This document shows, in pieces, positions 1 through 64,000 of a DNA stretch of 64,000 bases. Numbering within the stretch: the first letter of the stretch is position 1; each line of letters starts with the position of its first letter. The stretch comes from Nitrospirota bacterium (GTDB taxonomy: Bacteria > Nitrospinota_A > UBA7883 > JACRGQ01): positions 31,150 to 95,149 of the forward strand of contig JAJRYD010000031.1 of NCBI GenBank assembly GCA_024275955.1. The letters run 5' to 3'. The notes beneath the pieces were generated by a model. The model had not been told where the DNA came from, ran no database searches, and saw only the letters and a program-made list of their open reading frames with translations. Both the position numbers and the translations under genes were made by a program.

Positions 1-360
1 GATGCTCTAAGAGATGCTTGGGAGTATCTATGGGATATCCGCAAAGATGTGTTAAAACTTCTTGAAGATAAAAGGCGTGATAAAGAGATAGGCCATTCTC
101 TTGACGCTAAGGTTTTTCTTGAGGTGAGCGAATCCGACTTTGGCAAGCTTGAGCTATATAAAAAGGAGCTTCCATTTATATTTATAGTTTCGCAGGTGGA
201 GCTTATAAAAGGCGGTTCCGGAGATGAGATAAAAATTTCTGTCGCCAAGGCGGACGGACAGAAATGCGAGAGATGCTGGAACTACAACACCGATGTAGGT
301 GAAAATAGTGAGCACCCCAACGTATGCGGCAGATGCGTTTCTCATTTGGCGCAAGGCTGA
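1..360 (+). CDS. ileS: Isoleucyl-tRNA synthetase, C-terminal end (partial)
   Basis: The reading frame is open from base 1 and ends at a TGA at 358-360, so only the last 119 codons are present. Isoleucyl-tRNA synthetase charges tRNA-Ile in the cytoplasm. The visible part is the end of the anticodon-binding region (an IR-x-x-V-x-K-x-LE-x-x-R run near its start, then IGHSLDA) and the terminal zinc finger, with CERCW followed about 20 residues later by CGRC. The same order, ileS followed at once by lspA, is common in bacteria. The assignment is firm because zinc-finger spacing and the upstream segment both match; nothing can be said about the catalytic core, which lies outside the window. Confidence 0.93.
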   Translation, partial: DALRDAWEYLWDIRKDVLKLLEDKRRDKEIGHSLDAKVFLEVSESDFGKLELYKKELPFIFIVSQVELIKGGSGDEIKISVAKADGQKCERCWNYNTDVGENSEHPNVCGRCVSHLAQG

Positions 361-370
361 TACAGAGAAG

Positions 371-880
371 ATGGAACCAAGCCGTTTTTTTAAAAAATAC
401 GGCCCTCTTTTGGTAAGCGTCGCCGTGATGCTTTTTCTGGATCAATATACCAAGATGGTCATCCGTAGCTCTTTTAGTCTTGGCGAGTCTGTTTCGGTTA
501 TAGATGGATTTTTTAATCTCACCTATATCCTTAATTCCGGCGCGGCATTCAGTTTCCTTGCCGATACAGGTAAGCCGTGGGTAGGCAGGTTTTTTATAAT
601 CGCTTCCATAGCGGCGATTGTTATCATTATCTTTATTTATCGGGAGGTTGAAGATAACAGGCCTCTTAAAATAGCTCTTACGCTGATAATGGGCGGGGCT
701 GGCGGCAACCTTATTGATAGAGTTTTGGCGGGAAAGGTTACTGATTTTCTTGACTTTCATATAGCCGGACACCATTGGCCGGTTTTCAACGTGGCCGATT
801 CGTGCATAACGATAGGGGTGACGATAATTATCGTTCAATCGGTTTTTGAGCAGTACGGGGCGGAAAAACCCGACAGTTAG
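371..880 (+). CDS. lspA: Lipoprotein signal peptidase (signal peptidase II)
   Basis: A 169-residue inner-membrane aspartyl protease that cleaves the signal peptide of diacylglyceryl prolipoproteins. Four hydrophobic segments can be seen. The two catalytic aspartates sit in GNLIDRV (about residue 116) and FNVADS (about residue 143), both in the expected spacing, and the N-terminal DQ-x-TK motif is present. I chose the ATG at 371 because family members begin a few residues before the first membrane helix; an open frame continues upstream into ileS. It starts 10 bases after the ileS stop, so the two are co-transcribed. Confidence 0.95.
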   Translation: MEPSRFFKKYGPLLVSVAVMLFLDQYTKMVIRSSFSLGESVSVIDGFFNLTYILNSGAAFSFLADTGKPWVGRFFIIASIAAIVIIIFIYREVEDNRPLKIALTLIMGGAGGNLIDRVLAGKVTDFLDFHIAGHHWPVFNVADSCITIGVTIIIVQSVFEQYGAEKPDS

Positions 881-916
881 CGGTCAAATTTTCCCCTGTT
901 TCGGCAAAATTTTCCG

Positions 917-944
917 TAAAGCTTTTTCCTTTTTTCTCCGATAA
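917..944 (+). promoter_or_regulatory. Sigma-28 (FliA)-like flagellar promoter
   Basis: TAAA at 917-920 is followed after 16 bases by TCCGATAA at 937-944. The FliA consensus is TAAA, 15 bases, GCCGATAA, so the match is close with one extra spacer base. It lies 36 bases before the ATG of the next gene, which has a strong AAAGGAGG ribosome site. Inference: the two small genes that follow are late flagellar genes. Confidence 0.55.
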
Positions 945-979
945 TTAGTCAAGGCAGGTAATAAAGGAGGCACGATTTT

Positions 980-1207
980 ATGAAAGAGATTAGAGGGTGC
1001 GGGAAAATTAAAAGAAGCGGTACGCTTAAACGCAAGAAAGCTGTAAAAGCAGAGGAGGCAGGACCCTTTGCGCGTCTTTTAGGCGATATGTTCGATAAGA
1101 CGCGGAGTGATGAGTCGTCTCAGTGGAAAGCCCCTGAAGTATCGAATTATGCCGCCTATGCCGAGATGTTTGGTTTGACCGACTCTTTTAAAAAGGATAC
1201 TCTTTAA
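980..1207 (+). CDS. Small basic protein, FliX-like N-terminus
   Basis: A 75-residue protein of unknown function with a strong ribosome site (AAAGGAGG, 10 bases before the ATG) and a sigma-28-like promoter upstream. Its first 15 residues (start MKEIRGCGKIKRSGT) match the start of the next gene (MKIDGTGKIGPSGE) in length and pattern, then a Lys/Arg-rich stretch leads to a short segment containing FARLLGDMF. It has no signal peptide or membrane segment. The shared N-terminus and promoter suggest a truncated or divergent paralogue of the FliX-like protein next door; it does not look like FlgM. Function is not established. Confidence 0.6.
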   Translation: MKEIRGCGKIKRSGTLKRKKAVKAEEAGPFARLLGDMFDKTRSDESSQWKAPEVSNYAAYAEMFGLTDSFKKDTL

Positions 1208-1246
1208 AAAACAGCGTCGCGACATGCTGTTTGAGGGAAATTTACA

Positions 1247-1681
1247 ATGAAGATTGATGGAACAGGAAAGATAGGCCCCAGCGGAGAGATACCGGAAAAG
1301 AAAAAAGGGGAAAAAGCAACAGGCGATTCCTTTGCGTCCCATCTCGATAACGCAATGACAGGGAAGCCGGAAAAGAGTTCTGCCGTCGGGCCGCCTATGC
1401 CGGTATCTTCTTTGCGTCCGGTAGGTAAAGTCGGCGCCGCTTTTACCACAAAAGCTATCAACCAGCTCGAATCTATGCTGGGCGACCTCGATATCTATAA
1501 AAACTCGTTAGCTAATATCGACATCCCAGAAGACCAGCTAAAACCGCTTGGTGATGCGCTTATGAAGAAAAAGGATAACCTTGTTTCTCTATTGAAAATG
1601 GTCGACGATCCCGAACTAAAAGCGATGATTACCGATGCCGTGACGATAGTTCTCAACGAGAACTCCCGCTCACGCCACTAA
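1247..1681 (+). CDS. FliX-like flagellar assembly protein
   Basis: A 144-residue cytoplasmic protein. The N-terminus (MKIDGTGKIGPSGE, then a Lys-rich linker and the SFASHL segment) resembles FliX, the regulator of flagellum assembly known from alphaproteobacteria. The C-terminal 70 residues look alpha-helical (LESMLGDLDIYKNSLANI and so on) and end in a charged tail. It lies 39 bases after the preceding small gene and probably shares its sigma-28-like promoter. Family assignment rests on the N-terminal pattern and context only, so it is tentative. A general helical flagellar chaperone is the main alternative. Confidence 0.45.
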   Translation: MKIDGTGKIGPSGEIPEKKKGEKATGDSFASHLDNAMTGKPEKSSAVGPPMPVSSLRPVGKVGAAFTTKAINQLESMLGDLDIYKNSLANIDIPEDQLKPLGDALMKKKDNLVSLLKMVDDPELKAMITDAVTIVLNENSRSRH

Positions 1682-2151
1682 CCCTTCTGCTTCGACAGAC
1701 TTAGCCATACTTCGTCGAACATCGCATCGTGCTTAGTCCACGTAGGTTTACCTACGCTCCCTGCACACTCGCTCGTCCTTCTTGTCTGGCGTTGTCTCTC
1801 TGTGCAGACCACGCAGACTCGTGGAGACAGTGGTCGCTCGCGATAGATTACCTTTTTATAACTTTAGGAAATATTCGCATCGCTCCGCTGTCGCCTACGG
1901 CGAGGCACTCATTGTTTAAGATAGGTTTCGTTGAACATCCCATCGTGCTTGGTCACGCAGATAAGCCCGCATCCCCTCGCCAAAAGCTTTAGGCTCCTTG
2001 TCTTACTCGCTTTTCCTGTGCGGTCTACTTCGGCTAAGCGTAGAACTTGAGTAGTAAGCACCCCACCGCAGGCAACAGCGGTGCATCATCTGAGGGGTAT
2101 AGAGTTCATTTGCCGCGTTGCGACTGTCGCCTCCACATGCCACGTGGTGGC
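1682..2151. other. Hairpin-rich non-coding island
   Basis: No credible gene is visible in these 470 bases; the open frames lack family features. The stretch is full of short perfect palindromes, for example CGTAGG/CCTACG near 1741, CCACG/CGTGG near 1810 and GCCTACGGCGAGGC near 1892. It holds an imperfect direct repeat of about 29 bases (1713-1742 and 1929-1957, both containing GAACATC and CATCGTGCTT) and one copy of the second dispersed repeat (1809-1886). The last 120 bases hold further short stems up to the stop codon of the next gene. Confidence 0.6.
1809..1886 (+). repeat. Dispersed hairpin repeat, copy 1
   Basis: A CCACG...CGTGG hairpin followed by GCGATAG, a TTACC motif, an A/T-rich centre ending in CTTTAG, and CGCTCC. 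The same order of blocks occurs at 25437-25521 and 46723-46808. The copies are diverged by eye, so this is a degenerate family rather than a recent duplication. Confidence 0.45.
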
Positions 2152-2814
2152 TTAGAATTTCTCTTGGGCTTTCTTTTCTAGGTTTCTTATGTATGCCCGC
2201 CAAGCGTAGTAGACTTCGTGGAACAGTTGGTTGTCGGAGACTGTGATAACAAGCCCTGCTTCCCCTTTTTTGTTGGAGAGAGGTTTTACGCGTACCTCGT
2301 ACCGTTTTTTGACATTAAGGTATATATGCTGGTTTCTGTCGTAGTCTTTGGTATTGTAGTTTCCGTATTTTTGGATATACCTTTCCAAAAGTCTTTTGGG
2401 GCTTATCTTCCCTTCGCCGGCGCAGATAAAATATTCGTAAGAGTGCATGGCAGATTTTTCTCTGTTTTTGGTTTTTAGCGGGTATTTTAAAAATGTCGCG
2501 CTCTGTACGGAGCCGCATTCAAGCGGTTTTTGCGCGTGAAAAACGGTTGTAGGTATTTTTTTTACATATATGTCGAAGATATCGCTACTGTCGGGCCGTT
2601 CCACCTGCATAGAAAAATCGGAAAAGGATAAAGTTTCCATTTCGGAAAAACTTCCAGACCTGTATTTTGCAAAGCCTTTGAACCTGTTGTTGAAATGGAA
2701 AAGCCTAAGGCCTGTTTCCAGCTCTGCGTATACGGTTCTGTTTTCGTGAACTTTCGGCTGGGACGCGCCTATAAGTGTCGCGAAGATTAATGGTAAAAGC
2801 TTTAAGGCAGTCAC
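2152..2814 (-). CDS. Secreted protein of unknown function
   Basis: A 220-residue protein that starts at GTG (2814) with a hydrophobic signal-like N-terminus (MTALKLLPLIFATLIGAS) and has no other membrane segment, so it is probably periplasmic. The mature part is rich in aromatic and charged residues, with two cysteines (in PLECGS and FICAGE) about 40 residues apart that could form a disulfide. I recognise no family. The gene lies 23 bases after the next secreted protein on the same strand, so the two are probably one transcript. Confidence 0.6.
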   Translation of the reverse strand: MTALKLLPLIFATLIGASQPKVHENRTVYAELETGLRLFHFNNRFKGFAKYRSGSFSEMETLSFSDFSMQVERPDSSDIFDIYVKKIPTTVFHAQKPLECGSVQSATFLKYPLKTKNREKSAMHSYEYFICAGEGKISPKRLLERYIQKYGNYNTKDYDRNQHIYLNVKKRYEVRVKPLSNKKGEAGLVITVSDNQLFHEVYYAWRAYIRNLEKKAQEKF

Positions 2815-2837
2815 GCTGATATTCTATTACGAATTTG

Positions 2838-3209
2838 CTATTTGGAAAAGCGGATAGGGGCATCGTAGATAATAAGCCCGTACTTTTCTATTTTCATCTT
2901 GTAGACCGGCACTTTAAAGGCATACAGCATCTTCTTGCCCGGCTTGTGGCCTCCATGCCTTATCTTTACCGCTTGGATATGACGGTTCGAAACCGGAATG
3001 AAATTATAAGGCTTTTCATCTTTGTACCTGTAGACGGAGCCGTAAATAGCTTCTATTCTGTATCCGGTCTCGTTGGTTATAGGAAATACAACCCAGCCGG
3101 CCCGCCGTAGTTTTACCTCTTCGTCATGTATCGTCAGATATCCGGCTGATGCCGGAGAGGCGGCAAAGATAACCGTAAAAAATATTGCTGTGGCGACAGG
3201 TATTCTCAT
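2838..3209 (-). CDS. Small secreted protein of unknown function
   Basis: A 123-residue protein with a clear signal peptide (MRIPVATAIFFTVIFAASPASA, cleavage expected after ASA near residue 22). The mature 100 residues look like a small beta-rich domain with many Tyr, Ile and Lys residues and no cysteine. No family was recognised. It is the first gene of a two-gene reverse-strand unit with the 220-residue secreted protein, and both products are predicted to be exported, so they may act together in the envelope. Confidence 0.6.
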   Translation of the reverse strand: MRIPVATAIFFTVIFAASPASAGYLTIHDEEVKLRRAGWVVFPITNETGYRIEAIYGSVYRYKDEKPYNFIPVSNRHIQAVKIRHGGHKPGKKMLYAFKVPVYKMKIEKYGLIIYDAPIRFSK

Positions 3210-3633
3210 ATCATCCTTTTCGGCAGTTTGCTATGAATGCATTAGCGGTGGAGGATATCTGAACAGGTAGAACAGGCTGTTTTTGCTTAATATTTCTTAT
3301 TGTATAAAAAAGGATACATTGGTAGCAGGAAGGCATCTCGCTCTATTGATAACTTATTGATATTAATCGGCTAGTAATTGAAAGAATAGGCATGAGATAT
3401 GCGTTCTATTTAGTATGATAGGCGTATAAGCATAAAAATAGGAAAGTTATCATGTTTTGGAAGTTTATTTATAGCTGAGCGGTTTGGCACAGGTCAGGCC
3501 GGAGCTGTCATCATTTTTTCATTTTTGGAGTGCCGGCTGTGACAATGGCTTTTTCGTCAAATCTTCTCGCGTTCCGGCCTGTACCGCTAGCGGTTATCAC
3601 CGGAAATATGGAAAGATATATAATGGTGGTATT
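3210..3633. other. AT-rich intergenic region between divergent genes
   Basis: This 424-base gap separates the reverse-strand secreted genes from the DUF1573 gene and must hold promoters for both. A/T-rich blocks lie at about 3290-3470 (several TTGATA and TATAAGC-like stretches). No gene or RNA was recognised. Confidence 0.4.
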
Positions 3634-4383
3634 GTGAAATTGAAACTTAAAAGAGACCTGCCGTTGGCGGTTCTGATTTTTTCTGCCTGTGCGTTTATTG
3701 CTGTTGGTAATGCTGTTTCGACTAAAGGCGGTTTGGTTTTTTTAAATACACATTGGAATATCGGCAAGGTTACATCTCTTAAGGAACAAAAGCATATTTT
3801 CAGCTTTATCAATAGTGGAAAGAAAAGCGTTGCGATACAAAAACTTGTATCTTCGTGCGGCTGTACGGCGGCTGTAGTATCGGATAAAAAAATGTTTTTG
3901 CCGGGTGAAAGGGGGGAGATTCTCGTTACTTTCAATCCGGTTGGTCATTACGGAAAGCTGGAGACAGCTGTAAGAGTTTATACCGACGACCTTAACGCGC
4001 CGCCTATAAAGCTCTATCTCAAGGGTTCTCTGCCGAAAGCTAGAAAAGGTCCTATCGAGGTAACAATTCCGCATCCTCGTATATCGGTTACTCCGGCAAA
4101 AGTTAATCTTGGGAAGTTAAAAAAGGGGCAAGCCGCCATATATAAGGTAAAGGTTTACAATAGGGGCGAAGGGGAGTTGAGAATCATAAATTTTGACACG
4201 ATGAGCGAAAAGGGAAACCAGTCGCTAAGACAAAAAGCGATTAAAAAGGATAAGGGAGTCGAGTTGACCGCCTTTTATAAAGCGACCGATACCGGCAAGT
4301 TCAAGGAGTATCTGGTTATCAGGTCTAACGACCCGCAAAAGCCTATAGTCCGGCTGGAAGTTACAGGCGTAGTAGTAGAGTAG
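3634..4383 (+). CDS. DUF1573 exported protein, two Ig-like repeats
   Basis: The frame is open from 3484, but the GTG at 3634 gives a 249-residue protein that begins with a basic start and a hydrophobic export segment (LPLAVLIFSACAFIAVG), so I prefer it. It contains two ASH/MSP-like beta domains typical of DUF1573. The first has the family hallmark SSCGCTAAV followed by LPGERGEI and a GHYGKLE strand (about residues 33-130). The second (about residues 145-249) repeats the layout with GKLKKGQ and IRSNDPQKP but lacks the CGCT motif. Such proteins are periplasmic or surface-exposed; their function is unknown. There is no obvious operon partner; cheX begins 161 bases later. Confidence 0.8.
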   Translation: MKLKLKRDLPLAVLIFSACAFIAVGNAVSTKGGLVFLNTHWNIGKVTSLKEQKHIFSFINSGKKSVAIQKLVSSCGCTAAVVSDKKMFLPGERGEILVTFNPVGHYGKLETAVRVYTDDLNAPPIKLYLKGSLPKARKGPIEVTIPHPRISVTPAKVNLGKLKKGQAAIYKVKVYNRGEGELRIINFDTMSEKGNQSLRQKAIKKDKGVELTAFYKATDTGKFKEYLVIRSNDPQKPIVRLEVTGVVVE

Positions 4384-4544
4384 CCTCACAGCCTGCCTGC
4401 TTGCCGCATTTAGAAAATCTGGTCTACAGTCTGCTTGGGGGTAGGTTTGCTTTGGAAGGTAGGATTTCGTAAAATTTCGGGAGGGTTGTTTGTTCGTCTG
4501 TTTTGGAAACAGTTTTTTAATGTTCCTCATTATTTGGAGATACC

Positions 4545-5006
4545 ATGAACGCCGCTTTTGTTAATCCATTTTTGTCCGCGACCATGAATGTTCTGGAAAT
4601 GATGGCGTTTGTAAAGCCTGTAGCGGGCAAACCGTTCCTTAAAAAGGACAAAAAGGCGACTGGAGACATCTCCGGCATAATAGGGCTCACTGGAGCTACC
4701 AGAGGGGTTGTAATTATTAGTCTTTCTACAGGGGCGGCCTGCAAGATAGTAGGCTCTATGCTTGGCGAGGAATACACCGAGCTTACAGCCGATGTAAGCG
4801 ACGCTGTTGGAGAGCTTACAAACATGATTTCTGGCGATGCTAGAAGGGTACTCGCCACTAATGGGCATAATTTTGAGGCAGGTCTGCCGAGCATAATAAA
4901 GGGGGTGGGACACGAAATAGAGTCGATGACCTCTGGTCCTACCGTGGCAATCCCTTTTACCGTAGACAAGTTTGACTTTGTCGTGGAGACCAGTTTCGAA
5001 AGCTAG
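4545..5006 (+). CDS. cheX: CheX-type CheY-P phosphatase
   Basis: A 153-residue cytoplasmic protein of the CheC/CheX/FliY phosphatase family, which removes phosphate from CheY-P. The catalytic E-x-x-N signature is present as ELTNMISG (about residues 89-96), and the protein has the single-signature CheX length. The ribosome site TTGGAGA is 8 bases before the ATG. It is the first gene of the chemotaxis operon and is followed 43 bases later by cheA. CheY itself is not in the window. Confidence 0.88.
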   Translation: MNAAFVNPFLSATMNVLEMMAFVKPVAGKPFLKKDKKATGDISGIIGLTGATRGVVIISLSTGAACKIVGSMLGEEYTELTADVSDAVGELTNMISGDARRVLATNGHNFEAGLPSIIKGVGHEIESMTSGPTVAIPFTVDKFDFVVETSFES

Positions 5007-5049
5007 GCAGAGCCGGTCTGTGGCTGGGTCATTATGGACAGGTAGGTGA

Positions 5050-7311
5050 ATGGCTGAAGAACATAACGAGATGCGGGAAATCGTAGATAGTTTTGTTATC
5101 GAAATAGGAGAACTCCTAGAGTCTATAGACAGAAATCTGCTTGATCTTGAGAGCGATCCCTGCAACATGGAAATAATAAACAGGCTTTTCCGCGGAGTTC
5201 ACACCATCAAAGGCGCCGCGGGTCTTTTCGGTTTTGTGAAGATAGTTGATGTCGTCCACGGCACCGAAAACATTCTCAATAAATGTCGAAAGGGAGAGCT
5301 TCGCCTTACTCCCGCGATAAATGAGGCGATTCTAAAGTCTACAGTTATCATTAAAATTTTTCTCGACAACATCGCCGATAAAGAGGAGTTGACCGCCGAT
5401 ATCAGCCCGCTTCTTTTAGAGCTAAGGGACTGCCAGCAAGACGAAACAGCGGAGGCAAGGGAGGTCGAAAAAGAAGCAATGGCTAAAGATAATATCTGCC
5501 TGCTTCCAAACAGTGGAGAGCTTGTAGTAGAAGAGGTCAAGCTGACTGACGAACAGTTGCGAGCTGAGCTTGGTTTTGAGCCAAAAGAGCCGGAAGCGGC
5601 TAAAAAAGCAGAGGCAGGGCTAAAGGTTTCCTCTAGCCTCGAAAGCCCAGAAAATTATGAAGAGAGCGGTGTCAGCTCTTTCGCCAACGGAGAACAGACG
5701 ATACGTGTCGATGTTGAACGGCTCGATACTGTTATGAATCTTGTCGGTGAGCTGGTGCTTGGAAGAAACCAAATAACGCAGATAGGCTCCGAGCTTGAGA
5801 AGAGGTACAGGTCAGACAACAATGTGCAAAACTTAGCGGAGGCTATGGCGCGTATAAAGATAATAACTACAGATATCCAGAGTGCCGTAATGAAAACAAG
5901 AATGCAGCCTGTCAAGAAGGTTTTTAGCCGTTTTCCACGGATGGTGAGGGATATCGGCAAACTGCTGGGTAAAGAGATATCGCTTAGGTTTGAAGGTGAG
6001 GAGACGGAGCTGGATAAGTCTGTGATTGAGGAGATAGGAGACCCTCTGGTCCATCTTATAAGGAACGCCGTTGACCACGGGATAGAGGCGCCCGATGTTC
6101 GAGAGGCGGCAGGTAAGCCGAGGGCAGGAGAGATAGTTATCTCCGCGTTCCATGACGGCAACAGTATTGTTGTAGAGGTAGGTGATGATGGCGGAGGTAT
6201 TGACGTAGAGGCGATAGCTGTAAAGGCTCTGGAGCAGGGGATTATCGAGAAGAGCGAACTTGAGCGCTTAAACGAACGGGACAAGCTAAACTTTCTTTTT
6301 ACTCCCGGTTTTTCTACCGCAAAAGTAGCAACAGATATCTCTGGCCGTGGTGTAGGCATGGATATCGTGAGGAATAATGTGGTTAAACTCAACGGAACGA
6401 TAGCGATATCGACAGAACTCGGCAAAGGAACGGTTTTTTCCGTCAAGTTTCCTCTTACCGTCGCGATTATTCAAACGCTCAGAGTCGGCGTGGGAGAGGA
6501 GTCGTTCGCCCTGCCGTTGGTATCGGTTGTCGAAACGGCGCGTATCTCGGCCGATACCATCCAGCATGTTGAGACGCGTGAGGTGATGCAGTTTCGTGGT
6601 GATATTCTGCCGCTCGTAAGGCTCGCAAACCTGTTTGACGTGGAAGCAGGCCCAGAAGCCCCCGATGCTTTAGGGAAGGTTTGGTTTTATGTTGTTGTAA
6701 TAGCGATAGCGGAAAAGAAAATAGCTTTAATGGTAGAAAAACTGTTCGGGCAGGAAGAGGTTGTTATAAAACCACTCGGTGAATATATAAAGCCAAAGGG
6801 GATTGCCGGTGCCACCATACTTGGTGATGGAACGGTAACGCTTATAGTAGATCTTGGAGCGGTTATCGGGATGATAGAGGAAGACTATTACAGCTTCGAT
6901 AAAGCTTATAACGCGGAGCATGGTTTAGCCGGCGAAAAACAGAATAATCTGAAAAAAATCCTTATAGTCGATAGCTCTGCTCCGTCAAGAAAAATTCAGA
7001 AAAAGATTCTTGAATCTGGAGGCTTTACTGTGCTGGAGGCTGTAAACGGGCGCGAAGGTTTTGAGATTTTAAATAAGCACCCAGAAATAGACCTTATCGT
7101 AACGGAGATTGTTATGCAGGGCATGGACGGGATAGAAATGACGAAAAAAATCAGGTCAGAGCCGAAATTAAAAGCGATTCCGATTATTGCCCTTACCGCT
7201 TCAAAAGGGCAGAAAAATAAAAATGCGGGGTTCAAAGCAGGCATAGACCAGTTTTTTCATAAAACCGACACAGCCGGCATGATAGGCTCCATCCGCCGGC
7301 ATTTTAACTAG
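5050..7311 (+). CDS. cheA: Chemotaxis histidine kinase CheA with C-terminal pseudo-receiver
   Basis: A 753-residue hybrid CheA. In order: HPt domain with phospho-accepting His51 in GVHTIKGAAGLF; a variable linker (about 105-210) without a clear P2 domain; dimerisation helices (about 215-275, EQTIRVDVERLD); ATP-binding domain with the N box HLIRNAVDHGIE, GDDGGGID and GRGVGMDIV; CheW-like domain (about 470-605); and a C-terminal receiver domain (about 635-750). In the receiver the usual phospho-accepting Asp is Glu686 (VTEIVMQGMDG), and the acidic pair is reduced to IVDSS. The kinase should be active, but the receiver probably cannot be phosphorylated normally. cheB follows 17 bases later. Confidence 0.95.
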   Translation: MAEEHNEMREIVDSFVIEIGELLESIDRNLLDLESDPCNMEIINRLFRGVHTIKGAAGLFGFVKIVDVVHGTENILNKCRKGELRLTPAINEAILKSTVIIKIFLDNIADKEELTADISPLLLELRDCQQDETAEAREVEKEAMAKDNICLLPNSGELVVEEVKLTDEQLRAELGFEPKEPEAAKKAEAGLKVSSSLESPENYEESGVSSFANGEQTIRVDVERLDTVMNLVGELVLGRNQITQIGSELEKRYRSDNNVQNLAEAMARIKIITTDIQSAVMKTRMQPVKKVFSRFPRMVRDIGKLLGKEISLRFEGEETELDKSVIEEIGDPLVHLIRNAVDHGIEAPDVREAAGKPRAGEIVISAFHDGNSIVVEVGDDGGGIDVEAIAVKALEQGIIEKSELERLNERDKLNFLFTPGFSTAKVATDISGRGVGMDIVRNNVVKLNGTIAISTELGKGTVFSVKFPLTVAIIQTLRVGVGEESFALPLVSVVETARISADTIQHVETREVMQFRGDILPLVRLANLFDVEAGPEAPDALGKVWFYVVVIAIAEKKIALMVEKLFGQEEVVIKPLGEYIKPKGIAGATILGDGTVTLIVDLGAVIGMIEEDYYSFDKAYNAEHGLAGEKQNNLKKILIVDSSAPSRKIQKKILESGGFTVLEAVNGREGFEILNKHPEIDLIVTEIVMQGMDGIEMTKKIRSEPKLKAIPIIALTASKGQKNKNAGFKAGIDQFFHKTDTAGMIGSIRRHFN

Positions 7312-7328
7312 TGGCTTAGCTGACTACT

Positions 7329-8402
7329 ATGGAAGTTTCTAGTTTGAAGCCGATTAGAGTGCTTATAGTGGACGACTCGGCGTTTATCCGTTCCACCCTT
7401 TCTAGGGCTGTCAGCTCTGGTGAAAACATGAAAGTGGTCGGGGTGGCTGTGAACGGTCAGGAAGGTGTCGAGATGGCGGAGGAGCTTCAGCCAGACGTAA
7501 TAACTCTTGATATCACAATGCCGAAGATGGACGGCCTAGAAGCACTGAAAATCATAACCAAAAAAACATCGAGCAAGGTGTTGATGCTAAGCTCGCTTAC
7601 AGAAGAGGGAGCCAACGCGACATTTGAGGCTCTCTCGCTCGGCGCGGTCGATTTTATCGGCAAGAAGCTTGGGGATACAGCTTTTAGTATGATGAAGATT
7701 CAAGAAGAAATAGTCGGCAAAATAATGCTGGTTTCCGGCAGAAAAAGCTTAAAACAAAAAGAGTATCTTCCTTTGCCTGTCAAAACCGAGGATAGCTATA
7801 AAGGGAATGTAAGGAAGGGGCGGATAGAAATTTTGGCTATAGGTTCCTCTACCGGCGGGCCGGCGGCGCTTCAGGAAGTTTTGTCCCGTCTGCCGGCAGA
7901 TACCCCTGTTACTGGTGTTGTGGTTCAGCATATGCCAAAAGAGTTTATATCTCCTTTCGCGGAGAGGCTTAACCGTTTGAGCAGTGTCTCTGTGATGGTT
8001 GCCCGGCACGGACAGTTGCTTGTTCCGGGGCAGTTTCTTATCGCCCCGGGTGGCGCACATTTAAAAGTAGCGAGAAAAGCGAGCGGTACTGGTACCGCCA
8101 AGGTTGTTCTCGATAGCGAGCCTGTTGATTCGCTACATCGGCCAAGCGTGGACGAGCTGTTTTTATCTGTCGCTAGCTGGTTCCCAAGTTCCGCGCTTGG
8201 CGTGATAATGACAGGGATGGGGCATGACGGTTTTGTAGGCGCAAAGGAGATGAAGAAGACAAACTCACACCTTTTTGCGCAGGATGAGAAAAGCTCTGTT
8301 GTCTATGGCATGCCGAGGGCTATAGTGGATGGCAACCTCGCTGACAAAGTTGTGCCGCTAAATCAAATGCATCTTGAAATATTGCAAGCGCTCAACGGCT
8401 GA
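7329..8402 (+). CDS. cheB: Chemotaxis methylesterase/response regulator CheB
   Basis: A 357-residue protein with an N-terminal receiver domain (residues 7-125; acidic pair in VLIVDDSAF, phospho-acceptor Asp61 in ITLDITMPKMDG) and a C-terminal methylesterase/glutamine deamidase domain (about 165-355). The catalytic serine is in GSSTGGP, the histidine in VVQHMP and the aspartate in GMGHDG, so the triad is complete. It demethylates chemoreceptors and is activated by CheA. No CheR methyltransferase is in the window, so it must be encoded elsewhere. The gene is in the same operon as cheX and cheA. Confidence 0.95.
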   Translation: MEVSSLKPIRVLIVDDSAFIRSTLSRAVSSGENMKVVGVAVNGQEGVEMAEELQPDVITLDITMPKMDGLEALKIITKKTSSKVLMLSSLTEEGANATFEALSLGAVDFIGKKLGDTAFSMMKIQEEIVGKIMLVSGRKSLKQKEYLPLPVKTEDSYKGNVRKGRIEILAIGSSTGGPAALQEVLSRLPADTPVTGVVVQHMPKEFISPFAERLNRLSSVSVMVARHGQLLVPGQFLIAPGGAHLKVARKASGTGTAKVVLDSEPVDSLHRPSVDELFLSVASWFPSSALGVIMTGMGHDGFVGAKEMKKTNSHLFAQDEKSSVVYGMPRAIVDGNLADKVVPLNQMHLEILQALNG

Positions 8403-8412
8403 AAATCTGCTC

Positions 8413-9173
8413 ATGAGATAAATCGCGTTCGTCAACGAAAAAGGGGGAAACGGCAAAACTACCCTCTCTGTAAATGTGGCGGCATCGCTGGCAAGACAGG
8501 GAACGCGCGTGCTTATTTTAGATATGGACCCGCAGGGAGATGTCGGAAAATCACTCGGTATAGATATTCATTCGGTAGAGAAAACGGTTTTCGATCTTTT
8601 GCTGTATCTCGAAGTGAGGGCCGAGGATATTATGATCCCCACAAGGTATAAAAACCTTTTCGTCATTTCTGCCAACAAGCTTCTTAACCGATGTGCTGGT
8701 AAACATTTCTACTCATGCCGATAGAGATGCCAAGCTTAAACAGAAGGTGGAAGATATTAACCGGTTCGACTTTTTGCTGATAGATTCGCCACCTTCGCTT
8801 GGGCTTCTTACGGTCAATATTCTGCTCGCTACCACAGAGGCGGTGATTCCGGTTTCACTTACATATCTTGCCCTAGACGGATGCGCCGAAATACTTGATA
8901 CGATTAACGTCGTGAACCGGAATTTTGGTCATAACTCACTGCGTGCAGGGCTTTAGCGTGGCTACTTTTTTCAAAGATACCATTCTGGTACAATCAATAA
9001 TAAATAAGTTAAGGAGCCACTTTGGACGCAAACTGTCCAAAACGGTTATAAGGTACGATATGAAACTCGATTAGGCTCAGAGTTTCGGGAGGACTATTTT
9101 CGACTTTGCTCCGGATTCGCTTGGAGCTGTGATGATGGGTGATGTCGACAAGGAGGTGCTGGAAATTGTCTGA
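8413..9173 (+). pseudogene. ParA-family ATPase, decayed by at least four lesions
   Basis: Reading across frames gives a full-length ParA/Soj-like protein: ATG at 8413, Walker A motif KGGNGKTT near 8440, DMDPQGD near 8526, LIDSPPSLG near 8782 and an ending EAPSFG-like AQSFGRTIFDFAPDS near 9075-9120. The frame is broken by a TAA at 8419-8421 (third codon), a one-base shift near 8684-8692, a second shift with a stop at 8954-8956, and a TAG at 9072-9074. All pieces stay in one order on one strand, so this is a dying gene rather than chance. ParA-like proteins in chemotaxis operons position receptor arrays at poles; that role would now be lost or moved to another copy. The final TGA overlaps the cheW start. 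Confidence 0.85.
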
Positions 9174-9903
9174 TGATATTTTAGGACGTAACCCTCTTGA
9201 GGGCGGGCTGGACAGTGTCTGGAAGATTCCTAAGAAAATACCTGAAACCGAGAAACCTATGGTAGAAGCGGAGCCGTCGAGCATCTTCGCCCCTTCTAGT
9301 CAAGCGGGAGAAGCTTTAGAAACAGCCGAAGAGTGGTCCCCCGTTCTTGGCAGTGAGGGAGATGGCGAAGGAGCTGACGGTTCAAATGATGTCTCGGACA
9401 TATTCAGCAGTTATCCCATTTTGAATATTGATTCTGCTAAAGATGAAAAACCTATTGAAAGCAGTGTTCAGCTTGTAGGGTTTAAGCTTGGCGATGAACT
9501 TTTCGGCATCGACATTATGCGTGTACAGGAGATAATCCGTGTCGTCAATATCACCAGAGTTCCAAAGACAGCGGAGTCCGTTAAGGGAGTAGTCAACTTA
9601 AGAGGGAAGGTGCTTCCTGTTGTAGACCTTAAAAATAAATTTTCGTTCGATTACCACGGTTCCATAACCGGCAGTGAGCGTATAATAATCGTGAATGCCG
9701 ATGTAGGCACTGTAGGTTTTTTGGTGGATGAAGTGATAGAAGTTTTGAGCATGCCTGAGAGTATAATAGCTCCTCCGCTTCCATCCTATACCAAGCTCGA
9801 TTCAAAATTCATTACAGGTATAGGCAGGCTGGAAGAACAGCCGCTTGTTATACTCGACCTGAACCATCTCGTGTCATCGAGCCAGCTTACTGCTGATATG
9901 TAG
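9166..9903 (+). CDS. cheW: CheW-domain coupling protein with long N-terminal linker
   Basis: The frame opens at 9139, but the TTG at 9166 is preceded by AAGGAGG nine bases upstream and overlaps the end of the parA remnant, so I use it (245 residues). The first ~100 residues are acidic and low in complexity, with no recognised domain. Residues about 103-240 form a CheW domain (VGFKLGDELFGIDIMRVQEI, then VKGVVNLRGKVLPVVDLK). CheW links receptors to CheA. The long N-terminal extension is unusual, because standard CheW is about 160 residues; some polar-array adaptors combine such linkers with a CheW domain. It closes the chemotaxis operon. Confidence 0.9.
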   Translation: MSDDILGRNPLEGGLDSVWKIPKKIPETEKPMVEAEPSSIFAPSSQAGEALETAEEWSPVLGSEGDGEGADGSNDVSDIFSSYPILNIDSAKDEKPIESSVQLVGFKLGDELFGIDIMRVQEIIRVVNITRVPKTAESVKGVVNLRGKVLPVVDLKNKFSFDYHGSITGSERIIIVNADVGTVGFLVDEVIEVLSMPESIIAPPLPSYTKLDSKFITGIGRLEEQPLVILDLNHLVSSSQLTADM

Positions 9904-9972
9904 TCAGCCGCTGTATGGTTCTTTTTTTATAAACGGTGCGGCCTTTGATAGCGGAGTGGGGGGTTAAGCAGA

Positions 9973-10704
9973 TTGAAAAAACTTGTAGCGATACCGATAT
10001 ATAACGAGAAACCTTATATAGAAGCTGTTCTTGAGTCTGTCAGGCGGTATCACGCGGGTGGAAACATTCTTGTGGTCGACGATGGCTCTACCGATGGTTC
10101 CGCGTCGATACTTTCCGGCATTGAATCAATAAACGTCATTACGCATCAGAAAAACCTCGGCTACGGCAAGTCGCTTATCGACTCGTTCGCGTACGCTATC
10201 GAAAACTCGTACGACCAGATTGTTACCATCGACTGCGACGAACAGCATGAGCCGCATCATATACCAGAGATGTTTGACGGCCTTGGCGGTTGCGATGTCT
10301 ATTCTGCTTCGCGTTACCTAAAGGAGATGGATGGAAACGATAAACCACCGGAAGACAGGTACAGGATTAATATGACGATTACCCAAAAGATAAACAAGAT
10401 TACAGGGTATAGTCTTACCGATGGTTTTTGTGGCCTTAAAGGGTATCGTGTCGATGCCTTGAAGCGGATGGAGCTTGGGCAGTGTTGCTACGCTTTTCCG
10501 ATAGAGTTTTGGATACAGGCGTACCATCTTGGGCTTAAGGTGAAGGAGTTTCCTGTAGAGCGGATTTATAACAACCTTAACCGGACATTCGGTTCTCAGC
10601 TGGATAACCCGGAAAAGAGGCTGAAACATTATGAAAATATTCTTAGCAACGAGGTGAAGCGTTGGCAAATATCCTTGCCGTCGGGGCCCATCCAGACGAT
10701 ATAG
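9973..10704 (+). CDS. Family 2 glycosyltransferase (DPM1-like)
   Basis: A 243-residue cytoplasmic or membrane-associated glycosyltransferase of the GT-A fold. It starts at TTG (9973). The N-terminus VAIPIYNEKPYIEAVLESV and the nucleotide-sugar site ILVVDDGSTDGS are standard, followed by the acceptor-side DCDEQHEP motif (D-x-D-like) near residue 88 and GFCGLKGYR near residue 155, typical of dolichyl-phosphate-mannose-synthase-like enzymes. It has no membrane segments. Its end overlaps the next gene by 43 bases, so it is translationally linked to the PIG-L deacetylase. Confidence 0.85.
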   Translation: MKKLVAIPIYNEKPYIEAVLESVRRYHAGGNILVVDDGSTDGSASILSGIESINVITHQKNLGYGKSLIDSFAYAIENSYDQIVTIDCDEQHEPHHIPEMFDGLGGCDVYSASRYLKEMDGNDKPPEDRYRINMTITQKINKITGYSLTDGFCGLKGYRVDALKRMELGQCCYAFPIEFWIQAYHLGLKVKEFPVERIYNNLNRTFGSQLDNPEKRLKHYENILSNEVKRWQISLPSGPIQTI

Positions 10705-11354
10705 AAATAGGAATTGGCGGAACGGTAGCCTCGCTTATAGCGAGGGGTGATAATGTTACCCTTTGCGATGTCACCAGCGGAGAACCAACCCCGTACGGCA
10801 CCCCCGAAAAGCGAAGAGAGGAAACGGCGAACGCGAACTCCATACTAAAGGTGGAGAATAGAATCAACCTCGGGCTTGAAAATAGATGGCTGAGAGATAC
10901 AAAAAAAGCGAGGGTAGCTCTCGCGGAAGTTTACAGGGAAACAAGGCCCGATATCATTTTGATACCGTATTACGACGATTCGCACCCCGACCATGTAGAG
11001 GCATCGAAGATAGCCCAAGCGGCGCGCTTTGTCGCCAAGTACACCAAAACCGATATGAAAGGGGAGCCGTTTTATCCACCGAAGATTTTTTTCTACTTCT
11101 GTGTTCACCGCAAGAAGTTTATAGAACCTTCGATTATTTTTGATATCTCCGATACCATCGAACAAAAGCTGAAGGCGGTTAGCGCCTACCGATCCCAGTT
11201 TTTTGCCGGCGGAGAGGAAATGGGCGAAAAAAAAATAGAAAACTTTAAAGGCAAGGCGGCCTACTTTGGTTCCTTTATCGGCGCTTCTTACGGAGAACCT
11301 TTGCTAAACCTTGAGGAAATAGGGATAAGCTCTTTCGACGGCCTTCTTCCATGA
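10662..11354 (+). CDS. PIG-L/LmbE-family deacetylase, BshB1-like
   Basis: A 230-residue zinc-dependent N-acetylglucosaminyl deacetylase. The signature AHPDDIEIG near residue 9 supplies zinc ligands and the catalytic Asp, and HPDHVEAS near residue 111 supplies the third ligand. The start is TTG at 10662, preceded by GAGGTG, within the glycosyltransferase gene. Family members remove acetate from GlcNAc-malate (BshB, bacillithiol synthesis), GlcNAc-inositol (MshB) or GlcNAc lipids. The overlapping ATGA junction with a BshC-like gene favours the bacillithiol-type role, although no BshA (a GT4 enzyme) is visible. Confidence 0.85.
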   Translation: MANILAVGAHPDDIEIGIGGTVASLIARGDNVTLCDVTSGEPTPYGTPEKRREETANANSILKVENRINLGLENRWLRDTKKARVALAEVYRETRPDIILIPYYDDSHPDHVEASKIAQAARFVAKYTKTDMKGEPFYPPKIFFYFCVHRKKFIEPSIIFDISDTIEQKLKAVSAYRSQFFAGGEEMGEKKIENFKGKAAYFGSFIGASYGEPLLNLEEIGISSFDGLLP

Positions 11355-12835
11355 TTGAAATTCCTGCGCGGGGGGAGGCTGTCTGCCAGCCGGCATCTCG
11401 GCTTTGGGCCGGTTTGGCCGAAAATAATAAAAAAATAACAGCAGGCATCCACCCTTCGATAGACCGATTAGAATTCAGGAAAGATATGTTTGCTATCTCA
11501 AGCGAGTATATGTCGTCAATAGGGCTTGATGCTCCAGAGTTCAAAGAGGGCTATCCGATAATTCTATCCGGCCACCAGCCGCACCCGTTTCACTTAGGGA
11601 TACTCTACAAATACAAGATGCTTGCGCAAATATCGAAAAAGAACCTGAATGCCGTATGGGTTTCTATTGATACAGATATTTGCGAAGGTTTCCCCCTGAA
11701 AATACCGTCGATGAAAAACGGCTCCCAGCTTTTGTCGAGGCGGATGCTTCCCCGCAGTACGGCAGAACTTTACAGAGACGCAAAAACCGATATCGACGCG
11801 ATAGCCGCTTTTCGCCGTGAGCTGGAGGAAGATATATCTTCGCTTCCAAACCGTGTCTATCAAGATGGGGTACTGTTTTTGAATAAGAATACAGGTTCCC
11901 CTCTTCCATATTTTATGAGCGACCTTATGGTTTCTTGGAGGAGAGCTTATGCCTCTTCGCTTCCTTCCTCGGTTTTCGAAATCCCTCTTTCGAGAATTTG
12001 CGAGACGAAAAATTTTTACAGGTTTGCTTTCGGCATGCTGTCGCACGCGCGCGAAGTCGCCGGTCTGTTTAATTCAACTCTCCATGATTATCGAAAAAAG
12101 CACAAGGTAAGGTCTAAAGCAAATCCGTTCCCCGATATTACCGAGAACGGTCCGTTTGTGGAAACGCTTTTCTGGAGGGTAGAAGAAGGTAAAAGGGTTC
12201 CGCTTTTCGTAGAAAGCCAAAGCAGGGGGAAAGTGGTATTGCTTTTTGGCAAGGAAACTGTGGAGGCAGATTCTGCCGAGGCGCTCAAATCGGCATGCGA
12301 CGCGAACGGGGTAAAGGTTTGGCCCAGAGCGGTGGCGCTTTCTATTTTGCAAAGGCTTTTTCTTAGCGATTTTTTTATTCACGGCATAGGAGGTGGCAGA
12401 TACGATAGAATAACAGACACCTTGATAAGGAAGTTTTACGGGATGGAGCCGCCGGAGTTTGCTGTCGCTTCGTTTACGCCTGGGATACAGGTGATGGAAG
12501 ACCGATCGGAAAAGCTGGCTACTGCTAGGCAGGTTTTGAGAGAAATGGTCTTTCACCCTGAGGATTATTTAGAAAAAACAGCTCCAATAGTTGAAATGAT
12601 TAAAAAAAAGGAAGATATGGTTTCTGCCATAAAGGAGCAAGGGGCCGATAAAAAGAGGCTTGGAGGTTTAATTTCTGCTCTAAATAAAAAACTGCTGGCA
12701 GAGCTTGCTCCCAAACAGGAGAAGCTTAAAGAGGAAATAGAACAGCTGGAGGCAGAGCTTTCAAGTTTTCATGCACTTGAGAGCAGGGAGCTTCCTTATT
12801 TTCTTTATCCACCTGAAACTTTTTTTGGTGTTTAG
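11351..12835 (+). CDS. BshC-like putative cysteine-adding enzyme
   Basis: A 494-residue cytoplasmic protein. BshC enzymes carry a GQQPGLLTGPLYTIYK-type motif followed by a VFW-x-x-x-x-D-H-D block. This protein has SGHQPHPFHLGILYKYKML (about residues 71-89) then AVWVSIDTDI (about 99-108), and a C-terminal coiled coil (about 445-480) as in BshC. The match is divergent, so the call rests on motif order, length and the adjacent PIG-L deacetylase (ATGA overlap). BshC is proposed to add cysteine to GlcN-malate in bacillithiol synthesis. The alternative is a related but distinct ligase acting on another amino-sugar conjugate. Confidence 0.5.
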   Translation: MIEIPARGEAVCQPASRLWAGLAENNKKITAGIHPSIDRLEFRKDMFAISSEYMSSIGLDAPEFKEGYPIILSGHQPHPFHLGILYKYKMLAQISKKNLNAVWVSIDTDICEGFPLKIPSMKNGSQLLSRRMLPRSTAELYRDAKTDIDAIAAFRRELEEDISSLPNRVYQDGVLFLNKNTGSPLPYFMSDLMVSWRRAYASSLPSSVFEIPLSRICETKNFYRFAFGMLSHAREVAGLFNSTLHDYRKKHKVRSKANPFPDITENGPFVETLFWRVEEGKRVPLFVESQSRGKVVLLFGKETVEADSAEALKSACDANGVKVWPRAVALSILQRLFLSDFFIHGIGGGRYDRITDTLIRKFYGMEPPEFAVASFTPGIQVMEDRSEKLATARQVLREMVFHPEDYLEKTAPIVEMIKKKEDMVSAIKEQGADKKRLGGLISALNKKLLAELAPKQEKLKEEIEQLEAELSSFHALESRELPYFLYPPETFFGV

Positions 12836-12938
12836 CTATTTCTCGATAATGCTTGTTTTTCTATCTTTAGGTTTGTGGTGTTAAAATGCCGTGGTTAAGG
12901 GGGTAGAGGTTTTTGCATTACAACAAAAGAGGACAAGT

Positions 12939-15707
12939 TTGACTGACAAAGATAGTTTTACGCGGCATATTTCGAAGGAAGAGCTAAAGCTTCTAGCGAG
13001 GTTTCCAGAAGAAAATCCCCATCCGGTTTTCAGGGTCAGCAGAGATGGTAAGGTCTGTTACGCTAATAAGGCTAGCGTCAAACTTCTAAAAGCGAACGGG
13101 GTTACTTTAGGCTCTTACGTTCCAAAAGAGTGGGAGAGCGCCGTAAACGATGTTTTTATGTCGGATTCGGCACGCGAGATTAAAGTTGCCGTTGACGGAA
13201 GGGTGTTTATGCTCTCTTTTACACCTATTGAGGGAGACGATTTTCTCTACGCCTATTCTACCGATGTGACCGATAGAGTTGCCGCCGAGAACGCGATGCG
13301 CAGAAGCAGTGAAAGCCTTGCAAGGGCCCAGAGAATAGCAAAGGTAGGAAGCTGGGATTGGAATATAGCTACCAACGACCTTGAATGGTCTGACGAAACA
13401 TATAGAATCTTCGGCGCGAACCCTGTCGAGGTCGAGGCTACATACGAAGGGTTTCTTTCGTTTATTCACCCTGACGACAGGGACAGTGTTGACAAAGCGG
13501 TGAACAACTGTCTTGCTACTGGCAGTCCCTGTGCCATCGAACACCGTGTTGTTACTTCAAAAGGCGAAGAGAGAATAGTGAAAGAATATGGCGAGCTGTT
13601 TTTAGATTCGTCAGGTAAGCCGGAAAAGATGGTCGGCACGGTTCAGGATATTACCGATATGCGTAAAACAGAAGAGAGCCTTAACAAGGCCCAGTCACTC
13701 AGCCATACCGGAAGCTGGGAATGGGATATCCCCTCAGGAAAAGTCGTATGGTCGGACGAGCATTACCGGATTTTCGGCCTTGAACCGCAAAAAACAGAGG
13801 CTACATACGAGCTGTTTATGAAGTATGTCCACCCAGATGATGCCGGCTTCGTAGTCAAATCTATAGAAGACGCTTTTAGCGGCAAGAAGAAATATGAAGT
13901 AGAGCATAGAGTGATAAAGGAAGGCGGGGAGCGGCGGGTCTGTCGCGGGCAGGGAGAGGTTCAGTTCGGCGACGATGGCAAGCCCAGAAAAATGGTCGGC
14001 ACCATTCAGGACATTACCGATATGCGCAAATCAGAAGATAGCCTCAAACTGGCACGTACCATTTTCGAAAGCGCCCATGAGGGAGTGGTGATTTGCGGTG
14101 CCGACGTGAATATTGAATCTGTAAATCCGGCATTCACAAAGATAACAGGGTACGCAGAAGAGGAAGTGATAGGCAAAAACCCCAGTTTTTTGCAGTCCGA
14201 CAGGCATTCGGCGGAATTTTATAAAGCTATGTGGGCAGAAATAGAAAAAACCGGCTATTGGAGCGGTGAAATATGGAACAGGCGTAAAAACGGCGAGGCC
14301 TACCCTGAGCTTCTTTCCATCACTGCCGAGAAGAACAGTTGTGGAGGGGTGGAACATTACATAGCGGTCTTCACCGACCTTACCGGAGCCGCGGGCAGAG
14401 ACGATAGCCGCTACAAGGAAAACTATGACCCATTGACAGGCTTGCCGAACAGAATACTTTTTGCGGACAGGCTCAACCAGTCGATAGCGCATACGGAGAG
14501 ATCCGGCGGGATACTCTCTTTAATTATTTTGGGACTGGACGGTTTTGTAAAAGTGAACAACAGGTTTGGATATGCCGCAGGGGATAAAGTTTTGCAGGAG
14601 GCTAGTAAAAGAATTATGCGGTCAGCGAGAGATGTCGATACCGTTTCCCGTTTTGGGTCGGATGAGTTTGGGCTTATTCTTGGCGATATAAAAAATTCCG
14701 GCGTGGCGGCAAAGATGGGTTCTAAAATCATGGAATCTTTCTCGGAACCGTTCAAGATAGGCGGCGAAGATATTTTTCTTACCATTAGCGTCGGGATAGC
14801 TCTTTACCCGAACGACGGCAGGGTGGGGCAGTCGGTTATAAAAAACTGCGATATAGCTATGCAAAGAGCTAAGGAGCTTGGCGGCGACAGGTGCCAGCTT
14901 TTCACCTCCGAGATGAATGAAAAAGCGATGAAACGGCTTACGCTCGAAAAGGAATTACGGCTAGCACTTAGAAGGGAGGAACTGCTCCCCTTTTTTCAGC
15001 CAAAGGTAAGCATTGGAACAGGAAAGATGATAGGCATGGAAGCTCTCGCAAGGTGGGATCATCCGGAAAAAGGGTTGGTTTCTCCTGCTGAGTTTATACC
15101 GATTGCGGAGGAGACCGGCCTGATAGTGCCTATGGGAGAGCATATTCTCCGCGAATCATGCCGCATCAACAAAGTTTTTCAGGACGCGGGGTACCCGCCG
15201 ATGATGGTCGCGGTAAACCTATCCCCAAAACAGTTTACGGAGAGCAACATAGTTATGATGGTCGAGTCTGTTCTTGAGGAGACCAATCTTTCGCCGGAAT
15301 ACCTAGAGATGGAGATAACCGAGAGCATGGTTATGGAAGATGTCGAAAATGCGATAGCAACATTGAAAAAACTGAATGAAATGGGGATAACACTCTCTAT
15401 AGACGATTTCGGCACCGGCTACTCGTCGCTTGGCTACCTGAAAAGATTTCCTATAGATGCCTTGAAGATAGATATGATTTTCATCCGCGACATGACTGTC
15501 TCTAGTGACGACGCGGAAATAGTATCGGCGATAATTTCGATGGCGAAAAGCCTTAACCTTAAGGTAATAGCCGAAGGAGTGGAAACAAAGGAACAGCTTG
15601 AATTGCTAAGAGAGTACGGGTGCGACCAGATACAAGGGTATTATTACAGCAAGCCCCTTAACAAATCGGTTTTTGAGCTGTTGCTAAAGAGAGGTAAAAA
15701 GTTATAG
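12939..15707 (+). CDS. PAS4-GGDEF-EAL protein (cyclic-di-GMP phosphodiesterase, degenerate cyclase)
   Basis: The frame is open from a GTG at 12891; the TTG at 12939 has AGAGGA just upstream and gives 922 residues. No membrane segment is present. Domains (numbering from 12939): a short N-terminal PAS (about 20-105), two near-repeat PAS_3/PAC units (containing GSWDWNIATNDLEWSDE and GSWEWDIPSGKVVWSDE), a fourth PAS (about 372-490), a GGDEF domain and an EAL domain. The GGDEF motif is altered to GSDEF, so diguanylate cyclase activity is doubtful. The EAL domain keeps EALARWDHP, NLSPKQF, EITES, DDFGTGYSS and AEGVET, so it should hydrolyse c-di-GMP. The gene stands alone and meets the next one tail to tail. 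Confidence 0.92.
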   Translation: MTDKDSFTRHISKEELKLLARFPEENPHPVFRVSRDGKVCYANKASVKLLKANGVTLGSYVPKEWESAVNDVFMSDSAREIKVAVDGRVFMLSFTPIEGDDFLYAYSTDVTDRVAAENAMRRSSESLARAQRIAKVGSWDWNIATNDLEWSDETYRIFGANPVEVEATYEGFLSFIHPDDRDSVDKAVNNCLATGSPCAIEHRVVTSKGEERIVKEYGELFLDSSGKPEKMVGTVQDITDMRKTEESLNKAQSLSHTGSWEWDIPSGKVVWSDEHYRIFGLEPQKTEATYELFMKYVHPDDAGFVVKSIEDAFSGKKKYEVEHRVIKEGGERRVCRGQGEVQFGDDGKPRKMVGTIQDITDMRKSEDSLKLARTIFESAHEGVVICGADVNIESVNPAFTKITGYAEEEVIGKNPSFLQSDRHSAEFYKAMWAEIEKTGYWSGEIWNRRKNGEAYPELLSITAEKNSCGGVEHYIAVFTDLTGAAGRDDSRYKENYDPLTGLPNRILFADRLNQSIAHTERSGGILSLIILGLDGFVKVNNRFGYAAGDKVLQEASKRIMRSARDVDTVSRFGSDEFGLILGDIKNSGVAAKMGSKIMESFSEPFKIGGEDIFLTISVGIALYPNDGRVGQSVIKNCDIAMQRAKELGGDRCQLFTSEMNEKAMKRLTLEKELRLALRREELLPFFQPKVSIGTGKMIGMEALARWDHPEKGLVSPAEFIPIAEETGLIVPMGEHILRESCRINKVFQDAGYPPMMVAVNLSPKQFTESNIVMMVESVLEETNLSPEYLEMEITESMVMEDVENAIATLKKLNEMGITLSIDDFGTGYSSLGYLKRFPIDALKIDMIFIRDMTVSSDDAEIVSAIISMAKSLNLKVIAEGVETKEQLELLREYGCDQIQGYYYSKPLNKSVFELLLKRGKKL

Positions 15708-15719
15708 CCGGCATCATCG

Positions 15720-15733
15720 GGCCGACAACGGCC
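15720..15733. terminator. Weak convergent-gene hairpin
   Basis: A 5-bp G/C stem (GGCCG, loop ACAA, CGGCC) lies between the convergent ends of the PAS-EAL gene and the anti-sigma-like gene. It is followed on the + strand by only three T residues, so intrinsic termination is possible but weakly supported. Confidence 0.3.
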
Positions 15734-15740
15734 TTTGCCG

Positions 15741-16610
15741 CTATTCAGTTACTCTAAACTTAAGCTTCCCTACGAAGTATCTTTTCTCCGGTAATCCTCC
15801 GGCAAGAATCCATAGGTATTTGCCATCTTCGGCGAACTCCTTACTGTCTATCGTTACCGAGTTCTTTTTTGTTTCGATACGCATTACCGTTTGCGGTGCT
15901 ATGCCGGAGATGTTTTGCAGTACGAAGTTGTAGCGGTCTGCCTCTTTAACATCTTTCCAGAGGAACTTTATAGTTTGCCTGCCAGCCTCGACTTTCATCT
16001 CTGCCGGCCGACTGCCGATTTTCTCTCCGCTTTTGCCAAGATAAAAAAGAGGCTGTTTATTTGCGAGGTTCGCGAATATCGAATATTGTGAACCTCCAGT
16101 TATTTCTGAAACATGAATAGCGTCTCTTTCTATAAATATAAATAGAAAAAGGATAACCGCCGTAGCAAAAGCAGGTAAAGGTGCCGTTCTAAAACTGTTT
16201 CTAATAATATCCCATACGGTCTTGTTTTCACTAGTCGGAGCTATCATGGGGAGCGTCAGGTTTATCGCGGTTTTGAGATATTTCTCTGGCGCGGATGGCA
16301 GTTCGTCGGTTTTCATAGCTGTCGATTTAGCATGGTAATAGGCGGCACTCTCGAAGCAGTAACAGCAGTTTTGTATATGAAGCTGTTTTTCGCTTACACT
16401 TTTAGTTTCTTCGTTGTCGATAATGTTTGCTATATCTTCTTGGGATAGGCAGTCTTTTTTCTTTTTACCCATCAAGATAGCACTGCCGGAAACTGCCGAC
16501 TGAAACTCTTTTAAGAGAGCTATTCTATCTGCACAGCTGTCACAAAGATGGCCGGGCATTTTTTTGCTGTTAACCGCCTCTAGTATCTCGGCTGAATTAA
16601 GGTGCTTCAT
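15741..16610 (-). CDS. Single-pass membrane protein, putative anti-sigma factor
   Basis: A 289-residue protein with one membrane segment (about residues 148-166, AFATAVILFLFIFI). The N-terminal cytoplasmic part has cysteine pairs (LCDSCADR near residue 23; NCCYCFES near residue 81) that resemble zinc-finger anti-sigma domains, although the usual H-x3-C-x2-C spacing is not clear. The C-terminal ~120 residues look like a periplasmic beta-rich domain (KFLWKDVKEADRYNFVLQ and WILAGG). Its start overlaps the end of the sigma-like gene upstream by 4 bases, so the three reverse genes form one unit. By position and topology it probably holds the sigma factor at the membrane. No family was matched with certainty. 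Confidence 0.55.
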   Translation of the reverse strand: MKHLNSAEILEAVNSKKMPGHLCDSCADRIALLKEFQSAVSGSAILMGKKKKDCLSQEDIANIIDNEETKSVSEKQLHIQNCCYCFESAAYYHAKSTAMKTDELPSAPEKYLKTAINLTLPMIAPTSENKTVWDIIRNSFRTAPLPAFATAVILFLFIFIERDAIHVSEITGGSQYSIFANLANKQPLFYLGKSGEKIGSRPAEMKVEAGRQTIKFLWKDVKEADRYNFVLQNISGIAPQTVMRIETKKNSVTIDSKEFAEDGKYLWILAGGLPEKRYFVGKLKFRVTE

Positions 16611-17209
16611 GTAGCCACCCCTGTTTCCGAAAGAACCGATTTCAACGCTTTAACCGATAAATTGTTATGCCCGATAGTTGCTGTATTTTTCATTTTGGCC
16701 AAAAGTTTTTTTAAAACCGTTTCCACAGACCGAAAAACCCCGCCGACGCTCTTAGGCATCTCTGCCCCGTTCATTCCTGTCTTTTCGTAAAATCGTAATA
16801 TCTCCCTGCCTGTCATTCTTTGGTGAAAGAAAAGATGCAAAAGTTTTCTGTCGTCGTTCTCCATGCCGGATATAGCTTTTTCCAGCGATGTTAAAAATGT
16901 TTTTAAGGCCAAACGGTCTTCCGGCGAAATTTCTACAGAGAGAGGTTCCATCCTGCCGCTGTTGTCAGCGTCTATTGATATCATTAAAGGGTCGGTAATT
17001 ATGTCGTATTTTCCGTTTGCTATAAGCGTACGTTTTACTTCGCTCGAAAGCTTAGAAACTTTCGAGAGTGGGAAACCTGTTTCGACAGCTATCTGTTCTT
17101 CGGTTTTTCTGAGACGCAGAAATATACAGACGCTTTGGGTGTCGCGCGATAGCTTCTTTATTTCCGATGGAAGCCTTTGGTAAGCGGTATTGCTAAAAAA
17201 CTCGTCCAT
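16607..17209 (-). CDS. Sigma factor C-terminal half (regions 3/4-like)
   Basis: A 200-residue protein that looks like the DNA-binding part of a sigma-70-family factor without region 2. An HTH-like segment (TEEQIAVETGFPLSKVSKL, about residues 37-55) is followed by a linker and a second segment (AISGMENDDRKLLHLFFHQ, then MTGREILRFY) that resembles region 4. The ATG at 17209 lies inside the last 17 bases of the preceding ORF, which ends in region 2. Either two proteins form one sigma factor, or a +1 shift at the T6 run joins them, or the gene is broken; see the findings. Its stop overlaps the anti-sigma-like gene. Confidence 0.55.
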   Translation of the reverse strand: MDEFFSNTAYQRLPSEIKKLSRDTQSVCIFLRLRKTEEQIAVETGFPLSKVSKLSSEVKRTLIANGKYDIITDPLMISIDADNSGRMEPLSVEISPEDRLALKTFLTSLEKAISGMENDDRKLLHLFFHQRMTGREILRFYEKTGMNGAEMPKSVGGVFRSVETVLKKLLAKMKNTATIGHNNLSVKALKSVLSETGVAT

Positions 17210-17615
17210 ATTTCCACCTAAGCCAGTCTATATAAAATTCCCTTGAGTTAAGGATTCGCCAAACGAATGTGGAGAGCTTGCTGTTATTGCGAGCGGAGTA
17301 GCGGACGACCCGCTTTTGCAACTGCTCGAATATCCAGATATATATTTCCATACCGTCATCGCATTCATCCTCGCGCCTCTCTGTTGTTCTCCCTTCCATT
17401 TTGGAATGGAGCAGTGCCAGCCCGCAGTTCGCGCAAGGCTTGCCACAGTGCCGTTCGCACCATTTTCGCGCTCTGTAAAGCACCCAGCTGGAATAACCGA
17501 GGACGAACCTCTCCCATGCTTGGGTATCGCCTTTTGCTATTTTGGATACCAGCTCCAGATCGGCTTTTGGAAGCTGTTTTTGCTCTTTCCCGCTCTCTGC
17601 AATAGGTTTTGTCAT
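17193..17615 (-). CDS. Sigma factor N-terminal half (region 2-like)
   Basis: A 140-residue protein whose middle and end resemble sigma region 2. DLELVSKIAKGDTQAWERFV (about residues 20-39) is the usual ECF opening, and EIYIWIFEQL followed by LSTFVWRILNSREFYIDWLR matches the core-binding and -10 recognition segments. Between them lies a non-standard cysteine-rich insert (residues about 53-65: C-x3-C-x3-C-x2-C). It ends WKYGRVF and stops at TAG inside a T-rich stretch shared with the next ORF. A sigma factor normally continues into region 4, which is encoded just downstream in another frame. Confidence 0.55.
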   Translation of the reverse strand: MTKPIAESGKEQKQLPKADLELVSKIAKGDTQAWERFVLGYSSWVLYRARKWCERHCGKPCANCGLALLHSKMEGRTTERREDECDDGMEIYIWIFEQLQKRVVRYSARNNSKLSTFVWRILNSREFYIDWLRWKYGRVF

Positions 17616-17842
17616 AAAGTGAACCTATTTTAGCTGAATATACAGCTTTTAGGGGCATTTGGGCAGTTTGGCCTTTTATATTTTCCATCACTAATAGTTA
17701 GACGGACAGGTTATTCTGGTTCTTACAGGTAGAGCAGATATTTTTAAAATTTTGAAAACCGGCCGCGCCGCGCCGTTGCCGTCTTGCCGGCGGGGCGCGT
17801 AGTGGCGGTAACAGAAAAAGCTAGAGTCAGCCTGTATCTTAT
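17616..17842. other. Upstream region of the sigma operon
   Basis: This gap lies between the reverse sigma operon and a MITE copy. The first ~130 bases should hold the sigma operon promoter. A G/C-rich block at about 17761-17805 contains nested short palindromes (GCCGCGC, GCCGGCGG). No gene was recognised. Confidence 0.35.
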
Positions 17843-17972
17843 GGGACTGTTTCCAAAAGAGTTTTTAAGCGTTTTAAAGGAGAAGTTCATTTTCTAACTT
17901 CGTAAAAACAGAGGCTTTAGAGATTGGCGATTAACAGCAAAATCAAATTTATGCTATTCGGCAACAGCCCCC
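17843..17972 (+). mobile_element. MITE-like element, copy A
   Basis: One of six copies of a ~129-bp non-coding element. It starts GGGACTGTTTCC and ends in GGCAACAGCCCC, whose reverse complement GGGGCTGTTGCC is the partner inverted repeat. The inner blocks AAAAGAGTTTTT, AAGTTCATTTTCTAACTTC and AGCAAAATCAA are shared with the other copies. CTTAT flanks both sides (17838-17842 and 17973-17977) if the element ends one C later than the consensus. It contains no open frame of its own. Confidence 0.8.
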
Positions 17973-18020
17973 CTTATAGAGGGGAGAATCAGCCAGATCT
18001 CACCTCTGCGCAGAAAGCAA

Positions 18021-18908
18021 TTAACTGCTAAAAGAGCGTATTTCCGCCAAAAGGTCGTCGCCTATCTTTCCATTTTTTCTATAGCGTTCCATAGCTTTTC
18101 CGCAGTCGCAGGTTCTCTTGGCACCGGAAAGTTTTTGAAGCGTTGTCTCTAGTATCTCAGGTAGCAGGGTTATAGACCGCTCTACCTTATTCTTTTCATC
18201 TTCTCTCAGCATTCCCTCAAAAAGTTCGCCTTCTTTAAAAGACCGCTCTTTTATCCCTTCGGCAAAGTTGCTTATAAGGCATATTGATGAATAGCAGATT
18301 TCAAGCTCGCGGGCGAGGAACGCTTCGGTAGCAAGAGTCATCCCTACCATATCGGCTCCCCACTTTCTGTACATCTTTATCTCTGCTGGTGTTTCCAGCC
18401 TCGGCCCTTCCGTGCATAGGTACACTCCGTCGTTGTGATAATCGCAATTACCGGCAGAGTAAAGGGCTGTTATCAGCTCTTCCCTTATTTCTGGGCAAAA
18501 AGGGTTGCTCATCCTGATAAACCCAAGCCCCGAGTTTTTGTAATAGGTAGATTCCCTTTTCGTACTGCTGTCTATTATGTCATCGGGAATTACGAGGTCG
18601 CCCGGGTTTAGTCTTTGGTTCAAGGAGCCGGGTTGCGACCAAGAGATTATCTGTTTTATCCCCAGCTCCGCCATAGCCCATATATTCGCGCGGTAGTTCA
18701 CAAAGGGCGCTGTTACCTCGTACCCCTCCTCGCCGTGACGGGAGAGGAAGCGGTAGCTGTAACCATCTTTTTCGAATAGATGTATAGGCGCGCTTTCGCC
18801 AAACGGAGTGGTGACAGGATTAGTAGCTCTCACCGTGCCAAAAGAGTTTTGCGCCAAAAGGTCGTAAGCTCTGCTACCGCCGATAACGCCGAAAGTGGGT
18901 TTAGCCAT
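18021..18908 (-). CDS. mtnP: S-methyl-5'-thioadenosine (or thioinosine) phosphorylase
   Basis: A 295-residue cytoplasmic purine nucleoside phosphorylase of the trimeric PNP/MTAP family, which splits methylthioadenosine from polyamine or SAM metabolism. Family features are the GVIGGSRAYD start, LSRHGEEGY near residue 56, VNYRANIWAM, the TEGPRLETPAEI block near residue 168 and GADMVGMTLATEAFLARE near residue 185. The usual P in GMT-x-PE is A here (TLATEA), and substrate choice between MTA and MTI cannot be decided by eye. A C-terminal extension of ~25 residues (CDCGKAMERYRKNG) is longer than usual. It is an isolated gene between two MITE copies. Confidence 0.85.
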   Translation of the reverse strand: MAKPTFGVIGGSRAYDLLAQNSFGTVRATNPVTTPFGESAPIHLFEKDGYSYRFLSRHGEEGYEVTAPFVNYRANIWAMAELGIKQIISWSQPGSLNQRLNPGDLVIPDDIIDSSTKRESTYYKNSGLGFIRMSNPFCPEIREELITALYSAGNCDYHNDGVYLCTEGPRLETPAEIKMYRKWGADMVGMTLATEAFLARELEICYSSICLISNFAEGIKERSFKEGELFEGMLREDEKNKVERSITLLPEILETTLQKLSGAKRTCDCGKAMERYRKNGKIGDDLLAEIRSFSS

Positions 18909-19113
18909 TCGTCTATTCTAGCTTTTATCCGGCAGATTTTCTTTGAGAAACTTATAGTTCTATTCGGCGGGTAGGCTTCGCTTTAGTATTGTTCTCGACT
19001 GCTCTGTAGCCCTTCACGGCTAGCAGGTTTTTTTATTTTGCCGCAAAAGCGCAAAGAAGAACAGCAAGCTCCCAGCCTGTAAGGCGGTAACTGCGCTATG
19101 TGAATAGCTTGAA
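18909..19113. other. Intergenic region with short stems
   Basis: No gene was seen in this 205-base stretch ahead of MITE copy B. It has several short complementary blocks (for example AGCCCTTCACGGCTAGC near 19010 and GCCTGTAAGGC near 19075). The mtnP promoter probably lies at its start on the reverse strand. Confidence 0.35.
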
Positions 19114-19242
19114 GGGACTGTTTCCAAAAGAGTTTTTTGAGCAGTTTAAGGGAAAGTTTATTTTCTAACTTCTTTAAAATAGAACCGTTAGAGAGTGGCA
19201 AGTTGTAGCAAAATCAAGATTGTCTTATTCGGCAACAGCCCC
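19114..19242 (+). mobile_element. MITE-like element, copy B (exact 5-bp duplication)
   Basis: A 129-bp copy with GGGACTGTTTCC at the left end and GGCAACAGCCCC at the right. Identical TTGAA pentamers flank it exactly (19109-19113 and 19243-19247), which is the cleanest target-site duplication in the family. Inner sequence shares AAAAGAGTTTTTTGAGC and TTTATTTTCTAACTTCTTTA with copy C, so A/B/C are close relatives. Confidence 0.85.
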
Positions 19243-19299
19243 TTGAAGTGTCGTCTATATTTGCCGCTGGCGGCTAGTCGTCCTGCGCCGTTCGCGTAG

Positions 19300-20094
19300 C
19301 TACCAGTCTTTTTCCAGTTTTCGTTCGCGGAATTTTTGCCGCCGGACATCTTTTTGAATATTTTTTTCGTCTTGCTTTAGCGCTTCAAGCACTCTTTTCA
19401 TTTCATCAGGTTTCATCTTCCCCGGCTTTCTCTCTTTTTGAGCGGATGATTCTCTTTTTTGTTTATCTTTGCCTTGCTTAGGTTTTCCCTGTTTGTCTCC
19501 GTTTTTTTCATCTTTTTTGTTCTGCTCACTTTGTTTATCGTTCTCTTTTTCCTTCTTATCTTTTTTATCTTGTTTATCTTCGTTTTTTTTGTCTTTCTTT
19601 TCTTTATCTTTGTCGTCTTTTTTCTTTTGTTTTTTTAGCTCTTTTAGTTTTTGAAGGGTATGTTCAAGATATTCTTTAGCGGTGCTATTGGAAGGTTCTT
19701 TGTAGAGTATTTTCCTGTAGCTTTGAGCGGCATTGGTAAGTTTTTCTTCTGCCGGTTTGATATCGCCTTTTCCAAGTTTTTTAACTCCAGCCCAGTAGCT
19801 TGCGTTGCCGAAATTTAGAAGAGATTTCTCGGCCAGTTCTTTTTTTTTGGATCTCAGCAAAGGCTCATACAGTTCAGCCGCCTTATCGTACTCTTTGAGC
19901 CTGTAAAGAGCGTTCGCTTGGTTGTATTTTGCGACTTCCGAATCTTTTTGCTCTCTTGCCGCCGAGTATTGCTCCAAAGCTTCCTTGTAATCGCCTTCAC
20001 GGTAAAGCTTATTGCCCTCTTCAATTCTTGAAAAATGTTCATCGCCAAACCCTAGAAGAAAAGGGACGGCAAAAAGCACGGCAAGCTTTTTCAC
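19300..20094 (-). CDS. BatC-like TPR protein with Lys-rich tail
   Basis: A 264-residue protein with a short signal-like start (MKKLAVLFAVPFLLGFG), three TPR-type repeats (about residues 20-150, for example EEGNKLYREGDYKEALEQY), then ~80 residues of almost only Lys, Asp, Glu and Gln, and a conserved end (KNIQKDVRRQKFRE followed by EKDW). That layout matches BatC/BatE proteins of the Bat (aerotolerance) loci, which are periplasmic or membrane-linked with VWA partners. No BatA or BatB lies beside it here. Its ATG overlaps the stop of ppx by 4 bases on the same strand. Confidence 0.65.
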   Translation of the reverse strand: MKKLAVLFAVPFLLGFGDEHFSRIEEGNKLYREGDYKEALEQYSAAREQKDSEVAKYNQANALYRLKEYDKAAELYEPLLRSKKKELAEKSLLNFGNASYWAGVKKLGKGDIKPAEEKLTNAAQSYRKILYKEPSNSTAKEYLEHTLQKLKELKKQKKKDDKDKEKKDKKNEDKQDKKDKKEKENDKQSEQNKKDEKNGDKQGKPKQGKDKQKRESSAQKERKPGKMKPDEMKRVLEALKQDEKNIQKDVRRQKFRERKLEKDW

Positions 20095-21056
20095 AAAGTT
20101 GTCCCCTTAAATAGGCCGTCATTCACCGCGAGCAGTATCCCTTCCCTCAGTCCCGCGTCACTTACTGTAAGTAACTCGGCATCAAAATTTTCCATAATAG
20201 AAAGGATTATGCCGAATCCGGGGATTATGAGGTCTTCGCGTCCGTTTTTGAGAGAAGCTATTTCGCCTAGCTCTTCAATGGTCATTTCGGCTACCTGCTT
20301 TAGAAGGGTCTCCACGTCGTTTCTGCCGAGAATCGCGTTGTTTATCAGGCTGTGGTCGTACTTTTTTAGATTCAACTGCATCGCGGCGATAGAGGTTACA
20401 CTGCCGGCCGTTCCTACAAGCATGAACGGCTCTTTAATGTCTAGTTTTTTCTTTACCGTTTCTATTTCGCCTTTAAGGTATTTCTTCAGGTTGCCGAACT
20501 CATCTCTTATCAAAGGAGCTTTGCTTATAAAAGTTTCGGCAAGCGGTACAACCCCAAGGCTGGTACCTGCCTGCCGTATATCGCCGTCGCCGTTTTTGTA
20601 GATAAACTCGGTGCTGCCTCCGCCGATATCGAAAAGAAGCATGCTCTTGCCTTTAGTCTCTATTACTGTCTCCACCCCTTTGAGCGAAAGCTCGGCCTCT
20701 GTTTCCCAGCCGATTATATTCAGGTCAAGCCCTGTTTTTTCTCTTAAAAGTTTTTGAAAGTCCGCTTTGTTGCCGGCATTTCTTACCGCATGGGTAGCTA
20801 CTGCCGCGAGCTGGTACGGTTTCATTTTCGACGCTCCGTCGATAAGGCTCTCTATCCCGTCAACCGCTCTTTCCATCGCTTTGTCGGCAAGCAGGCCTGT
20901 GCTGTGCATCCCCTCGCCAAGCCTTGTTATAATTTGCGACGAGTGCAGAAATTTAAGCCGGTCTCCGTCCAGTTCCGCCACAAGTAGCCGGATGGTGTTA
21001 GAGCCTATGTCGAGCGCTCCCAGTTTTTCAGACGGCATAGCTTTTTTTAAAAACAT
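20091..21056 (-). CDS. ppx: Ppx/GppA-family phosphatase
   Basis: A 321-residue cytoplasmic protein of the exopolyphosphatase/guanosine pentaphosphatase family, ASKHA fold. It has the phosphate-1 motif LDIGSNTIRLLVAE (near residue 15), ETEAELSLKGVE (near 117), the phosphate-2 motif LLFDIGGGSTEFIY (near 139) and VGTAGSVTSIAAM (near 213). At ~320 residues it is the short form without the C-terminal HD extension. It hydrolyses polyphosphate or pppGpp; which one cannot be decided by eye. It is followed by the BatC-like gene with a 4-base overlap and lies head to head with the GHMP kinase gene. Confidence 0.88.
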   Translation of the reverse strand: MFLKKAMPSEKLGALDIGSNTIRLLVAELDGDRLKFLHSSQIITRLGEGMHSTGLLADKAMERAVDGIESLIDGASKMKPYQLAAVATHAVRNAGNKADFQKLLREKTGLDLNIIGWETEAELSLKGVETVIETKGKSMLLFDIGGGSTEFIYKNGDGDIRQAGTSLGVVPLAETFISKAPLIRDEFGNLKKYLKGEIETVKKKLDIKEPFMLVGTAGSVTSIAAMQLNLKKYDHSLINNAILGRNDVETLLKQVAEMTIEELGEIASLKNGREDLIIPGFGIILSIMENFDAELLTVSDAGLREGILLAVNDGLFKGTTL

Positions 21057-21114
21057 TTTTTCTTTTCATCAGTTTGAATATAGACTAAAAGCTGAATTTC
21101 AATCAATAAGAGAT

Positions 21115-22089
21115 ATGAAGATAATTGTAAAAGCTCCAACAAGGATAGATATTGCCGGTGGCACGCTGGATATACAGCCTCTCTCGGCGGTTTTTGCTCC
21201 TTCGGTATGCGTTAATGTAGCGGTTAACCTTTATGCTACGGTCTCTGCCGTTAAAGGCAAAAAGGGGAGGGCTGTGGTTCATTCGTCCGCGCTTGGGAGA
21301 ACTATTGTCTATTCAAAAGTTCCGGAGAAAAGCAAGACGCTATTTCATAGACTGCTTGATATATACCCTGCCGATGGCTGGGAGTTTACGGTCGATACTC
21401 TCTCGCCAGCGGGCGCAGGGCTTGGCGGTTCGTCGGCTATGCTTATAGCTTTCATAAAGGCTGTGCTAAAGGCTACCGGCAGGAGGGTAGGAAAAATGGA
21501 GGTGCTGGAGATAGCCAAAAATATCGAAGCGAGGCATTTGGGCATACCTACCGGAGTGCAGGATTATCTGGCGGCGCTTAACGGCGGGCTGAACGTGATA
21601 GAGTCTACAACCGCCGGTTTTGTGTATGGAAGGCCCAAGCTTGACGGCAGTGAGATAGAAAAAAGGGTACTGCTTTTTTACTCTGGAAAATCGCGGATTT
21701 CGGGCGATGCCAACTGGGCGATGTTCAAAAAAGCGCTCGATGGCGATAAGGCTATGGTGAATGTTTTTAGAGGCATCGCCAGAAACTCGCTGAAAGTTCT
21801 AGAGGCGTTGGAAAAGAACAGCTGGAGCAAGGTAGGAGCTTGCTTGTTAAAGGAAAACGGTTTAAGGGAAAAGCTGGGGCGGTTGGTAGTTCCGCCATCG
21901 CTTGCAAAGATTTTTAAAAGCACACAAAAGCTTGGCGGTTATTCTAAAATATGCGGCGCCGGCGGCGGCGGATGTTTTATCGTCTGGTGCGGCCCGAAAA
22001 AAAGGGAGGCGATAAAAACCTTTATGCGGGAAAAAGGGATGACGCACCTAGATTTTAAAGTAGGCAGAGCGTCTGTCTCTACGCGCTAG
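21115..22089 (+). CDS. GHMP-family sugar kinase (HddA/galactokinase-like)
   Basis: The frame is open much further upstream through the antisense of ppx, but the ATG at 21115 starts the family's own N-terminus (VKAPTRIDIAGGTLDI), giving 324 residues. The ATP-binding signature PAGAGLGGSSAM is near residue 100, IPTGVQDYLAAL near 146 and the C-terminal GAGGGGC near 280. It resembles D-glycero-D-manno-heptose 7-phosphate kinase and FKP-like kinases, which phosphorylate sugars for surface polysaccharide. The exact substrate is unknown. Its 3' end overlaps the convergent PQ-loop gene by 11 bases. Confidence 0.85.
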   Translation: MKIIVKAPTRIDIAGGTLDIQPLSAVFAPSVCVNVAVNLYATVSAVKGKKGRAVVHSSALGRTIVYSKVPEKSKTLFHRLLDIYPADGWEFTVDTLSPAGAGLGGSSAMLIAFIKAVLKATGRRVGKMEVLEIAKNIEARHLGIPTGVQDYLAALNGGLNVIESTTAGFVYGRPKLDGSEIEKRVLLFYSGKSRISGDANWAMFKKALDGDKAMVNVFRGIARNSLKVLEALEKNSWSKVGACLLKENGLREKLGRLVVPPSLAKIFKSTQKLGGYSKICGAGGGGCFIVWCGPKKREAIKTFMREKGMTHLDFKVGRASVSTR

Positions 22090-22354
22090 CTTCGCTTTTT
22101 GTCTCTACGGGAAAATAGATAAATTTTAGAATAACAAGGCAGACAAGGAAGTTTATTATAAGGTTTGTCATCAGCGGCCAGTCCCACCCAAGCTCGAAAG
22201 GAACGTAGAGAAGGAACGACAGTTCGCCTATGAACCATAGCCAGATAAATAGCGGCGGGAGGCCTTTGCTATGCCCGTCTTTATACGATTTGACAGCTTG
22301 CGGCAGGCCACACGCGGCGAAACAAAAGAAGCCTATCCGCCCAAAAACGGTAAT
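22079..22354 (-). CDS. PQ-loop repeat membrane protein starting at ATT
   Basis: A 91-residue open frame on the reverse strand with no ATG, GTG or TTG in its first ~70 codons. It begins best at ATT (22354-22352), five bases after a perfect AGGAGG; a TAG lies four codons upstream in the frame. The product has three hydrophobic segments and a clear PQ-loop signature: ACGLPQAVKSYKDGHSKGL followed by PPLFIWLWFIGELSFLLY. PQ-loop/SWEET-like proteins carry small solutes across membranes, usually as dimers of such half units. The ribosome site overlaps the stop of the CBS gene, so it ends that operon. ATT starts are known (infC) but rare. Confidence 0.75.
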   Translation of the reverse strand: MTVFGRIGFFCFAACGLPQAVKSYKDGHSKGLPPLFIWLWFIGELSFLLYVPFELGWDWPLMTNLIINFLVCLVILKFIYFPVETKSEASA

Positions 22355-22363
22355 GCCGGCCTC

Positions 22364-22768
22364 CTATTCGTTTAAAGGCCCTTTATTATCCGCCAGCGAC
22401 TTTACAAGGTCGGTAAGTGATATTATGCCGAGAAGGCTGTTTCCTTCTGTTACCAACAGCCTTGATACGCCTATATCGGCCATCTTTTTTGCCGCGTATT
22501 TTATATCAAGATGCTGATGCACGTTGTAGCAAGGTTTGCTCATAGCGTCGAATACGTTTAGCATTTCTATCTGTTCTTCCCCGGCTATAACCTTTTTCGC
22601 TATATCAGAAAAAGTAAGTATGCCAAACGCGTCGCTCTCCTTTCGCGGCAGGATTATCAGCGACTTGACATTTTTCTCAAGCATAAAGTTCATCGCGTCC
22701 ATCAGCGGTGCCATAGCGTCTATCGTAATAACGTTCGTGACCATTAGGTCTTTTACCTGCACACTCAA
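22364..22768 (-). CDS. CBS-domain pair protein
   Basis: A 134-residue protein made of two CBS motifs (about residues 5-60 and 75-130). It starts VKDLMVTNVITID and holds GILTFSDIAKKV and GIISLTDLVKSL, the standard strand-helix ends. Such Bateman modules bind adenine nucleotides and regulate partners. No extra domain is present. Its place directly after the PII-like gene and DUF1538 genes suggests that it senses energy status for the same membrane system. Confidence 0.88.
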   Translation of the reverse strand: MSVQVKDLMVTNVITIDAMAPLMDAMNFMLEKNVKSLIILPRKESDAFGILTFSDIAKKVIAGEEQIEMLNVFDAMSKPCYNVHQHLDIKYAAKKMADIGVSRLLVTEGNSLLGIISLTDLVKSLADNKGPLNE

Positions 22769-22780
22769 AACGTTTTCTCC

Positions 22781-23125
22781 TTATATAAATTCTTCGGCTT
22801 CTTTCCTTAAAATCGAAAGCTGGCTTTCAAGCCCCACTACCGAATCTATAGGAAGCGAAAAGCATATTCCGTGTCCAGGTTCCTTAAGGTTTCCGGCATC
22901 GTAAATAGCTTTCATTATTTCGCCACATTTGTGTTTTTCTACCAGCATAACAAGCGCTTCCTGCGGTTTATCTAGTGCTAGACCAAGAAAGGTTTTTGTC
23001 TCTTTGTGGCCTGTTCCTCTCGCGGAGAGTATAGTCGCTCCCGTCGCGCCATGCTCTTTTGCCCCGTCAATTATCCCTTGCATATGTTCTATCGGGCATA
23101 TGGTAAAAATCATGTTAAAACGCAT
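22781..23125 (-). CDS. PII-like signal protein of the DUF1538 type
   Basis: A 114-residue protein of the PII/GlnB-like ferredoxin-fold group. It lacks the canonical T-loop tyrosine. The fold is suggested by MIFTICPIEHMQGIIDGAKEHG, GATILSARGTGHKET and LVEKHKCGEIMKAIYDAG. PII-like genes beside DUF1538 membrane proteins are a recurring pair in bacteria, so it probably gates or reports on the two DUF1538 proteins upstream. What it binds is unknown. Confidence 0.75.
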   Translation of the reverse strand: MRFNMIFTICPIEHMQGIIDGAKEHGATGATILSARGTGHKETKTFLGLALDKPQEALVMLVEKHKCGEIMKAIYDAGNLKEPGHGICFSLPIDSVVGLESQLSILRKEAEEFI

Positions 23126-23146
23126 TTATTATCACCTCCTTTATTA

Positions 23147-23865
23147 TTATTCTCTTTTTATTAGTTTGGCAATGATTGAATAACTCAGTACAGATATCAT
23201 CGGAAAAACAGAAGCAAAAGCTATAAGACCAAAACCGTCTATGAGCGGGTTCCTTCCCGGAGTGTTTGTGGCCATACCTATGCCGATTGCCGTTACCAGC
23301 GGCACAGTGATGGTAGATGTGGTAACGCCGCCGGAATCGTAGGCGAGCGGTACTATCTCCTTCGGGGCGTAAAAAGTGAGAACAACAGCTATCAGGTAGC
23401 CGATTAGTATGTAAAGCCAAAGCGGGTCGCCGGATAATATACGGTATACCCCAAGCGTAAGGCCGACAGCGACACCGATGGCGACGGCGTTGCGCAGGTA
23501 AAAGCTTGGCAGAGCGCCGGCGCTTATCTCTTCGGCTTTTCCGGCTACCGCGAGTAGCGCCGGCTCTGCCATTGTAGTGGAGTAGCCTATGCAAAAAGCG
23601 AAGGCGAGAGCCCAGCCCTTAAGTTCCGGGCGCGAAAGCTTTTCCGCCATAGATTCGCCTACAGGGAAGATCGCCATATCGAGCCCTAATAAAAAGAAGT
23701 ATAGACCTGCCACAACCGCCGCAAAGCCGATTATTATTTTTTTGGGTTTGGGAGGCTTTGCTTTAGCACCGCGAACTGGAAGAAAAGGACGACAGCAAGC
23801 ACCGGAGCAACATCACGCAGGATAATTAGAAAGTCTGCTACCAGTGTGTTCAAAAATTCAATCAT
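23147..23865 (-). CDS. DUF1538 membrane protein, frame interrupted at an A7 run
   Basis: Across both frames this encodes ~239 residues parallel to the neighbouring DUF1538 protein. The ATG at 23865 overlaps the stop of the upstream gene (ATGA). The first 44 codons read MIEFLNTLVADFLIIL... to SLPNPKK and hit TAA just after seven A residues (T run 23738-23744 on the + strand). One more A would continue in frame as IIIGFAAVVAGLYFFLL and on to residue 239, with GYSTTMAEPALLAVAGKAE and VTTSTITVPLVTAIG. So it is either a frameshift mutation or a slippage-dependent gene. Six to seven hydrophobic segments are visible. Confidence 0.75.
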
Positions 23866-24554
23866 AGTACCGCTATTCCGTATGCCATTACGGTAATCAT
23901 CGGGGTTGGCGCGGCGAACGCTATCAGGCCGAATCCATCCACAAGAGGGTTTCTTCCGGCTATAGAGCTGGCAAGGCCTACACCGAGCGCGGTAACGAGC
24001 GGTACCGTTACGGTAGATGTGGTAACGCCGGCTAAATCGTAGGCGAGGCCTATTATCTCGTTTGGCGCAAAGAGAGTCATTATCATTACCAGTGTGTAGC
24101 CGGTAATGACGTAGTAGTGAACAGGGTGTCCTAATATTATTCTCATCGTCCCAACCGCTATTCCGCTAGCGACACCTATCGCCACGGTGTTTCTTAGCGT
24201 AAAGGCAGAAAGCTTACCTTCAGTTATTATCTCCGCCTTGTTGGCGATAGCTATCAGAGCCGGCTCTGCTATTGTCGTGGCGTATCCTATAGATGCCGCG
24301 AAAATAAGTAGCCACCATATATTTCCTTTTGCGGCGAACGAGTGGGCCATAGATTCGCCCAGAGGAAAAAGCCCTGCCTCCAGCCCCCGCATAAAAAGGA
24401 AAAGGCCGAAGACAACAAGAAAAAGGCCGAGTAGATATTCAAGAGGATGCTGGAAGCTCTCGCCTATCACGAAAATCTGAAAAAAGAGCAGTACCGATAC
24501 AAGCGGCACCACGTCGAGGAACGATTTGAAGAAGAGGTAAAAGAAGTTTTTCAC
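23862..24554 (-). CDS. DUF1538 membrane protein
   Basis: A 230-residue integral membrane protein with about six hydrophobic segments. Family motifs are LGLFLVVFGLFLFMRGLEAG, FPLGESMA, GYATTIAEPALIAIANKAE and VTTSTVTVPLVTALGVG. The same motifs recur in the downstream gene, so the two are paralogues that may pair. DUF1538 proteins are thought to be transporters, but the substrate is unknown. It overlaps the hydrolase gene by 4 bases and the second DUF1538 gene by 4 bases. Confidence 0.85.
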   Translation of the reverse strand: MKNFFYLFFKSFLDVVPLVSVLLFFQIFVIGESFQHPLEYLLGLFLVVFGLFLFMRGLEAGLFPLGESMAHSFAAKGNIWWLLIFAASIGYATTIAEPALIAIANKAEIITEGKLSAFTLRNTVAIGVASGIAVGTMRIILGHPVHYYVITGYTLVMIMTLFAPNEIIGLAYDLAGVTTSTVTVPLVTALGVGLASSIAGRNPLVDGFGLIAFAAPTPMITVMAYGIAVL

Positions 24555-25381
24555 TTCCCGCCTTCCGTAATACCAGCGAAATCTATGATGCTTCCGTAAT
24601 AGAGAGAAGGGTCGGATTCGTACATATCGACATGTCCGGCATTTTCGAATGTTACAAACTTTTTTGGTTCGTTTGCTTCCTCAAACAGTTTTAGCGAGTG
24701 GCGGTAATTTATTACGTTGTCGTTTTTGCCGTGAATGAGAAGAAGAGGGACCTTTAGTTTTTTTATTTCTAGCCCGTTATTAAGGGCGGATGATGCCAGT
24801 ATCCATATAGGCAGAGGCGAAAAGATATCTTTTGCAATTTCTTTAATGGAGTAGAAACAGCCTTCCATTATTACTCCGGCAGATTCGCGCATATTCGCAA
24901 GCTTTAGCGCCGGCGCGCCTCCGAGAGACTGCCCGATGATGATTATATTCTCAGGCCCAACCCCTTTTTTGTTTATCATAAAATCGTACGCCGCTAAACT
25001 ATCTTCCACTATCCCGTCTTTAGTGGGGTTTCCTTCGCTTTTTCCATAACCGCGAAAGTCGAAAATAAAGACTGCGAAGCGGTGTTCAAGATACCCTTTT
25101 ATTACGGGAAGCCTGTCGGAGATGTTTCCGGCATTGCCATGAATGTAGAGAATCGTTTTGCCGTTGCTGTTTGCCGAATTGAAAAACCAGCCATGTATTT
25201 TTTCTTTATCTGTTCCGACTTCAAGAAAGATATCTTCCGCCGTAAGGCCGATATCTTTAGGCAGGATGGTAAAATCTTTATCGGGGTAGAAAAGAGCTTT
25301 CGACTCGTACCATCTGCCGAAAATGAACATAAGAGTGACAGCAATAAAAATAGCCGAGATAGTATCTACTCCGTACCGCAT
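24551..25381 (-). CDS. Alpha/beta hydrolase, BEM46-like, membrane-anchored
   Basis: A 276-residue serine hydrolase with an N-terminal membrane anchor (about residues 8-22, TISAIFIAVTLMFIFG). The oxyanion HGNAGN motif is near residue 80, the nucleophile is in GQSLGGAPAL near residue 150, and the acid and His lie in HGKNDNVI (near 215) and ENAGHVDM (near 245). It belongs to the BEM46/YfhR type of unknown substrate. It is the first gene of the reverse-strand operon hydrolase, two DUF1538, PII-like, CBS, PQ-loop. Confidence 0.82.
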   Translation of the reverse strand: MRYGVDTISAIFIAVTLMFIFGRWYESKALFYPDKDFTILPKDIGLTAEDIFLEVGTDKEKIHGWFFNSANSNGKTILYIHGNAGNISDRLPVIKGYLEHRFAVFIFDFRGYGKSEGNPTKDGIVEDSLAAYDFMINKKGVGPENIIIIGQSLGGAPALKLANMRESAGVIMEGCFYSIKEIAKDIFSPLPIWILASSALNNGLEIKKLKVPLLLIHGKNDNVINYRHSLKLFEEANEPKKFVTFENAGHVDMYESDPSLYYGSIIDFAGITEGGK

Positions 25382-25628
25382 CCGTCAATAGTACTCCATT
25401 CCACACCTGCATTGCGGGTTTGCTTCTTGCAGGCGGCCACGCAAGGGCGTGGAGCGAGTAGTCGCAATGCGGAAGATATGGTTTGTAGAAATTCTATAGA
25501 ATCTTTGGCAACCGCACAGTCGCCGCCTTTGGCTCTGTTCTCTCTGGTTTCTCGCCTGCGAGATGCGCATCACCTGCAAGGTGTCAGGAACAGGTAGAAT
25601 TGCCAGCCTGCTTATCGTTAGGCTATAG
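25382..25628. other. Hairpin-rich non-coding island
   Basis: No gene was seen between the hydrolase start and MITE copy D. The stretch has many short inverted repeats, for example CACGC/GCGTG near 25440 and CTCGCCTGCGAG near 25553, and holds copy 2 of the second dispersed repeat. The hydrolase operon promoter should lie at its left end on the reverse strand. Confidence 0.5.
25437..25521 (+). repeat. Dispersed hairpin repeat, copy 2
   Basis: CCACGCAAGGGCGTGGAGC, then a spacer, GTAGAAATTCTA and CTTTGGC. The blocks line up with CCACGCAACGGCGTGGAGC, CAGAAATTCTA and CTTTAGCC at 46723-46808 in the same order and orientation. Confidence 0.45.
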
Positions 25629-25758
25629 GAGCCTGTTGCCGAATGAGATAAATTTGATTTTTCTACAAATTACCAATCTCTAAAGGCTTTATTTTTAAGA
25701 AGTTGGAAAATGAACTTCTTCTTAAAATTCTCAAAAAAACTCTTTTGGAAACAGTCCC
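25629..25758 (-). mobile_element. MITE-like element, copy D
   Basis: A 130-bp copy in reverse orientation: left end GAGCCTGTTGCC, right end GGAAACAGTCCC. TATAG flanks it exactly on both sides (25624-25628 and 25759-25763). It ends 92 bases before the proB start, so the proB promoter region may include its right end. Confidence 0.82.
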
Positions 25759-25850
25759 TATAGGTATAGTCTTTGTCGGCAATGACAAGATAGAGCGTTG
25801 CCTCATTCACCAGCGCCTCACCTGTGAGGTGTGTGGTAGGCTGTTTTGTT

Positions 25851-26996
25851 ATGAGTATGGAAAAAAGGCTCGGTATTCTGGAAGGGATAAAGAGGGTCGT
25901 TATAAAGATAGGGAGCGGCGTTTTAAGCTCTGGCGATGGGAGAGGCCTGTCGGTTGAAACTTTGGAGAGACTTGTAGGCGATATCTGCCACCTAGAGGCG
26001 GATCGCCGGTTTCAGGTTGTTCTTGTTGCCTCTGGGGCGGTGATGGCAGGTTCCCGCATGCTTAGCCTTAAACAGGAGCATCTCTCTATCCCTATCAAAC
26101 AGGCTTGTGCGGCGGTAGGACAGGTGAAGCTGATAAACAGTTTCGATGCCGCTTTTGCAGGGAGAGGCAAGAAGGTAGGGCAGATACTTCTTACCCACGA
26201 TGATATTTCCAACAGAAGGCGATACCTGAACGCTAGAAATACGATGACCTCTCTTTTTAACCTCGGCGTTTTGCCGGTTATAAATGAAAACGATTCGGCG
26301 GCGGTGCATGAGATAAAGTTTGGCGACAACGACACACTCGCCGCTATGGTTACTTCTATAGCCGATGCCGACCTTTTGCTGATACTCTCCGACGTTGACG
26401 GCCTTTTTGACAGCGACCCGAACAAAAACAGCTCTGCGAAACTTATCGAAGATGTCTCGGACATAGACGACGATATAAAATTGATTGCCGGAGAGAGCAG
26501 TTCTACCACAGGCGTTGGAGGAATGAAGTCTAAAATTATCGCGGCGCAGACAGCTTGCGTCTACGGCATCCCTACATGGATTATCAGCGGGAAGGCAAAA
26601 GACTCCATAGCACGCGCGCTTAGGGAGGGGAAAGGTGGAACCTTTTTCCATCCGCGTGAAAAGAAAGTTGCCAGACGAAAGCATTGGATAGGGCATATAC
26701 TAAAACCGAGCGGCAGGCTACTGCTGGACGATGGCGCGAAAAAGGCTGTAATAGACAGCGGAAAATCGCTACTGCCTTCCGGCATTAAACATGTTGATGG
26801 AAGGTTCGAATCGGGCGAGTCGGTTTCGCTTATAGGGGAGGATGGAAAGGAGTTTGCTAGGGGGCTTGTAAACTACCATGCTTTTGAACTGGAGAAGATA
26901 AAAGGAAAGAGGTCGGATAAAATAGAGGCTCTGCTCGGCTACAAATCGTACGACGAGGTTATACATAGGGACGACCTTGTGCTGACAGGTTTTTAA
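25851..26996 (+). CDS. proB: Glutamate 5-kinase with PUA domain
   Basis: A 381-residue cytoplasmic enzyme for the first step of proline synthesis. The amino-acid kinase domain (about residues 10-260) has VVIKIGSGVL, VASGAVMAG, LPVINENDSAA with FGDNDTLAA, and VGGMKSKIIAA. A C-terminal PUA domain follows (about 285-370, SGRLLLDDGAKKAV). The frame opens at 25824, but the ATG at 25851 fits the family start and has GGTAGG upstream. proA follows 20 bases later, so the proline pathway is co-transcribed. It is preceded by MITE copy D. Confidence 0.94.
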   Translation: MSMEKRLGILEGIKRVVIKIGSGVLSSGDGRGLSVETLERLVGDICHLEADRRFQVVLVASGAVMAGSRMLSLKQEHLSIPIKQACAAVGQVKLINSFDAAFAGRGKKVGQILLTHDDISNRRRYLNARNTMTSLFNLGVLPVINENDSAAVHEIKFGDNDTLAAMVTSIADADLLLILSDVDGLFDSDPNKNSSAKLIEDVSDIDDDIKLIAGESSSTTGVGGMKSKIIAAQTACVYGIPTWIISGKAKDSIARALREGKGGTFFHPREKKVARRKHWIGHILKPSGRLLLDDGAKKAVIDSGKSLLPSGIKHVDGRFESGESVSLIGEDGKEFARGLVNYHAFELEKIKGKRSDKIEALLGYKSYDEVIHRDDLVLTGF

Positions 26997-27016
26997 GTAA
27001 CAGCTTGGAGACAGGT

Positions 27017-28258
27017 ATGGATATTGAAGAGGTAGGGAAAAAGGCTAGAAAGGCGGCGCGCCTGTTGGCGCTTCTTGATTCCAAAGCGAAAAATAGGGCG
27101 CTGGAGCTTATGGCCGGCTCGCTTGTAAAAAATGCTGAAACTATAATATCGGAAAACGGCAAAGATATAGCCCTAGCCGAAAAGAATAACCTTACCCCCG
27201 CGATGATAGACAGGCTTATCCTGAACACGAAGAGAATAGAAGATATCGCCGAAGGTATACGGCAGATAATATCTCTTGCAGATCCTGTAGGCAAGGTTTA
27301 TGACAAGAAGGTTAGGCCCAATGGGCTAAAGGTTGCGAGGGTTAGAATACCTATAGGTGTTTTTGGGATAATTTACGAGTCTCGTCCGAATGTTACCGCC
27401 GATGCCGCCGCGCTTTGTCTAAAGTCCGGCAACGCAGTTATTTTACGGGGCGGGAAGGAAGCGTTTCACTCTAACATGGCGATAGCCTCTGCTCTTTCCT
27501 CTTCGCTAAAGGAGGCTCGTCTGCCGGAAGATGCTATACAGTTTATAGATACGACCGACCGTAGCGCCGTGCTTGGCATGTTGAAGATGAACAGGTATAT
27601 AGATATCATAATTCCGCGCGGCGGATCTGAGCTTATACGCTTTGTTTCGGAAAACTCTACCATTCCTGTAGTGAAGCATGATGCTGGCATCTGCTCTGTT
27701 TATATAGACGAAGGGGCCGATTTTGAAAAGGCTAAAAATATAGCGGTAAATTCTAAGGTACAAAGGCCCGGTGTCTGCAACTCAGCCGAAACTTTGCTGG
27801 TGCATTCTGCTTGGGCATCTAATCTGCCGAAACTTATGGAAGCTTTTGAGGCCGAAGGGGTAGAAATCCGAGGATGCGAAAGAACGGTAGAAGCATACCG
27901 ATCCGCAACGCGCGCGACAGATGAAGATTGGGATTCCGAATACCTTGCGCTTGTGATGGCGGTTAAGATGGTCGATTCGATGGAAGAGGCTATAGACCAT
28001 ATCGAAAACCACGGCTCGCATCATACCGATGTGATTGTCACCGAATCTGATGAAAGGGCCGAGCAGTTTGTAAAGGCTGTAGATTCATCGGCGGTAATCG
28101 TGAACGCCTCTACAAGGTTTAACGATGGGGGGCAGTTCGGTCTTGGTGCCGAGATGGGGATAAGCACCCAGAAACTGCATTGCAGAGGCCCTATGGGGCT
28201 TGAAGAGCTTACCACCTACAAGTTCGTCGCTACCGGCAACGGGCAGGTTAGGGGCTAG
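27017..28258 (+). CDS. proA: Gamma-glutamyl phosphate reductase
   Basis: A 413-residue aldehyde-dehydrogenase-fold enzyme that reduces gamma-glutamyl phosphate to the semialdehyde, the second step of proline synthesis. The catalytic cysteine lies in RPGVCNSAETLLVH near residue 250, IYESRPNVTADAA is near residue 115, and the C-terminal block GGQFGLGAEMGISTQKLH is present. The frame opens at a TTG at 27005, but GGAG sits 6 bases before the ATG at 27017, so I use that start. Confidence 0.94.
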   Translation: MDIEEVGKKARKAARLLALLDSKAKNRALELMAGSLVKNAETIISENGKDIALAEKNNLTPAMIDRLILNTKRIEDIAEGIRQIISLADPVGKVYDKKVRPNGLKVARVRIPIGVFGIIYESRPNVTADAAALCLKSGNAVILRGGKEAFHSNMAIASALSSSLKEARLPEDAIQFIDTTDRSAVLGMLKMNRYIDIIIPRGGSELIRFVSENSTIPVVKHDAGICSVYIDEGADFEKAKNIAVNSKVQRPGVCNSAETLLVHSAWASNLPKLMEAFEAEGVEIRGCERTVEAYRSATRATDEDWDSEYLALVMAVKMVDSMEEAIDHIENHGSHHTDVIVTESDERAEQFVKAVDSSAVIVNASTRFNDGGQFGLGAEMGISTQKLHCRGPMGLEELTTYKFVATGNGQVRG

Positions 28259-28260
28259 AT

Positions 28261-28914
28261 TTGAAAACAGGCATCTTTGGGGGGATGTTTGATCCTGTCC
28301 ATCTGGGGCATATCAACTGCGCGGAATATTCGGCATCTCTTTTTAATCTCGACAAGGTGATATTTATGCCGACAGCCAATCCGCCTCACAAGTATAGCTC
28401 TTCCGCCAGCGGTGAGCAGAGATACGAAATGTTAAAGATAGCGACTGCCGGCAACAGGTTGTTCGAGGTATCAAAAATGGAGCTGGAGAGGGGGGGAACG
28501 AGCTATACTATCGACACAGTAGAGGCGGTTTTGAAAGATAATTCGGGTGAGCTTTTTTTTATTCTTGGGATAGATGCCTTTGGTGATATCTGTTCGTGGA
28601 AAAAGTCTGATAAGCTTTTGAAGCTGTCCAATTTTATCGTTATGGCAAGGCCCGGATGGGAAGAAGGAGAGATAATGGCAAAACTTGAGAGTGGTTTTAA
28701 TGTTGATGTACCGCGGTTCACAAAAACTACAAAGAGCAGATGGCCCGCCTTTCAGTACGAAGGTTCAGGTTTTTCAATATTTTTTTGCTCGCCTTTTTGG
28801 CTTGACATTTCTTCGTCGATGGTCAGGAAGTTTTTAAAGAGAGGCGACAGCGTGAAAAAAATTGTTCCAGAAGCGGTAGAACAATATATTATAGACGCAG
28901 GAGTGTATAGTTAA
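28261..28914 (+). CDS. nadD: Nicotinate-nucleotide adenylyltransferase
   Basis: A 217-residue cytoplasmic enzyme of NAD synthesis (nicotinate mononucleotide to deamido-NAD). It starts at TTG two bases after the proA stop. The nucleotidyltransferase signature GGMFDPVHLGH is at residues 7-17, TANPPHK near 38, and the second motif ISSSMVRKFLKRG (family I-S-S-T-x-I-R-x-R) near residue 182. The start of rsfS overlaps its stop by one base. It is the second half of a proBA-nadD-rsfS arrangement common in bacteria. Confidence 0.92.
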   Translation: MKTGIFGGMFDPVHLGHINCAEYSASLFNLDKVIFMPTANPPHKYSSSASGEQRYEMLKIATAGNRLFEVSKMELERGGTSYTIDTVEAVLKDNSGELFFILGIDAFGDICSWKKSDKLLKLSNFIVMARPGWEEGEIMAKLESGFNVDVPRFTKTTKSRWPAFQYEGSGFSIFFCSPFWLDISSSMVRKFLKRGDSVKKIVPEAVEQYIIDAGVYS

Positions 28915-29321
28915 TGCAGGCGGTTACTGCGACGGGAGAGCCTGACAGTAAGCGAGTCGCTTGCTTGAGCCTTTGCCGTAACGCGCTTTTAGAGAAAAAG
29001 GCCGAGAAAGTCGTAGTTCTCGACCTTCGAGGGGTTTCCTCTATGGCAGATTTTTTTATAATCTGTCATGGGTCGTCCTCGCGGCAGGTGACGGCGATTT
29101 CTGATAGCTTGGAAAAGGCTGTCCGAAATAGCGGTATGAAAAATTATCATACCGAGGGTCAAAGAGGCGGCAGATGGGTGCTTGTTGATTTAGGTGATAT
29201 AGTAGTGCATGTGTTCAGCGAGGATGCTCGGGAGTTTTACGCGCTCGAAAAGCTGTGGGTTGACGCGCGGGAACTTAAGAGCAGTGAAATGAACGGAATT
29301 GGAGTGAATGATGAACAGTAA
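28914..29321 (+). CDS. rsfS: Ribosome silencing factor
   Basis: A 135-residue protein of the RsfS/YbeB/Iojap family that binds L14 and blocks joining of the 50S and 30S subunits in starvation. Signature segments are VVVLDLRGVSSMADFFIICHG, HTEGQRGGRWVLVDLGDIVVHVF and the aromatic ending FYALEKLW. It starts within the nadD stop. A short extension of ~15 residues precedes the usual start. Confidence 0.92.
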   Translation: MQAVTATGEPDSKRVACLSLCRNALLEKKAEKVVVLDLRGVSSMADFFIICHGSSSRQVTAISDSLEKAVRNSGMKNYHTEGQRGGRWVLVDLGDIVVHVFSEDAREFYALEKLWVDARELKSSEMNGIGVNDEQ

Positions 29322-29682
29322 AGAACTGAGCTTTTTAAAGTCTAAGCTTCTTACCGCGCGAAGGGAGCTTCTTGAAGGTGTTGCAAAGGTGCAGGAACAT
29401 TCTAACGAAGAGTTTAAGGGCGATCTGCCGGATCTTACCGACGAGGCTTCCCGCACTTATAACCGGCAGGTAATGCTTTCGATAGGCGAAGTTGACAGAC
29501 AACAGATTAAGCTGGTCGAGGAGGCACTAGAGCGTATCGAGAGCGGATCGGACGGAGGCTACGGTGTCTGCATAGACTGCGAGGAAGATATCCCATACAA
29601 AAGGCTTGAAGCGGCTCCTTATGTAAAGCGCTGTGTGGAGTGTAAAGAGGCCTGGGAGGAGAGTCTGAAGGCGGAGCAGTGA
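29308..29682 (+). CDS. DksA/TraR-family C4 zinc-finger protein
   Basis: A 124-residue protein with a coiled-coil hairpin (about residues 1-70) and a C4 zinc finger (CIDCEEDIPYKRLEAAPYVK followed by CVEC, near residues 88-112). DksA-type proteins bind the RNA polymerase secondary channel and work with ppGpp. The tip carries LPDLTDEAS, which has two acidic residues in the place where DksA acts. The ATG overlaps rsfS by 14 bases. The specific paralogue cannot be fixed, so no gene symbol is given. Confidence 0.85.
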   Translation: MMNSKELSFLKSKLLTARRELLEGVAKVQEHSNEEFKGDLPDLTDEASRTYNRQVMLSIGEVDRQQIKLVEEALERIESGSDGGYGVCIDCEEDIPYKRLEAAPYVKRCVECKEAWEESLKAEQ

Positions 29683-29695
29683 CTCTAAGGAGTAG

Positions 29696-31006
29696 ATGAT
29701 TTTCCGTTTACTTGTTCCTCTAATTCTTGCTTTTTCTTTTATCCTTTATCTGGGGTACCTTAATCCATCGCAGGTTACATTTATCTACGCGCCGGGCCGT
29801 TCGATGGAGATGCCTTATGTAGTGCTACTACTCTTGTCGGCTTTTGCCGGAGTTTTCTGCCTTGGCCTGTTTCTCACTGTAAGCACGCTTGGTGAATTTT
29901 TGCGCGACATCGGCAGACGGCTGAACAGGAGGAAGCAGGAGAAGGTCGAAAAACTGCTTTTCGATACGAGGATGAAAGTAGAGAGCGGCGAGATGGAAAA
30001 GGCTCTTAAAATAGTGGAAAAAGTTTTTTCAAAAGACTCTAAAAACCTCGAAGCGCTACTGCTTAAAGGAAAGATTCTAAGAGATATAGGAAAAACAAAA
30101 GAAGCTGTAGCTGTCCATTCTCTTGCCCTTGCCCTGTACCCCACAGAAACAGACCTGATACTTCAGCTTAAAGAGGATTATATCTCTGTCGGTCATCTGG
30201 ATGCCGCGTACAAAATGCTTGAGATGGCAAGAGGAAGAAAGCCAGATGATGCCGGCATAATAATTCAGATGAGAGAGATTGCCGAAAAAAAATCGGATTT
30301 AAAGCATGCCGTCGTTCTACAAAGAGAGGCTCTCAAACGCTTAAAGGGGACAGAGCGGATTGGAGACGAAAAACGGAAACTGGCAGAGCTTTACTGTGTT
30401 CACGCCCGCTTTCTTCTTGGCAAGGGCGATGTGAAAGGCTCTAAGGCCGAGCTTCATCTTGCGATGAAATCTTCTCACGGCTTTATTCCCGCTTCTGTTA
30501 TGCTCGCGCGTCTGGCTGTGGAGGAATCGAAAATTAAAGATGCGGAGAAAGTATTAAAAAAAGAGTTCAAGCAGAGTTATTCAATCGCTTTGCTTAGAAT
30601 ACTAGAGGCTATCTATCGGTCAAACGGGCAGGAAGAAAAGATAGAAGATCTTTACGATTGGGGCAGATCGGTTATGGCCAACAGCCCCGATGCCAAGTAC
30701 CTTCTTCTTTTTATCGCTATGGCGCAGATAGAAAAAAGAGATTTCACGCAGGCAAACGGCACGCTTAGCCGTGCCGGCCGGTTTTTTTCCGAGACTGTTC
30801 TATTTCACCTAGCGCTGGGGGTTGTAGAGGCTGGGATGTCGGAAAACGGTTCGCAGGCTCCAGAGCAGTTTGTGAAAGCTCTTGAAATTGAGTGGGAACG
30901 GTTTCTTGAATTCAGGTGTGACAACTGCGGATACGAATCTGCCGATTATTTTATCGTTTGCGATTCATGCGGTAAGTGGAGTAGCGGCGTGGCAAAGTTT
31001 CGGTAA
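29696..31006 (+). CDS. LapA-LapB-like fusion: membrane anchor, TPRs, zinc ribbon
   Basis: A 436-residue protein. Residues 1-75 hold two membrane segments and the LapA/DUF1049 pattern (a first helix, then NPSQVTFIYAP, then a second helix). After a basic linker come about eight TPR-like repeats (about 85-385), and the end is a rubredoxin-like zinc ribbon (CDNCGYES followed by CDSCGKW, near residues 407-430). That is LapB (YciM), which controls LpxC turnover and LPS synthesis; LapA is normally a separate small protein. The ribosome site AAGGAG precedes the ATG. It ends the proBA operon region. Confidence 0.8.
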   Translation: MIFRLLVPLILAFSFILYLGYLNPSQVTFIYAPGRSMEMPYVVLLLLSAFAGVFCLGLFLTVSTLGEFLRDIGRRLNRRKQEKVEKLLFDTRMKVESGEMEKALKIVEKVFSKDSKNLEALLLKGKILRDIGKTKEAVAVHSLALALYPTETDLILQLKEDYISVGHLDAAYKMLEMARGRKPDDAGIIIQMREIAEKKSDLKHAVVLQREALKRLKGTERIGDEKRKLAELYCVHARFLLGKGDVKGSKAELHLAMKSSHGFIPASVMLARLAVEESKIKDAEKVLKKEFKQSYSIALLRILEAIYRSNGQEEKIEDLYDWGRSVMANSPDAKYLLLFIAMAQIEKRDFTQANGTLSRAGRFFSETVLFHLALGVVEAGMSENGSQAPEQFVKALEIEWERFLEFRCDNCGYESADYFIVCDSCGKWSSGVAKFR

Positions 31007-31228
31007 AGAAGAGGATGCTATAAAACTCCATATCCTTCACGATAGCGGAGGGACAATCTCCCGCTTAGGGTGGTTCTTGTTGGCAACCGTTCCGTCCCCA
31101 CCGGCGCGGGAGGCGCTTCCCGCGGGCGGTAAACAAAATTAAAAAAAATCCAAAGCTGTATGCCATTCACGGGCGGTAGTTGCAAGCTCTGCAAAGGCCG
31201 CCTAAAGAAAAGGGTTTTTATGTTTGAT
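31007..31228. other. Hairpin-rich non-coding island
   Basis: No gene was seen. Notable stems include AGCGGAGGGA with TCTCCCGCT near 31042-31066 and GCGGGA with TCCCGC near 31106-31124. The region ends at MITE copy E. The stems may terminate the lapAB-like transcript. Confidence 0.45.
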
Positions 31229-31357
31229 GGGGCTGTTGCCCAGTGAGATGAATTTGATTTCTCTACAAGTCGCCAACCACTAAAGGCTCTATTTTTCAAA
31301 AAGTTAGGAATGAACTTCCCCTTAAAATGCTCAAAAAACTCTTTTAGAAACAGCCCA
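31229..31357 (-). mobile_element. MITE-like element, copy E
   Basis: A 129-bp copy in reverse orientation, from GGGGCTGTTGCC to AGAAACAGCCCA. TTGAT flanks it exactly (31224-31228 and 31358-31362). Its right edge lies six bases from the stop codon of the small sulfite reductase gene. Confidence 0.85.
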
Positions 31358-31363
31358 TTGATG

Positions 31364-32011
31364 CTAACGGGCTTTTAAAAACTTTAGCAAGTGGTCGATG
31401 CCGTTTTTCTCCAACAGCCGTCCTAGCCGCACAGACTGCCTGCCGTCTTTTTTAAAATAGGCGATAACTTTTTCTACTATCTCTATCGTCTCCTCTTCTG
31501 TTTTGAATGTGCCTATGCTTTTGGCTATCATAGGTCTCAGGCCGGCGGCGCCCCCGACCATAATTTCGTATCCGTCAGTACATGCCATTATGCCGATATC
31601 TTTTGTAGCCGGTTCACTGCACGAGCGGTGGCACCCGGCTACACCTATTACCAGCTTCGAGGGAACCGGAGCTTTGCGGAATTTTTCGTCGAGTTTAGCC
31701 GCTAGGCTTATTACCGGCTGTTTGAAGTTTTGGCAAAAAGTTTCGGCAGAGCAGAGCTTTACAGGGCGTATATGCTTTGCCTTAAAGTCGTTTGCATCCC
31801 ACCTTAGCTTTTCGGCTTTTTCGCCGCTTAAAGGGCCGGTTTCATCCCATACAAAAACCATCTCCCCGCCCAGCTTTACCGTTTTGGCGCCTTCGTTTTT
31901 AAGCGTTTCCACAAGCTCTAAAAGCTCTCCTATAGAGAATACCCCTTGCGGAATGTAGGGGGAGTAGGTAGTTTTTCTGCCTGTTTTTTTATCTTTTTTA
32001 TTTTCGTCCAT
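31364..32011 (-). CDS. Small assimilatory-type siroheme sulfite reductase
   Basis: A 215-residue protein with the siroheme/4Fe-4S half of sulfite and nitrite reductases. C-x5-C (CSAETFC, near residue 93) and C-x3-C (CHRSC, near residue 133) supply the cluster and siroheme ligands, and GIMACTDGYEIMVGGAAGLR is the usual following block. The size fits the small sulfite reductases known from anaerobes rather than the larger assimilatory enzymes. I prefer the ATG at 32011 because AAGG precedes it; the frame opens at 32050. It has no operon partner, and its stop adjoins MITE copy E. Confidence 0.75.
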   Translation of the reverse strand: MDENKKDKKTGRKTTYSPYIPQGVFSIGELLELVETLKNEGAKTVKLGGEMVFVWDETGPLSGEKAEKLRWDANDFKAKHIRPVKLCSAETFCQNFKQPVISLAAKLDEKFRKAPVPSKLVIGVAGCHRSCSEPATKDIGIMACTDGYEIMVGGAAGLRPMIAKSIGTFKTEEETIEIVEKVIAYFKKDGRQSVRLGRLLEKNGIDHLLKFLKAR

Positions 32012-32293
32012 TTTTTTGCCTTGAGATAATCTATACGGAAAACAGCACAAAAGGAATGATTTATGTCATTTGGGTGGTTTTGGTTGATGTAAGAGCCTCG
32101 CTTTAACCCACAATTTTTTTGCCGTCTGATTGATTTCATTTAAAGAAATATTGGTTCAAACCGTATCAGTGCGGCTTAAGCTCATCATAGATTTTTCGAC
32201 AAAAACAGTTTGAGGAGCGACTGATAAGGTGCATCCCTTTTTATCGGCAAGGAACTTTAGTTCCTTAATCATAGGCTCTGGGAGCCTGAGCGG

Positions 32294-33574
32294 TCACCCC
32301 TTACCAGACCATCGTTTAATACGCAGAGCCTTTACCGCGTCATTAATTTTACTTAACGGACACTCTTCCTGCTCTCCAGTAGATAGGTCTTTCACTGTAG
32401 CTATGTTTCTGGAAATTTCATTTTCGCCCAGTATCACGCATACCCCCGCGCCGGATTTACCGGCATTCGCTATCTGTTTTTTTATGCTGGTCTGTTTGTA
32501 GAGGCAGGCGGTTTTAATGCCAAGCTCTCTCAGCCCGCCGGCAATTTTAAATGCTTGGGCCAAAGCATCTTTGCCCTGATGAACTATATAAACATCGGGC
32601 GATTCATCTTCGCCTTTCAGCGAATCGCCGATAGAGCTTATAAGCCTTTCTACGCCGATAGCAAAGCCGATAGCCGGTACCGACGGCCCGCCGGAATCCT
32701 TTACAAGCGAGTCGTACCGCCCTCCGCCGGCTATAGAATTCTGCGCGCCGAGGTTTTCGCCTATCACTTCGAACACTGTGCGGTTGTAATAGTCTAGCCC
32801 TCTTACCATCTTGAGGTTTAGCTCAAACTCAAGCCCGAGGGTTTTTAAGTTTTCCCGCACGCTTGTGAAGTGTGTCCGGCAGTCGCCGCACCAATATTTG
32901 TCTATTGTAGGCGCGTCGGCTATCACCTTAGCGCACGATTCACTTTTGCAGTCTATAACCCGAAGCGGGTTTGCCTTGTACCTCTCCTTACAGTTGTCGC
33001 AAAGAGATTCCTTTTTACCGGAGAGATATTCTACCAGCCCTTTTTTGAACTCCGGCCTACAGTCGCCGCAACCGAGGCTGTTTATAAAAAGTTTTTGCTC
33101 TTTGATGCCTGCTTCTTTTAGTAAAAGCGTGAGAAGGTGTATCACCTCCGCGTCGGCTGTCGGCTCGCCTATGCCGAACAGCTCCGCGCCTATCTGGAAA
33201 AACTGGCGGAAGCGTCCTTTTTGCGGCCGTTCTCTACGGAACATAGGGCCGAAGTAGAAAAGCGGCGTTACAGCGCCTTGCGGGTGGTACATCGAATGTT
33301 CTATGTATGCCCTTACGCACGATGCCGTTCCCTCTGGCCTGAGGGTTAGCGATTCGTTGCCTTGGTCTGCAAATGTGTACATCTCTTTTTGTACTATGTC
33401 GGTTGTCTCGCCGACACCTTTGATGAAAACTTCGCTTTTTTCGAATATAGGCAAAACTATCTCGCGGTAGCCGAAGCGTCTGAAGACGGAGCGCGCCTTT
33501 TTCTCCAGCATGCGCCACTTTGCCGTGTCGCCAGGGAGTATATCTTTTACACCTTTAACCGCTTTTATAACCAT
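32294..33574 (-). CDS. hisS: Histidyl-tRNA synthetase
   Basis: A 426-residue class II synthetase. Motif 1 lies near VLPIFEKSEVF, motif 2 is FRRERPQKGRFRQFFQIG, and the histidine-specific block LDYYNRTVFEV with GGGRYDSL follows; motif 3 is AIGFAIGVERL. A C-terminal anticodon-binding domain begins about residue 325. A cysteine-rich insert (about residues 170-235, CGDC, CDNC, CKSESC and CGDC) is part of the bacterial insertion domain but has more cysteines than usual. I chose the ATG at 33574 because the family start (KAVKGVKDILP) follows it. Confidence 0.94.
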   Translation of the reverse strand: MVIKAVKGVKDILPGDTAKWRMLEKKARSVFRRFGYREIVLPIFEKSEVFIKGVGETTDIVQKEMYTFADQGNESLTLRPEGTASCVRAYIEHSMYHPQGAVTPLFYFGPMFRRERPQKGRFRQFFQIGAELFGIGEPTADAEVIHLLTLLLKEAGIKEQKLFINSLGCGDCRPEFKKGLVEYLSGKKESLCDNCKERYKANPLRVIDCKSESCAKVIADAPTIDKYWCGDCRTHFTSVRENLKTLGLEFELNLKMVRGLDYYNRTVFEVIGENLGAQNSIAGGGRYDSLVKDSGGPSVPAIGFAIGVERLISSIGDSLKGEDESPDVYIVHQGKDALAQAFKIAGGLRELGIKTACLYKQTSIKKQIANAGKSGAGVCVILGENEISRNIATVKDLSTGEQEECPLSKINDAVKALRIKRWSGKG

Positions 33575-33765
33575 TGGGCAGTTATTAAAGCAGATAGCGG
33601 TGGTGAAGGAAAGCCTATTACTAGGTGCGAGTGGTTTTAGGCTTGATACGCGTTTACGGCATAGATAGTATTTGGCGTGTGGGCCGTATACGAGCATGCA
33701 GGGTATGCAGAGCCAAAGAAAATTAGTTTACTGCGAGCGATTGCCAGCTTGCGCCTTGCGGGTGG
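33575..33765. other. Gap between zapA and hisS; possible structured RNA
   Basis: This 190-base gap on the reverse strand lies just after zapA, where 6S RNA is found in proteobacteria. It has long-range complementarity (TACGGC with GCCGTA, TTTGGC with GCCAAA). No conserved 6S core could be confirmed, so nothing is called. Confidence 0.2.
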
Positions 33766-34080
33766 TTACTTTTCGGCAAGAGAGATCTTTTCCAGCTCTT
33801 TTTCGGTTTTTTCTATCGACTTGATGATTTTAGCGATTTCAGACTCGATTTTTATATTTGGAATATCTTTCGCCTCTTGCGCCTCGAAGTAGCTGTGCGT
33901 GATTTGCAGAAGGCTTAATATCATTATGTTAAGGTGATCGCTGGAGCCTGTGCCTTCCTCGATGGTTGTCATTACCTCGTCAACGTATCGTGCCAGCTTG
34001 CGGGCGTAATCGGCATCTTTAAAGCTTTTAAGGCGGTACTCCCTGCCTCGAATGGTAACGGAGACTTCTTGCGAATTCAT
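33766..34080 (-). CDS. zapA: Cell-division protein ZapA
   Basis: A 104-residue FtsZ-ring stabiliser. The N-terminal beta strand pair (VSVTIRGREYRLKS) and the charged dimer coil (about residues 65-104) are typical. The gene follows a 88-residue coiled-coil gene and pheT on the same strand. It acts at the division septum. Confidence 0.88.
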   Translation of the reverse strand: MNSQEVSVTIRGREYRLKSFKDADYARKLARYVDEVMTTIEEGTGSSDHLNIMILSLLQITHSYFEAQEAKDIPNIKIESEIAKIIKSIEKTEKELEKISLAEK

Positions 34081-34081
34081 T

Positions 34082-34348
34082 TCATTCCTCGTAAAACTTT
34101 TCTAGCTTGGAGGTCATTTTTTCCACTTTGGCTTTAATAACTTTGCGTTCACTTTTATATTTTTCTATCTGCCTGCTTAGGTCAAGTATTCCGCCAGAGG
34201 TTTCGCTTTTGCCGGAAAGCTTTTTAACCTTGTTTTCAGCCGCGAGCAGAAGCCTTTTTAGACGAGCGGTCTCGTTTTTAGAGGAGATAAGCTCCCCGCA
34301 CAGGCTATCGACTTTCTTTTTTAGTTCGTCGATAGCTCTACCTGCCAC
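34082..34348 (-). CDS. Small coiled-coil protein (ZapB-like?)
   Basis: An 88-residue, almost fully helical, charged protein with two coiled-coil stretches (DELKKKVDSLCGELISSK and RQIEKYKSERKVIKAKVEKM). It has no signal or membrane segment. It lies one base before zapA and two bases after pheT, so it is a likely partner of ZapA. Its composition resembles ZapB, but short coiled coils cannot be assigned by eye. Confidence 0.55.
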   Translation of the reverse strand: MAGRAIDELKKKVDSLCGELISSKNETARLKRLLLAAENKVKKLSGKSETSGGILDLSRQIEKYKSERKVIKAKVEKMTSKLEKFYEE

Positions 34349-34350
34349 TT

Positions 34351-36732
34351 CTAGTTCCTTAGTTTCGCGTTGTGGCTTTTCTCTACGTTATCAAGAATAC
34401 GTTTTATCACTTCGTCGCCGGTTTCGTCGGTGAGCGTTTTTTCATCGTCCTGAAAGTAAAGCCGGAACGCGATAGATTTTTTACCGTCAGTGAGCTGTTT
34501 TCCATGATAGAGGTCGAATACCCTGCAGGAACGTATGATAGCTTTGTCCGATCCAAGGATGGTCTTCACTATATCTCCTACCTCAGCCCTTTCATCAACT
34601 ATTAAAGCCAAATCCCGCTTGATGCCCGGAAACTTTGGAATCGGCTTAACAACCGTTTTCCCAGATGCTGATTCTATCAGACTGCTTACCGAAAGTTCAA
34701 AGCAGTATATATCGCCGGTTATTTCGAACGGTTCTTTTGAGAGGGTATGTACCTGCCCCATAAAGCCTATAGTCTCTCCCAAAACCGTTATCTCCAGCTG
34801 TCTATGTGTGTAGAGAAACCGCTTTTTGACGGCAGGTTTTATAAATTCCGGCTCTGTTCCGGTTGCTTTTTTTACCATGTTTCCCAAAATTCCTTTAAGG
34901 CGGTAGAAATCGCGCGGTATGTCGGCTCCAAATAGTTCCTCTTTTCCGCCGGTCATCACCCCTGCCGTGAGGAACTCCTCTACCATCTCGTTATCATGGT
35001 CGATTGAGTAGACCGACCCTGTTTCAAAGGTGGAGACCTGTTCCTCTCCATGCCGTATGTTGAAGGAGGCGTTTTGCATAAGGCCCGGCAGTAGCGATAT
35101 TCTTAGTTCCGACTGGTCGGCGTTTATCGGGTTTTCCAGCTGTGCCGGTTTTTTTTCGTCTAGGCCGAAATCTTCCCGCCATTTCGGGTTGATAAAAGAG
35201 TAGTTAATTACCTCGCTAAGCCCGCCTGCCGCCAGCAGACCGCTTATTTCACGCCGTTTGTAATAGCTTTTACCGCTACCGCTTGCTTCATGTTGGGCCA
35301 GTCTTGGCGTTGTCGGTTTTATATTTTCGTAGCCTATTACTCTGGCAACCTCTTCTACTAGGTCGGCTTCTTCGGTTATATCGTGGCGGTACGGGAGAGA
35401 ATCGACTATAAATTCGCCGTTGCCGGTGGTAAAGACGAAACCGAGCGCTTCCAGCACGCCGGAAACGGTTTTATCTTCGACATTCAGGCCTAAGGTTTTG
35501 GACAGCTTGGCGGAGCGCAGGCTGATTTTTTTTATCTCTTTTTCTTCAGGATAGATATCTATAAACCCGCCAAGCTTTCCACCAGACAGTTCGGCCATCA
35601 GGCTTGCCGCCTTTATGCTGGCAAGTGCTACTGTCTCTTGGTTTACCCCTCTTTCAAAACGGAAAGACGATTCTGTCGAAAGGCTAAGCTTTCTGGAAGT
35701 TTTTCTGGTAGATACAGCGTTGAAGCAGGCCGCTTCTAGTATTACGTCTTTCGTATCGTCTGTTATTTCCGAGTTTAGACCGCCCATTATTCCGGCGAGT
35801 GCTATAGCTTTTTTCGCGTCGGCTATTACAAGGTCGCCGTCAGTTAGTTTGTGTTCTTTCTCGTCAAGGCTTTTAAACTTTTCGCCCATACCGGCGTTTC
35901 GGATTACGATCGAGCCGCCTTCTATATCTCTTTTGTCGAAGGCATGCATCGGGTGTCCCGTTTCAAGCATTAGGTAGTTTGTGATATCGACGATATTATT
36001 TACAGGGCGTATCCCTACGGCGTTAAGCCTTCTTCTTATTCGCAAAGGAGACGGGGCGACGGTAATTCCGTTTATTTCCCGCGCGCTGTACCGCAGGCAG
36101 CTGTCGTTGTTTTTAACTTCTACTTTTAAACCGTCTATTCCGCTGTTCTCTTGCTTTATAGCGGAATCTGTTTTTATGCCGATCCCTGTAATGGCGGAAA
36201 CCTCTCTCGCGATGCCAAGCAGGCTCAGGCAGTCGCCCCTGTTGGGGGTAAGGTCTATTTCTAGTATTACATCTTCTATTTCCAGAGCTTTGGTTATAGG
36301 CGTGCCGGCTGTTAGCGAATCGTCCAGTACCATTATTCCTGCGGACTCGTTAGATATTCCAAGTTCCGATTCACTGCATATCATCCCTTCGGAAATTTGC
36401 CCCCGCAGTTTCCTTTTTTCTATCTTCATTCCGTTAGGCATTACCGCGCCTACTGTAGCTACAGCTACTGTCTGCCCTTTTGCTATATTGGAGGCTCCGC
36501 ATACTATCTCCACTATAGTGGCGCCGATGTTTACCATAGTTGTGTTTAGTTTGTCGGCATCTGGGTGTTTTCCGCACTGCTCTACCTTGCCGACAACTAT
36601 TTTTTCGAACTTTCCGCGTGTGTCGCCGGTTATGTTGGTCTCAAGGCCCAAAAAGGTAAGCTTTTCCGCCAGATCTTCGGGGGAAAGCGGGTGGTCTATC
36701 CAGTCTTTAAGCCAAATATGAGATATAAGCAT
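34351..36732 (-). CDS. pheT: Phenylalanyl-tRNA synthetase beta subunit
   Basis: A 793-residue subunit of the alpha2-beta2 synthetase. An N-terminal tRNA-binding EMAP-like fold (about residues 40-150), the B3/B4 editing module (about 205-400, with DLTPNRGDCLSLLGIAREV and GHPMHAFD), a B5 domain and a C-terminal anticodon-binding (FDX-ACB) domain can be placed. It begins one base after the pheS stop. Confidence 0.95.
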   Translation of the reverse strand: MLISHIWLKDWIDHPLSPEDLAEKLTFLGLETNITGDTRGKFEKIVVGKVEQCGKHPDADKLNTTMVNIGATIVEIVCGASNIAKGQTVAVATVGAVMPNGMKIEKRKLRGQISEGMICSESELGISNESAGIMVLDDSLTAGTPITKALEIEDVILEIDLTPNRGDCLSLLGIAREVSAITGIGIKTDSAIKQENSGIDGLKVEVKNNDSCLRYSAREINGITVAPSPLRIRRRLNAVGIRPVNNIVDITNYLMLETGHPMHAFDKRDIEGGSIVIRNAGMGEKFKSLDEKEHKLTDGDLVIADAKKAIALAGIMGGLNSEITDDTKDVILEAACFNAVSTRKTSRKLSLSTESSFRFERGVNQETVALASIKAASLMAELSGGKLGGFIDIYPEEKEIKKISLRSAKLSKTLGLNVEDKTVSGVLEALGFVFTTGNGEFIVDSLPYRHDITEEADLVEEVARVIGYENIKPTTPRLAQHEASGSGKSYYKRREISGLLAAGGLSEVINYSFINPKWREDFGLDEKKPAQLENPINADQSELRISLLPGLMQNASFNIRHGEEQVSTFETGSVYSIDHDNEMVEEFLTAGVMTGGKEELFGADIPRDFYRLKGILGNMVKKATGTEPEFIKPAVKKRFLYTHRQLEITVLGETIGFMGQVHTLSKEPFEITGDIYCFELSVSSLIESASGKTVVKPIPKFPGIKRDLALIVDERAEVGDIVKTILGSDKAIIRSCRVFDLYHGKQLTDGKKSIAFRLYFQDDEKTLTDETGDEVIKRILDNVEKSHNAKLRN

Positions 36733-36733
36733 G

Positions 36734-37750
36734 TTAAAACTGCCCTAGGAACCGAAGGTCGTTTTCAAAGAAGTGTCTTATATCTCCTATGCCGTATTTG
36801 AGCATAGCTATTCTTTCTATCCCCATGCCAAAAGCGAAGCCGCCCCATTCGTCAGGGTTGATGTCGGAAGCTTTTAGTACGTTTGGGTGTATCATTCCGC
36901 AACCGAGTATTTCCAGCCAGCCGGTCTGCTTGCATACTCGGCATCCTTTGCCTTTGCATATAACACAAGATACATCCATCTCCGCGGAAGGCTCGGTGAA
37001 TGGGAAGAACGACGGGCGGAATCGTGTTTTGGTTGCCGGCCCGTAAAGCTTATGTATGAAAAGGTTCAGCGTACCTTTAAGGTCGCCGAAGGTTATCGCT
37101 TTGTCTATGGTAAAGCCTTCCAGCTGGTGGAACATCGGCGAGTGGGTTACATCGGCATCGCACCTAAACACCTTGCCGGGAGCTATTACGGATAGCGGCG
37201 GTTTGTACTTTTGCATAGCCCTTACCTGTACCGGCGAGGTATGCGTGCGCAAAAGCAACGGCAGACCTCTCAGATGAAAAGTATCCTGCATATCTCTCGC
37301 TGGATGTTCTGCGGGGAAATTTAACGCCTCGAAGTTATAGTAGTCGGTCTCCGCTTCCGGCCCTTCTTCCACCTGAAAACCTATGCCGGAAAAGATATCT
37401 ACTACCTCGTCCATTGTTGTGGTAATCGGGTGTCTTGTGCCGAATTTCGGCTGAAGCCCCGGCAGAGAGCTGTCGAAGAACTCGGATTCTATCTCTTTTT
37501 CTATCTTTTCCCGCTTAAAATTTTCTTTGGAGTTTTTTAGAACTGTTTCGAGCGAGTTTCTTATTTCGCCCAGCAGTTTGCCGGCGACAGGCTTATCCTC
37601 TTTGGAGAGGTTTCTCATCTCTTGAGACAGTAGCGTTATCTCGCCTTTTTTGCCGAGGTATTTGAGGCGTGTTTCGTCCAGCTCTTTTTCGTTTGAAGGT
37701 GGTTTTAGGCTGGAAAGTTTTTCCTTGAGGCTGTTTAGCTGAGAGATCAC
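36734..37750 (-). CDS. pheS: Phenylalanyl-tRNA synthetase alpha subunit
   Basis: A 338-residue class II catalytic subunit. It has an N-terminal coiled coil (about residues 1-85), motif 2 (FRCDADVTHSPMFHQLEGF) and motif 3 (GGFAFGMGIERIAMLKYG). An extra short cysteine insert, CVICKGKGCRVCKQTG near residue 258, is present in many bacterial pheS proteins. It charges tRNA-Phe with PheT, whose gene follows at once. Confidence 0.96.
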   Translation of the reverse strand: MISQLNSLKEKLSSLKPPSNEKELDETRLKYLGKKGEITLLSQEMRNLSKEDKPVAGKLLGEIRNSLETVLKNSKENFKREKIEKEIESEFFDSSLPGLQPKFGTRHPITTTMDEVVDIFSGIGFQVEEGPEAETDYYNFEALNFPAEHPARDMQDTFHLRGLPLLLRTHTSPVQVRAMQKYKPPLSVIAPGKVFRCDADVTHSPMFHQLEGFTIDKAITFGDLKGTLNLFIHKLYGPATKTRFRPSFFPFTEPSAEMDVSCVICKGKGCRVCKQTGWLEILGCGMIHPNVLKASDINPDEWGGFAFGMGIERIAMLKYGIGDIRHFFENDLRFLGQF

Positions 37751-37793
37751 TTTTTAAAGCCGCACTTTCTGGTGTTCAAACCGGAAACCGTTT

Positions 37794-38156
37794 TTAAGCG
37801 GCTTTGTTAAGCCCCTCTTTTGCCATTACCACCAGCTCCCCGAATACCTGCTCTTCGTGGATAGCCATATCAGCAAGCACTTTTCTGTCAAGCTCTATGC
37901 CTGCTTTATTAAGCCCGTTCATAAACTGGCTGTAGCTCATCCCTTGCATCCTGACAGCGGCGTTGATGCGTAGTATCCAGAGCCGTCTGAACTCTCTTTT
38001 GCGGTTTCGTCTATCTCTGTAGGCGTAGCATAACGCTCGTGTGACGGATTCCTTCGCTTTTTTGAAGGTGGCGTGCCTAGCTCCAGAATAGCCTTTGGCC
38101 TGTTTTAAAACCTTTTTTCTTCTGCGGCGTGTTGCCGGCCCGTTCGTGGTTCTCAT
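37794..38156 (-). CDS. rplT: Ribosomal protein L20 (bL20)
   Basis: A 120-residue basic protein with the standard L20 start ([19 protein letters not shown]) and long helix. A C-terminal [19 protein letters not shown] segment binds 23S rRNA. It has AGGAGG seven bases before its ATG. It lies in the usual infC-rpmI-rplT order followed by pheST. Confidence 0.97.
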
Positions 38157-38178
38157 TTTTCCTCCTCCTTAAAGCCTT

Positions 38179-38376
38179 CTATGCGTACGGTATAAGGGCT
38201 GTGACCCGTTTTACGTCCGCGTTGGCTATATATTCGGTTTTTCTTGCGTTTCTTTTGTTCTTGGCGCTCTTTGCGGTAAGCATATGCCGAAGGTTGGCCT
38301 TTTTGTTTCTTATTTTGCCGGTTCCTGTAGTGGTAAACCTTTTCGCGGCCCCGCTGTGTGATTTAAGCTTTGGCAC
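38179..38376 (-). CDS. rpmI: Ribosomal protein L35 (bL35)
   Basis: A 65-residue basic protein with the L35 signature PKLKSHSGAAKRF and GTGKIRNKKANLRHMLT. It starts at GTG inside the end of infC (14-base overlap). This coupling is common in bacteria. Confidence 0.95.
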   Translation of the reverse strand: MPKLKSHSGAAKRFTTTGTGKIRNKKANLRHMLTAKSAKNKRNARKTEYIANADVKRVTALIPYA

Positions 38377-38998
38377 CTTCTTCTCCTTTATTATTGTTCT
38401 GGGCGGTACTTTTGTCGGCAGAAGATTTTTTCTTTGCTACCGGCTGTTTTTTAACTTTTGCTTCAAGCACCATGTTCATCGTTCTGCCTTCATGTTTCGC
38501 TTCCTGTATTATCGTCGCGTATTCCTCTGTGTCCTTAACATAGCGGTCAAGCATTACCTTGCCTAGCTCAGGGTGGGTAATCTGCCTTCCCCTAAAAAAG
38601 ACAGTAACCTTTACCTTGCTACCGTCGTCTAAAAATCTTTTTATATGCTTTAGCTTAAAAAGATAATCATGCTCGCTAGTTCTCGGAGTAATTTTTATCT
38701 CTTTTAGCTTAATTACCTTTTGGTTCTTCTTTGCTTCGTGCGCCTTTTTATTTTTCTTGTACTTGTATTTACCGTAGTCCATAAACCGGCAGACCGGCGG
38801 ATTCGCTTTTGGAGCTACCTCTACAAGGTCAAGCCCCCTTTCAACTGCCCGTTCAATCGCGTCAGGAACGGTAAACTCACCTAATTGTTCGCCAGCGTCA
38901 TCAATTACAGCCACGGTCTTTGCTCTTATAAGCCCGTTGACTCTTAAGGTATCTTTACTGATGGTTCTTGATCTGCGGTCTAACAGTTGCGCACCCAA
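38363..38998 (-). CDS. infC: Translation initiation factor IF-3
   Basis: A 211-residue protein that keeps free 30S subunits apart from 50S. The N-terminal IF3N domain (RVNGLIRAKTVAVIDDAGE) and the C-terminal domain with LKEIKITPRTSEHDYLFKL are clear. A charged tail of about 35 residues (KKKSSADKSTAQNNNKG) extends past the usual end. The start used is TTG at 38998; infC often uses ATT, ATC or ATA, so the true start could be the in-frame ATC a few codons later. Confidence 0.94.
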   Translation of the reverse strand: MGAQLLDRRSRTISKDTLRVNGLIRAKTVAVIDDAGEQLGEFTVPDAIERAVERGLDLVEVAPKANPPVCRFMDYGKYKYKKNKKAHEAKKNQKVIKLKEIKITPRTSEHDYLFKLKHIKRFLDDGSKVKVTVFFRGRQITHPELGKVMLDRYVKDTEEYATIIQEAKHEGRTMNMVLEAKVKKQPVAKKKSSADKSTAQNNNKGEEGAKA

Positions 38999-39080
38999 AA
39001 CAAAATAATTAACTCTCTCCTCTTTAAAACCTGTTCCCGTTCAGTATAAAAGCTTTTTTTTCAACTATCCACCAAATAAA

Positions 39081-39155
39081 TGGTAGGCACGGGCGGTTTC
39101 GAACCGCCGACCCCTTGCATGTCAAGCAAGTGCTCTACCCCTGAGCTACGCGCCT
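39081..39155 (-). tRNA. tRNA-Val (anticodon GAC)
   Basis: The reverse strand folds as a cloverleaf of 75 bases: acceptor AGGCGCG with CGTGCCT (one G-U pair), D arm GCTC-loop-GAGC, anticodon stem CTTGC with GCAAG around loop TTGACAT, T arm GGCGG with CCGCC and loop TTCGAAA. The discriminator is A and the CCA end is encoded. The anticodon is GAC, so it reads valine codons GUC and GUU. It lies 82 bases upstream of infC on the same strand. Confidence 0.95.
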
Positions 39156-39460
39156 TTGGTAAAGAGCGCAGACAGCCGAAAAGAGCCTACAAGGCAACCC
39201 GCTTTTATCAGGATTTACCAAGCGAGACATGATACTCAAAAAAAAGTGTTTCGGCAAGCCCCCATTTGTCGGTCTTCTCTTTACCGCTATTCCCCTTTGG
39301 GCAGAGCTTGTACCGCGGAGCTATTGCCGAAATGGTTTTTGGAGCATTTTACAAGAAAAGCTTATCTTTTTACCTTTTCAAAATGGGTGTTTTGGAAGTT
39401 GGTAGCAGGCTCACAGCCTCTTTTCAAGCTGTATGGCACTCTGTGTTGTGGGTGCCTAAT
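39156..39460. other. Intergenic region with no gene seen
   Basis: A 305-base gap upstream of the tRNA-Val/infC unit and before MITE copy C. It should hold the promoter of the tRNA-infC operon on the reverse strand. Short stems occur near 39300-39330. I see no gene. Confidence 0.35.
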
Positions 39461-39589
39461 GGGCTTGTTTCCAAAAGAGTTTTTTGAGTATTTTAAAGAA
39501 AAGTTTATTTACTAACTTTTTTAAAATAGAACCGTTAGAGAGTGGTAAGTTGTAGCAAAATCAAGATTGTCTTATTCGGCAACAGAGCC
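39461..39589 (+). mobile_element. MITE-like element, copy C (degenerate end)
   Basis: A 129-bp copy with left end GGGCTTGTTTCC and right end GGCAACAGAGCC, both altered from the consensus. The interior is nearly the same as copy B (TAACTTTTTTAAAATAGAACC and AGAGAGTGGTAAGTTGTAGC-like blocks). No matching flanking repeat is visible, so the edges have drifted. Confidence 0.7.
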
Positions 39590-39659
39590 GCCGCCTCTTT
39601 TAGCTGTACGGTGTTTTCAATATTCTCCCGCGCGGTTGACGTTTTAAGGCGCGCCGTTA

Positions 39660-40214
39660 TTATCCAGCAGTTTTTCTTGACGCTAGGCTGTGGGTGCATC
39701 CGCAGTAGTTCTGTCTTTTAAAGCCTAGTTCCCCTGATATCTGGCTCGATATTTTGAAGCCCTCTTTTTTCTTGAAATTAGCTTCGTAGAAGGTGATCTC
39801 GGCAGACTGTCCGTCAGCCGCCTTTTTGCCAGCACTGTTTATCATTACCGCGTCTTTGTGGGGCGATACCGAAAGCACAGCTCCAAAACGGTAGATTTTT
39901 AGCTCCGCCGCTTTTTTTGCCGTACTTTCCATCCGTTCCGATACGCAAAGTTCGCACCTTTTCCCTTTTTCCGGCTCGTTTTCGAGGCCCTTGGTCATCT
40001 CAAGCCATTTTTCCGGCTCGTACTCTCCTTCTATGAGAGGCAGGTTTTCGATTTTTGCCAGCTTTTTCACCTCGGTTAGCCGGAAAAGGTACTCCTTTTT
40101 CGGGTGTATGTTCGGGTTGTAGAAATAAAGGGTGAGGTTGAACTCCTTTTTTAGCTCCCGCAAAGGGTATGGGGCGCACGGGGCGCAACAGAGATGCAAA
40201 AGCAGTTTTTCCAT
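39660..40214 (-). CDS. queH: Epoxyqueuosine reductase QueH
   Basis: A 184-residue cytoplasmic enzyme that performs the last step of queuosine synthesis and replaces QueG. Cysteine motifs are HLCCAPCAPYP at the start, RCELC near residue 86 and YCGCTHS near the end, matching QueH (DUF208) 4Fe-4S ligands. NPNIHPKKEYLFRLTEVKKL and LSVSPHKDAVMIN are conserved. It is a single gene on the reverse strand and has its own promoter region. Confidence 0.9.
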   Translation of the reverse strand: MEKLLLHLCCAPCAPYPLRELKKEFNLTLYFYNPNIHPKKEYLFRLTEVKKLAKIENLPLIEGEYEPEKWLEMTKGLENEPEKGKRCELCVSERMESTAKKAAELKIYRFGAVLSVSPHKDAVMINSAGKKAADGQSAEITFYEANFKKKEGFKISSQISGELGFKRQNYCGCTHSLASRKTAG

Positions 40215-40250
40215 TGGATTGATTATATTCTTTTGTCTCTAGCTTAAAAT

Positions 40251-40271
40251 AGGAGGAATGCCACCCCTCCT
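40251..40271. terminator. Possible intrinsic terminator hairpin
   Basis: AGGAGG at 40251 pairs with CCTCCT at 40266-40271 around a nine-base loop and is followed by TTTT on the + strand. It lies upstream of queH and far from any + strand gene end, so its role is uncertain. Confidence 0.3.
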
Positions 40272-40509
40272 TTTAGGTTTGGGAGGTTTAAACTTCTTTG
40301 GTAAAATGGGGGAAATGGTTCTGGCAATTCAGTTGACATCTTTTCCTTTCGGGTAGCGTGCCGAATCATCTCTGCTGGAGCATGCGGTTATTTGAGACAT
40401 TTTGCCTGTTTTTTTGGCACAGCGGTTTTATAAATTTGGGGTGTTTACGCGCGCTGTTGGAGCAGGCTCCACTGCTGTAAGGTAGGAAAGGGACAAAGGT
40501 TTTTAAAAA

Positions 40510-41673
40510 GTGAAGATTAAAATATTACTGGTAGATGACGATAAAAGTACCAGACTAATAATTGAAAAAAAGCTCAGCCTTAAAGGATACCGGATAGTTA
40601 CTGCCGAGAGCGGGGCTAAAGCTCTGGAGATTCTCAAAAACGGCGGGATAGATATGGTTCTTCTTGACCACTTTATGCCGGAGATGGACGGCATGGAAAC
40701 CTATAAAAAAATAAAAGAGGAGGTGTCGCCGTCTTTGCCTGTAGTGATGATGACAGGCAATAGCTCTTTGGATGTCGCCGTGGAATTTATGCGTCTTGGC
40801 GGTAAAGATTATCTCCAAAAACCTGCCGGCTGGGATATGCTCGAATTAAGGATAGAGCAGGTAATGGAAAAAGAGGGGCTTTTAGCTCAAACGCGCGAGG
40901 CAAAAAATGCCAGAGTGATAGCCGAAGAGGCCAACCGTGCCAAATCGGAGTTTCTTGCGAATATGTCGCACGAATTAAAAACGCCGATGCATGCCATTTT
41001 AAGTTTTGCCGAGATAGGGCTGGGGAAGGTGGAAACTGCCGATAGAGAAAAAATAAAAGGTTATCTGGAGCGTATAGCCGAAGGCGGCAAAAGGCTAAAC
41101 ATACTTTTAGGCGACCTTCTGGAGATGGCCGAGCTTGAAGCCGGCAGGATAGAACTGCACCCAAGAGAAATGAACCTAAAAGAAATAGCCCAGTCTGCCA
41201 TTGGCAGGTTAGTCGAGCCGGCAAAAGAAAAATCAATTTCTCTTGAGATGCTTCCTTCCGATATAAACTTAACAGCCTTTTTTGACGGTGAAAAGATTAT
41301 TCAGGTAATAGGCAGAATGCTTGGCAATGCTATAAAATTTGCTCCCAAAGAGAGCACTATTATCATTTCTTTCGATGAGATGCTTATACCATCCAAAGAA
41401 GATGGCCCCGATGTTCCGGCTGTCGTTATATCTGTTAGAGATAATGGGATAGGCTTGCCGGAAGATGAATTGGAAACGGTATTCGATAAATTTGCAATCT
41501 CCAGCAAGACGAACAATGGCGCCGGCGGTAAAGGGCTGGGGCTGGCTATCTCTAAGGAGATTGTCTTGACCCACGGCGGGCAGATATGGTCGGAGAACAA
41601 CAAGGATGGCGGAGCAAAATTTTCAGTAGCTTTGCCTAGAGACCAGCTGGTAAAGCAAGTAGCGGTTTTATAG
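40510..41673 (+). CDS. Hybrid receiver-histidine kinase
   Basis: A 387-residue soluble protein with an N-terminal receiver (residues 3-120; acidic pair in LLVDDDKST, phospho-Asp in VLLDHFMPEMDG near residue 54), a HisKA dimer/phosphoacceptor (His in FLANMSHELKTP near residue 157) and an HATPase domain (about 270-380, RMLGNAIKFAP, VRDNGIGLP and GKGLGLAIS). No membrane segment or sensor is seen, so it probably relays from another protein. It starts at GTG. It is alone, with radA 98 bases downstream. Confidence 0.9.
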   Translation: MKIKILLVDDDKSTRLIIEKKLSLKGYRIVTAESGAKALEILKNGGIDMVLLDHFMPEMDGMETYKKIKEEVSPSLPVVMMTGNSSLDVAVEFMRLGGKDYLQKPAGWDMLELRIEQVMEKEGLLAQTREAKNARVIAEEANRAKSEFLANMSHELKTPMHAILSFAEIGLGKVETADREKIKGYLERIAEGGKRLNILLGDLLEMAELEAGRIELHPREMNLKEIAQSAIGRLVEPAKEKSISLEMLPSDINLTAFFDGEKIIQVIGRMLGNAIKFAPKESTIIISFDEMLIPSKEDGPDVPAVVISVRDNGIGLPEDELETVFDKFAISSKTNNGAGGKGLGLAISKEIVLTHGGQIWSENNKDGGAKFSVALPRDQLVKQVAVL

Positions 41674-41771
41674 CAGTAGCTGTTTTCGCCTTAGCATAAC
41701 GGTAGCTATATTCTATAGCCTGTTCCCATTGTTGTAAGTTCAGACCTTCTGGTAGATAATCTTTAGAAGCT

Positions 41772-43145
41772 ATGAAACCTCTAAAAAAAGCGAAAACGCT
41801 TTACGTCTGTCAGGAGTGCGGCTCCACGAGCGGCAAATGGATAGGCAAATGCCCCGATTGCGGAAGCTGGAACAGCTTTGTAGAAGAAACGGTTAGGGCA
41901 TCGCCGTCAAGGCGGGGAGGCATCTCTCCGCATCTGGGGTTTGTGGTGCCGAAGTCGCTTGGGGAGCTGAATGAGGAAGAGGCGTCATACTCCAAGTCCG
42001 GCATAGGGGAGCTGGATAGAGTGCTTGGCGGAGGCGTGGTGGACGGCTCGCTGGTGCTTATAGGCGGCGACCCGGGTATCGGCAAATCTACCCTCGTCCT
42101 CCAGCTTTGCGGAAAGTTTTCCGACGGCGGGCAAAAGGTTTTGTATGTAACCGGAGAAGAATCTGCCAGACAGGTAAAGCTTAGGGCTACACGGCTTGGC
42201 GTTGAGTCTGATTCGCTTTTTATATACCCGGAAACCAACCTTGAATTGATAATAGGGCAGATAGCGGAGCAAAAGCCCCAGTTCGTGGTTATAGATTCTA
42301 TCCAAACAGTCTTTACCGAAACGGTAAGCTCTGCTCCAGGCTCGGTATCTCAGCTAAGGGAATCTACAGCACTTTTGATGCAGACCTGCAAGACTTTGCA
42401 TGTTCCGGTATTTCTTGTCGGGCATGTTACCAAAGACGGGGCGATAGCAGGCCCCAGGGTGCTTGAGCATATGGTAGATACGGTGCTCTATTTCGAGGGA
42501 GACCGCGACCATTATTTTCGGATATTGCGGTCTGTCAAAAACCGTTTCGGCTCTACCGACGAGATAGGGGTGTTCGAGATGCTGGAGGGAGGGCTAAAAG
42601 AGGTCAAAAACCCTTCGGAGCTTTTTATATCGACAGAAACAGCCGCCTCTAGTGGTTCTATAATTACCTGCACTTTATCTGGAACAAGGCCGATACTGGT
42701 AGAGCTACAGGCGCTCGTAACGCCGACGAACTTCGGCAACCCTCGGCGTACCGCTGTAGGGTTCGACTATAATCGTGTGATACTTCTATCTGCCATTTTG
42801 CAAAAACGGGCTGGGCTTCTTCTCGACGCGGAAGATATATATGTCTCTGCCGCCGGAGGGGTAAGGGTTAACGACCCCGGCTCCGACCTTGCGCTGGCGG
42901 CCGCTATCGCTGGGAGTTTTAGAAATATTACCACCGGCAAAGATACAGTGTTCATAGGCGAAATAGGGCTTGGGGGCGAGATAAGGCCGGTATCGTCGCT
43001 GGAGCTAAGGCTAAAGGAAGCCGAGAGGATGGGGCTTAAAAAAGCGGTTATCCCAAAGGCAGGGACAAAAGATATCAAGACAGGCAAAGGGATTGAAGTT
43101 ACGAAGATAGCCGATGTCGAGTCTTTGTCGGATATTATCGGGTAG
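41772..43145 (+). CDS. radA: DNA repair protein RadA
   Basis: A 457-residue protein with an N-terminal C4 zinc finger (CQEC and CPDC), a RecA-like ATPase with Walker A GDPGIGKST near residue 101 and the RadA signature KNRFGSTDEIG near residue 255, and a Lon-like C-terminal domain with GGVRVNDPGSDLA. It helps branch migration in recombination. The domain order and length are standard. Confidence 0.96.
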   Translation: MKPLKKAKTLYVCQECGSTSGKWIGKCPDCGSWNSFVEETVRASPSRRGGISPHLGFVVPKSLGELNEEEASYSKSGIGELDRVLGGGVVDGSLVLIGGDPGIGKSTLVLQLCGKFSDGGQKVLYVTGEESARQVKLRATRLGVESDSLFIYPETNLELIIGQIAEQKPQFVVIDSIQTVFTETVSSAPGSVSQLRESTALLMQTCKTLHVPVFLVGHVTKDGAIAGPRVLEHMVDTVLYFEGDRDHYFRILRSVKNRFGSTDEIGVFEMLEGGLKEVKNPSELFISTETAASSGSIITCTLSGTRPILVELQALVTPTNFGNPRRTAVGFDYNRVILLSAILQKRAGLLLDAEDIYVSAAGGVRVNDPGSDLALAAAIAGSFRNITTGKDTVFIGEIGLGGEIRPVSSLELRLKEAERMGLKKAVIPKAGTKDIKTGKGIEVTKIADVESLSDIIG

Positions 43146-43214
43146 CGTTTCTTAGTCTTGGGCACCGCGTTGCCGGTTTGACATAGATTACTGTTTTGCG
43201 TGATAATTTCCGTT

Positions 43215-43688
43215 ATGTCTCAGATAAAAATGATTTTTAGAAAGTCGGTCGCTTTCTTTACTGCGGTTCTATTTCTATTTATGCCTATCACCCCTTCCGT
43301 AGCGGCTCTGTGTAGCGGTGCTAGCTATACGCAAGATGCTTTACTGCAGGATGTTCCAGAGATTCCGCACAGCAGCATGAACGGGGCCGATTACGAGTGC
43401 GGGCATAGCATGGGGCATCAGACAGGGCAAGAGACGGGACACCACGATAATCATAAGTGCGAACACTCTGGCGGTGATGTGTGCCGGCACGCGACGAAAG
43501 GCTATTCCATTACCAGCTGTTCGGTCTCTGGCGAATCTCTCGTGCCTGTCCTTATAACGGTGCCGGATCTTATACCAGCCTCGCGGCCTGAGCTGATATC
43601 TGCGGAGATAGTCGTCTCTATTAAAAATATTTTAACGGCTGTCTCTGTTGGCTCTTCCCAAACAGTTTACCGTCCCCCAATCGTCTAG
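43215..43688 (+). CDS. Exported His/Cys-rich protein, DUF2946-like
   Basis: A 157-residue protein with a signal peptide (FFTAVLFLFMPITPSVA). A patch near residues 56-84 is rich in His, Cys, Met and Gly (ECGHSMGHQTGQETGHHD, NHKCEHS, CRHATKG), which fits metal binding. A downstream hydrophilic stretch and a short hydrophobic end follow. DUF2946-type proteins have this layout and occur beside copper genes. I prefer the ATG at 43215 to the GTG at 43200. It is the first gene of the copper module. Confidence 0.6.
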   Translation: MSQIKMIFRKSVAFFTAVLFLFMPITPSVAALCSGASYTQDALLQDVPEIPHSSMNGADYECGHSMGHQTGQETGHHDNHKCEHSGGDVCRHATKGYSITSCSVSGESLVPVLITVPDLIPASRPELISAEIVVSIKNILTAVSVGSSQTVYRPPIV

Positions 43689-43845
43689 CCTCTCTTAATA
43701 GTCTTTTTAATCTTTCGCCACACCTGCGTTCGTCCGTTTTTTCACGGAGCTTCGCGTGGGGCAAAGGGTATCTAAAATTATAAACGGTTACCGTGCTACT
43801 GCCGTGCTTTGCGGTTGCGCGGCGCCGTTCGCATGAGGTTAAAAA

Positions 43846-45000
43846 ATGAGAAGATTTTATCTGTTAATAATGCTTGTGGTCTTGTTGCTGCCTGCCACGG
43901 CGTTTGCTTATGTCGGGCTATGTTGCGGGAAGTGCGGCGGCAACATGCCGCTAAACACTCTTGGTGCCGGAGTGCCGGAAACGAACGAGTTTCGCCTAAA
44001 GATAAGCCCTATGCTAATGAAAATGGACGGCCTGCTGGATGGAACCAGCTCTATAGACGGCAACAGCCTTCTTGGGATGCCTGCCGCCGGAAAATCTATG
44101 GCTGTGCCTACTAAGATGGATATGAACATGGTGAACTTTGCTCTTGGCTACAGTTTTACCGACGACTTTTTCGGCGGAGTTATGTTTATGCACAAAAAGA
44201 ACGAGATGGATATGAAGTTTAGCTCGATGATGGCTGGGAGTACGGGACAAAGCGGTTTTACCATGAAGTCGCAAGGCTTTGGCGACACTATGCTTATGAG
44301 CAAATACCGGCTTTATTATGACGACCCGCTAATACCTACAAAGCAGGCATCGCTTTTTTTCGGGTTGAGCATGCCGACAGGTTCTATTGAAGAAAAGAAC
44401 ACGGAACACCCGCTTACAATGAGGCAGAGCGAGCAGTTGCCATACTCCATGCAGCTTGGTTCCGGCACTTACGACCCGACTGTTGGAGTAGTTATGCAGC
44501 AGTCGGCCTCGCCGTTTTGGTGGGGGGGTAATTTTCTCTACACCACAAGGATAGGAAAGAACAGTAGAGATTACGCTCTTGGCGACGAACTGAATTACGA
44601 CATCTATTTCATGCGTCAGCTTAGCTACAACTTCCTTTTGCACTTTCAGCTAAACGGAAAACAGTGGGGGAAGATAAAGGGCGAGATGAACGAAGCGGTA
44701 ACGGGAGCTTCCGGCAGATCTACTAAGAACGACGGTTCATCTGCATATATGACACCATCGTGGGATCCGAACAACTACGGCGGTCACAAAGTTTTGGGAA
44801 CTATCGGCATGCAGTGGCAGCCAAAGAGCCTTCATATCGTAGAGCTTGCTGTCGGCGTTCCGCTTTATCAAAACCTCAACGGCCCGCAGTTGAAAGAGAC
44901 GCAAAGGATAACGCTTACCTATTACATCGAAATCCCCACAAGGAAAAGCAGACGGCACCCCGATTTCCTTGAAAAAGGGAAAAGCAAACTTGGTTTTTAA
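43846..45000 (+). CDS. Outer-membrane beta-barrel protein, Met-rich, copper-associated
   Basis: A 384-residue protein with a signal peptide (LLIMLVVLLLPATAFA) followed by an N-terminal CCGKCGG motif. The rest shows alternating aromatic/hydrophobic strands ending in a C-terminal TLTYYIE-type strand, typical of barrels of the phenol-degradation MetA/DUF transporter group. Methionine is very frequent at residues 45-120 (for example MKMDGLL, MDMNMVNF, MFMHKKNEMDM), which suggests a copper(I) surface. It lies in an operon with a c-type cytochrome, TlpA and Csp1-like protein. The substrate is inferred only. Confidence 0.65.
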   Translation: MRRFYLLIMLVVLLLPATAFAYVGLCCGKCGGNMPLNTLGAGVPETNEFRLKISPMLMKMDGLLDGTSSIDGNSLLGMPAAGKSMAVPTKMDMNMVNFALGYSFTDDFFGGVMFMHKKNEMDMKFSSMMAGSTGQSGFTMKSQGFGDTMLMSKYRLYYDDPLIPTKQASLFFGLSMPTGSIEEKNTEHPLTMRQSEQLPYSMQLGSGTYDPTVGVVMQQSASPFWWGGNFLYTTRIGKNSRDYALGDELNYDIYFMRQLSYNFLLHFQLNGKQWGKIKGEMNEAVTGASGRSTKNDGSSAYMTPSWDPNNYGGHKVLGTIGMQWQPKSLHIVELAVGVPLYQNLNGPQLKETQRITLTYYIEIPTRKSRRHPDFLEKGKSKLGF

Positions 45001-45016
45001 TATTGGAGAATCGAAA

Positions 45017-45292
45017 ATGAAGAGATTACTGATTCTATCCGCAATGATGCTTGTTACCGCGTGTGCCGGACGGCAGACCCCGATACCTAACGCCGAATCG
45101 CCAGAGGCAAAACTTTACGCAGAGAAATGCGATGCCTGTCATTCGTTACCGCACCCTAAACGGCATAGCTATGCCAAGTGGCAACAGATGACCAAACTGA
45201 TGGAAAGCCATATTAAGGAAAAGGAGATGGCACCGCTCAGCGACGGCGAAAGAAAAACCATTATGGGATACCTTAAGGAAAACGCGCGGTGA
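45017..45292 (+). CDS. Small lipoprotein c-type cytochrome
   Basis: A 91-residue lipoprotein with lipobox LVTAC and one haem-binding CDACH motif near residue 38. LSDGERKTIMGYLKENA resembles the C-terminal helix of monohaem cytochromes. The axial ligand is probably a methionine (KEMAPLSD). Start: ATG at 45017 with TTGGAG upstream; the frame opens earlier. It overlaps the TlpA-like start by 4 bases. Confidence 0.78.
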   Translation: MKRLLILSAMMLVTACAGRQTPIPNAESPEAKLYAEKCDACHSLPHPKRHSYAKWQQMTKLMESHIKEKEMAPLSDGERKTIMGYLKENAR

Positions 45293-45858
45293 CACAAACG
45301 CAAAAAGGCGGGCGTCTGGCCGGCATGGCGGTTGTCGCGGTGGTTGTGACAATGCTTGCTCACGGCAGTGCGGTAGCCGGAGATCTTTTTGGGGAGATCG
45401 GCGTAACACTTCCTAAAGTAAGGGTGGAGGCTCCGGCCTTTACCCTTGCTGGAAGCGGCGGCGGGCAGAAATCGCTAGCCGGCTTTAAAGGCAAAATAAT
45501 ATTGCTCAATTTCTGGGCGACATGGTGCGTGCCGTGCAGGGCGGAGATGCCGTCTATGGAAAAGCTTTGGCAAAAGTATCGGCATAAAGGTTTTGCCATT
45601 GTCGCTGTATCTGTCGATAGAGGTAACAGTGATGCGGTGCGCAGGTTTGTCGATGAGCATCGGTTGACCTTTACCGTACTGCTGGACCCGGATGGAGAGG
45701 TGAGGAACAGTTACGAAGTGAACGCCTTTCCGACAAGCTACCTGATAGGCAAAGACGGAAAGTTTTTGGGAAAAATTATCGGCGAGCGGGAATGGAACAG
45801 CCTGCCCGCATTTGACTTGATTGAAAGTCTTTTAGAAAAGGAGAAAGAAAATGAATAG
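45289..45858 (+). CDS. TlpA-like periplasmic thiol-disulfide oxidoreductase
   Basis: A 189-residue protein with an N-terminal signal or anchor (AGMAVVAVVVTMLAHGSAVA), then a thioredoxin/AhpC-TSA fold. The active site WCVPC is in LLNFWATWCVPCRAEMPSM near residue 78. The cis-proline is in AFPTSYLIG. It starts at GTG within the cytochrome gene and may keep cysteines of the module reduced, or help deliver copper to cytochrome oxidase as TlpA/Sco-like proteins do. Confidence 0.88.
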   Translation: MTQTQKGGRLAGMAVVAVVVTMLAHGSAVAGDLFGEIGVTLPKVRVEAPAFTLAGSGGGQKSLAGFKGKIILLNFWATWCVPCRAEMPSMEKLWQKYRHKGFAIVAVSVDRGNSDAVRRFVDEHRLTFTVLLDPDGEVRNSYEVNAFPTSYLIGKDGKFLGKIIGEREWNSLPAFDLIESLLEKEKENE

Positions 45859-46297
45859 AAGAGAACTGATGATAGCTACTGGTGGCGCGATTCTGGCATC
45901 GACAGTCGGCGATGCTTTTGCCGAGGGCCGTAAGGGCGTTATGGAACATGGTAAGCATCTGATGGTAAGCAAGGTCAATACCGATATTGCCGTTTCTGCC
46001 GCCGAGTGCATTACCACCGGCGAAGAGTGCGTGCGGGTATGTATCGAGACGATGGCAACGGGCGACCCTTCTATGGCGCAGTGTGCTAGGTCGCTACAGG
46101 CGTTAATGTCGTCTTGCGAAGCGCTTCAGATAATGGCTATCCACGATTCCGCTTTCCTTAAAGATATAGCGGTGGTAGCCAAAAAGGTTTGTAAAGATTG
46201 CCAAGAAGAGTGTATGAAGCATAAACACCATAAACAATGCATCGAATGCGCTAACGCCTGCGTAAAGTGCATAGAGCTTTGTAATAAATATATCTAA
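45851..46297 (+). CDS. Csp1-like four-helix copper-storage protein
   Basis: A 148-residue protein with a Tat-like signal (NRRELMIATGGAILAST). The mature part has cysteines spaced to line a four-helix bundle (SAAECITTGEECVRVC, CARSLQALMSSCEAL, KVCKDCQEECMKHKHHKQ, CIECANACVKCIELCNKY), the known pattern of Csp copper-storage proteins that bind many Cu(I) ions. About 13 Cys and four His are present. It overlaps the TlpA gene by 8 bases, and a hairpin lies after its stop. This gene fixes the copper role of the operon. Confidence 0.85.
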   Translation: MNRRELMIATGGAILASTVGDAFAEGRKGVMEHGKHLMVSKVNTDIAVSAAECITTGEECVRVCIETMATGDPSMAQCARSLQALMSSCEALQIMAIHDSAFLKDIAVVAKKVCKDCQEECMKHKHHKQCIECANACVKCIELCNKYI

Positions 46298-46311
46298 ACT
46301 GTTCTAGCGTG

Positions 46312-46335
46312 TCTCCCAAGGAATATCTTGGGAGA
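46312..46335 (+). terminator. Hairpin after the copper operon
   Basis: A perfect 9-bp stem (TCTCCCAAG with CTTGGGAGA) with a 6-base loop starts 15 bases after the Csp1-like stop. A T-run (ATCTTTT) follows a few bases on. It probably ends the operon transcript. Confidence 0.55.
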
Positions 46336-46526
46336 TGCGCATCTTTTGAGCTGTCGCAGGGAGTACTGTGGGGCGTGGGAGGCATATCTTTTATTTCATC
46401 TCTCTTTTTGTTGAAGAGAAGCGCGAACGCCCACGCAACGCGCGCAGGCGGCAGCGGTGCAATGCAACTTGTCCCTAAAGTTCAAAAAGATTTATCTACC
46501 GCCAGCGAGAGCCGTCGCACCTGCTA
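46336..46526. other. Hairpin-rich non-coding island
   Basis: No gene was recognised between the terminator and MITE copy F. G/C-rich stems occur near 46428-46450 (CCCACGCAACGCGCGCAGG). A long open frame here has no family features. Confidence 0.4.
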
Positions 46527-46655
46527 GGGGGCTGTTACCGAATGAGACAAGCTTGATTTTGCTGTAAATCGCCAAGTTCTAAAGCCTCTGTTTTTACGAA
46601 GTTAGAAAATGAACTTTCCTTTGAAACGCTTAAAAACTCTTTTGGAAACAGCCCC
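46527..46655 (-). mobile_element. MITE-like element, copy F
   Basis: A 129-bp copy in reverse orientation: GGGGCTGTTACC on the left, GGAAACAGCCCC on the right. CTAG occurs at both junctions (46524-46527 and 46655-46658), so the duplication is 4 bases or partly hidden by the end G/C bases. It closely resembles copy A in the interior (GTTAGAAAATGAACTTTCC region). Confidence 0.82.
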
Positions 46656-46722
46656 TAGAAGTTCGAGAAACTCTGTTTCCAGCATCACGGCTACCGGCTC
46701 TACGCCCCTGCTGGCGGCTCAC

Positions 46723-46808
46723 CCACGCAACGGCGTGGAGCTAGTTCTAGCTGGCGATAGCTTTACCATCAGAAATTCTAAAAGCTTTAGCCAGACGACA
46801 AGCGCTCC
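46723..46808 (+). repeat. Dispersed hairpin repeat, copy 3
   Basis: CCACGCAACGGCGTGGAGC, GCGATAGC, TTTACC, CAGAAATTCTA, AAGCTTTAG and GCGCTCC occur in that order, matching copies at 1809-1886 and 25437-25521. It starts 67 bases after MITE copy F. Confidence 0.5.
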
Positions 46809-46946
46809 ACCGAAGGTGGTAGCGGAGGCTACGCGAATATCTTCTAAAACGCTAGAAAGGTATATCTATCACCTGTGAGGGCTACCCCCAGCAGTTTGGT
46901 GGGGGTGCGGGTAGACAACAGGGGCGGTTTGGCTTAGGCTATCCCG
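46809..46946. other. Intergenic remainder before the PHP gene
   Basis: These bases complete the 649-base gap between the copper operon and the PHP gene. CCACCGAAGGTGG-type palindromes and a short ATAGCCT-rich tail lie here. No gene seen. Confidence 0.3.
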
Positions 46947-47597
46947 ATGATTGATTTGCATATGCACACGCTTCATAGTGACGGCGAGCTTGTCCCTGCC
47001 GAGCTGGCCCGCAGAGCATCCGTAATCGGCTGTAGGGCGATAGCGATTACCGACCATGTCGACCTCTCTAATGTAGAGGCTGTTACCGAGGCGACTGTAC
47101 GGTTTTGCGAAGATGAAAGCCACGACATAAGGGTGATACCGGGGGTGGAGATTTCTCATGTAAGGCCTAAGATGATTACTGTAATCGCCGAGCTTGCCCG
47201 CAAAGGCGGCGCGAAGCTTATAGTGGTTCATGGCGAGACTATCGTAGAGCCTGTGGAGGAGGGGACGAACTCGGCCGCTATAGACGCTGGCGTAAATATA
47301 ATTGCCCACCCCGGCCTTATATCGCTAGAGCTTGCGGAAAAAGCGGCATCCGCCTCGGTTTATCTTGAGATAAGCGGGCGGGGGGGGCATAGCTTTACCA
47401 ATGGGCATGTAGCAAAAACGGCGGCTGAGGCTGGCGCGAAACTTGTTTTTAACTCGGACACGCACGCGCCGCGCGACCTGATCGGGCTAGACACCGCTCT
47501 TGCCGTGCTAAAAGGGGCAGGGCTTTCCGACAAGAGGGTGGCGGAAACGTTTGCCAACTCACAAAAGATAGTGGAGGATTTAAGTGGCTCGTTATAG
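46947..47597 (+). CDS. PHP-domain phosphoesterase (histidinol-phosphatase-like)
   Basis: A 216-residue metal-dependent hydrolase of the PHP fold. Metal motifs include DLHMHTLHSDGE (residues 3-14), AITDHVDL near residue 35, VIPGVEISH near residue 68, VVHGET near residue 92, AHPGLI near 112 and NSDTHAP near 170. Substrate may be a nucleic acid or a small phosphate; the short form is not assigned. Its last bases overlap the next gene. Confidence 0.82.
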   Translation: MIDLHMHTLHSDGELVPAELARRASVIGCRAIAITDHVDLSNVEAVTEATVRFCEDESHDIRVIPGVEISHVRPKMITVIAELARKGGAKLIVVHGETIVEPVEEGTNSAAIDAGVNIIAHPGLISLELAEKAASASVYLEISGRGGHSFTNGHVAKTAAEAGAKLVFNSDTHAPRDLIGLDTALAVLKGAGLSDKRVAETFANSQKIVEDLSGSL

Positions 47598-48297
47598 CAG
47601 GATTAAAAGAAAAGCAGATATCACAGAGACAGACGAGTTTATAAGCTTTTGGGAACGGGTCTACATTTGGGCGAGCGAAAACACGGTTAAAGCTATTTTT
47701 CCGGCTATCGCTTTGGTTCTTGTCGGCATGGTAATGGTTGGCACCGTTTACTATGTTAAGAAGAAAGATGTATCGGCACAAAAAGCTCTTTATTTCGCCC
47801 TTTTGGAATACCCAAGAGATGGGCAAAAGGACGATAAAAAGGTTTTTAACCCTTCGGCTTCGTCTAAGATGGTCGAATCGCTCGATAGCATTGCGTCTCA
47901 TTTTGCCGGCTCCGCTGGCGCTATGATGGCGGAACTGTACAAGGCGAACCTTCTTTACAGCACAAACCAGATGGAAAAAGCCGAAGAATCGTACAGGAAA
48001 ATAGTCGACGCCGACAACCAAAGAGGAGTGGTCGTCTCGTCGCTCGCTTCGATCGGCCTTGCTATGGTTTATCAAAATCAAGGAAAGTACGACGAATCTA
48101 CAACCGAGCTGGCTTTTTTTCTAAACGAGCCTAATGCGCAGTTCGGCGGGGAGATGAGCCTTATAACGGCGCGGAACCTAGAGCTTAAAGGCGATAAAAG
48201 CGGAGCGACAGCCAAGTATGAGGAATTTCTGGCAACCTACCCGAACTCCGGCAGAACGCTAGATGTTCATCACAAAATATCGCAGTTGAAGCAGTAG
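47584..48297 (+). CDS. Membrane-anchored TPR protein (YfgM-like)
   Basis: A 237-residue protein that starts at GTG inside the PHP gene. One membrane segment (AIFPAIALVLVGMVMVGTVYYV, residues 39-60) is followed by a periplasmic region with several TPR-like helices (AELYKANLLYSTNQMEKAEE, LATYPNSGRT). This resembles YfgM and TPR_21 proteins linked to outer-membrane protein folding. It ends tail to tail with the degraded hicA. Confidence 0.75.
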   Translation: MARYSRIKRKADITETDEFISFWERVYIWASENTVKAIFPAIALVLVGMVMVGTVYYVKKKDVSAQKALYFALLEYPRDGQKDDKKVFNPSASSKMVESLDSIASHFAGSAGAMMAELYKANLLYSTNQMEKAEESYRKIVDADNQRGVVVSSLASIGLAMVYQNQGKYDESTTELAFFLNEPNAQFGGEMSLITARNLELKGDKSGATAKYEEFLATYPNSGRTLDVHHKISQLKQ

Positions 48298-48302
48298 GCT
48301 CT

Positions 48303-48519
48303 TTAAGCTTCGTCCCATTCCTGTTTGGAAATTCCGGCCTCTTTTAGGATTAGTCTTAAAAGGGCGATAGAGATTTTATGGCCGGAATGAGGATTTGGAA
48401 TCCTTAATTTCAAAGCCCCTTTTTCCATGAATTGGTGTTTACCGCCGGAAAACGGCCCCGAATAACCGATAGAACGAAGTTTTCTGATTAAGCTCTTTTC
48501 GTTTAATGGTCGGCACCAT
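48303..48519 (-). pseudogene. hicA: HicA mRNA-interferase toxin with a one-base insertion
   Basis: The reverse strand encodes a full HicA of about 71 residues if one base is removed. ATG at 48519 reads VPTIKRKEL, then an extra base near 48488-48489 shifts the frame; the remainder reads IRKLRSIGYSGPFSGGKHQF and MEKGALKLRIPNPHSGHKISI to WDEA and TAA. The catalytic histidine (GGKHQF) is intact. HicA cleaves mRNA; HicB lies upstream on the same strand and separated by three bases. The toxin should be inactive unless the shift is a sequencing error. Confidence 0.82.
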
Positions 48520-48522
48520 CGC

Positions 48523-48771
48523 TTAGCTAGGAAGAGTCTGCTTTATGTTTAGTTCAATCCCTTTCACTCTGGGTAGGTCTTCGTGATTCTGTATTTTTAT
48601 TAAAAGCCATTCTTCAACGACTTCCATAAGGTCTTTTCGACACTCCTCAATAGTGGAACCATGCCCCCATGCCCCCTCAAAGCCGGGGACGCTGGCAAAC
48701 CATGCGTTATCCTCTTCGACCTTTTTATATTCAGCCTTCTCAATAGCTTTGGATATGTACTCGGCAAGCAT
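48523..48771 (-). CDS. hicB: HicB-family antitoxin
   Basis: An 82-residue protein with the typical partial RNase-H-like HicB fold: EYKKVEEDNAWFASVPGFEGAWGHG, then TIEECRKDLMEVVEEWLL. It has no C-terminal DNA-binding domain of note, which is seen in many short HicB forms. Its stop is three bases before the hicA start, an unusual order (hicB then hicA). It neutralises HicA and could still act on a HicA encoded elsewhere. Confidence 0.85.
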   Translation of the reverse strand: MLAEYISKAIEKAEYKKVEEDNAWFASVPGFEGAWGHGSTIEECRKDLMEVVEEWLLIKIQNHEDLPRVKGIELNIKQTLPS

Positions 48772-48858
48772 TTTGGCATTCTCCTTTTTGAAAATTCTAC
48801 CATATGTTCGGCGAGTTATTTTGTCGCAGTAGAAAACAAAAAAATAAGTATTTCTATG

Positions 48859-48887
48859 TTGACATTATATTCCTCATTCTGCAATAT
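48859..48887 (+). promoter_or_regulatory. Sigma-70-type promoter of the accessory island
   Basis: TTGACA at 48859-48864 is followed after 17 bases by CAATAT at 48882-48887. The -35 box is perfect and the -10 box is weak. The transcript would start about 35 bases before the ATG at 48928, whose GGAGG ribosome site is at 48915-48920. Confidence 0.5.
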
Positions 48888-48927
48888 GCATTTGAAATGA
48901 AAATTGGCTCACTTTATGGAGGTTTTT

Positions 48928-49701
48928 ATGAGTGGTAAAGGGAAAAGATTGACTAAATTAAAGCTTGATGACATTCCAAAAGTAGGAACAGCGGGGCGCA
49001 AAATAATGCTGTTAATTACAAGGCATGAGGAGTACAAAAAAGCTATTGAGGAAGGAATTCCGGCATTTTATGAAGAAGAGTTGTCGGAGATAGAGAAGAA
49101 ATACAGTGATGGCATAAGCCAGATAGATGCCCAGCGAGAGCTGAAGAAAAAAGGGCTAGCGGTAAAGCAAAGCGTCATTCAGCATTACATTAAAGTTGGT
49201 CAGTTGCCGAAACCGAGAGAAGCGCGTAGGAAAACTAAAAAAGGGGCCATATCCTTGTATCCATCAAGCTTCATTCGCCATTTAAATCTAGTTCGGTTTG
49301 CAATGATAGCAGGGCGGAAAGTTTTTGATGAGATACTGAATGCCGAATTGGGAGTAGATTTTTCCGACTATTTTCTCCTCCAACACAATACCGATGATGA
49401 GTGTTATGAGTGGTATGACGATGGATTTTTTGGAGCTTTTGTTGTGAGCTTGTGGCGGTTTGAAGAATTCGGCTTGAGTTATGCAAGTGATGCGATTGAG
49501 AAGGCTTTCAAGCCGAATGCTAAGAAACAGGAAAAATACAGGAAAAGACTGGAGAGAATCAGAAAAATAAAAAATAAACTTGAAGCTGAAGTTAAGAAGT
49601 TTGAAGAAGAAGCCAAAGAAAATGGCAGGCTCAGCATGCTACAGAGTTTCGCGCTATCCGAACTTCTTAATCCTAAGCAGGTTTCCGGGGAGAAAAAATA
49701 A
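48928..49701 (+). CDS. HTH/coiled-coil protein of unknown function
   Basis: A 257-residue protein; the ATG at 48928 follows TGGAGG, although the frame opens at 48904. The centre (about residues 65-120, LKKKGLAVKQSVIQHYIKV, then GQLPKPREARR and FIRHLNLVRFAM) looks like a MerR-type winged helix with an arm. The acidic aromatic middle (QHNTDDECYEWYDDGFFGAF) is followed by a ~50-residue basic coiled coil near the C-terminus. No named family. Its base use is richer in A and T than the neighbours. It starts a three-gene run with the DUF4258-like and Mrr_N genes. Confidence 0.6.
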   Translation: MSGKGKRLTKLKLDDIPKVGTAGRKIMLLITRHEEYKKAIEEGIPAFYEEELSEIEKKYSDGISQIDAQRELKKKGLAVKQSVIQHYIKVGQLPKPREARRKTKKGAISLYPSSFIRHLNLVRFAMIAGRKVFDEILNAELGVDFSDYFLLQHNTDDECYEWYDDGFFGAFVVSLWRFEEFGLSYASDAIEKAFKPNAKKQEKYRKRLERIRKIKNKLEAEVKKFEEEAKENGRLSMLQSFALSELLNPKQVSGEKK

Positions 49702-49947
49702 ATGAGGGTAAGTAATCATGCTTTCAGTCGAATGGAAGAGAGGCATATTGATGACACAGTAGCCAGAATAATGGAAATGGTTGTTCCGGCAAAATACCTG
49801 AACCATAGCTATCATCTTTTCTTGAATAGAAAAAATGCAAGAAAGATTGCGAGCTTTCTTCGCAAAGCTGCAAATAAAGTCGAAAGGCTTTCTGGTGTGC
49901 AATTAGTTGTAGACGACAGCGGGATCAACCCTTATTACTGCGTATAG
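49702..49947 (+). CDS. DUF4258-like small protein
   Basis: An 81-residue protein starting NHAFSRMEERHIDD, the pattern of DUF4258 (related to toxin-like RNA-acting folds such as BrnT). His, Arg and Glu residues cluster in the first 20 positions, with FLNRKNARKIASFLRK and VQLVVDDSG later. It begins at the last base of the previous gene, without a gap, so the two are translated together. It may be a small RNase or toxin, but the match is partial. Confidence 0.55.
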   Translation: MRVSNHAFSRMEERHIDDTVARIMEMVVPAKYLNHSYHLFLNRKNARKIASFLRKAANKVERLSGVQLVVDDSGINPYYCV

Positions 49948-49961
49948 GAGAAGGTAAAAAA

Positions 49962-50267
49962 ATGTCAACCCCTAAAGAGAGTGAAATTATACCCAAGCTA
50001 CTTTCCCTGTTAAGTAATTCACCAAGTGGAATGCCTCCCGTTCAAGAAGTTTATAAAAATCTAGCAGAAAAATTTCCAGAATTAACGTTGGAAGAAAAAA
50101 ATATATCATATAGAAATAGCAAAAGTAAGTTTGCCAATCAGGTACAGTTTGCTAGGTTGCGTTGTGTCGATGCTGGGTTAATCTTTCGCCCAATGGAAGC
50201 AGGTCCTGCGCCTCATGGGTTTTGGAAAATAACTGAAAAAGGTAAAGAGTCCTTAAAAGAAGCTTAA
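49962..50267 (+). CDS. Stand-alone Mrr_N-like winged-helix protein
   Basis: A 101-residue protein with the N-terminal winged-helix layout of Mrr restriction enzymes: IIPKLLSLLSNSP, LTLEEKN, KFANQVQFARLRCVDAGLI and WKITEKGKESL. In Mrr this domain senses DNA and is followed by a nuclease domain; no nuclease is present here. It starts 15 bases after the DUF4258-like gene with its own AGGAG site. By itself it may bind DNA as a regulator or adaptor. Confidence 0.65.
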   Translation: MSTPKESEIIPKLLSLLSNSPSGMPPVQEVYKNLAEKFPELTLEEKNISYRNSKSKFANQVQFARLRCVDAGLIFRPMEAGPAPHGFWKITEKGKESLKEA

Positions 50268-50403
50268 AAATCACATCACCAACGGCGGGAAGGCAAGCCT
50301 TGATTTGAGTTTTAGCTGAATCTTTGTAGCTTCATCGCACGAAACATCCCATCTCTAAAGTTTTCGTGGTTGTCAGATAGGAATCCCACCAAAGGTTTTT
50401 TGG

Positions 50404-51327
50404 TTACTCTCCGTAAACTTCGGAGAGTATTTCTCCGGCGCCAAGCTCCAGCAATTTTTCGGCAAGCTGTATGCCTAGCTGTTCGCACTCTGTAGCTTTG
50501 CCGGTAATCTTTTCTCTTATTATCGTTCTCCCTTCAATGTCGGCGACTAAGCCCTCAAGCGTAAGTATGTCCCGTTCAAGTGTGCCGTACGCCGCTATCG
50601 GCACTTGGCACCCGCCTTCGAGCTTTCTCAAAAAAGAGCGCTCCGCGAATACGCAAACGGCGGTCGGCTGGTGGTGCAGTTTTCGCGCCACAGCTTCCAC
50701 TTTGTCGTCGTTTATCCTTGTTTCAATCCCTAGCGCTCCTTGCGCGACGGCAGGAAGGATTATCGATTTAGAAAGGGTTTCGGTTATGCGGTCTTCGTAT
50801 CCCATCCGTATCATTCCAGCGGCGGCGAGGATTATCCCGTCCATATTTTCGCTGTCGAGTTTTTTAAGCCTTGTCTGCACGTTGCCGCGTATATCTACTA
50901 TGTTAAGGTCCGGCCTTACTTTTTTTAGCTGAGAGCGTCTTCTAAGAGAGCTGGTGCCTATCTTGGCGCCTTGCGGAAGATTTTTAAACATCACATTGCG
51001 GCTGACAATAACGTCGCCGGGGTCTTCGCGTTCGGTGATGACATCTACTTTTAATCCTTCAGGAACTTCTGTCGGCACATCTTTCATGCTGTGTACGGCG
51101 AGGTCGGTTTCGTTTCTAAGGAGCGATTCTTCTATCTCTTTCGTAAAAAGCCCTTTGCCGCCGACCTTCGCCAAAGGGACATCGAGTATTTTGTCGCCGG
51201 TTGTTTTTATCTTTATAATCTCTACCGCCTCTACCTCGTCCATCTCAAGCAGTCTTGCTTTTGTCCATTCCGCCTGCCATAGCGCGAGCGGAGATGAACG
51301 GGTGCCGATTTTAAGTTTGAGACCCAT
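50404..51327 (-). CDS. hemC: Hydroxymethylbilane synthase
   Basis: A 307-residue enzyme that builds hydroxymethylbilane from four porphobilinogens. TRSSPLALWQAE near residue 9, HSMKDVPTE near residue 80, GTSSLRRRSQL and DIRGNVQTRLKKL are standard; the cofactor cysteine is in LEGGCQVPIAAY near residue 235. It follows hemA by 8 bases. Confidence 0.95.
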   Translation of the reverse strand: MGLKLKIGTRSSPLALWQAEWTKARLLEMDEVEAVEIIKIKTTGDKILDVPLAKVGGKGLFTKEIEESLLRNETDLAVHSMKDVPTEVPEGLKVDVITEREDPGDVIVSRNVMFKNLPQGAKIGTSSLRRRSQLKKVRPDLNIVDIRGNVQTRLKKLDSENMDGIILAAAGMIRMGYEDRITETLSKSIILPAVAQGALGIETRINDDKVEAVARKLHHQPTAVCVFAERSFLRKLEGGCQVPIAAYGTLERDILTLEGLVADIEGRTIIREKITGKATECEQLGIQLAEKLLELGAGEILSEVYGE

Positions 51328-51335
51328 TATGATAT

Positions 51336-52610
51336 TTAATCTAGGTTGAAGAGTTCTTTCATGAACTCTGCGATGGAGCGGTTGTGCCGTTCTTTTTGTT
51401 CGTAGCTTGCGTTTCTTTTTAGGTGTAGTGTCGGGTCGTGCAGTAGTCTGTTTACGATTGACGATGCCATAGCCTCCACCGCTTCCGTCTGTTTTTCATC
51501 GAGGTTCATTTTTGGAAGCGATTTTTCGAGAACTTTTCTTTTTATATCTTCGGCCTTGTTGCGTATCGCCACTATGGTCGGCTCTACTTCCAGCCTCTCC
51601 AGCCACGAAACAAAGCTGTTAACTTCTATCTTTATTATCTCTCTAGCCTTTTCCGCTTCGGATTCGCGTTCGGCGAGATTGGCGTTTACCACGTTTTGCA
51701 TATCGTCTATATCGTATAGAAAGACATCCTGCATATCGTTTATCGACGGCTCGATGTCGCGCGGCACGGCGATGTCGATAAAGAAGATAGGTTTACCGTT
51801 TCTAGCCTTTATAGCCCTTTCTACCGCCTCTTGCTTTATTACATAGTGCGGCGCGGCGGTGGAGCTTATTACTATGTCGGCCTTTTCCAATTCGCCCACG
51901 AATTTGTCGTAATTTATAGCCGATCCGCCAAGCTCTCTTGCCAGCTTGGCGGCACGGTCGTAACTGCGGTTGGAGACTAGAATTGTTTTCACACCTTGCG
52001 ATACAAGGTGCTTGCCGGCTAGCTCTATCATCTCCCCGGCTCCTATAAGAAGCACCACCCGGCCATCGAGATGTCCAAAAATTTTTGTGGCAAGCTCTAC
52101 GGCGGCAAAAGATATCGAGACAGCCTTTTCGGCTATCCCTGTTTCCGTTCTTATTTTTTTAGCTACGCTAAACGCCTTTTCGAAAAGCTGGTTTAGTATT
52201 TTGCCTGTGGCACGCAGTGATTTGGCCGATTGGTACGCCTCTTTTACCTGTCCTAGTATCTGCGGTTCGCCTATCACCATAGAATCTAGCGATGAGGAGA
52301 CCTCGAAGAGGTGCTTTACGGCGTTGTCGAGTTCGTACGAGTAGAAATATTTTTCGAGGGTGCCGTCTTCTATCTCGTGATAGCGGTAGAGGAAGTTCTT
52401 CAAGGCTGTAAACCCATCGCCTATATTGTCTACATCGGCATATATCTCTACCCTGTTGCAGGTAGAGAGGATAACCTTTTCGCCTATCCCTGATTCACGC
52501 GCGAAAACCTGCTCCGCGGCGCTATGAAGCTCCTTTTCGTCGAAGGCGAGTTTTTCCCGTATTTCTACAGGTGCCGACTTGTGATTTATACCCAATACTA
52601 TCAATGCCAT
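51336..52610 (-). CDS. hemA: Glutamyl-tRNA reductase
   Basis: A 424-residue enzyme of the C5 haem pathway that reduces Glu-tRNA. The catalytic Cys is in LSTCNRVEIYA near residue 50, NADPH-binding domain GAGEMIELAGKHL is near residue 191, and the C-terminal dimer helix region (about 320-420) is present. hemC follows directly. The pair is expected to be co-regulated. Confidence 0.95.
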   Translation of the reverse strand: MALIVLGINHKSAPVEIREKLAFDEKELHSAAEQVFARESGIGEKVILSTCNRVEIYADVDNIGDGFTALKNFLYRYHEIEDGTLEKYFYSYELDNAVKHLFEVSSSLDSMVIGEPQILGQVKEAYQSAKSLRATGKILNQLFEKAFSVAKKIRTETGIAEKAVSISFAAVELATKIFGHLDGRVVLLIGAGEMIELAGKHLVSQGVKTILVSNRSYDRAAKLARELGGSAINYDKFVGELEKADIVISSTAAPHYVIKQEAVERAIKARNGKPIFFIDIAVPRDIEPSINDMQDVFLYDIDDMQNVVNANLAERESEAEKAREIIKIEVNSFVSWLERLEVEPTIVAIRNKAEDIKRKVLEKSLPKMNLDEKQTEAVEAMASSIVNRLLHDPTLHLKRNASYEQKERHNRSIAEFMKELFNLD

Positions 52611-52753
52611 AACTCGGTAAGCCTACCATTTCAGATAGCGGTAGGCAAGGCTCCCTTTAAGGCATATACCACTTACGCAGGCGGAGCAGTTTGCTTTAGC
52701 CTTTACTGCCAGTTTTTTCATCGCACTAGAGGTTTTTAAGGGTAGGAAGATGA

Positions 52754-53005
52754 TTAATCGTTCTCGATTTTTATCCATATTTCGCCCTCTTGCCTGTAGA
52801 AGCCGGCGAACTCTAGCTTACTTTTAGCGACCACTTTCTTTGCCAAAGGGAGCAGGCTTTCGTCGAACCGCAGTACCATCCGGCAGGAAGAGCCTATCTT
52901 TCTTGGTTTAAGTATAGGGCGGAACTTTATCCCCGCATCTCGAAAGCAATCTTCCGCGTTAAGTGTTTCGTAGGTGGTTTTAAAAGCGGCTATGCACTGC
53001 TTCAT
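52754..53005 (-). CDS. DUF3343 protein
   Basis: An 83-residue protein (start ATG 53005, overlapping the stop of the cysteine desulfurase by 4 bases). It reads CIAAFKTTYETLNAEDCFRD, then FRPILKPRKIGSSCRMVLRF and IWIKIEND, the usual DUF3343 layout with one cysteine near the middle. DUF3343 often lies beside selenium-related or TIGR01977 cysteine desulfurase genes, as here. It probably hands over sulfur or selenium, but its role is unknown. Confidence 0.8.
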   Translation of the reverse strand: MKQCIAAFKTTYETLNAEDCFRDAGIKFRPILKPRKIGSSCRMVLRFDESLLPLAKKVVAKSKLEFAGFYRQEGEIWIKIEND

Positions 53006-54165
53006 CTTTTTTCTTTGCTTTTCTTCTCTGCGATTTCTGTTATCGCTTTTACAAATAAGTTTATTTCGGTGATGGTGGTTTTGTACCCGGGTGCGAAGCG
53101 CACTCCTCCTTCTGGGTATGTTCCTATTTCCCGGTGTGCCGACGGCGCGCAGTGCAGGCCTACCCTGCATGCTATGCCGTACTTTCTGTCCAGCATATCT
53201 CCCAGTTCGGAGGGGTCGATCCCTTCTATGTTAAAGAGAAAAAGCGGTATCCGGTTTTCCTTTTTTTTGGGGCGGTAGATTTTTATCTTCTCAATTTTAG
53301 AAAGTGCTCTGCATGTTTTTTCGGTAAGCTTTGTTTTTGCTTTTAGTATTTCCATTCTGCCTATTTTTTGTATCTCCCTTATGCCTGCGTCCAGTCCGGC
53401 TATTCCGCCAAGGTTCATAGAGCCTGCCTCCAGCCTGTCGGGATAATCGGCCGGCATTTTTGTTCCTTCGCTAACGCTTCCTGTTCCTCCGCTTATTGTC
53501 GGCTTTAGCCCGCAGTTTTTTGAAAGAGCAAGTATGCCTATACCGGCGGGGCCTAGAAGCCCTTTGTGGGCTGTTACGCACAGCATATCTATATTCATTT
53601 TCTTCATATCTATTTTTACCAGTCCCGCCGTCTGGGCCGCGTCTACTATTAGCGCCAGCTTTAGCTTTTTGGCTATTCGGCCTATTTTTTTCAAAGGGTA
53701 TAAAAGCCCGTCCACGTTGCTTGCGTGGTTCACTATTACCGCTTTTGTTTTTTTGTTCATCACTTTTTGGAAAAGTTTTTCCGTTAGCGGCTGGTCTTCG
53801 TTCCATGCCAGCTCTGTCGAATTTATTCCAAAGCTGTCGAGCGCTCTTGTTACGGCGTTATGTTGCCGTCCCGTGGAGATAATATGGTCGCCTTTTTTTA
53901 AAAACCCGTTTATGGCGACATTGATGGAGTATGTGCCGCCGGGCGTGTATATAAGCCTCGACGCGTCTTCCAGCCCGAAAAAGGCGGCCGCTCTTTTCCT
54001 GCAATCGTATACAAATCTATCTGCGGTGTGCGCCATCTGGTATCCGCTTCTGCCCGGACTCGCGGTTATTTTCCGCAGTGCTGTTTCTACAGCTTTTAAT
54101 ACAGCTTTTGGCTTCGGCTCGCTTGTGGCGGCGTTATCTAGGTAGATAGTTTTCTTTTGTTTCAT
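53002..54165 (-). CDS. Cysteine desulfurase, TIGR01977 type
   Basis: A 387-residue PLP enzyme of the class V aminotransferase fold (SufS/NifS relatives). The PLP lysine is in VTAHKGLLGPAGIG near residue 208. LDNAATSEPKPKAV near the start and the cysteine in GLHCAPSAH near residue 345 are present. It has the GTGS block used by the EF2568-like group, whose members sit in selenium-dependent molybdenum-hydroxylase loci. It overlaps ribF by 32 bases and DUF3343 by 4. Confidence 0.85.
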   Translation of the reverse strand: MKQKKTIYLDNAATSEPKPKAVLKAVETALRKITASPGRSGYQMAHTADRFVYDCRKRAAAFFGLEDASRLIYTPGGTYSINVAINGFLKKGDHIISTGRQHNAVTRALDSFGINSTELAWNEDQPLTEKLFQKVMNKKTKAVIVNHASNVDGLLYPLKKIGRIAKKLKLALIVDAAQTAGLVKIDMKKMNIDMLCVTAHKGLLGPAGIGILALSKNCGLKPTISGGTGSVSEGTKMPADYPDRLEAGSMNLGGIAGLDAGIREIQKIGRMEILKAKTKLTEKTCRALSKIEKIKIYRPKKKENRIPLFLFNIEGIDPSELGDMLDRKYGIACRVGLHCAPSAHREIGTYPEGGVRFAPGYKTTITEINLFVKAITEIAEKKSKEKR

Positions 54166-55081
54166 CTTTCAGCACTCTCACTATTTTTGCGCAGTCGGTT
54201 TTTATCTGTTCTTCCAGTTCCTTCGGCGAGTCAAACCTTTTTGTATCCCGCATCTTTTTTATGAAAAAAACTTCGATATCGTCTCCGGTTATCTCTTTAT
54301 GAAACCCCAGTATATGGGTTTCTATTCCGGGTATATCTACATCGAACGTCGGTATTACCCCTATATGCGTCGCGGAGTCGTACAGCTTTTTGTTCCAGCA
54401 TGTTTTGGTCGCGTATATTCCTGCTTCTGGAACAATCTCCTGCATCTCGCCGAGGTTGGCTGTAGGAAAGTGAAGAGTTTTGCCGCGTCCGGCGCCTTTT
54501 ATCACCTTGCCGCGGAGAGAGTGGTATCTTAAAAGCATATCGGCCGCTTTGGCCACGTCGCCGCCCGCGATTGATTTTCTTATTCCGCTACTGCGGACAG
54601 GTTCGCCGTTTTTCATTACCTCTTTAATTTCAAAAACGCCGAACGACATCAGTTCTCCTTCTTTGGTGAGGCTTTTTACGTTGCCGCTACGCCCGGAGCC
54701 GAAAGAAAAATCGTGTCCTACATACAGCTCTTTTAATTTAAGAGGATGAAGTACATCTTCTACGAAAGCTCTTGGCCCTTTATTGGCAAACTCAAGAGTA
54801 AAAGGGATGGTAAGCATGCCGTCAAGGCGACATTCTTTTACTATAGCCTCCTTTTTTTCCGGCGATGTGAGCCGAAGAAGCCCTCTAGAGGGGTATAGCA
54901 CCGATGATGGATGCGGCTCGAAAGTTATAAGAAGCGAGTGGCACCGCAGTTCCTTCGCACGTTCCTTTACCGCAGAAACTATATGCCGATGGCCTATATG
55001 CAGGCCGTCGAAGTTGCCTATCGTGGCGACAGAGTGAAGAAACTCTTCTTTAAAATCTTCTACATTATTTCCGGTTTTCAT
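54134..55081 (-). CDS. ribF: Riboflavin kinase/FAD synthetase
   Basis: A 315-residue bifunctional enzyme making FMN and FAD. The N-terminal FAD synthetase domain has IGNFDGLHIGHR near residue 21 and RSSGIRKSI near residue 160; the C-terminal kinase domain has GRGKTLHFPTANL. Full length is typical. It may supply flavin to redox enzymes of the region. Its end overlaps the cysteine desulfurase gene. Confidence 0.95.
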   Translation of the reverse strand: MKTGNNVEDFKEEFLHSVATIGNFDGLHIGHRHIVSAVKERAKELRCHSLLITFEPHPSSVLYPSRGLLRLTSPEKKEAIVKECRLDGMLTIPFTLEFANKGPRAFVEDVLHPLKLKELYVGHDFSFGSGRSGNVKSLTKEGELMSFGVFEIKEVMKNGEPVRSSGIRKSIAGGDVAKAADMLLRYHSLRGKVIKGAGRGKTLHFPTANLGEMQEIVPEAGIYATKTCWNKKLYDSATHIGVIPTFDVDIPGIETHILGFHKEITGDDIEVFFIKKMRDTKRFDSPKELEEQIKTDCAKIVRVLKDETKENYLPR

Positions 55082-55101
55082 AATTTCTAAGCCTAATGCT
55101 G

Positions 55102-56445
55102 TCAGTCAACTTTTACTGAAACTGTTTTTTCGTGCGTAATTATCACTTTTCCCGGCTTGGCACCTTTTGGTTTCTTCACATTCTTAATACAGGTGTAAAC
55201 AACGGTGCCTTTTTTATCTTTTGCCCTTGACGAGTATTTTAAAGCAATTTTCGCCGTTTCCATAATCGCTTCGAAACCTATATTTTTTTTACCGCCGGTT
55301 TTCAGCACCGTGTGGGAGCCGGGAAAACCACTTATATGAAACCAGAGGTCGTTGCCTCTGCTTTTTCGCACCAGCTCGTCGTTTTCTATGTTGTTTCTCC
55401 CCACAAGCACCTCGTACCCCTGGCTTATAAAGAACTGCCGGAACTGTTTTTTCTCCATTTTCGCTTTTGTCTGTGTTGGAGCTTGCCGGTTTTTTATTTC
55501 GGGTAGCGGCAGTTCCGCCATTTCGTCCATAGAGACCGCTTCCCGCGCCTTTTCGATTCGGCTTAAGAGTATGTTCTCCTTTTTATCCGTTTCCTTAAGA
55601 GAGTCTTCCAGCTTTTTTACCCCCAGCCTGTATTTGCGGTGGTTTTTGTAAAGCTGTTTTATGTTTTCTGATGGAGAGAGTTTTGGCGAAATGGGAATTA
55701 CAGTATCTTCGCCGGTTTCTAGGCTTGGGAGCGTTATCGTTTCCGCGCCTCTTGGTATTTTCTGGAAAAAGGCACTGCATATATCACCAAATTTTTTATA
55801 GTCTGCAAAGCCCAGCAGTTTTTCTTTTTCCCTCTCTAAAGTTTTTTTAAGTTTAGCTAATCTTTTTAGCTCTTTTTTTGTTCCAGAGAGCGCTTCCCGC
55901 TTTGCTTTTTCCAAGATAGTTTTGGCGAACCTCTTTTCAATATCTGCCGATGAAGCTGTAACAGCTTCTTCCGCCCCCTCTTTGGATGGAGCGACCGGGC
56001 TGAAGATATCGCCGGTTCTTAAAGCTGGGTTGTGAGTAAACCCTGAATTGCCAAGAATCTTGTTTTCATGGTTGGTCAATAAAAAACCGCCGCTACCGAA
56101 AAACCGGCAGTAAAGCTTTAGGCCGGATGGCACGAATATAAGAGTTGCCATCCGGTCGTTTGGTTTTTTTTCAATAACCTCAAGCCTTTGCCCGAGAAGA
56201 TGCTTCCTTAAAAGCCCCGCAAAGGCCGGCAATGCTTTTGGGAAATCGGCCCTGTTTTTTGTAAGGAAGATGGAAGCAGGCTCCCTGTCGCAGTTTATTA
56301 AAAGAAAAAGCCCTCTCTCGCCTTCACGGAACGATAGCCAGAGTTCCCTCTCAGCAGTTTGATATATTTTGGCGATTCTGCCGCCGCTTTTTAGCTCGTT
56401 TATTTCGGCTATTACCGACGAGAGTTCCGCGCTTGATATTGTCAA
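55102..56445 (-). CDS. rqcH: NFACT protein (RqcH/Rqc2-like)
   Basis: A 447-residue protein of the NFACT family: an N-terminal NFACT-N domain, a long coiled coil (about 170-320) and a C-terminal NFACT-R/DUF814 domain with GYEVLVGRNNIENDELV and RGNDLWFHISGFPGSHTV. It starts at TTG. Family members bind stalled 50S subunits and add alanine tails. It is shorter than typical Firmicutes forms (~570), mostly in the middle helix-hairpin-helix part, so activity may be reduced. Confidence 0.82.
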   Translation of the reverse strand: MTISSAELSSVIAEINELKSGGRIAKIYQTAERELWLSFREGERGLFLLINCDREPASIFLTKNRADFPKALPAFAGLLRKHLLGQRLEVIEKKPNDRMATLIFVPSGLKLYCRFFGSGGFLLTNHENKILGNSGFTHNPALRTGDIFSPVAPSKEGAEEAVTASSADIEKRFAKTILEKAKREALSGTKKELKRLAKLKKTLEREKEKLLGFADYKKFGDICSAFFQKIPRGAETITLPSLETGEDTVIPISPKLSPSENIKQLYKNHRKYRLGVKKLEDSLKETDKKENILLSRIEKAREAVSMDEMAELPLPEIKNRQAPTQTKAKMEKKQFRQFFISQGYEVLVGRNNIENDELVRKSRGNDLWFHISGFPGSHTVLKTGGKKNIGFEAIMETAKIALKYSSRAKDKKGTVVYTCIKNVKKPKGAKPGKVIITHEKTVSVKVD

Positions 56446-56469
56446 AGCCGATCCTTTTTTCGCGGGGCT

Positions 56470-57723
56470 TTAAGGCTCTTTGTCCGGTACAAATTTGTCT
56501 ATTACCGCCGCGCCCACCGAGTCTCCCCAGACATTTAGCGATGTTCTCATTCTGTCAAGAAACCAGTCTACAGAAAGAAGCAGAGATATCCCTTCCAAAG
56601 GAAGGCCGACAGCCTGTAGGACTATAACCATAGTTACCAGCCCCGCTTCTGGAATGCCTGCCGCGCCTATAGCGGCCAGAGTAGCGGTGATGAATATTAT
56701 CGTCTGCTGTCCTACTCCCATATCTATACCGTAGGCCTGAGCGATGAACATTACCGCCGCCGCCTCGTACAGTGCCGTGCCGTCCATGTTTACCGTGCTT
56801 CCAAGAGGTAAAACAAAGCGGACAGATTTTTCGCTAACGCCGCTTTCCTTGGCGCATTCCATAGTTACAGGCAGAGTGGCAGAGGAACTAGCTGTGCCGA
56901 ACGCCGTTAGGAGCGCGCGGAACATGCCGAGATAGTAGGCAAGGCCGCGTCTTGTAATGAGGTAAAGAATAAGCGAGAGGAATATAAAATGAAGGCCAAG
57001 CCCGCTGATTACCGTTACAACATGCCAGCCGACAGCTTTTAGTTCCATAAAAAAAGCGTCGCCGCCGCCGGCTTTGCCGAGGCGCGAGGCGATGAGGCCG
57101 AAAATGCCGATAGGGGCGAAGTACATTATCCATGTCACTATCCGCATCATCGCGTGGTTGAGGCTGTCGAAAAACTGCTTGAGAGCTTTCCCCTCTTCGC
57201 CGAGCATATTTATGGCGATTGCGAGCAGTATCGAAAAGAAGATTATCGGCAAAAGCTGTCCTTGTGCCGCCGAGTGGATGAGGTTTGGCGATACCAGCGA
57301 AAGTATTATGTCGGACGCGCCGGTATCTTTTTTAGACGCTACTTTTTCTATTACCTCTCCGCCCTCGAAGTTTAGCCCTGCGCCTGGCTGAATGACGTTG
57401 ACTACAAGCAGACCGAGCAGAACAGCCACAGCGGTGGTAGAGATGTAATAGAGGAGGGTAGCCCCGCCGAGCTTTCTCGCTTTTGCCGTATTGCCCATAG
57501 AGGCGACGCCGGATATTACCGCCGATACTATAAGAGGAACTATCGTCATTTTAAGAGCGTTGAGGAAAAGCTTTCCGAGCCACTCCACCTTTACCATCGT
57601 CTCGCCCCAAAACCATCCGCATACCCCGCCCATTACAACGCCGAGTACTATAAAGCCAAGAAGCAGTAGAGTAGATTTGAATTCGGGGTTGTTGTAGGGG
57701 TCTGTTTTAGTATTGCTTTCCAT
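56470..57723 (-). CDS. Dicarboxylate/amino acid:cation symporter
   Basis: A 417-residue membrane transporter of the DAACS family (GltP/DctA relatives). It has about eight membrane helices and a reentrant loop with GTASSSATLPVTMECA near residue 275, and the TM7 NMDGTALYEAAAVMFIAQA near residue 309, both conserved sodium/substrate sites. The C-terminal helix has AAGIPEAGLVTMVIVLQ. The substrate could be glutamate, aspartate or C4-dicarboxylate. It is not in an operon with a sensor. Confidence 0.92.
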   Translation of the reverse strand: MESNTKTDPYNNPEFKSTLLLLGFIVLGVVMGGVCGWFWGETMVKVEWLGKLFLNALKMTIVPLIVSAVISGVASMGNTAKARKLGGATLLYYISTTAVAVLLGLLVVNVIQPGAGLNFEGGEVIEKVASKKDTGASDIILSLVSPNLIHSAAQGQLLPIIFFSILLAIAINMLGEEGKALKQFFDSLNHAMMRIVTWIMYFAPIGIFGLIASRLGKAGGGDAFFMELKAVGWHVVTVISGLGLHFIFLSLILYLITRRGLAYYLGMFRALLTAFGTASSSATLPVTMECAKESGVSEKSVRFVLPLGSTVNMDGTALYEAAAVMFIAQAYGIDMGVGQQTIIFITATLAAIGAAGIPEAGLVTMVIVLQAVGLPLEGISLLLSVDWFLDRMRTSLNVWGDSVGAAVIDKFVPDKEP

Positions 57724-57729
57724 ATTGAA

Positions 57730-58653
57730 TTAGTTTGCGCCTTTCATCAGGTTCATTATATGTTTAATTCTTTTAGTTGTGTCGTGTAGCGATTTATTCA
57801 TTCTAAATATTTTCCCAAAAAACTGTAGCGCCGCTTTGTGCTTGCCGATTTCCTGTAGCGACACCCCAAGCTGGTAGTAGAACTCGAGTTTTTCACTCTT
57901 GTTTTTGGTTTTGTTTTTACCTGCCTGCAGGGTGACGACGGCGTTTTTGTAGTCTTTTAAATTTCTGTGGCATATTCCTAAAAGCAGGGTCGATTTTATT
58001 CCGACGGCTGGGTCGTCTTTTACAAGAGTCAGTTTTGCTACCGCCTCTCGGAACTTTCCACTTTTAAAAAGTTTTTCTCCCTGCGAATAGCTTTTATCTT
58101 CCGCATGTTTTTCGTCTTCGTTTTCGCTGAATTCTATCTCGTCGATAATGCTAGCGAGGTCGTTATCGGTATCGTCATCTAAAGCTTCTTCGGTATACGC
58201 CGCGGCAGGCATAGAAGCTGTATCTTCGTAGACCTTGTTCTCTTCCAGCATTTTCATTATTTCCAAGACAGAGTCCTCTTCGCCGGAAAAAAATTTCTTC
58301 AGCTCGGTTACGATTACCGTTCCAGACTCCGGCCCTGTCAGGAAATAATGGGAAAGTTTGAGCTTTCTTAGTTCTATTTCGAGACTAATCTCTAAACTTT
58401 CCGTAAGTATGAAAATGCAGGAGTCCTTAAGCTCTTCAGCCCTAACCATACCTTCTAGGAACTTGGCTTTGGCGCCATCGTTACTGCCGTGAATATCGGT
58501 AACTATAACGCTAGGCTTTTCTTCCCTTGCTCTTTTCAGCGCGTCGCCGCTGGCGGCCGATGTGGTGTTGAAACCCTCGTTTTCAAGCAGTTGTTTAAGG
58601 CCGATTTCTTTGGTGAATTCGTCCTCAACTATAAGTACAGATTCTTTACTCAT
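57730..58653 (-). CDS. Response regulator-like domain with TPR repeats
   Basis: A 307-residue protein; I use the ATG at 58653, which starts the receiver (SKESVLIVEDEFTKEI). The receiver is atypical: the phospho-Asp may be in VIVTDIHGSNDG near residue 50. Next comes an acidic linker (DDDTDNDLASIIDEIEF) and then about three TPR repeats (about 180-300). It is divergent from standard regulators. It lies next to the Ser/Thr kinase gene on the same strand with a 90-base gap, which suggests a shared pathway. Confidence 0.7.
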   Translation of the reverse strand: MSKESVLIVEDEFTKEIGLKQLLENEGFNTTSAASGDALKRAREEKPSVIVTDIHGSNDGAKAKFLEGMVRAEELKDSCIFILTESLEISLEIELRKLKLSHYFLTGPESGTVIVTELKKFFSGEEDSVLEIMKMLEENKVYEDTASMPAAAYTEEALDDDTDNDLASIIDEIEFSENEDEKHAEDKSYSQGEKLFKSGKFREAVAKLTLVKDDPAVGIKSTLLLGICHRNLKDYKNAVVTLQAGKNKTKNKSEKLEFYYQLGVSLQEIGKHKAALQFFGKIFRMNKSLHDTTKRIKHIMNLMKGAN

Positions 58654-58744
58654 CCGCCCTATACTATCGCCATAGTTTAATGATTTCATAGTGTGGAAAT
58701 TTTAGAGACCAAGCTAAAAGAGTGTGGAAAGTTAGCTGTTTGGG

Positions 58745-60139
58745 CTAAATGTCGGTGCCTCTATGCCCTTCTTTGCGTGAAAGGAGGCCGAGGTATCTGG
58801 TGTCGGATGCCCTTAATTTTTCCGAGATCATACCGGAGAGGCTTCTGTAAAGCTTGAGACAGAGCTGTGGGTTCGAGTTTCGTAGCACTGTTTCGTTTAT
58901 TGCCAGTACTGTGGTTTCCTCTCTCGAAATAACGGAAGCCGAGCGCGGCAGTTTGTCTATTATAGCCATTTCGCCAAAGCAGTCTCCGGCGATTAGCTGA
59001 ATCACTTCTATGGTGCTTCCGTTATTCTCTTTTGTAACGGCTACTTTGCCTTTGAGGATTACATACATCTTTGCTCCGGACGTTCCTTCCTGAACGATTA
59101 CCTCGTCTTTCTGGTATTTTTCTCTTATCGAAAGGAGGAATATGTTGAACAGCTCATCTTCAGTGAAGTCTCTGAAAAAGAGGTAGTTTTCCCGTAGCTG
59201 ATTGATAATCTTAAGCTGGTTGACGGAGAACGCCCCCGAAGCGTTTGGGCTTGCCTCTTCTTTTTTCTTTTCTATCCTGTTTAGGTAGAGTTCCAGAGCG
59301 TCCGAGAATTCTTCCGCGCTTGAGTACCTATCGTCGGTATTTTTTTCAAGAGCTTTGTGTATTATTTTGTCAAGTTCGCTGTCGGTTTTGGCTGTCGATG
59401 AGAGCTTTTCCGGCTCTTTTTTTACAATGTTTCTTATGACATCTTTTAGCGTCGCTCCCGCGAACGGTTTATTGCCGGATATCCATTCGTACGCAAGAAC
59501 GCCAAGGGCGAAAACGTCGGATCTTTGATCCATCTCCTTTCCCCGTATCTGTTCCGGCGACATATAGTGCGGGGTTCCCAGTATTACCCCTTTTTCTTCG
59601 TCTTCCGTCTCGGTATTTCTGGTATCTGCGGAGCTGTCTTTCATCCGGGCTATGCCGAAGTCCATTATTTTCGGCGAGCTGTTTTTCATTATCATTATAT
59701 TCGCTGGTTTTATATCTCTATTAAGCACTCCCCTCTGGTTGGCGTAATGCAGTCCGCGCGCGATCATCGAAAGTAGCTTTAGTATCGCGTCCAAAGAGAG
59801 CTTCTTTTTGCCTTTTATGAAATCTTTTATCGTTTCTCCAGCGACATATTCCATAACAAGGAAGGGGTACTTTCCGTCTATCCCCATGTCGTATATGGAG
59901 GTTATATGCGAGTGGCTCAGCTTTCCGATTATTTTGGCCTCCTTGAAAAAGAGGTCGATAGACTTTTGCTGTTCTTCCTGCGTGTCTATGTTGTCGAAGC
60001 GGATTGATTTTACGGCGACTTTGCGGTCTATCATTTCGTCGTGGGCGAGGTAAACTACTCCCATCGCGCCCTGTCCGAGCTTTTTTTCTACCCTGTATCT
60101 TCCAATTATCTTGGGAAGCTTTTCTTCCATAAAAGTCAA
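58745..60139 (-). CDS. Ser/Thr protein kinase with cNMP-binding domain
   Basis: A 464-residue Hanks-type kinase. Kinase motifs are GQGAMGVVY near residue 22, catalytic lysine VAVKSI, NRDIKPANIMIM (HRD with H changed to N, near residue 140), MDFGIARM and SPEQIRGKEMDQRSDVFALG. The C-terminal domain (about 315-445) is a cyclic-nucleotide-binding fold, with GDCFGEMAIIDKLPRSASV as phosphate-binding cassette. No membrane segment is present, so it is cytoplasmic and may be controlled by cAMP or cGMP. It lies divergent from the oppF-like gene. Confidence 0.9.
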   Translation of the reverse strand: MTFMEEKLPKIIGRYRVEKKLGQGAMGVVYLAHDEMIDRKVAVKSIRFDNIDTQEEQQKSIDLFFKEAKIIGKLSHSHITSIYDMGIDGKYPFLVMEYVAGETIKDFIKGKKKLSLDAILKLLSMIARGLHYANQRGVLNRDIKPANIMIMKNSSPKIMDFGIARMKDSSADTRNTETEDEEKGVILGTPHYMSPEQIRGKEMDQRSDVFALGVLAYEWISGNKPFAGATLKDVIRNIVKKEPEKLSSTAKTDSELDKIIHKALEKNTDDRYSSAEEFSDALELYLNRIEKKKEEASPNASGAFSVNQLKIINQLRENYLFFRDFTEDELFNIFLLSIREKYQKDEVIVQEGTSGAKMYVILKGKVAVTKENNGSTIEVIQLIAGDCFGEMAIIDKLPRSASVISREETTVLAINETVLRNSNPQLCLKLYRSLSGMISEKLRASDTRYLGLLSRKEGHRGTDI

Positions 60140-60282
60140 ACGCCGTATAAGTTTTTAAACATAAGGGACATTCCATTTTTTGGCATGCCCCAAAACCGCC
60201 ACCATTATATGGATAAATTTTCCATAACGCCATTTTTTCATCTGAATCGTTGTAATAGAAAATAGGCGGTTATAATGTCTGG

Positions 60283-61257
60283 GTGAATAATAATACGCTG
60301 GTAGAGGTCAACCATCTTAAAACATGGTTCCCTATTCATTCCGGTATTTTTGCCAAGAAGACAGGGGATGTGAGGGCGGTGGACGATGTATCTTTCAAAA
60401 TAGCCAACGGAGAGACGCTTGGGCTTGTGGGTGAATCCGGTTGCGGCAAAACGACGCTTGGCCGTTCCATTCTTCGTCTCATAGAGCCTACTTGGGGGGA
60501 AGTAAAGTTTGAAGGCAAGGATATCTTGTCTCTCGGCAAGTCAGACCTGCGGGCTATGAGAAAAAAGATGCAGATAATTTTTCAGGATCCTTTCGCCTCC
60601 CTAAACCCGAGGATGACAGTGGGGAAGATTGTCGCCGAACCGCTTAGCATACATAGGGTGGCAAAAGGTTTAGAGCTTGACGATATGGTCGCCTCGCTTT
60701 TAAGCGATGTCGGCTTAAGGCCGGAACATGCGTCTAGATACCCGCACGAGTTTAGCGGAGGCCAGCGTCAGAGGATAGGTATAGCAAGGGCGCTTGCTTT
60801 AAAGCCTAAATTTATCGTAGGGGACGAGCCGGTCTCGGCGCTTGATGTTTCGGTTCAGGCACAGGTGCTAAACCTTATGGCGAAGCTAAAAGAGGATATG
60901 GGGATAGCGTATCTCTTTATTTCCCACGATCTATCGGTAATAAGACATATTTCAGACCGTGTAGCGGTTATGTATCTTGGAAAGATAGTGGAAGAGGCCG
61001 CCCGCGAAGAGCTTTTTTCAAACCCTGTACACCCTTACACGCAAGCACTTATGGAGGCGGCGCCAAAGACGGTTCCATGTGGCAAGAGAAAAAGGATAAT
61101 TCTTGGGGGCGATATCCCTTCTCCCGCCAATCCGCCGTCCGGCTGTTATTTTCATACAAGATGTCCGGTAAAGGTGAACGATTGCGAATCAATATCGCAG
61201 AGCCTAAAGGAGGTTAAACAGGGACACCGCGCCGCATGTATGGTGAAAGCGCCGTAA
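60283..61257 (+). CDS. Oligopeptide/dipeptide ABC transporter ATPase
   Basis: A 324-residue ABC ATPase of the OppF/DppF type. Walker [10 protein letters not shown] near residue 52, the signature [17 protein letters not shown] near residue 154, Walker [14 protein letters not shown] and the C-terminal oligo-HPY tail ([13 protein letters not shown] and CESI) are clear. It starts at GTG (60283). The rest of the transporter is not in the window. It lies one base before the LarA-like gene. Confidence 0.9.
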
Positions 61258-61258
61258 C

Positions 61259-62509
61259 GTGGAGCTAAAGCTTAAATATGGGCGAAGGGCGGTAACCGCC
61301 GACACCCCCAAAGAGTGGAAGCTGGAAGAAATAGCTGTTAAAAAGCTGGCCCCGCTCCCATCTCCGGCCGCCAGTCTAACCTCTTTTTTTGATAATCCTG
61401 CCGGCGGCGAGCGGTTTGACGCTGTTTTTTCCGGCAAAAATAGCGTCGCGATAGTTGTTCCCGATAAAACCAGAAAAGCGGGAACCGACATCATTTTGCC
61501 TCTGGTACTTAACCGGCTTATGCGCCTCGGCATAAGCGCCAATAGCATTACAGTGGTTTTCGCCAACGGCATTCACCCGGAGCAGACAGACGACGAGAGA
61601 AGGTTGATAGTAGGCACCGCTCTGTTTAAAAAACATAGATGTGTAGACCACGATTCAAAATCAAAAGATCTTGTAGAAATCGGCTCTATCTGCGGGAAAC
61701 CGTTTCGTATAAACCGTCATTTGGCGTTGGCGGATGGCGTTATCGTTATCGGCTTGGTAAAACAGCATTATCTCGCTGGGTTTGGAGGCGGACGTAAAGC
61801 TATAATGCCGGGAGTAAGTTCTTACGAAAATTGTATAGACTTTAATAAGCTTTGCCTTAGCGAAACTGGTGCCGGAAGAGACCCTAACAGCTCAAGAGGG
61901 CAGTTGGAAGGGAACCGAATGCACGAACTATCTACAGAGGCGGCAAGAACCGCCGGTGTCGATTTTCTTTTTAATACTGTCTCCAACGAAAAAGGGGAAC
62001 TGCTCTTTTTGAACGGAGGAGATCTCGAAAAGTCGTTCAATGAGGCTGTAGCTTTTACGGAAAAAGAAGCTGATGTTCCGCTAAAAAAAGAGGCCGATAT
62101 AGTTATCGCGTCCTGCGGGGGCTATCCTTACGATGTTAATTTTATACAGTCGCATAAATCGCTCGATACCGCTTGCCGCGCGTTAAAGCCGGGCGGAACG
62201 GTAATATTGCTCGCGGAGTGCCGCGATGGGGCAGGTAATGAAGATTTTATAAGATGGTTCGATTTCGGCTCAGTCGAGGCGATAGATAGAGAGCTTCGGA
62301 AAAACTTTGCCATTAACGGCCAGACTGCGATGGCGACATTAGAGAAAAGCTCTTCCTCTAAAGTTTTTTTCCTTTCAATGCTTCATCCGGAAGATGTAGT
62401 TAAAATGGGCATAGTTCCTATCAAAAGCTTTCAGGATGGCGTTAATATCTGCGCTGGGTTTGCCGGAAAACCGATAGTAAAGGTGATAAGGGAAGCCGGG
62501 GTTATCTGA
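61259..62509 (+). CDS. LarA-family protein (nickel-pincer racemase/epimerase)
   Basis: A 416-residue protein matching LarA (DUF2088). It begins at GTG one base after the ABC ATPase stop. ANGIHPEQTDDERR near residue 102 and VKQHYLAGFGGGRKAIMPG near residue 164 carry the His and Lys ligands/catalytic residues of the nickel-pincer enzyme. LarA family members racemise lactate or other 2-hydroxy acids; the substrate here is unknown. No larB, larC or larE is in the window to supply the cofactor. Confidence 0.8.
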   Translation: MELKLKYGRRAVTADTPKEWKLEEIAVKKLAPLPSPAASLTSFFDNPAGGERFDAVFSGKNSVAIVVPDKTRKAGTDIILPLVLNRLMRLGISANSITVVFANGIHPEQTDDERRLIVGTALFKKHRCVDHDSKSKDLVEIGSICGKPFRINRHLALADGVIVIGLVKQHYLAGFGGGRKAIMPGVSSYENCIDFNKLCLSETGAGRDPNSSRGQLEGNRMHELSTEAARTAGVDFLFNTVSNEKGELLFLNGGDLEKSFNEAVAFTEKEADVPLKKEADIVIASCGGYPYDVNFIQSHKSLDTACRALKPGGTVILLAECRDGAGNEDFIRWFDFGSVEAIDRELRKNFAINGQTAMATLEKSSSSKVFFLSMLHPEDVVKMGIVPIKSFQDGVNICAGFAGKPIVKVIREAGVI

Positions 62510-62600
62510 CAGCTTTACCTGTTTTAAAAAGCGGTTCGGCAGTTTTTTGATTCTTGGCTGTTGCTTTTGCTTTGAAATTCGATTAGAAACTTAGCACATA

Positions 62601-63488
62601 ATGAATAGTTCACAAATTAGTCCAGACGACAAGAGAGGCCTCATCTGGTTTCTGGTTATTACGTTTGGGTTCACATATTCGGTTTTGTTCGCGCTATGGT
62701 TGCGGGATGTATCTCTGGTCGAAAAGCATCCGCTGTACGCGCATTTCACGCTCGCTTTCGCGATATTTGCTCCGGGTGTAGTGGCGTATGTCGTTAGAGA
62801 AAAATTTTGCGGCGGCGTTAATCTGGATAAAGACCTCGCAGTAGGCGATTACCGCAACTACATAAAGGTTTACTTCGGCGTTCCGCTTGTGTTTGCCGTC
62901 GTGTACGGGCTAACAGCCCTTTTTGTGGCCGACCCCGATGCTACTACCATCGTTAGCAAAGAATGGGACGAGAAAACCAGAGCGGCAGGGCCTCTTTGGA
63001 AATATGCGAATACGGCGATTCTGGTTTCTCTCACTACCGGCCCTATTATAAGCGGGTTGCATGCCGTTGGACAGGAATACGGATGGAGAGGCTACCTGCT
63101 TGAAACGCTGTTACCGCTTGGAAAAAGAAAGGCTGTGATTATCTCCAGCGCTATATGGGGGCTTTGGTACGGCCCGTTTGTGCTTTTGGGGCTACATTAC
63201 CAAGAGGGCAGCCTTCTACTTGGAACCCTCTTTTTTGCACTGCTTATTATGCTTTTGGGAATCTGTCTTGGCTATCTAAAGATAGTGTCCGGTAGCATAA
63301 TTCTAACTTCGTTTGCCCACGGCGCTTTCAATGCCCAGCTGTATGGCGGATGGACTATCTACTTTCCAAACCTCGACCCGATAGCTGGAGGGATAACAGG
63401 TCTGCCTGGCTTACTGGTTTTTTTGATCTTGGCTTTATTTCTACTATCTAGAAAATCAATGGGCGAAAACAGCGAAAACAAGCAATAG
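62601..63488 (+). CDS. CPBP intramembrane metalloprotease
   Basis: A 295-residue integral membrane protein with about eight hydrophobic segments. The CAAX/CPBP signature is GQEYGWRGYLLETLLP near residue 155 (family E-E-x3-R, with the first E replaced by Q), followed by WGLWYGPFVLLG and FAHGAFNAQL with the His. The Q change may alter activity. Substrate is unknown. The gene stands alone. Confidence 0.8.
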   Translation: MNSSQISPDDKRGLIWFLVITFGFTYSVLFALWLRDVSLVEKHPLYAHFTLAFAIFAPGVVAYVVREKFCGGVNLDKDLAVGDYRNYIKVYFGVPLVFAVVYGLTALFVADPDATTIVSKEWDEKTRAAGPLWKYANTAILVSLTTGPIISGLHAVGQEYGWRGYLLETLLPLGKRKAVIISSAIWGLWYGPFVLLGLHYQEGSLLLGTLFFALLIMLLGICLGYLKIVSGSIILTSFAHGAFNAQLYGGWTIYFPNLDPIAGGITGLPGLLVFLILALFLLSRKSMGENSENKQ

Positions 63489-63671
63489 TCTTTATTATTC
63501 TGGTTGTTATAGGCTTTTCTTTTGTTTTTCATCATTTTATCTGCCGCGCCACTTTGCTGTTTTTATATGCTGCTTAAAATCGGCTCTTTTCTTTTTATCT
63601 AGTTATGTGTATAAGATAGGGCTAATCTGTCAGTGTCTGCTTTATTAAGGTTTTCATAGGGAGTGAGGGGT

Positions 63672-63848
63672 ATGGAATCTAACGAATCTGGTGAGAAAAG
63701 ATCATATTGGATGGTTTTTTACGACGATATATATCTGCTATTTTTTCTTAGCGCGGCTATAACATTCATCTTGTACACAGTCTGGGGTCTTATCGAGTTG
63801 GGAACAGTTCCTATCTCGCCGTACATAACGGCTGGCGACGGTAGCTGA
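63672..63848 (+). CDS. Small single-pass membrane protein
   Basis: A 58-residue protein with one membrane segment (DIYLLFFLSAAITFILYTVWGLIE, residues about 19-42) and a short polar end. The ATG at 63672 has AGGGAGTGAGG upstream. It lies 96 bases before the gene cut at the window edge. It might be a small respiratory-complex subunit, but that is only a guess. Confidence 0.5.
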   Translation: MESNESGEKRSYWMVFYDDIYLLFFLSAAITFILYTVWGLIELGTVPISPYITAGDGS

Positions 63849-63944
63849 ACCCTGAATCTTTACGAGGCTAGTAGATAAGGTGCTGATGGTAGAGGATGTT
63901 TCTTCCATCGTTTATAAACGGTCAGGAATCTGGGGGGATAGATA

Positions 63945-64000
63945 ATGGGCATTAGTGCTCTTGAACATAACTGGTGGGCGGAACCGCTAGACAAGCATGA
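63945..64000 (+). CDS. Start of a gene cut by the window edge
   Basis: An open frame starts at ATG 63945 after GGGGGGATAG and continues past the end. The first 18 residues (MGISALEHNWWAEPLDKH) include two tryptophans typical of some membrane oxidase starts. Too little is present to assign. Confidence 0.4.
   Translation, partial: MGISALEHNWWAEPLDKH

Follow-up and report, generated by a model that had tools for sequence, protein, structure and literature searches.

A 129-bp repeat family with inverted ends and 5-bp target duplications in the genome of a Nitrospirota bacterium

Several kinds of short, dispersed repeat have been described in bacteria. MITEAba12 of Acinetobacter is about 113 bp long and AT-rich, has 40% intact target site duplications (TSDs), which are 9 bp long, and resides together with its parent, ISAba12, with which its identity is confined to the ends (PMC6382973). 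RUP, Correia and ERIC elements are about 100-200 bp long, non-coding or nearly so, present in up to more than 100 intergenic copies, and have inverted ends and TA-type termini or targets (PMC2229807). The Tn3-derived miniature elements (TIMEs) are non-autonomous, carry 38-bp terminal repeats and measure at least 262 bp (PMC4133298). Among insertion sequences, IS1634, ISH3 and IS701 make duplications of 4-6 bp, and their published termini begin with C (IS1634) or CRGT (ISH3) or read ---YACT (IS701) (PMC2266710).

Here we analyze six short repeats in a 64,000-nt stretch of DNA from a Nitrospirota bacterium (the window). These are almost certainly copies of a MITE family, mobile and without genes of its own, and the 129-bp family is a further example of this known kind of bacterial element insofar as it is short, lacks a transposase gene, has terminal inverted repeats and a TSD of fixed length, occurs in dispersed copies and inserts as a unit. 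It resembles MITEAba12 in being AT-rich and non-coding, with short imperfect inverted ends and scattered copies, but MITEAba12 has a parent IS, whereas no parent of the 129-bp element was found in the host draft assembly or in the genomes of its class, and with a duplication of 5 bp it cannot be of the 9-bp type that MITEAba12 represents. It shares with RUP, Correia and ERIC elements the features listed above other than their TA-type termini and targets, in place of which its ends are GGG...CCC and its target is the 5-bp N-T-W-A-N. The duplications of IS1634, ISH3 and IS701 are compatible in length with its 5 bp, but its ends read GGGRCTGT. The family accounts for some 140 repeats, most of them intergenic, in a genome whose bacterial class has been little sampled, and its ends and 5-bp duplication provide a precise target for finding the missing transposase.

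Anatomy and copies of the 129-bp element

Copies measure 128-131 bp and end in an imperfect inverted repeat, GGGRCTGTTKCCRAAW. The preliminary description of this DNA had noted these inverted repeats, which are real, but gave their extent as 12 bp where we find about 16 bp. There are two classes of copies, a main type (100 copies) and a sub-type (14 copies), and in both the 16-bp terminal repeats exceed those of shuffled sequences (p 0.003 for the main type and <0.001 for the sub-type), while past position 16 the similarity of the left and right ends is at the chance (shuffle) level. As had been proposed, the element encodes no protein: it is short and without a transposase gene, and its T homopolymer runs vary from 5 to 8 T among copies, which shifts the frame from one copy to another and so rules out a conserved reading frame.

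All six copies that the preliminary description listed in the window are present in the positions and orientations given there, with the end of copy A corrected to 17971 and the start of copy F to 46528; a decayed seventh fragment had been missed (Table 1). The TSDs reported for copies B, D and E are exact 5-bp repeats; that of F agrees at four of five bases, and the CTTAT of A is present but follows an extra base. The six copies have a mean column identity of 84% in an alignment, and the 19-bp left end GGGACTGTTTCCAAAAGAG, allowing up to 3 mismatches, occurs at 6 sites in the window versus 0 in 100 shuffles. None of the copies in the window interrupts a long open reading frame with a Pfam match.

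Table 1. Copies of the 129-bp family in the window and locations of two other repeat families. Window position equals position on contig C18 minus 31149.
Feature	Position	Strand	Flanks and remarks
MITE copy A	17843..17971	+	repeat CTTAT; at the right end an additional C precedes it
MITE copy B	19114..19242	+	TSD TTGAA, exact
MITE copy D	25629..25758	-	exact TSD, CTATA on the element strand (TATAG on +)
MITE copy E	31229..31357	-	exact TSD, ATCAA on the element strand (TTGAT on +)
Seventh copy, decayed left-hand fragment, 88 bp	about 39317..39404	+	49 bits; adjoins copy C; contig C18:70466-70553
MITE copy C	39461..39589	+	right end degenerate/mutated; without TSD
MITE copy F	46528..46655	-	CTAG; 4 of 5 flanking bases agree
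G018 MITE copies	L116:1181-1330, L114:1919-2069 and others		internal palindrome GTTCGAGGTG..CACCTCGAAC
~290-bp repeat family, host genome	L172:143-438, L036:1188-1487, L056:1816-2095, L061 (two copies), L104, L106, L018, L017		

The host genome is assembled as 2.45 Mb in 56 contigs, and copies were counted in 447 kb of it. An iterated profile search of these 447 kb found 140 or more copies and fragments, including 117 of full length, bearing out the earlier expectation that six copies in the window imply many genome-wide. Using copy B as the query gave 163 first-look candidates in the host genome; the 40 of these that were scored are 84-100% identical and, with the exception of one short reverse-strand fragment, nearly all full-length. 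End motifs are likewise abundant: the right-end 14-mer TTCGGCAACAGCCC (up to 2 mismatches) occurs at 241 genome sites versus 10 for the reversed control, and GGGRCTGTTKCCRAAA, with no more than 1 mismatch, at 206 sites versus 0 for its control.

Identity to the nearest neighbour ranges from 75% to 100% among the full copies, and 31 of the 117 are at least 98% identical to a sister copy; from this we conclude that the family spread repeatedly, and in part recently. The recent spread that had been suggested thus accounts for these 31 copies, but others share about 75-86% identity with the copy closest to them, and the spread has therefore been long-lasting.

Target duplication and empty sites

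An exact 5-bp flanking repeat is present at 55 of the 94 strictly delimited copies, where 1.3 would be expected by random pairing, and a further 14 of the 94 have 5-bp flanks with one mismatch; flanking repeats of 4 bp (3 copies) and of 6 bp (2 copies) do not exceed background. Target sites have the consensus Y-NTWAN-R, in which a pyrimidine precedes and a purine follows the 5-bp duplication, and the site tends to a palindrome, with T at position 2 and A at position 4 of the duplicated 5-mer each in 38 of 55 cases. Younger copies more often retain their target repeats: exact TSDs flank 36 of 50 copies having a sister at 95% identity or more versus 2 of the 12 most isolated copies.

Empty sites were sought by joining the two flanks of a copy, with one of the 5-bp repeats left out, and comparing the product with the rest of the sequenced host DNA examined. 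Taking out the copy at C11:49303-49431 with one AAAGA leaves an intact ~290-bp repeat that is 93% identical over 180 bp to an insert-free copy. The copy at C23:18104-18231 (ATAAA) also interrupts a ~290-bp repeat, and its rejoined flanks match other copies of that repeat at 92% over 141 bp, while the copy at C29:59858-59986 is inserted within another copy of the 129-bp MITE itself. The paralogous empty sites demonstrate that the element inserts as a unit; it has a defined length and duplicates exactly 5 bp of its target. Copies are strongly biased against open reading frames, as an open frame of at least 150 codons runs across 14% of the reconstituted sites versus 74% of sites drawn at random from the same DNA (p about 4e-37).

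Transposase search and a G018 family sharing the ends

We infer that the mover of the 129-bp element is a DDE-type transposase, which, supplied in trans, would bind and cut the ends of the element. The preliminary description had held that movement would need a transposase from elsewhere recognising these ends. The search for an autonomous element combining GGGRCTGTTKCC ends with a transposase gene covered the host draft assembly and the class genomes, used the models PF01609, PF13610, PF13586, PF01526, PF13701 and NF033594, and included 40 contig ends; no such element was seen. In the host genome PF01609 matches four fragments, of which three are IS5-like with other ends and one is another remnant, and PF13610 and PF13586 have no match there. 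In the 23 class genomes examined, none of the matches to PF01609, PF13701 (IS1380) or NF033594 (ISNCY) has such ends. The 40 contig-end stretches were read because multi-copy insertion sequences break assemblies; by eye they hold IS200/605-like, IS3-like, IS5-like and further insertion sequences, none with GGGRCTGTT ends. We also read 189 of the 206 end sites, and all but 2 lie inside copies of the family; neither of these two flanks a transposase gene. One region, C27:17885-19029, resembled at first sight a full IS bounded by the two ends and proved to be an IS5-like remnant between two distinct MITE copies. Parents that are difficult to trace by similarity have been noted for other MITEs (PMC3852290), and a missing partner alone is therefore not extraordinary. 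The autonomous source element may now be lost, may not be assembled, or may be of a type outside the search.

Two other open reading frames were seen during the reading of contig ends. One, at L187:185-1480, is integrase-like (431 aa, rve-type by eye) and has a partial second copy at another contig end (L039:1724-1936); the other, at L171:1-550 (the start of contig C5), is a tandem-repeat frame with DKAKEKLQDETESKLG repeats.

The same ends recur in a genome of the same class but a different family, G018, which contains a MITE family of ~149 bp with 46 matches and 227 candidates. The ends of this element, GGGRCTGTYKCC, are those of the 129-bp family and its interior is unrelated; exact 5-bp TSDs were found at 8 of 20 copies versus 0.5 by chance. 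Partial matches in this genome, read for an autonomous element, were MITE copies only. Since the ends and the 5-bp duplication are the same, one transposase type probably serves both families, the G018 family having probably been moved by a transposase of the same type as the 129-bp family, and the likeliest reading is that one such type acts in the class. That two MITE families have common ends and unlike interiors suggests that the interiors are replaceable and that the enzyme reads the ends. A bolder idea, which we offer tentatively and consider doubtful, is that GGGRCTGTYKCCVAAW ends together with a 5-bp Y-NTWAN-R duplication belong to a family of transposases, so far uncharacterised, from which MITEs have arisen repeatedly in this class (two unrelated interiors, two host families, many copies each), and whose autonomous element is rare or lost.

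The end motif is not clearly enriched in the other genomes of the class. Within a set of 60 relatives, no genome but the host's contains the 129-bp element, and an exact scan with a 23-bp end pattern gave 0 matches in 84,980 other named species, so that within these searches the 129-bp family is specific to its lineage. One match on a viral contig was due to chance and fell within a glycine-rich gene, and a literature search for the end sequences returned unrelated matches only.

Alternative origins and the ~290-bp repeat

Tn3-family ends start GGGG and those of the 129-bp element start GGGR; its left ends moreover have TAAG at about position 38 (CACGCTAAG or CATGCTAAG there in two copies), which we take to resemble the inner end of Tn3 repeats. 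Together with its non-autonomy and its 5-bp AT-rich TSDs, as for the Tn3 family (compare PMC4133298), this would fit a TIME. We nevertheless regard a Tn3 origin as unlikely, given that the end similarity of the 129-bp element stops at ~16 bp where the terminal repeats of TIMEs extend over 38 bp (PMC4133298), that TAAG is absent from the G018 family, and that the Tn3 transposase that TIMEs need (PF01526) was found in 0 of the 23 class genomes examined, with positive controls. Still less probable is derivation from, and movement by, the resident IS5-like IS. Fragments of its transposase do lie at contig ends of the host genome, and one is situated between two 129-bp copies on contig C27, but each of these two copies has its own 5-bp TSD (CTACT and ACAAT), and the ends of the resident IS, TAGTCGTCCCTGAAAAAG..., are common to the ~290-bp repeat and not to the 129-bp element. 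These different ends largely refute the IS5-like derivation.

The copies are intergenic and alike in length, and the folding of individual copies is modest (z -0.3 to -3.1), as might be expected of a structured RNA gene family or a regulatory repeat spread by recombination and not by transposition. This we consider extremely improbable. Compensatory changes, which the preliminary description had proposed as the sign of a structured gene, are seen in 0 of the 8 pairs of a consensus fold of 80 copies, all of which lie within the terminal repeats; no Rfam match overlaps a copy, the sole match in the window being a tRNA, and the exact 5-bp duplications and nested insertions need a transposition-like step.

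The ~290-bp repeat, whose ends are TAGTCGTCCCTGA..TCAGGGACGACTA, has them in common with the resident IS5-like IS and, judging by these ends, is probably a MITE of that IS. Some of its copies carry 129-bp insertions. At the end of contig C51 (L107:394-684) the resident IS5-like IS has in turn inserted into a 129-bp copy, and insertions have therefore occurred in both directions.
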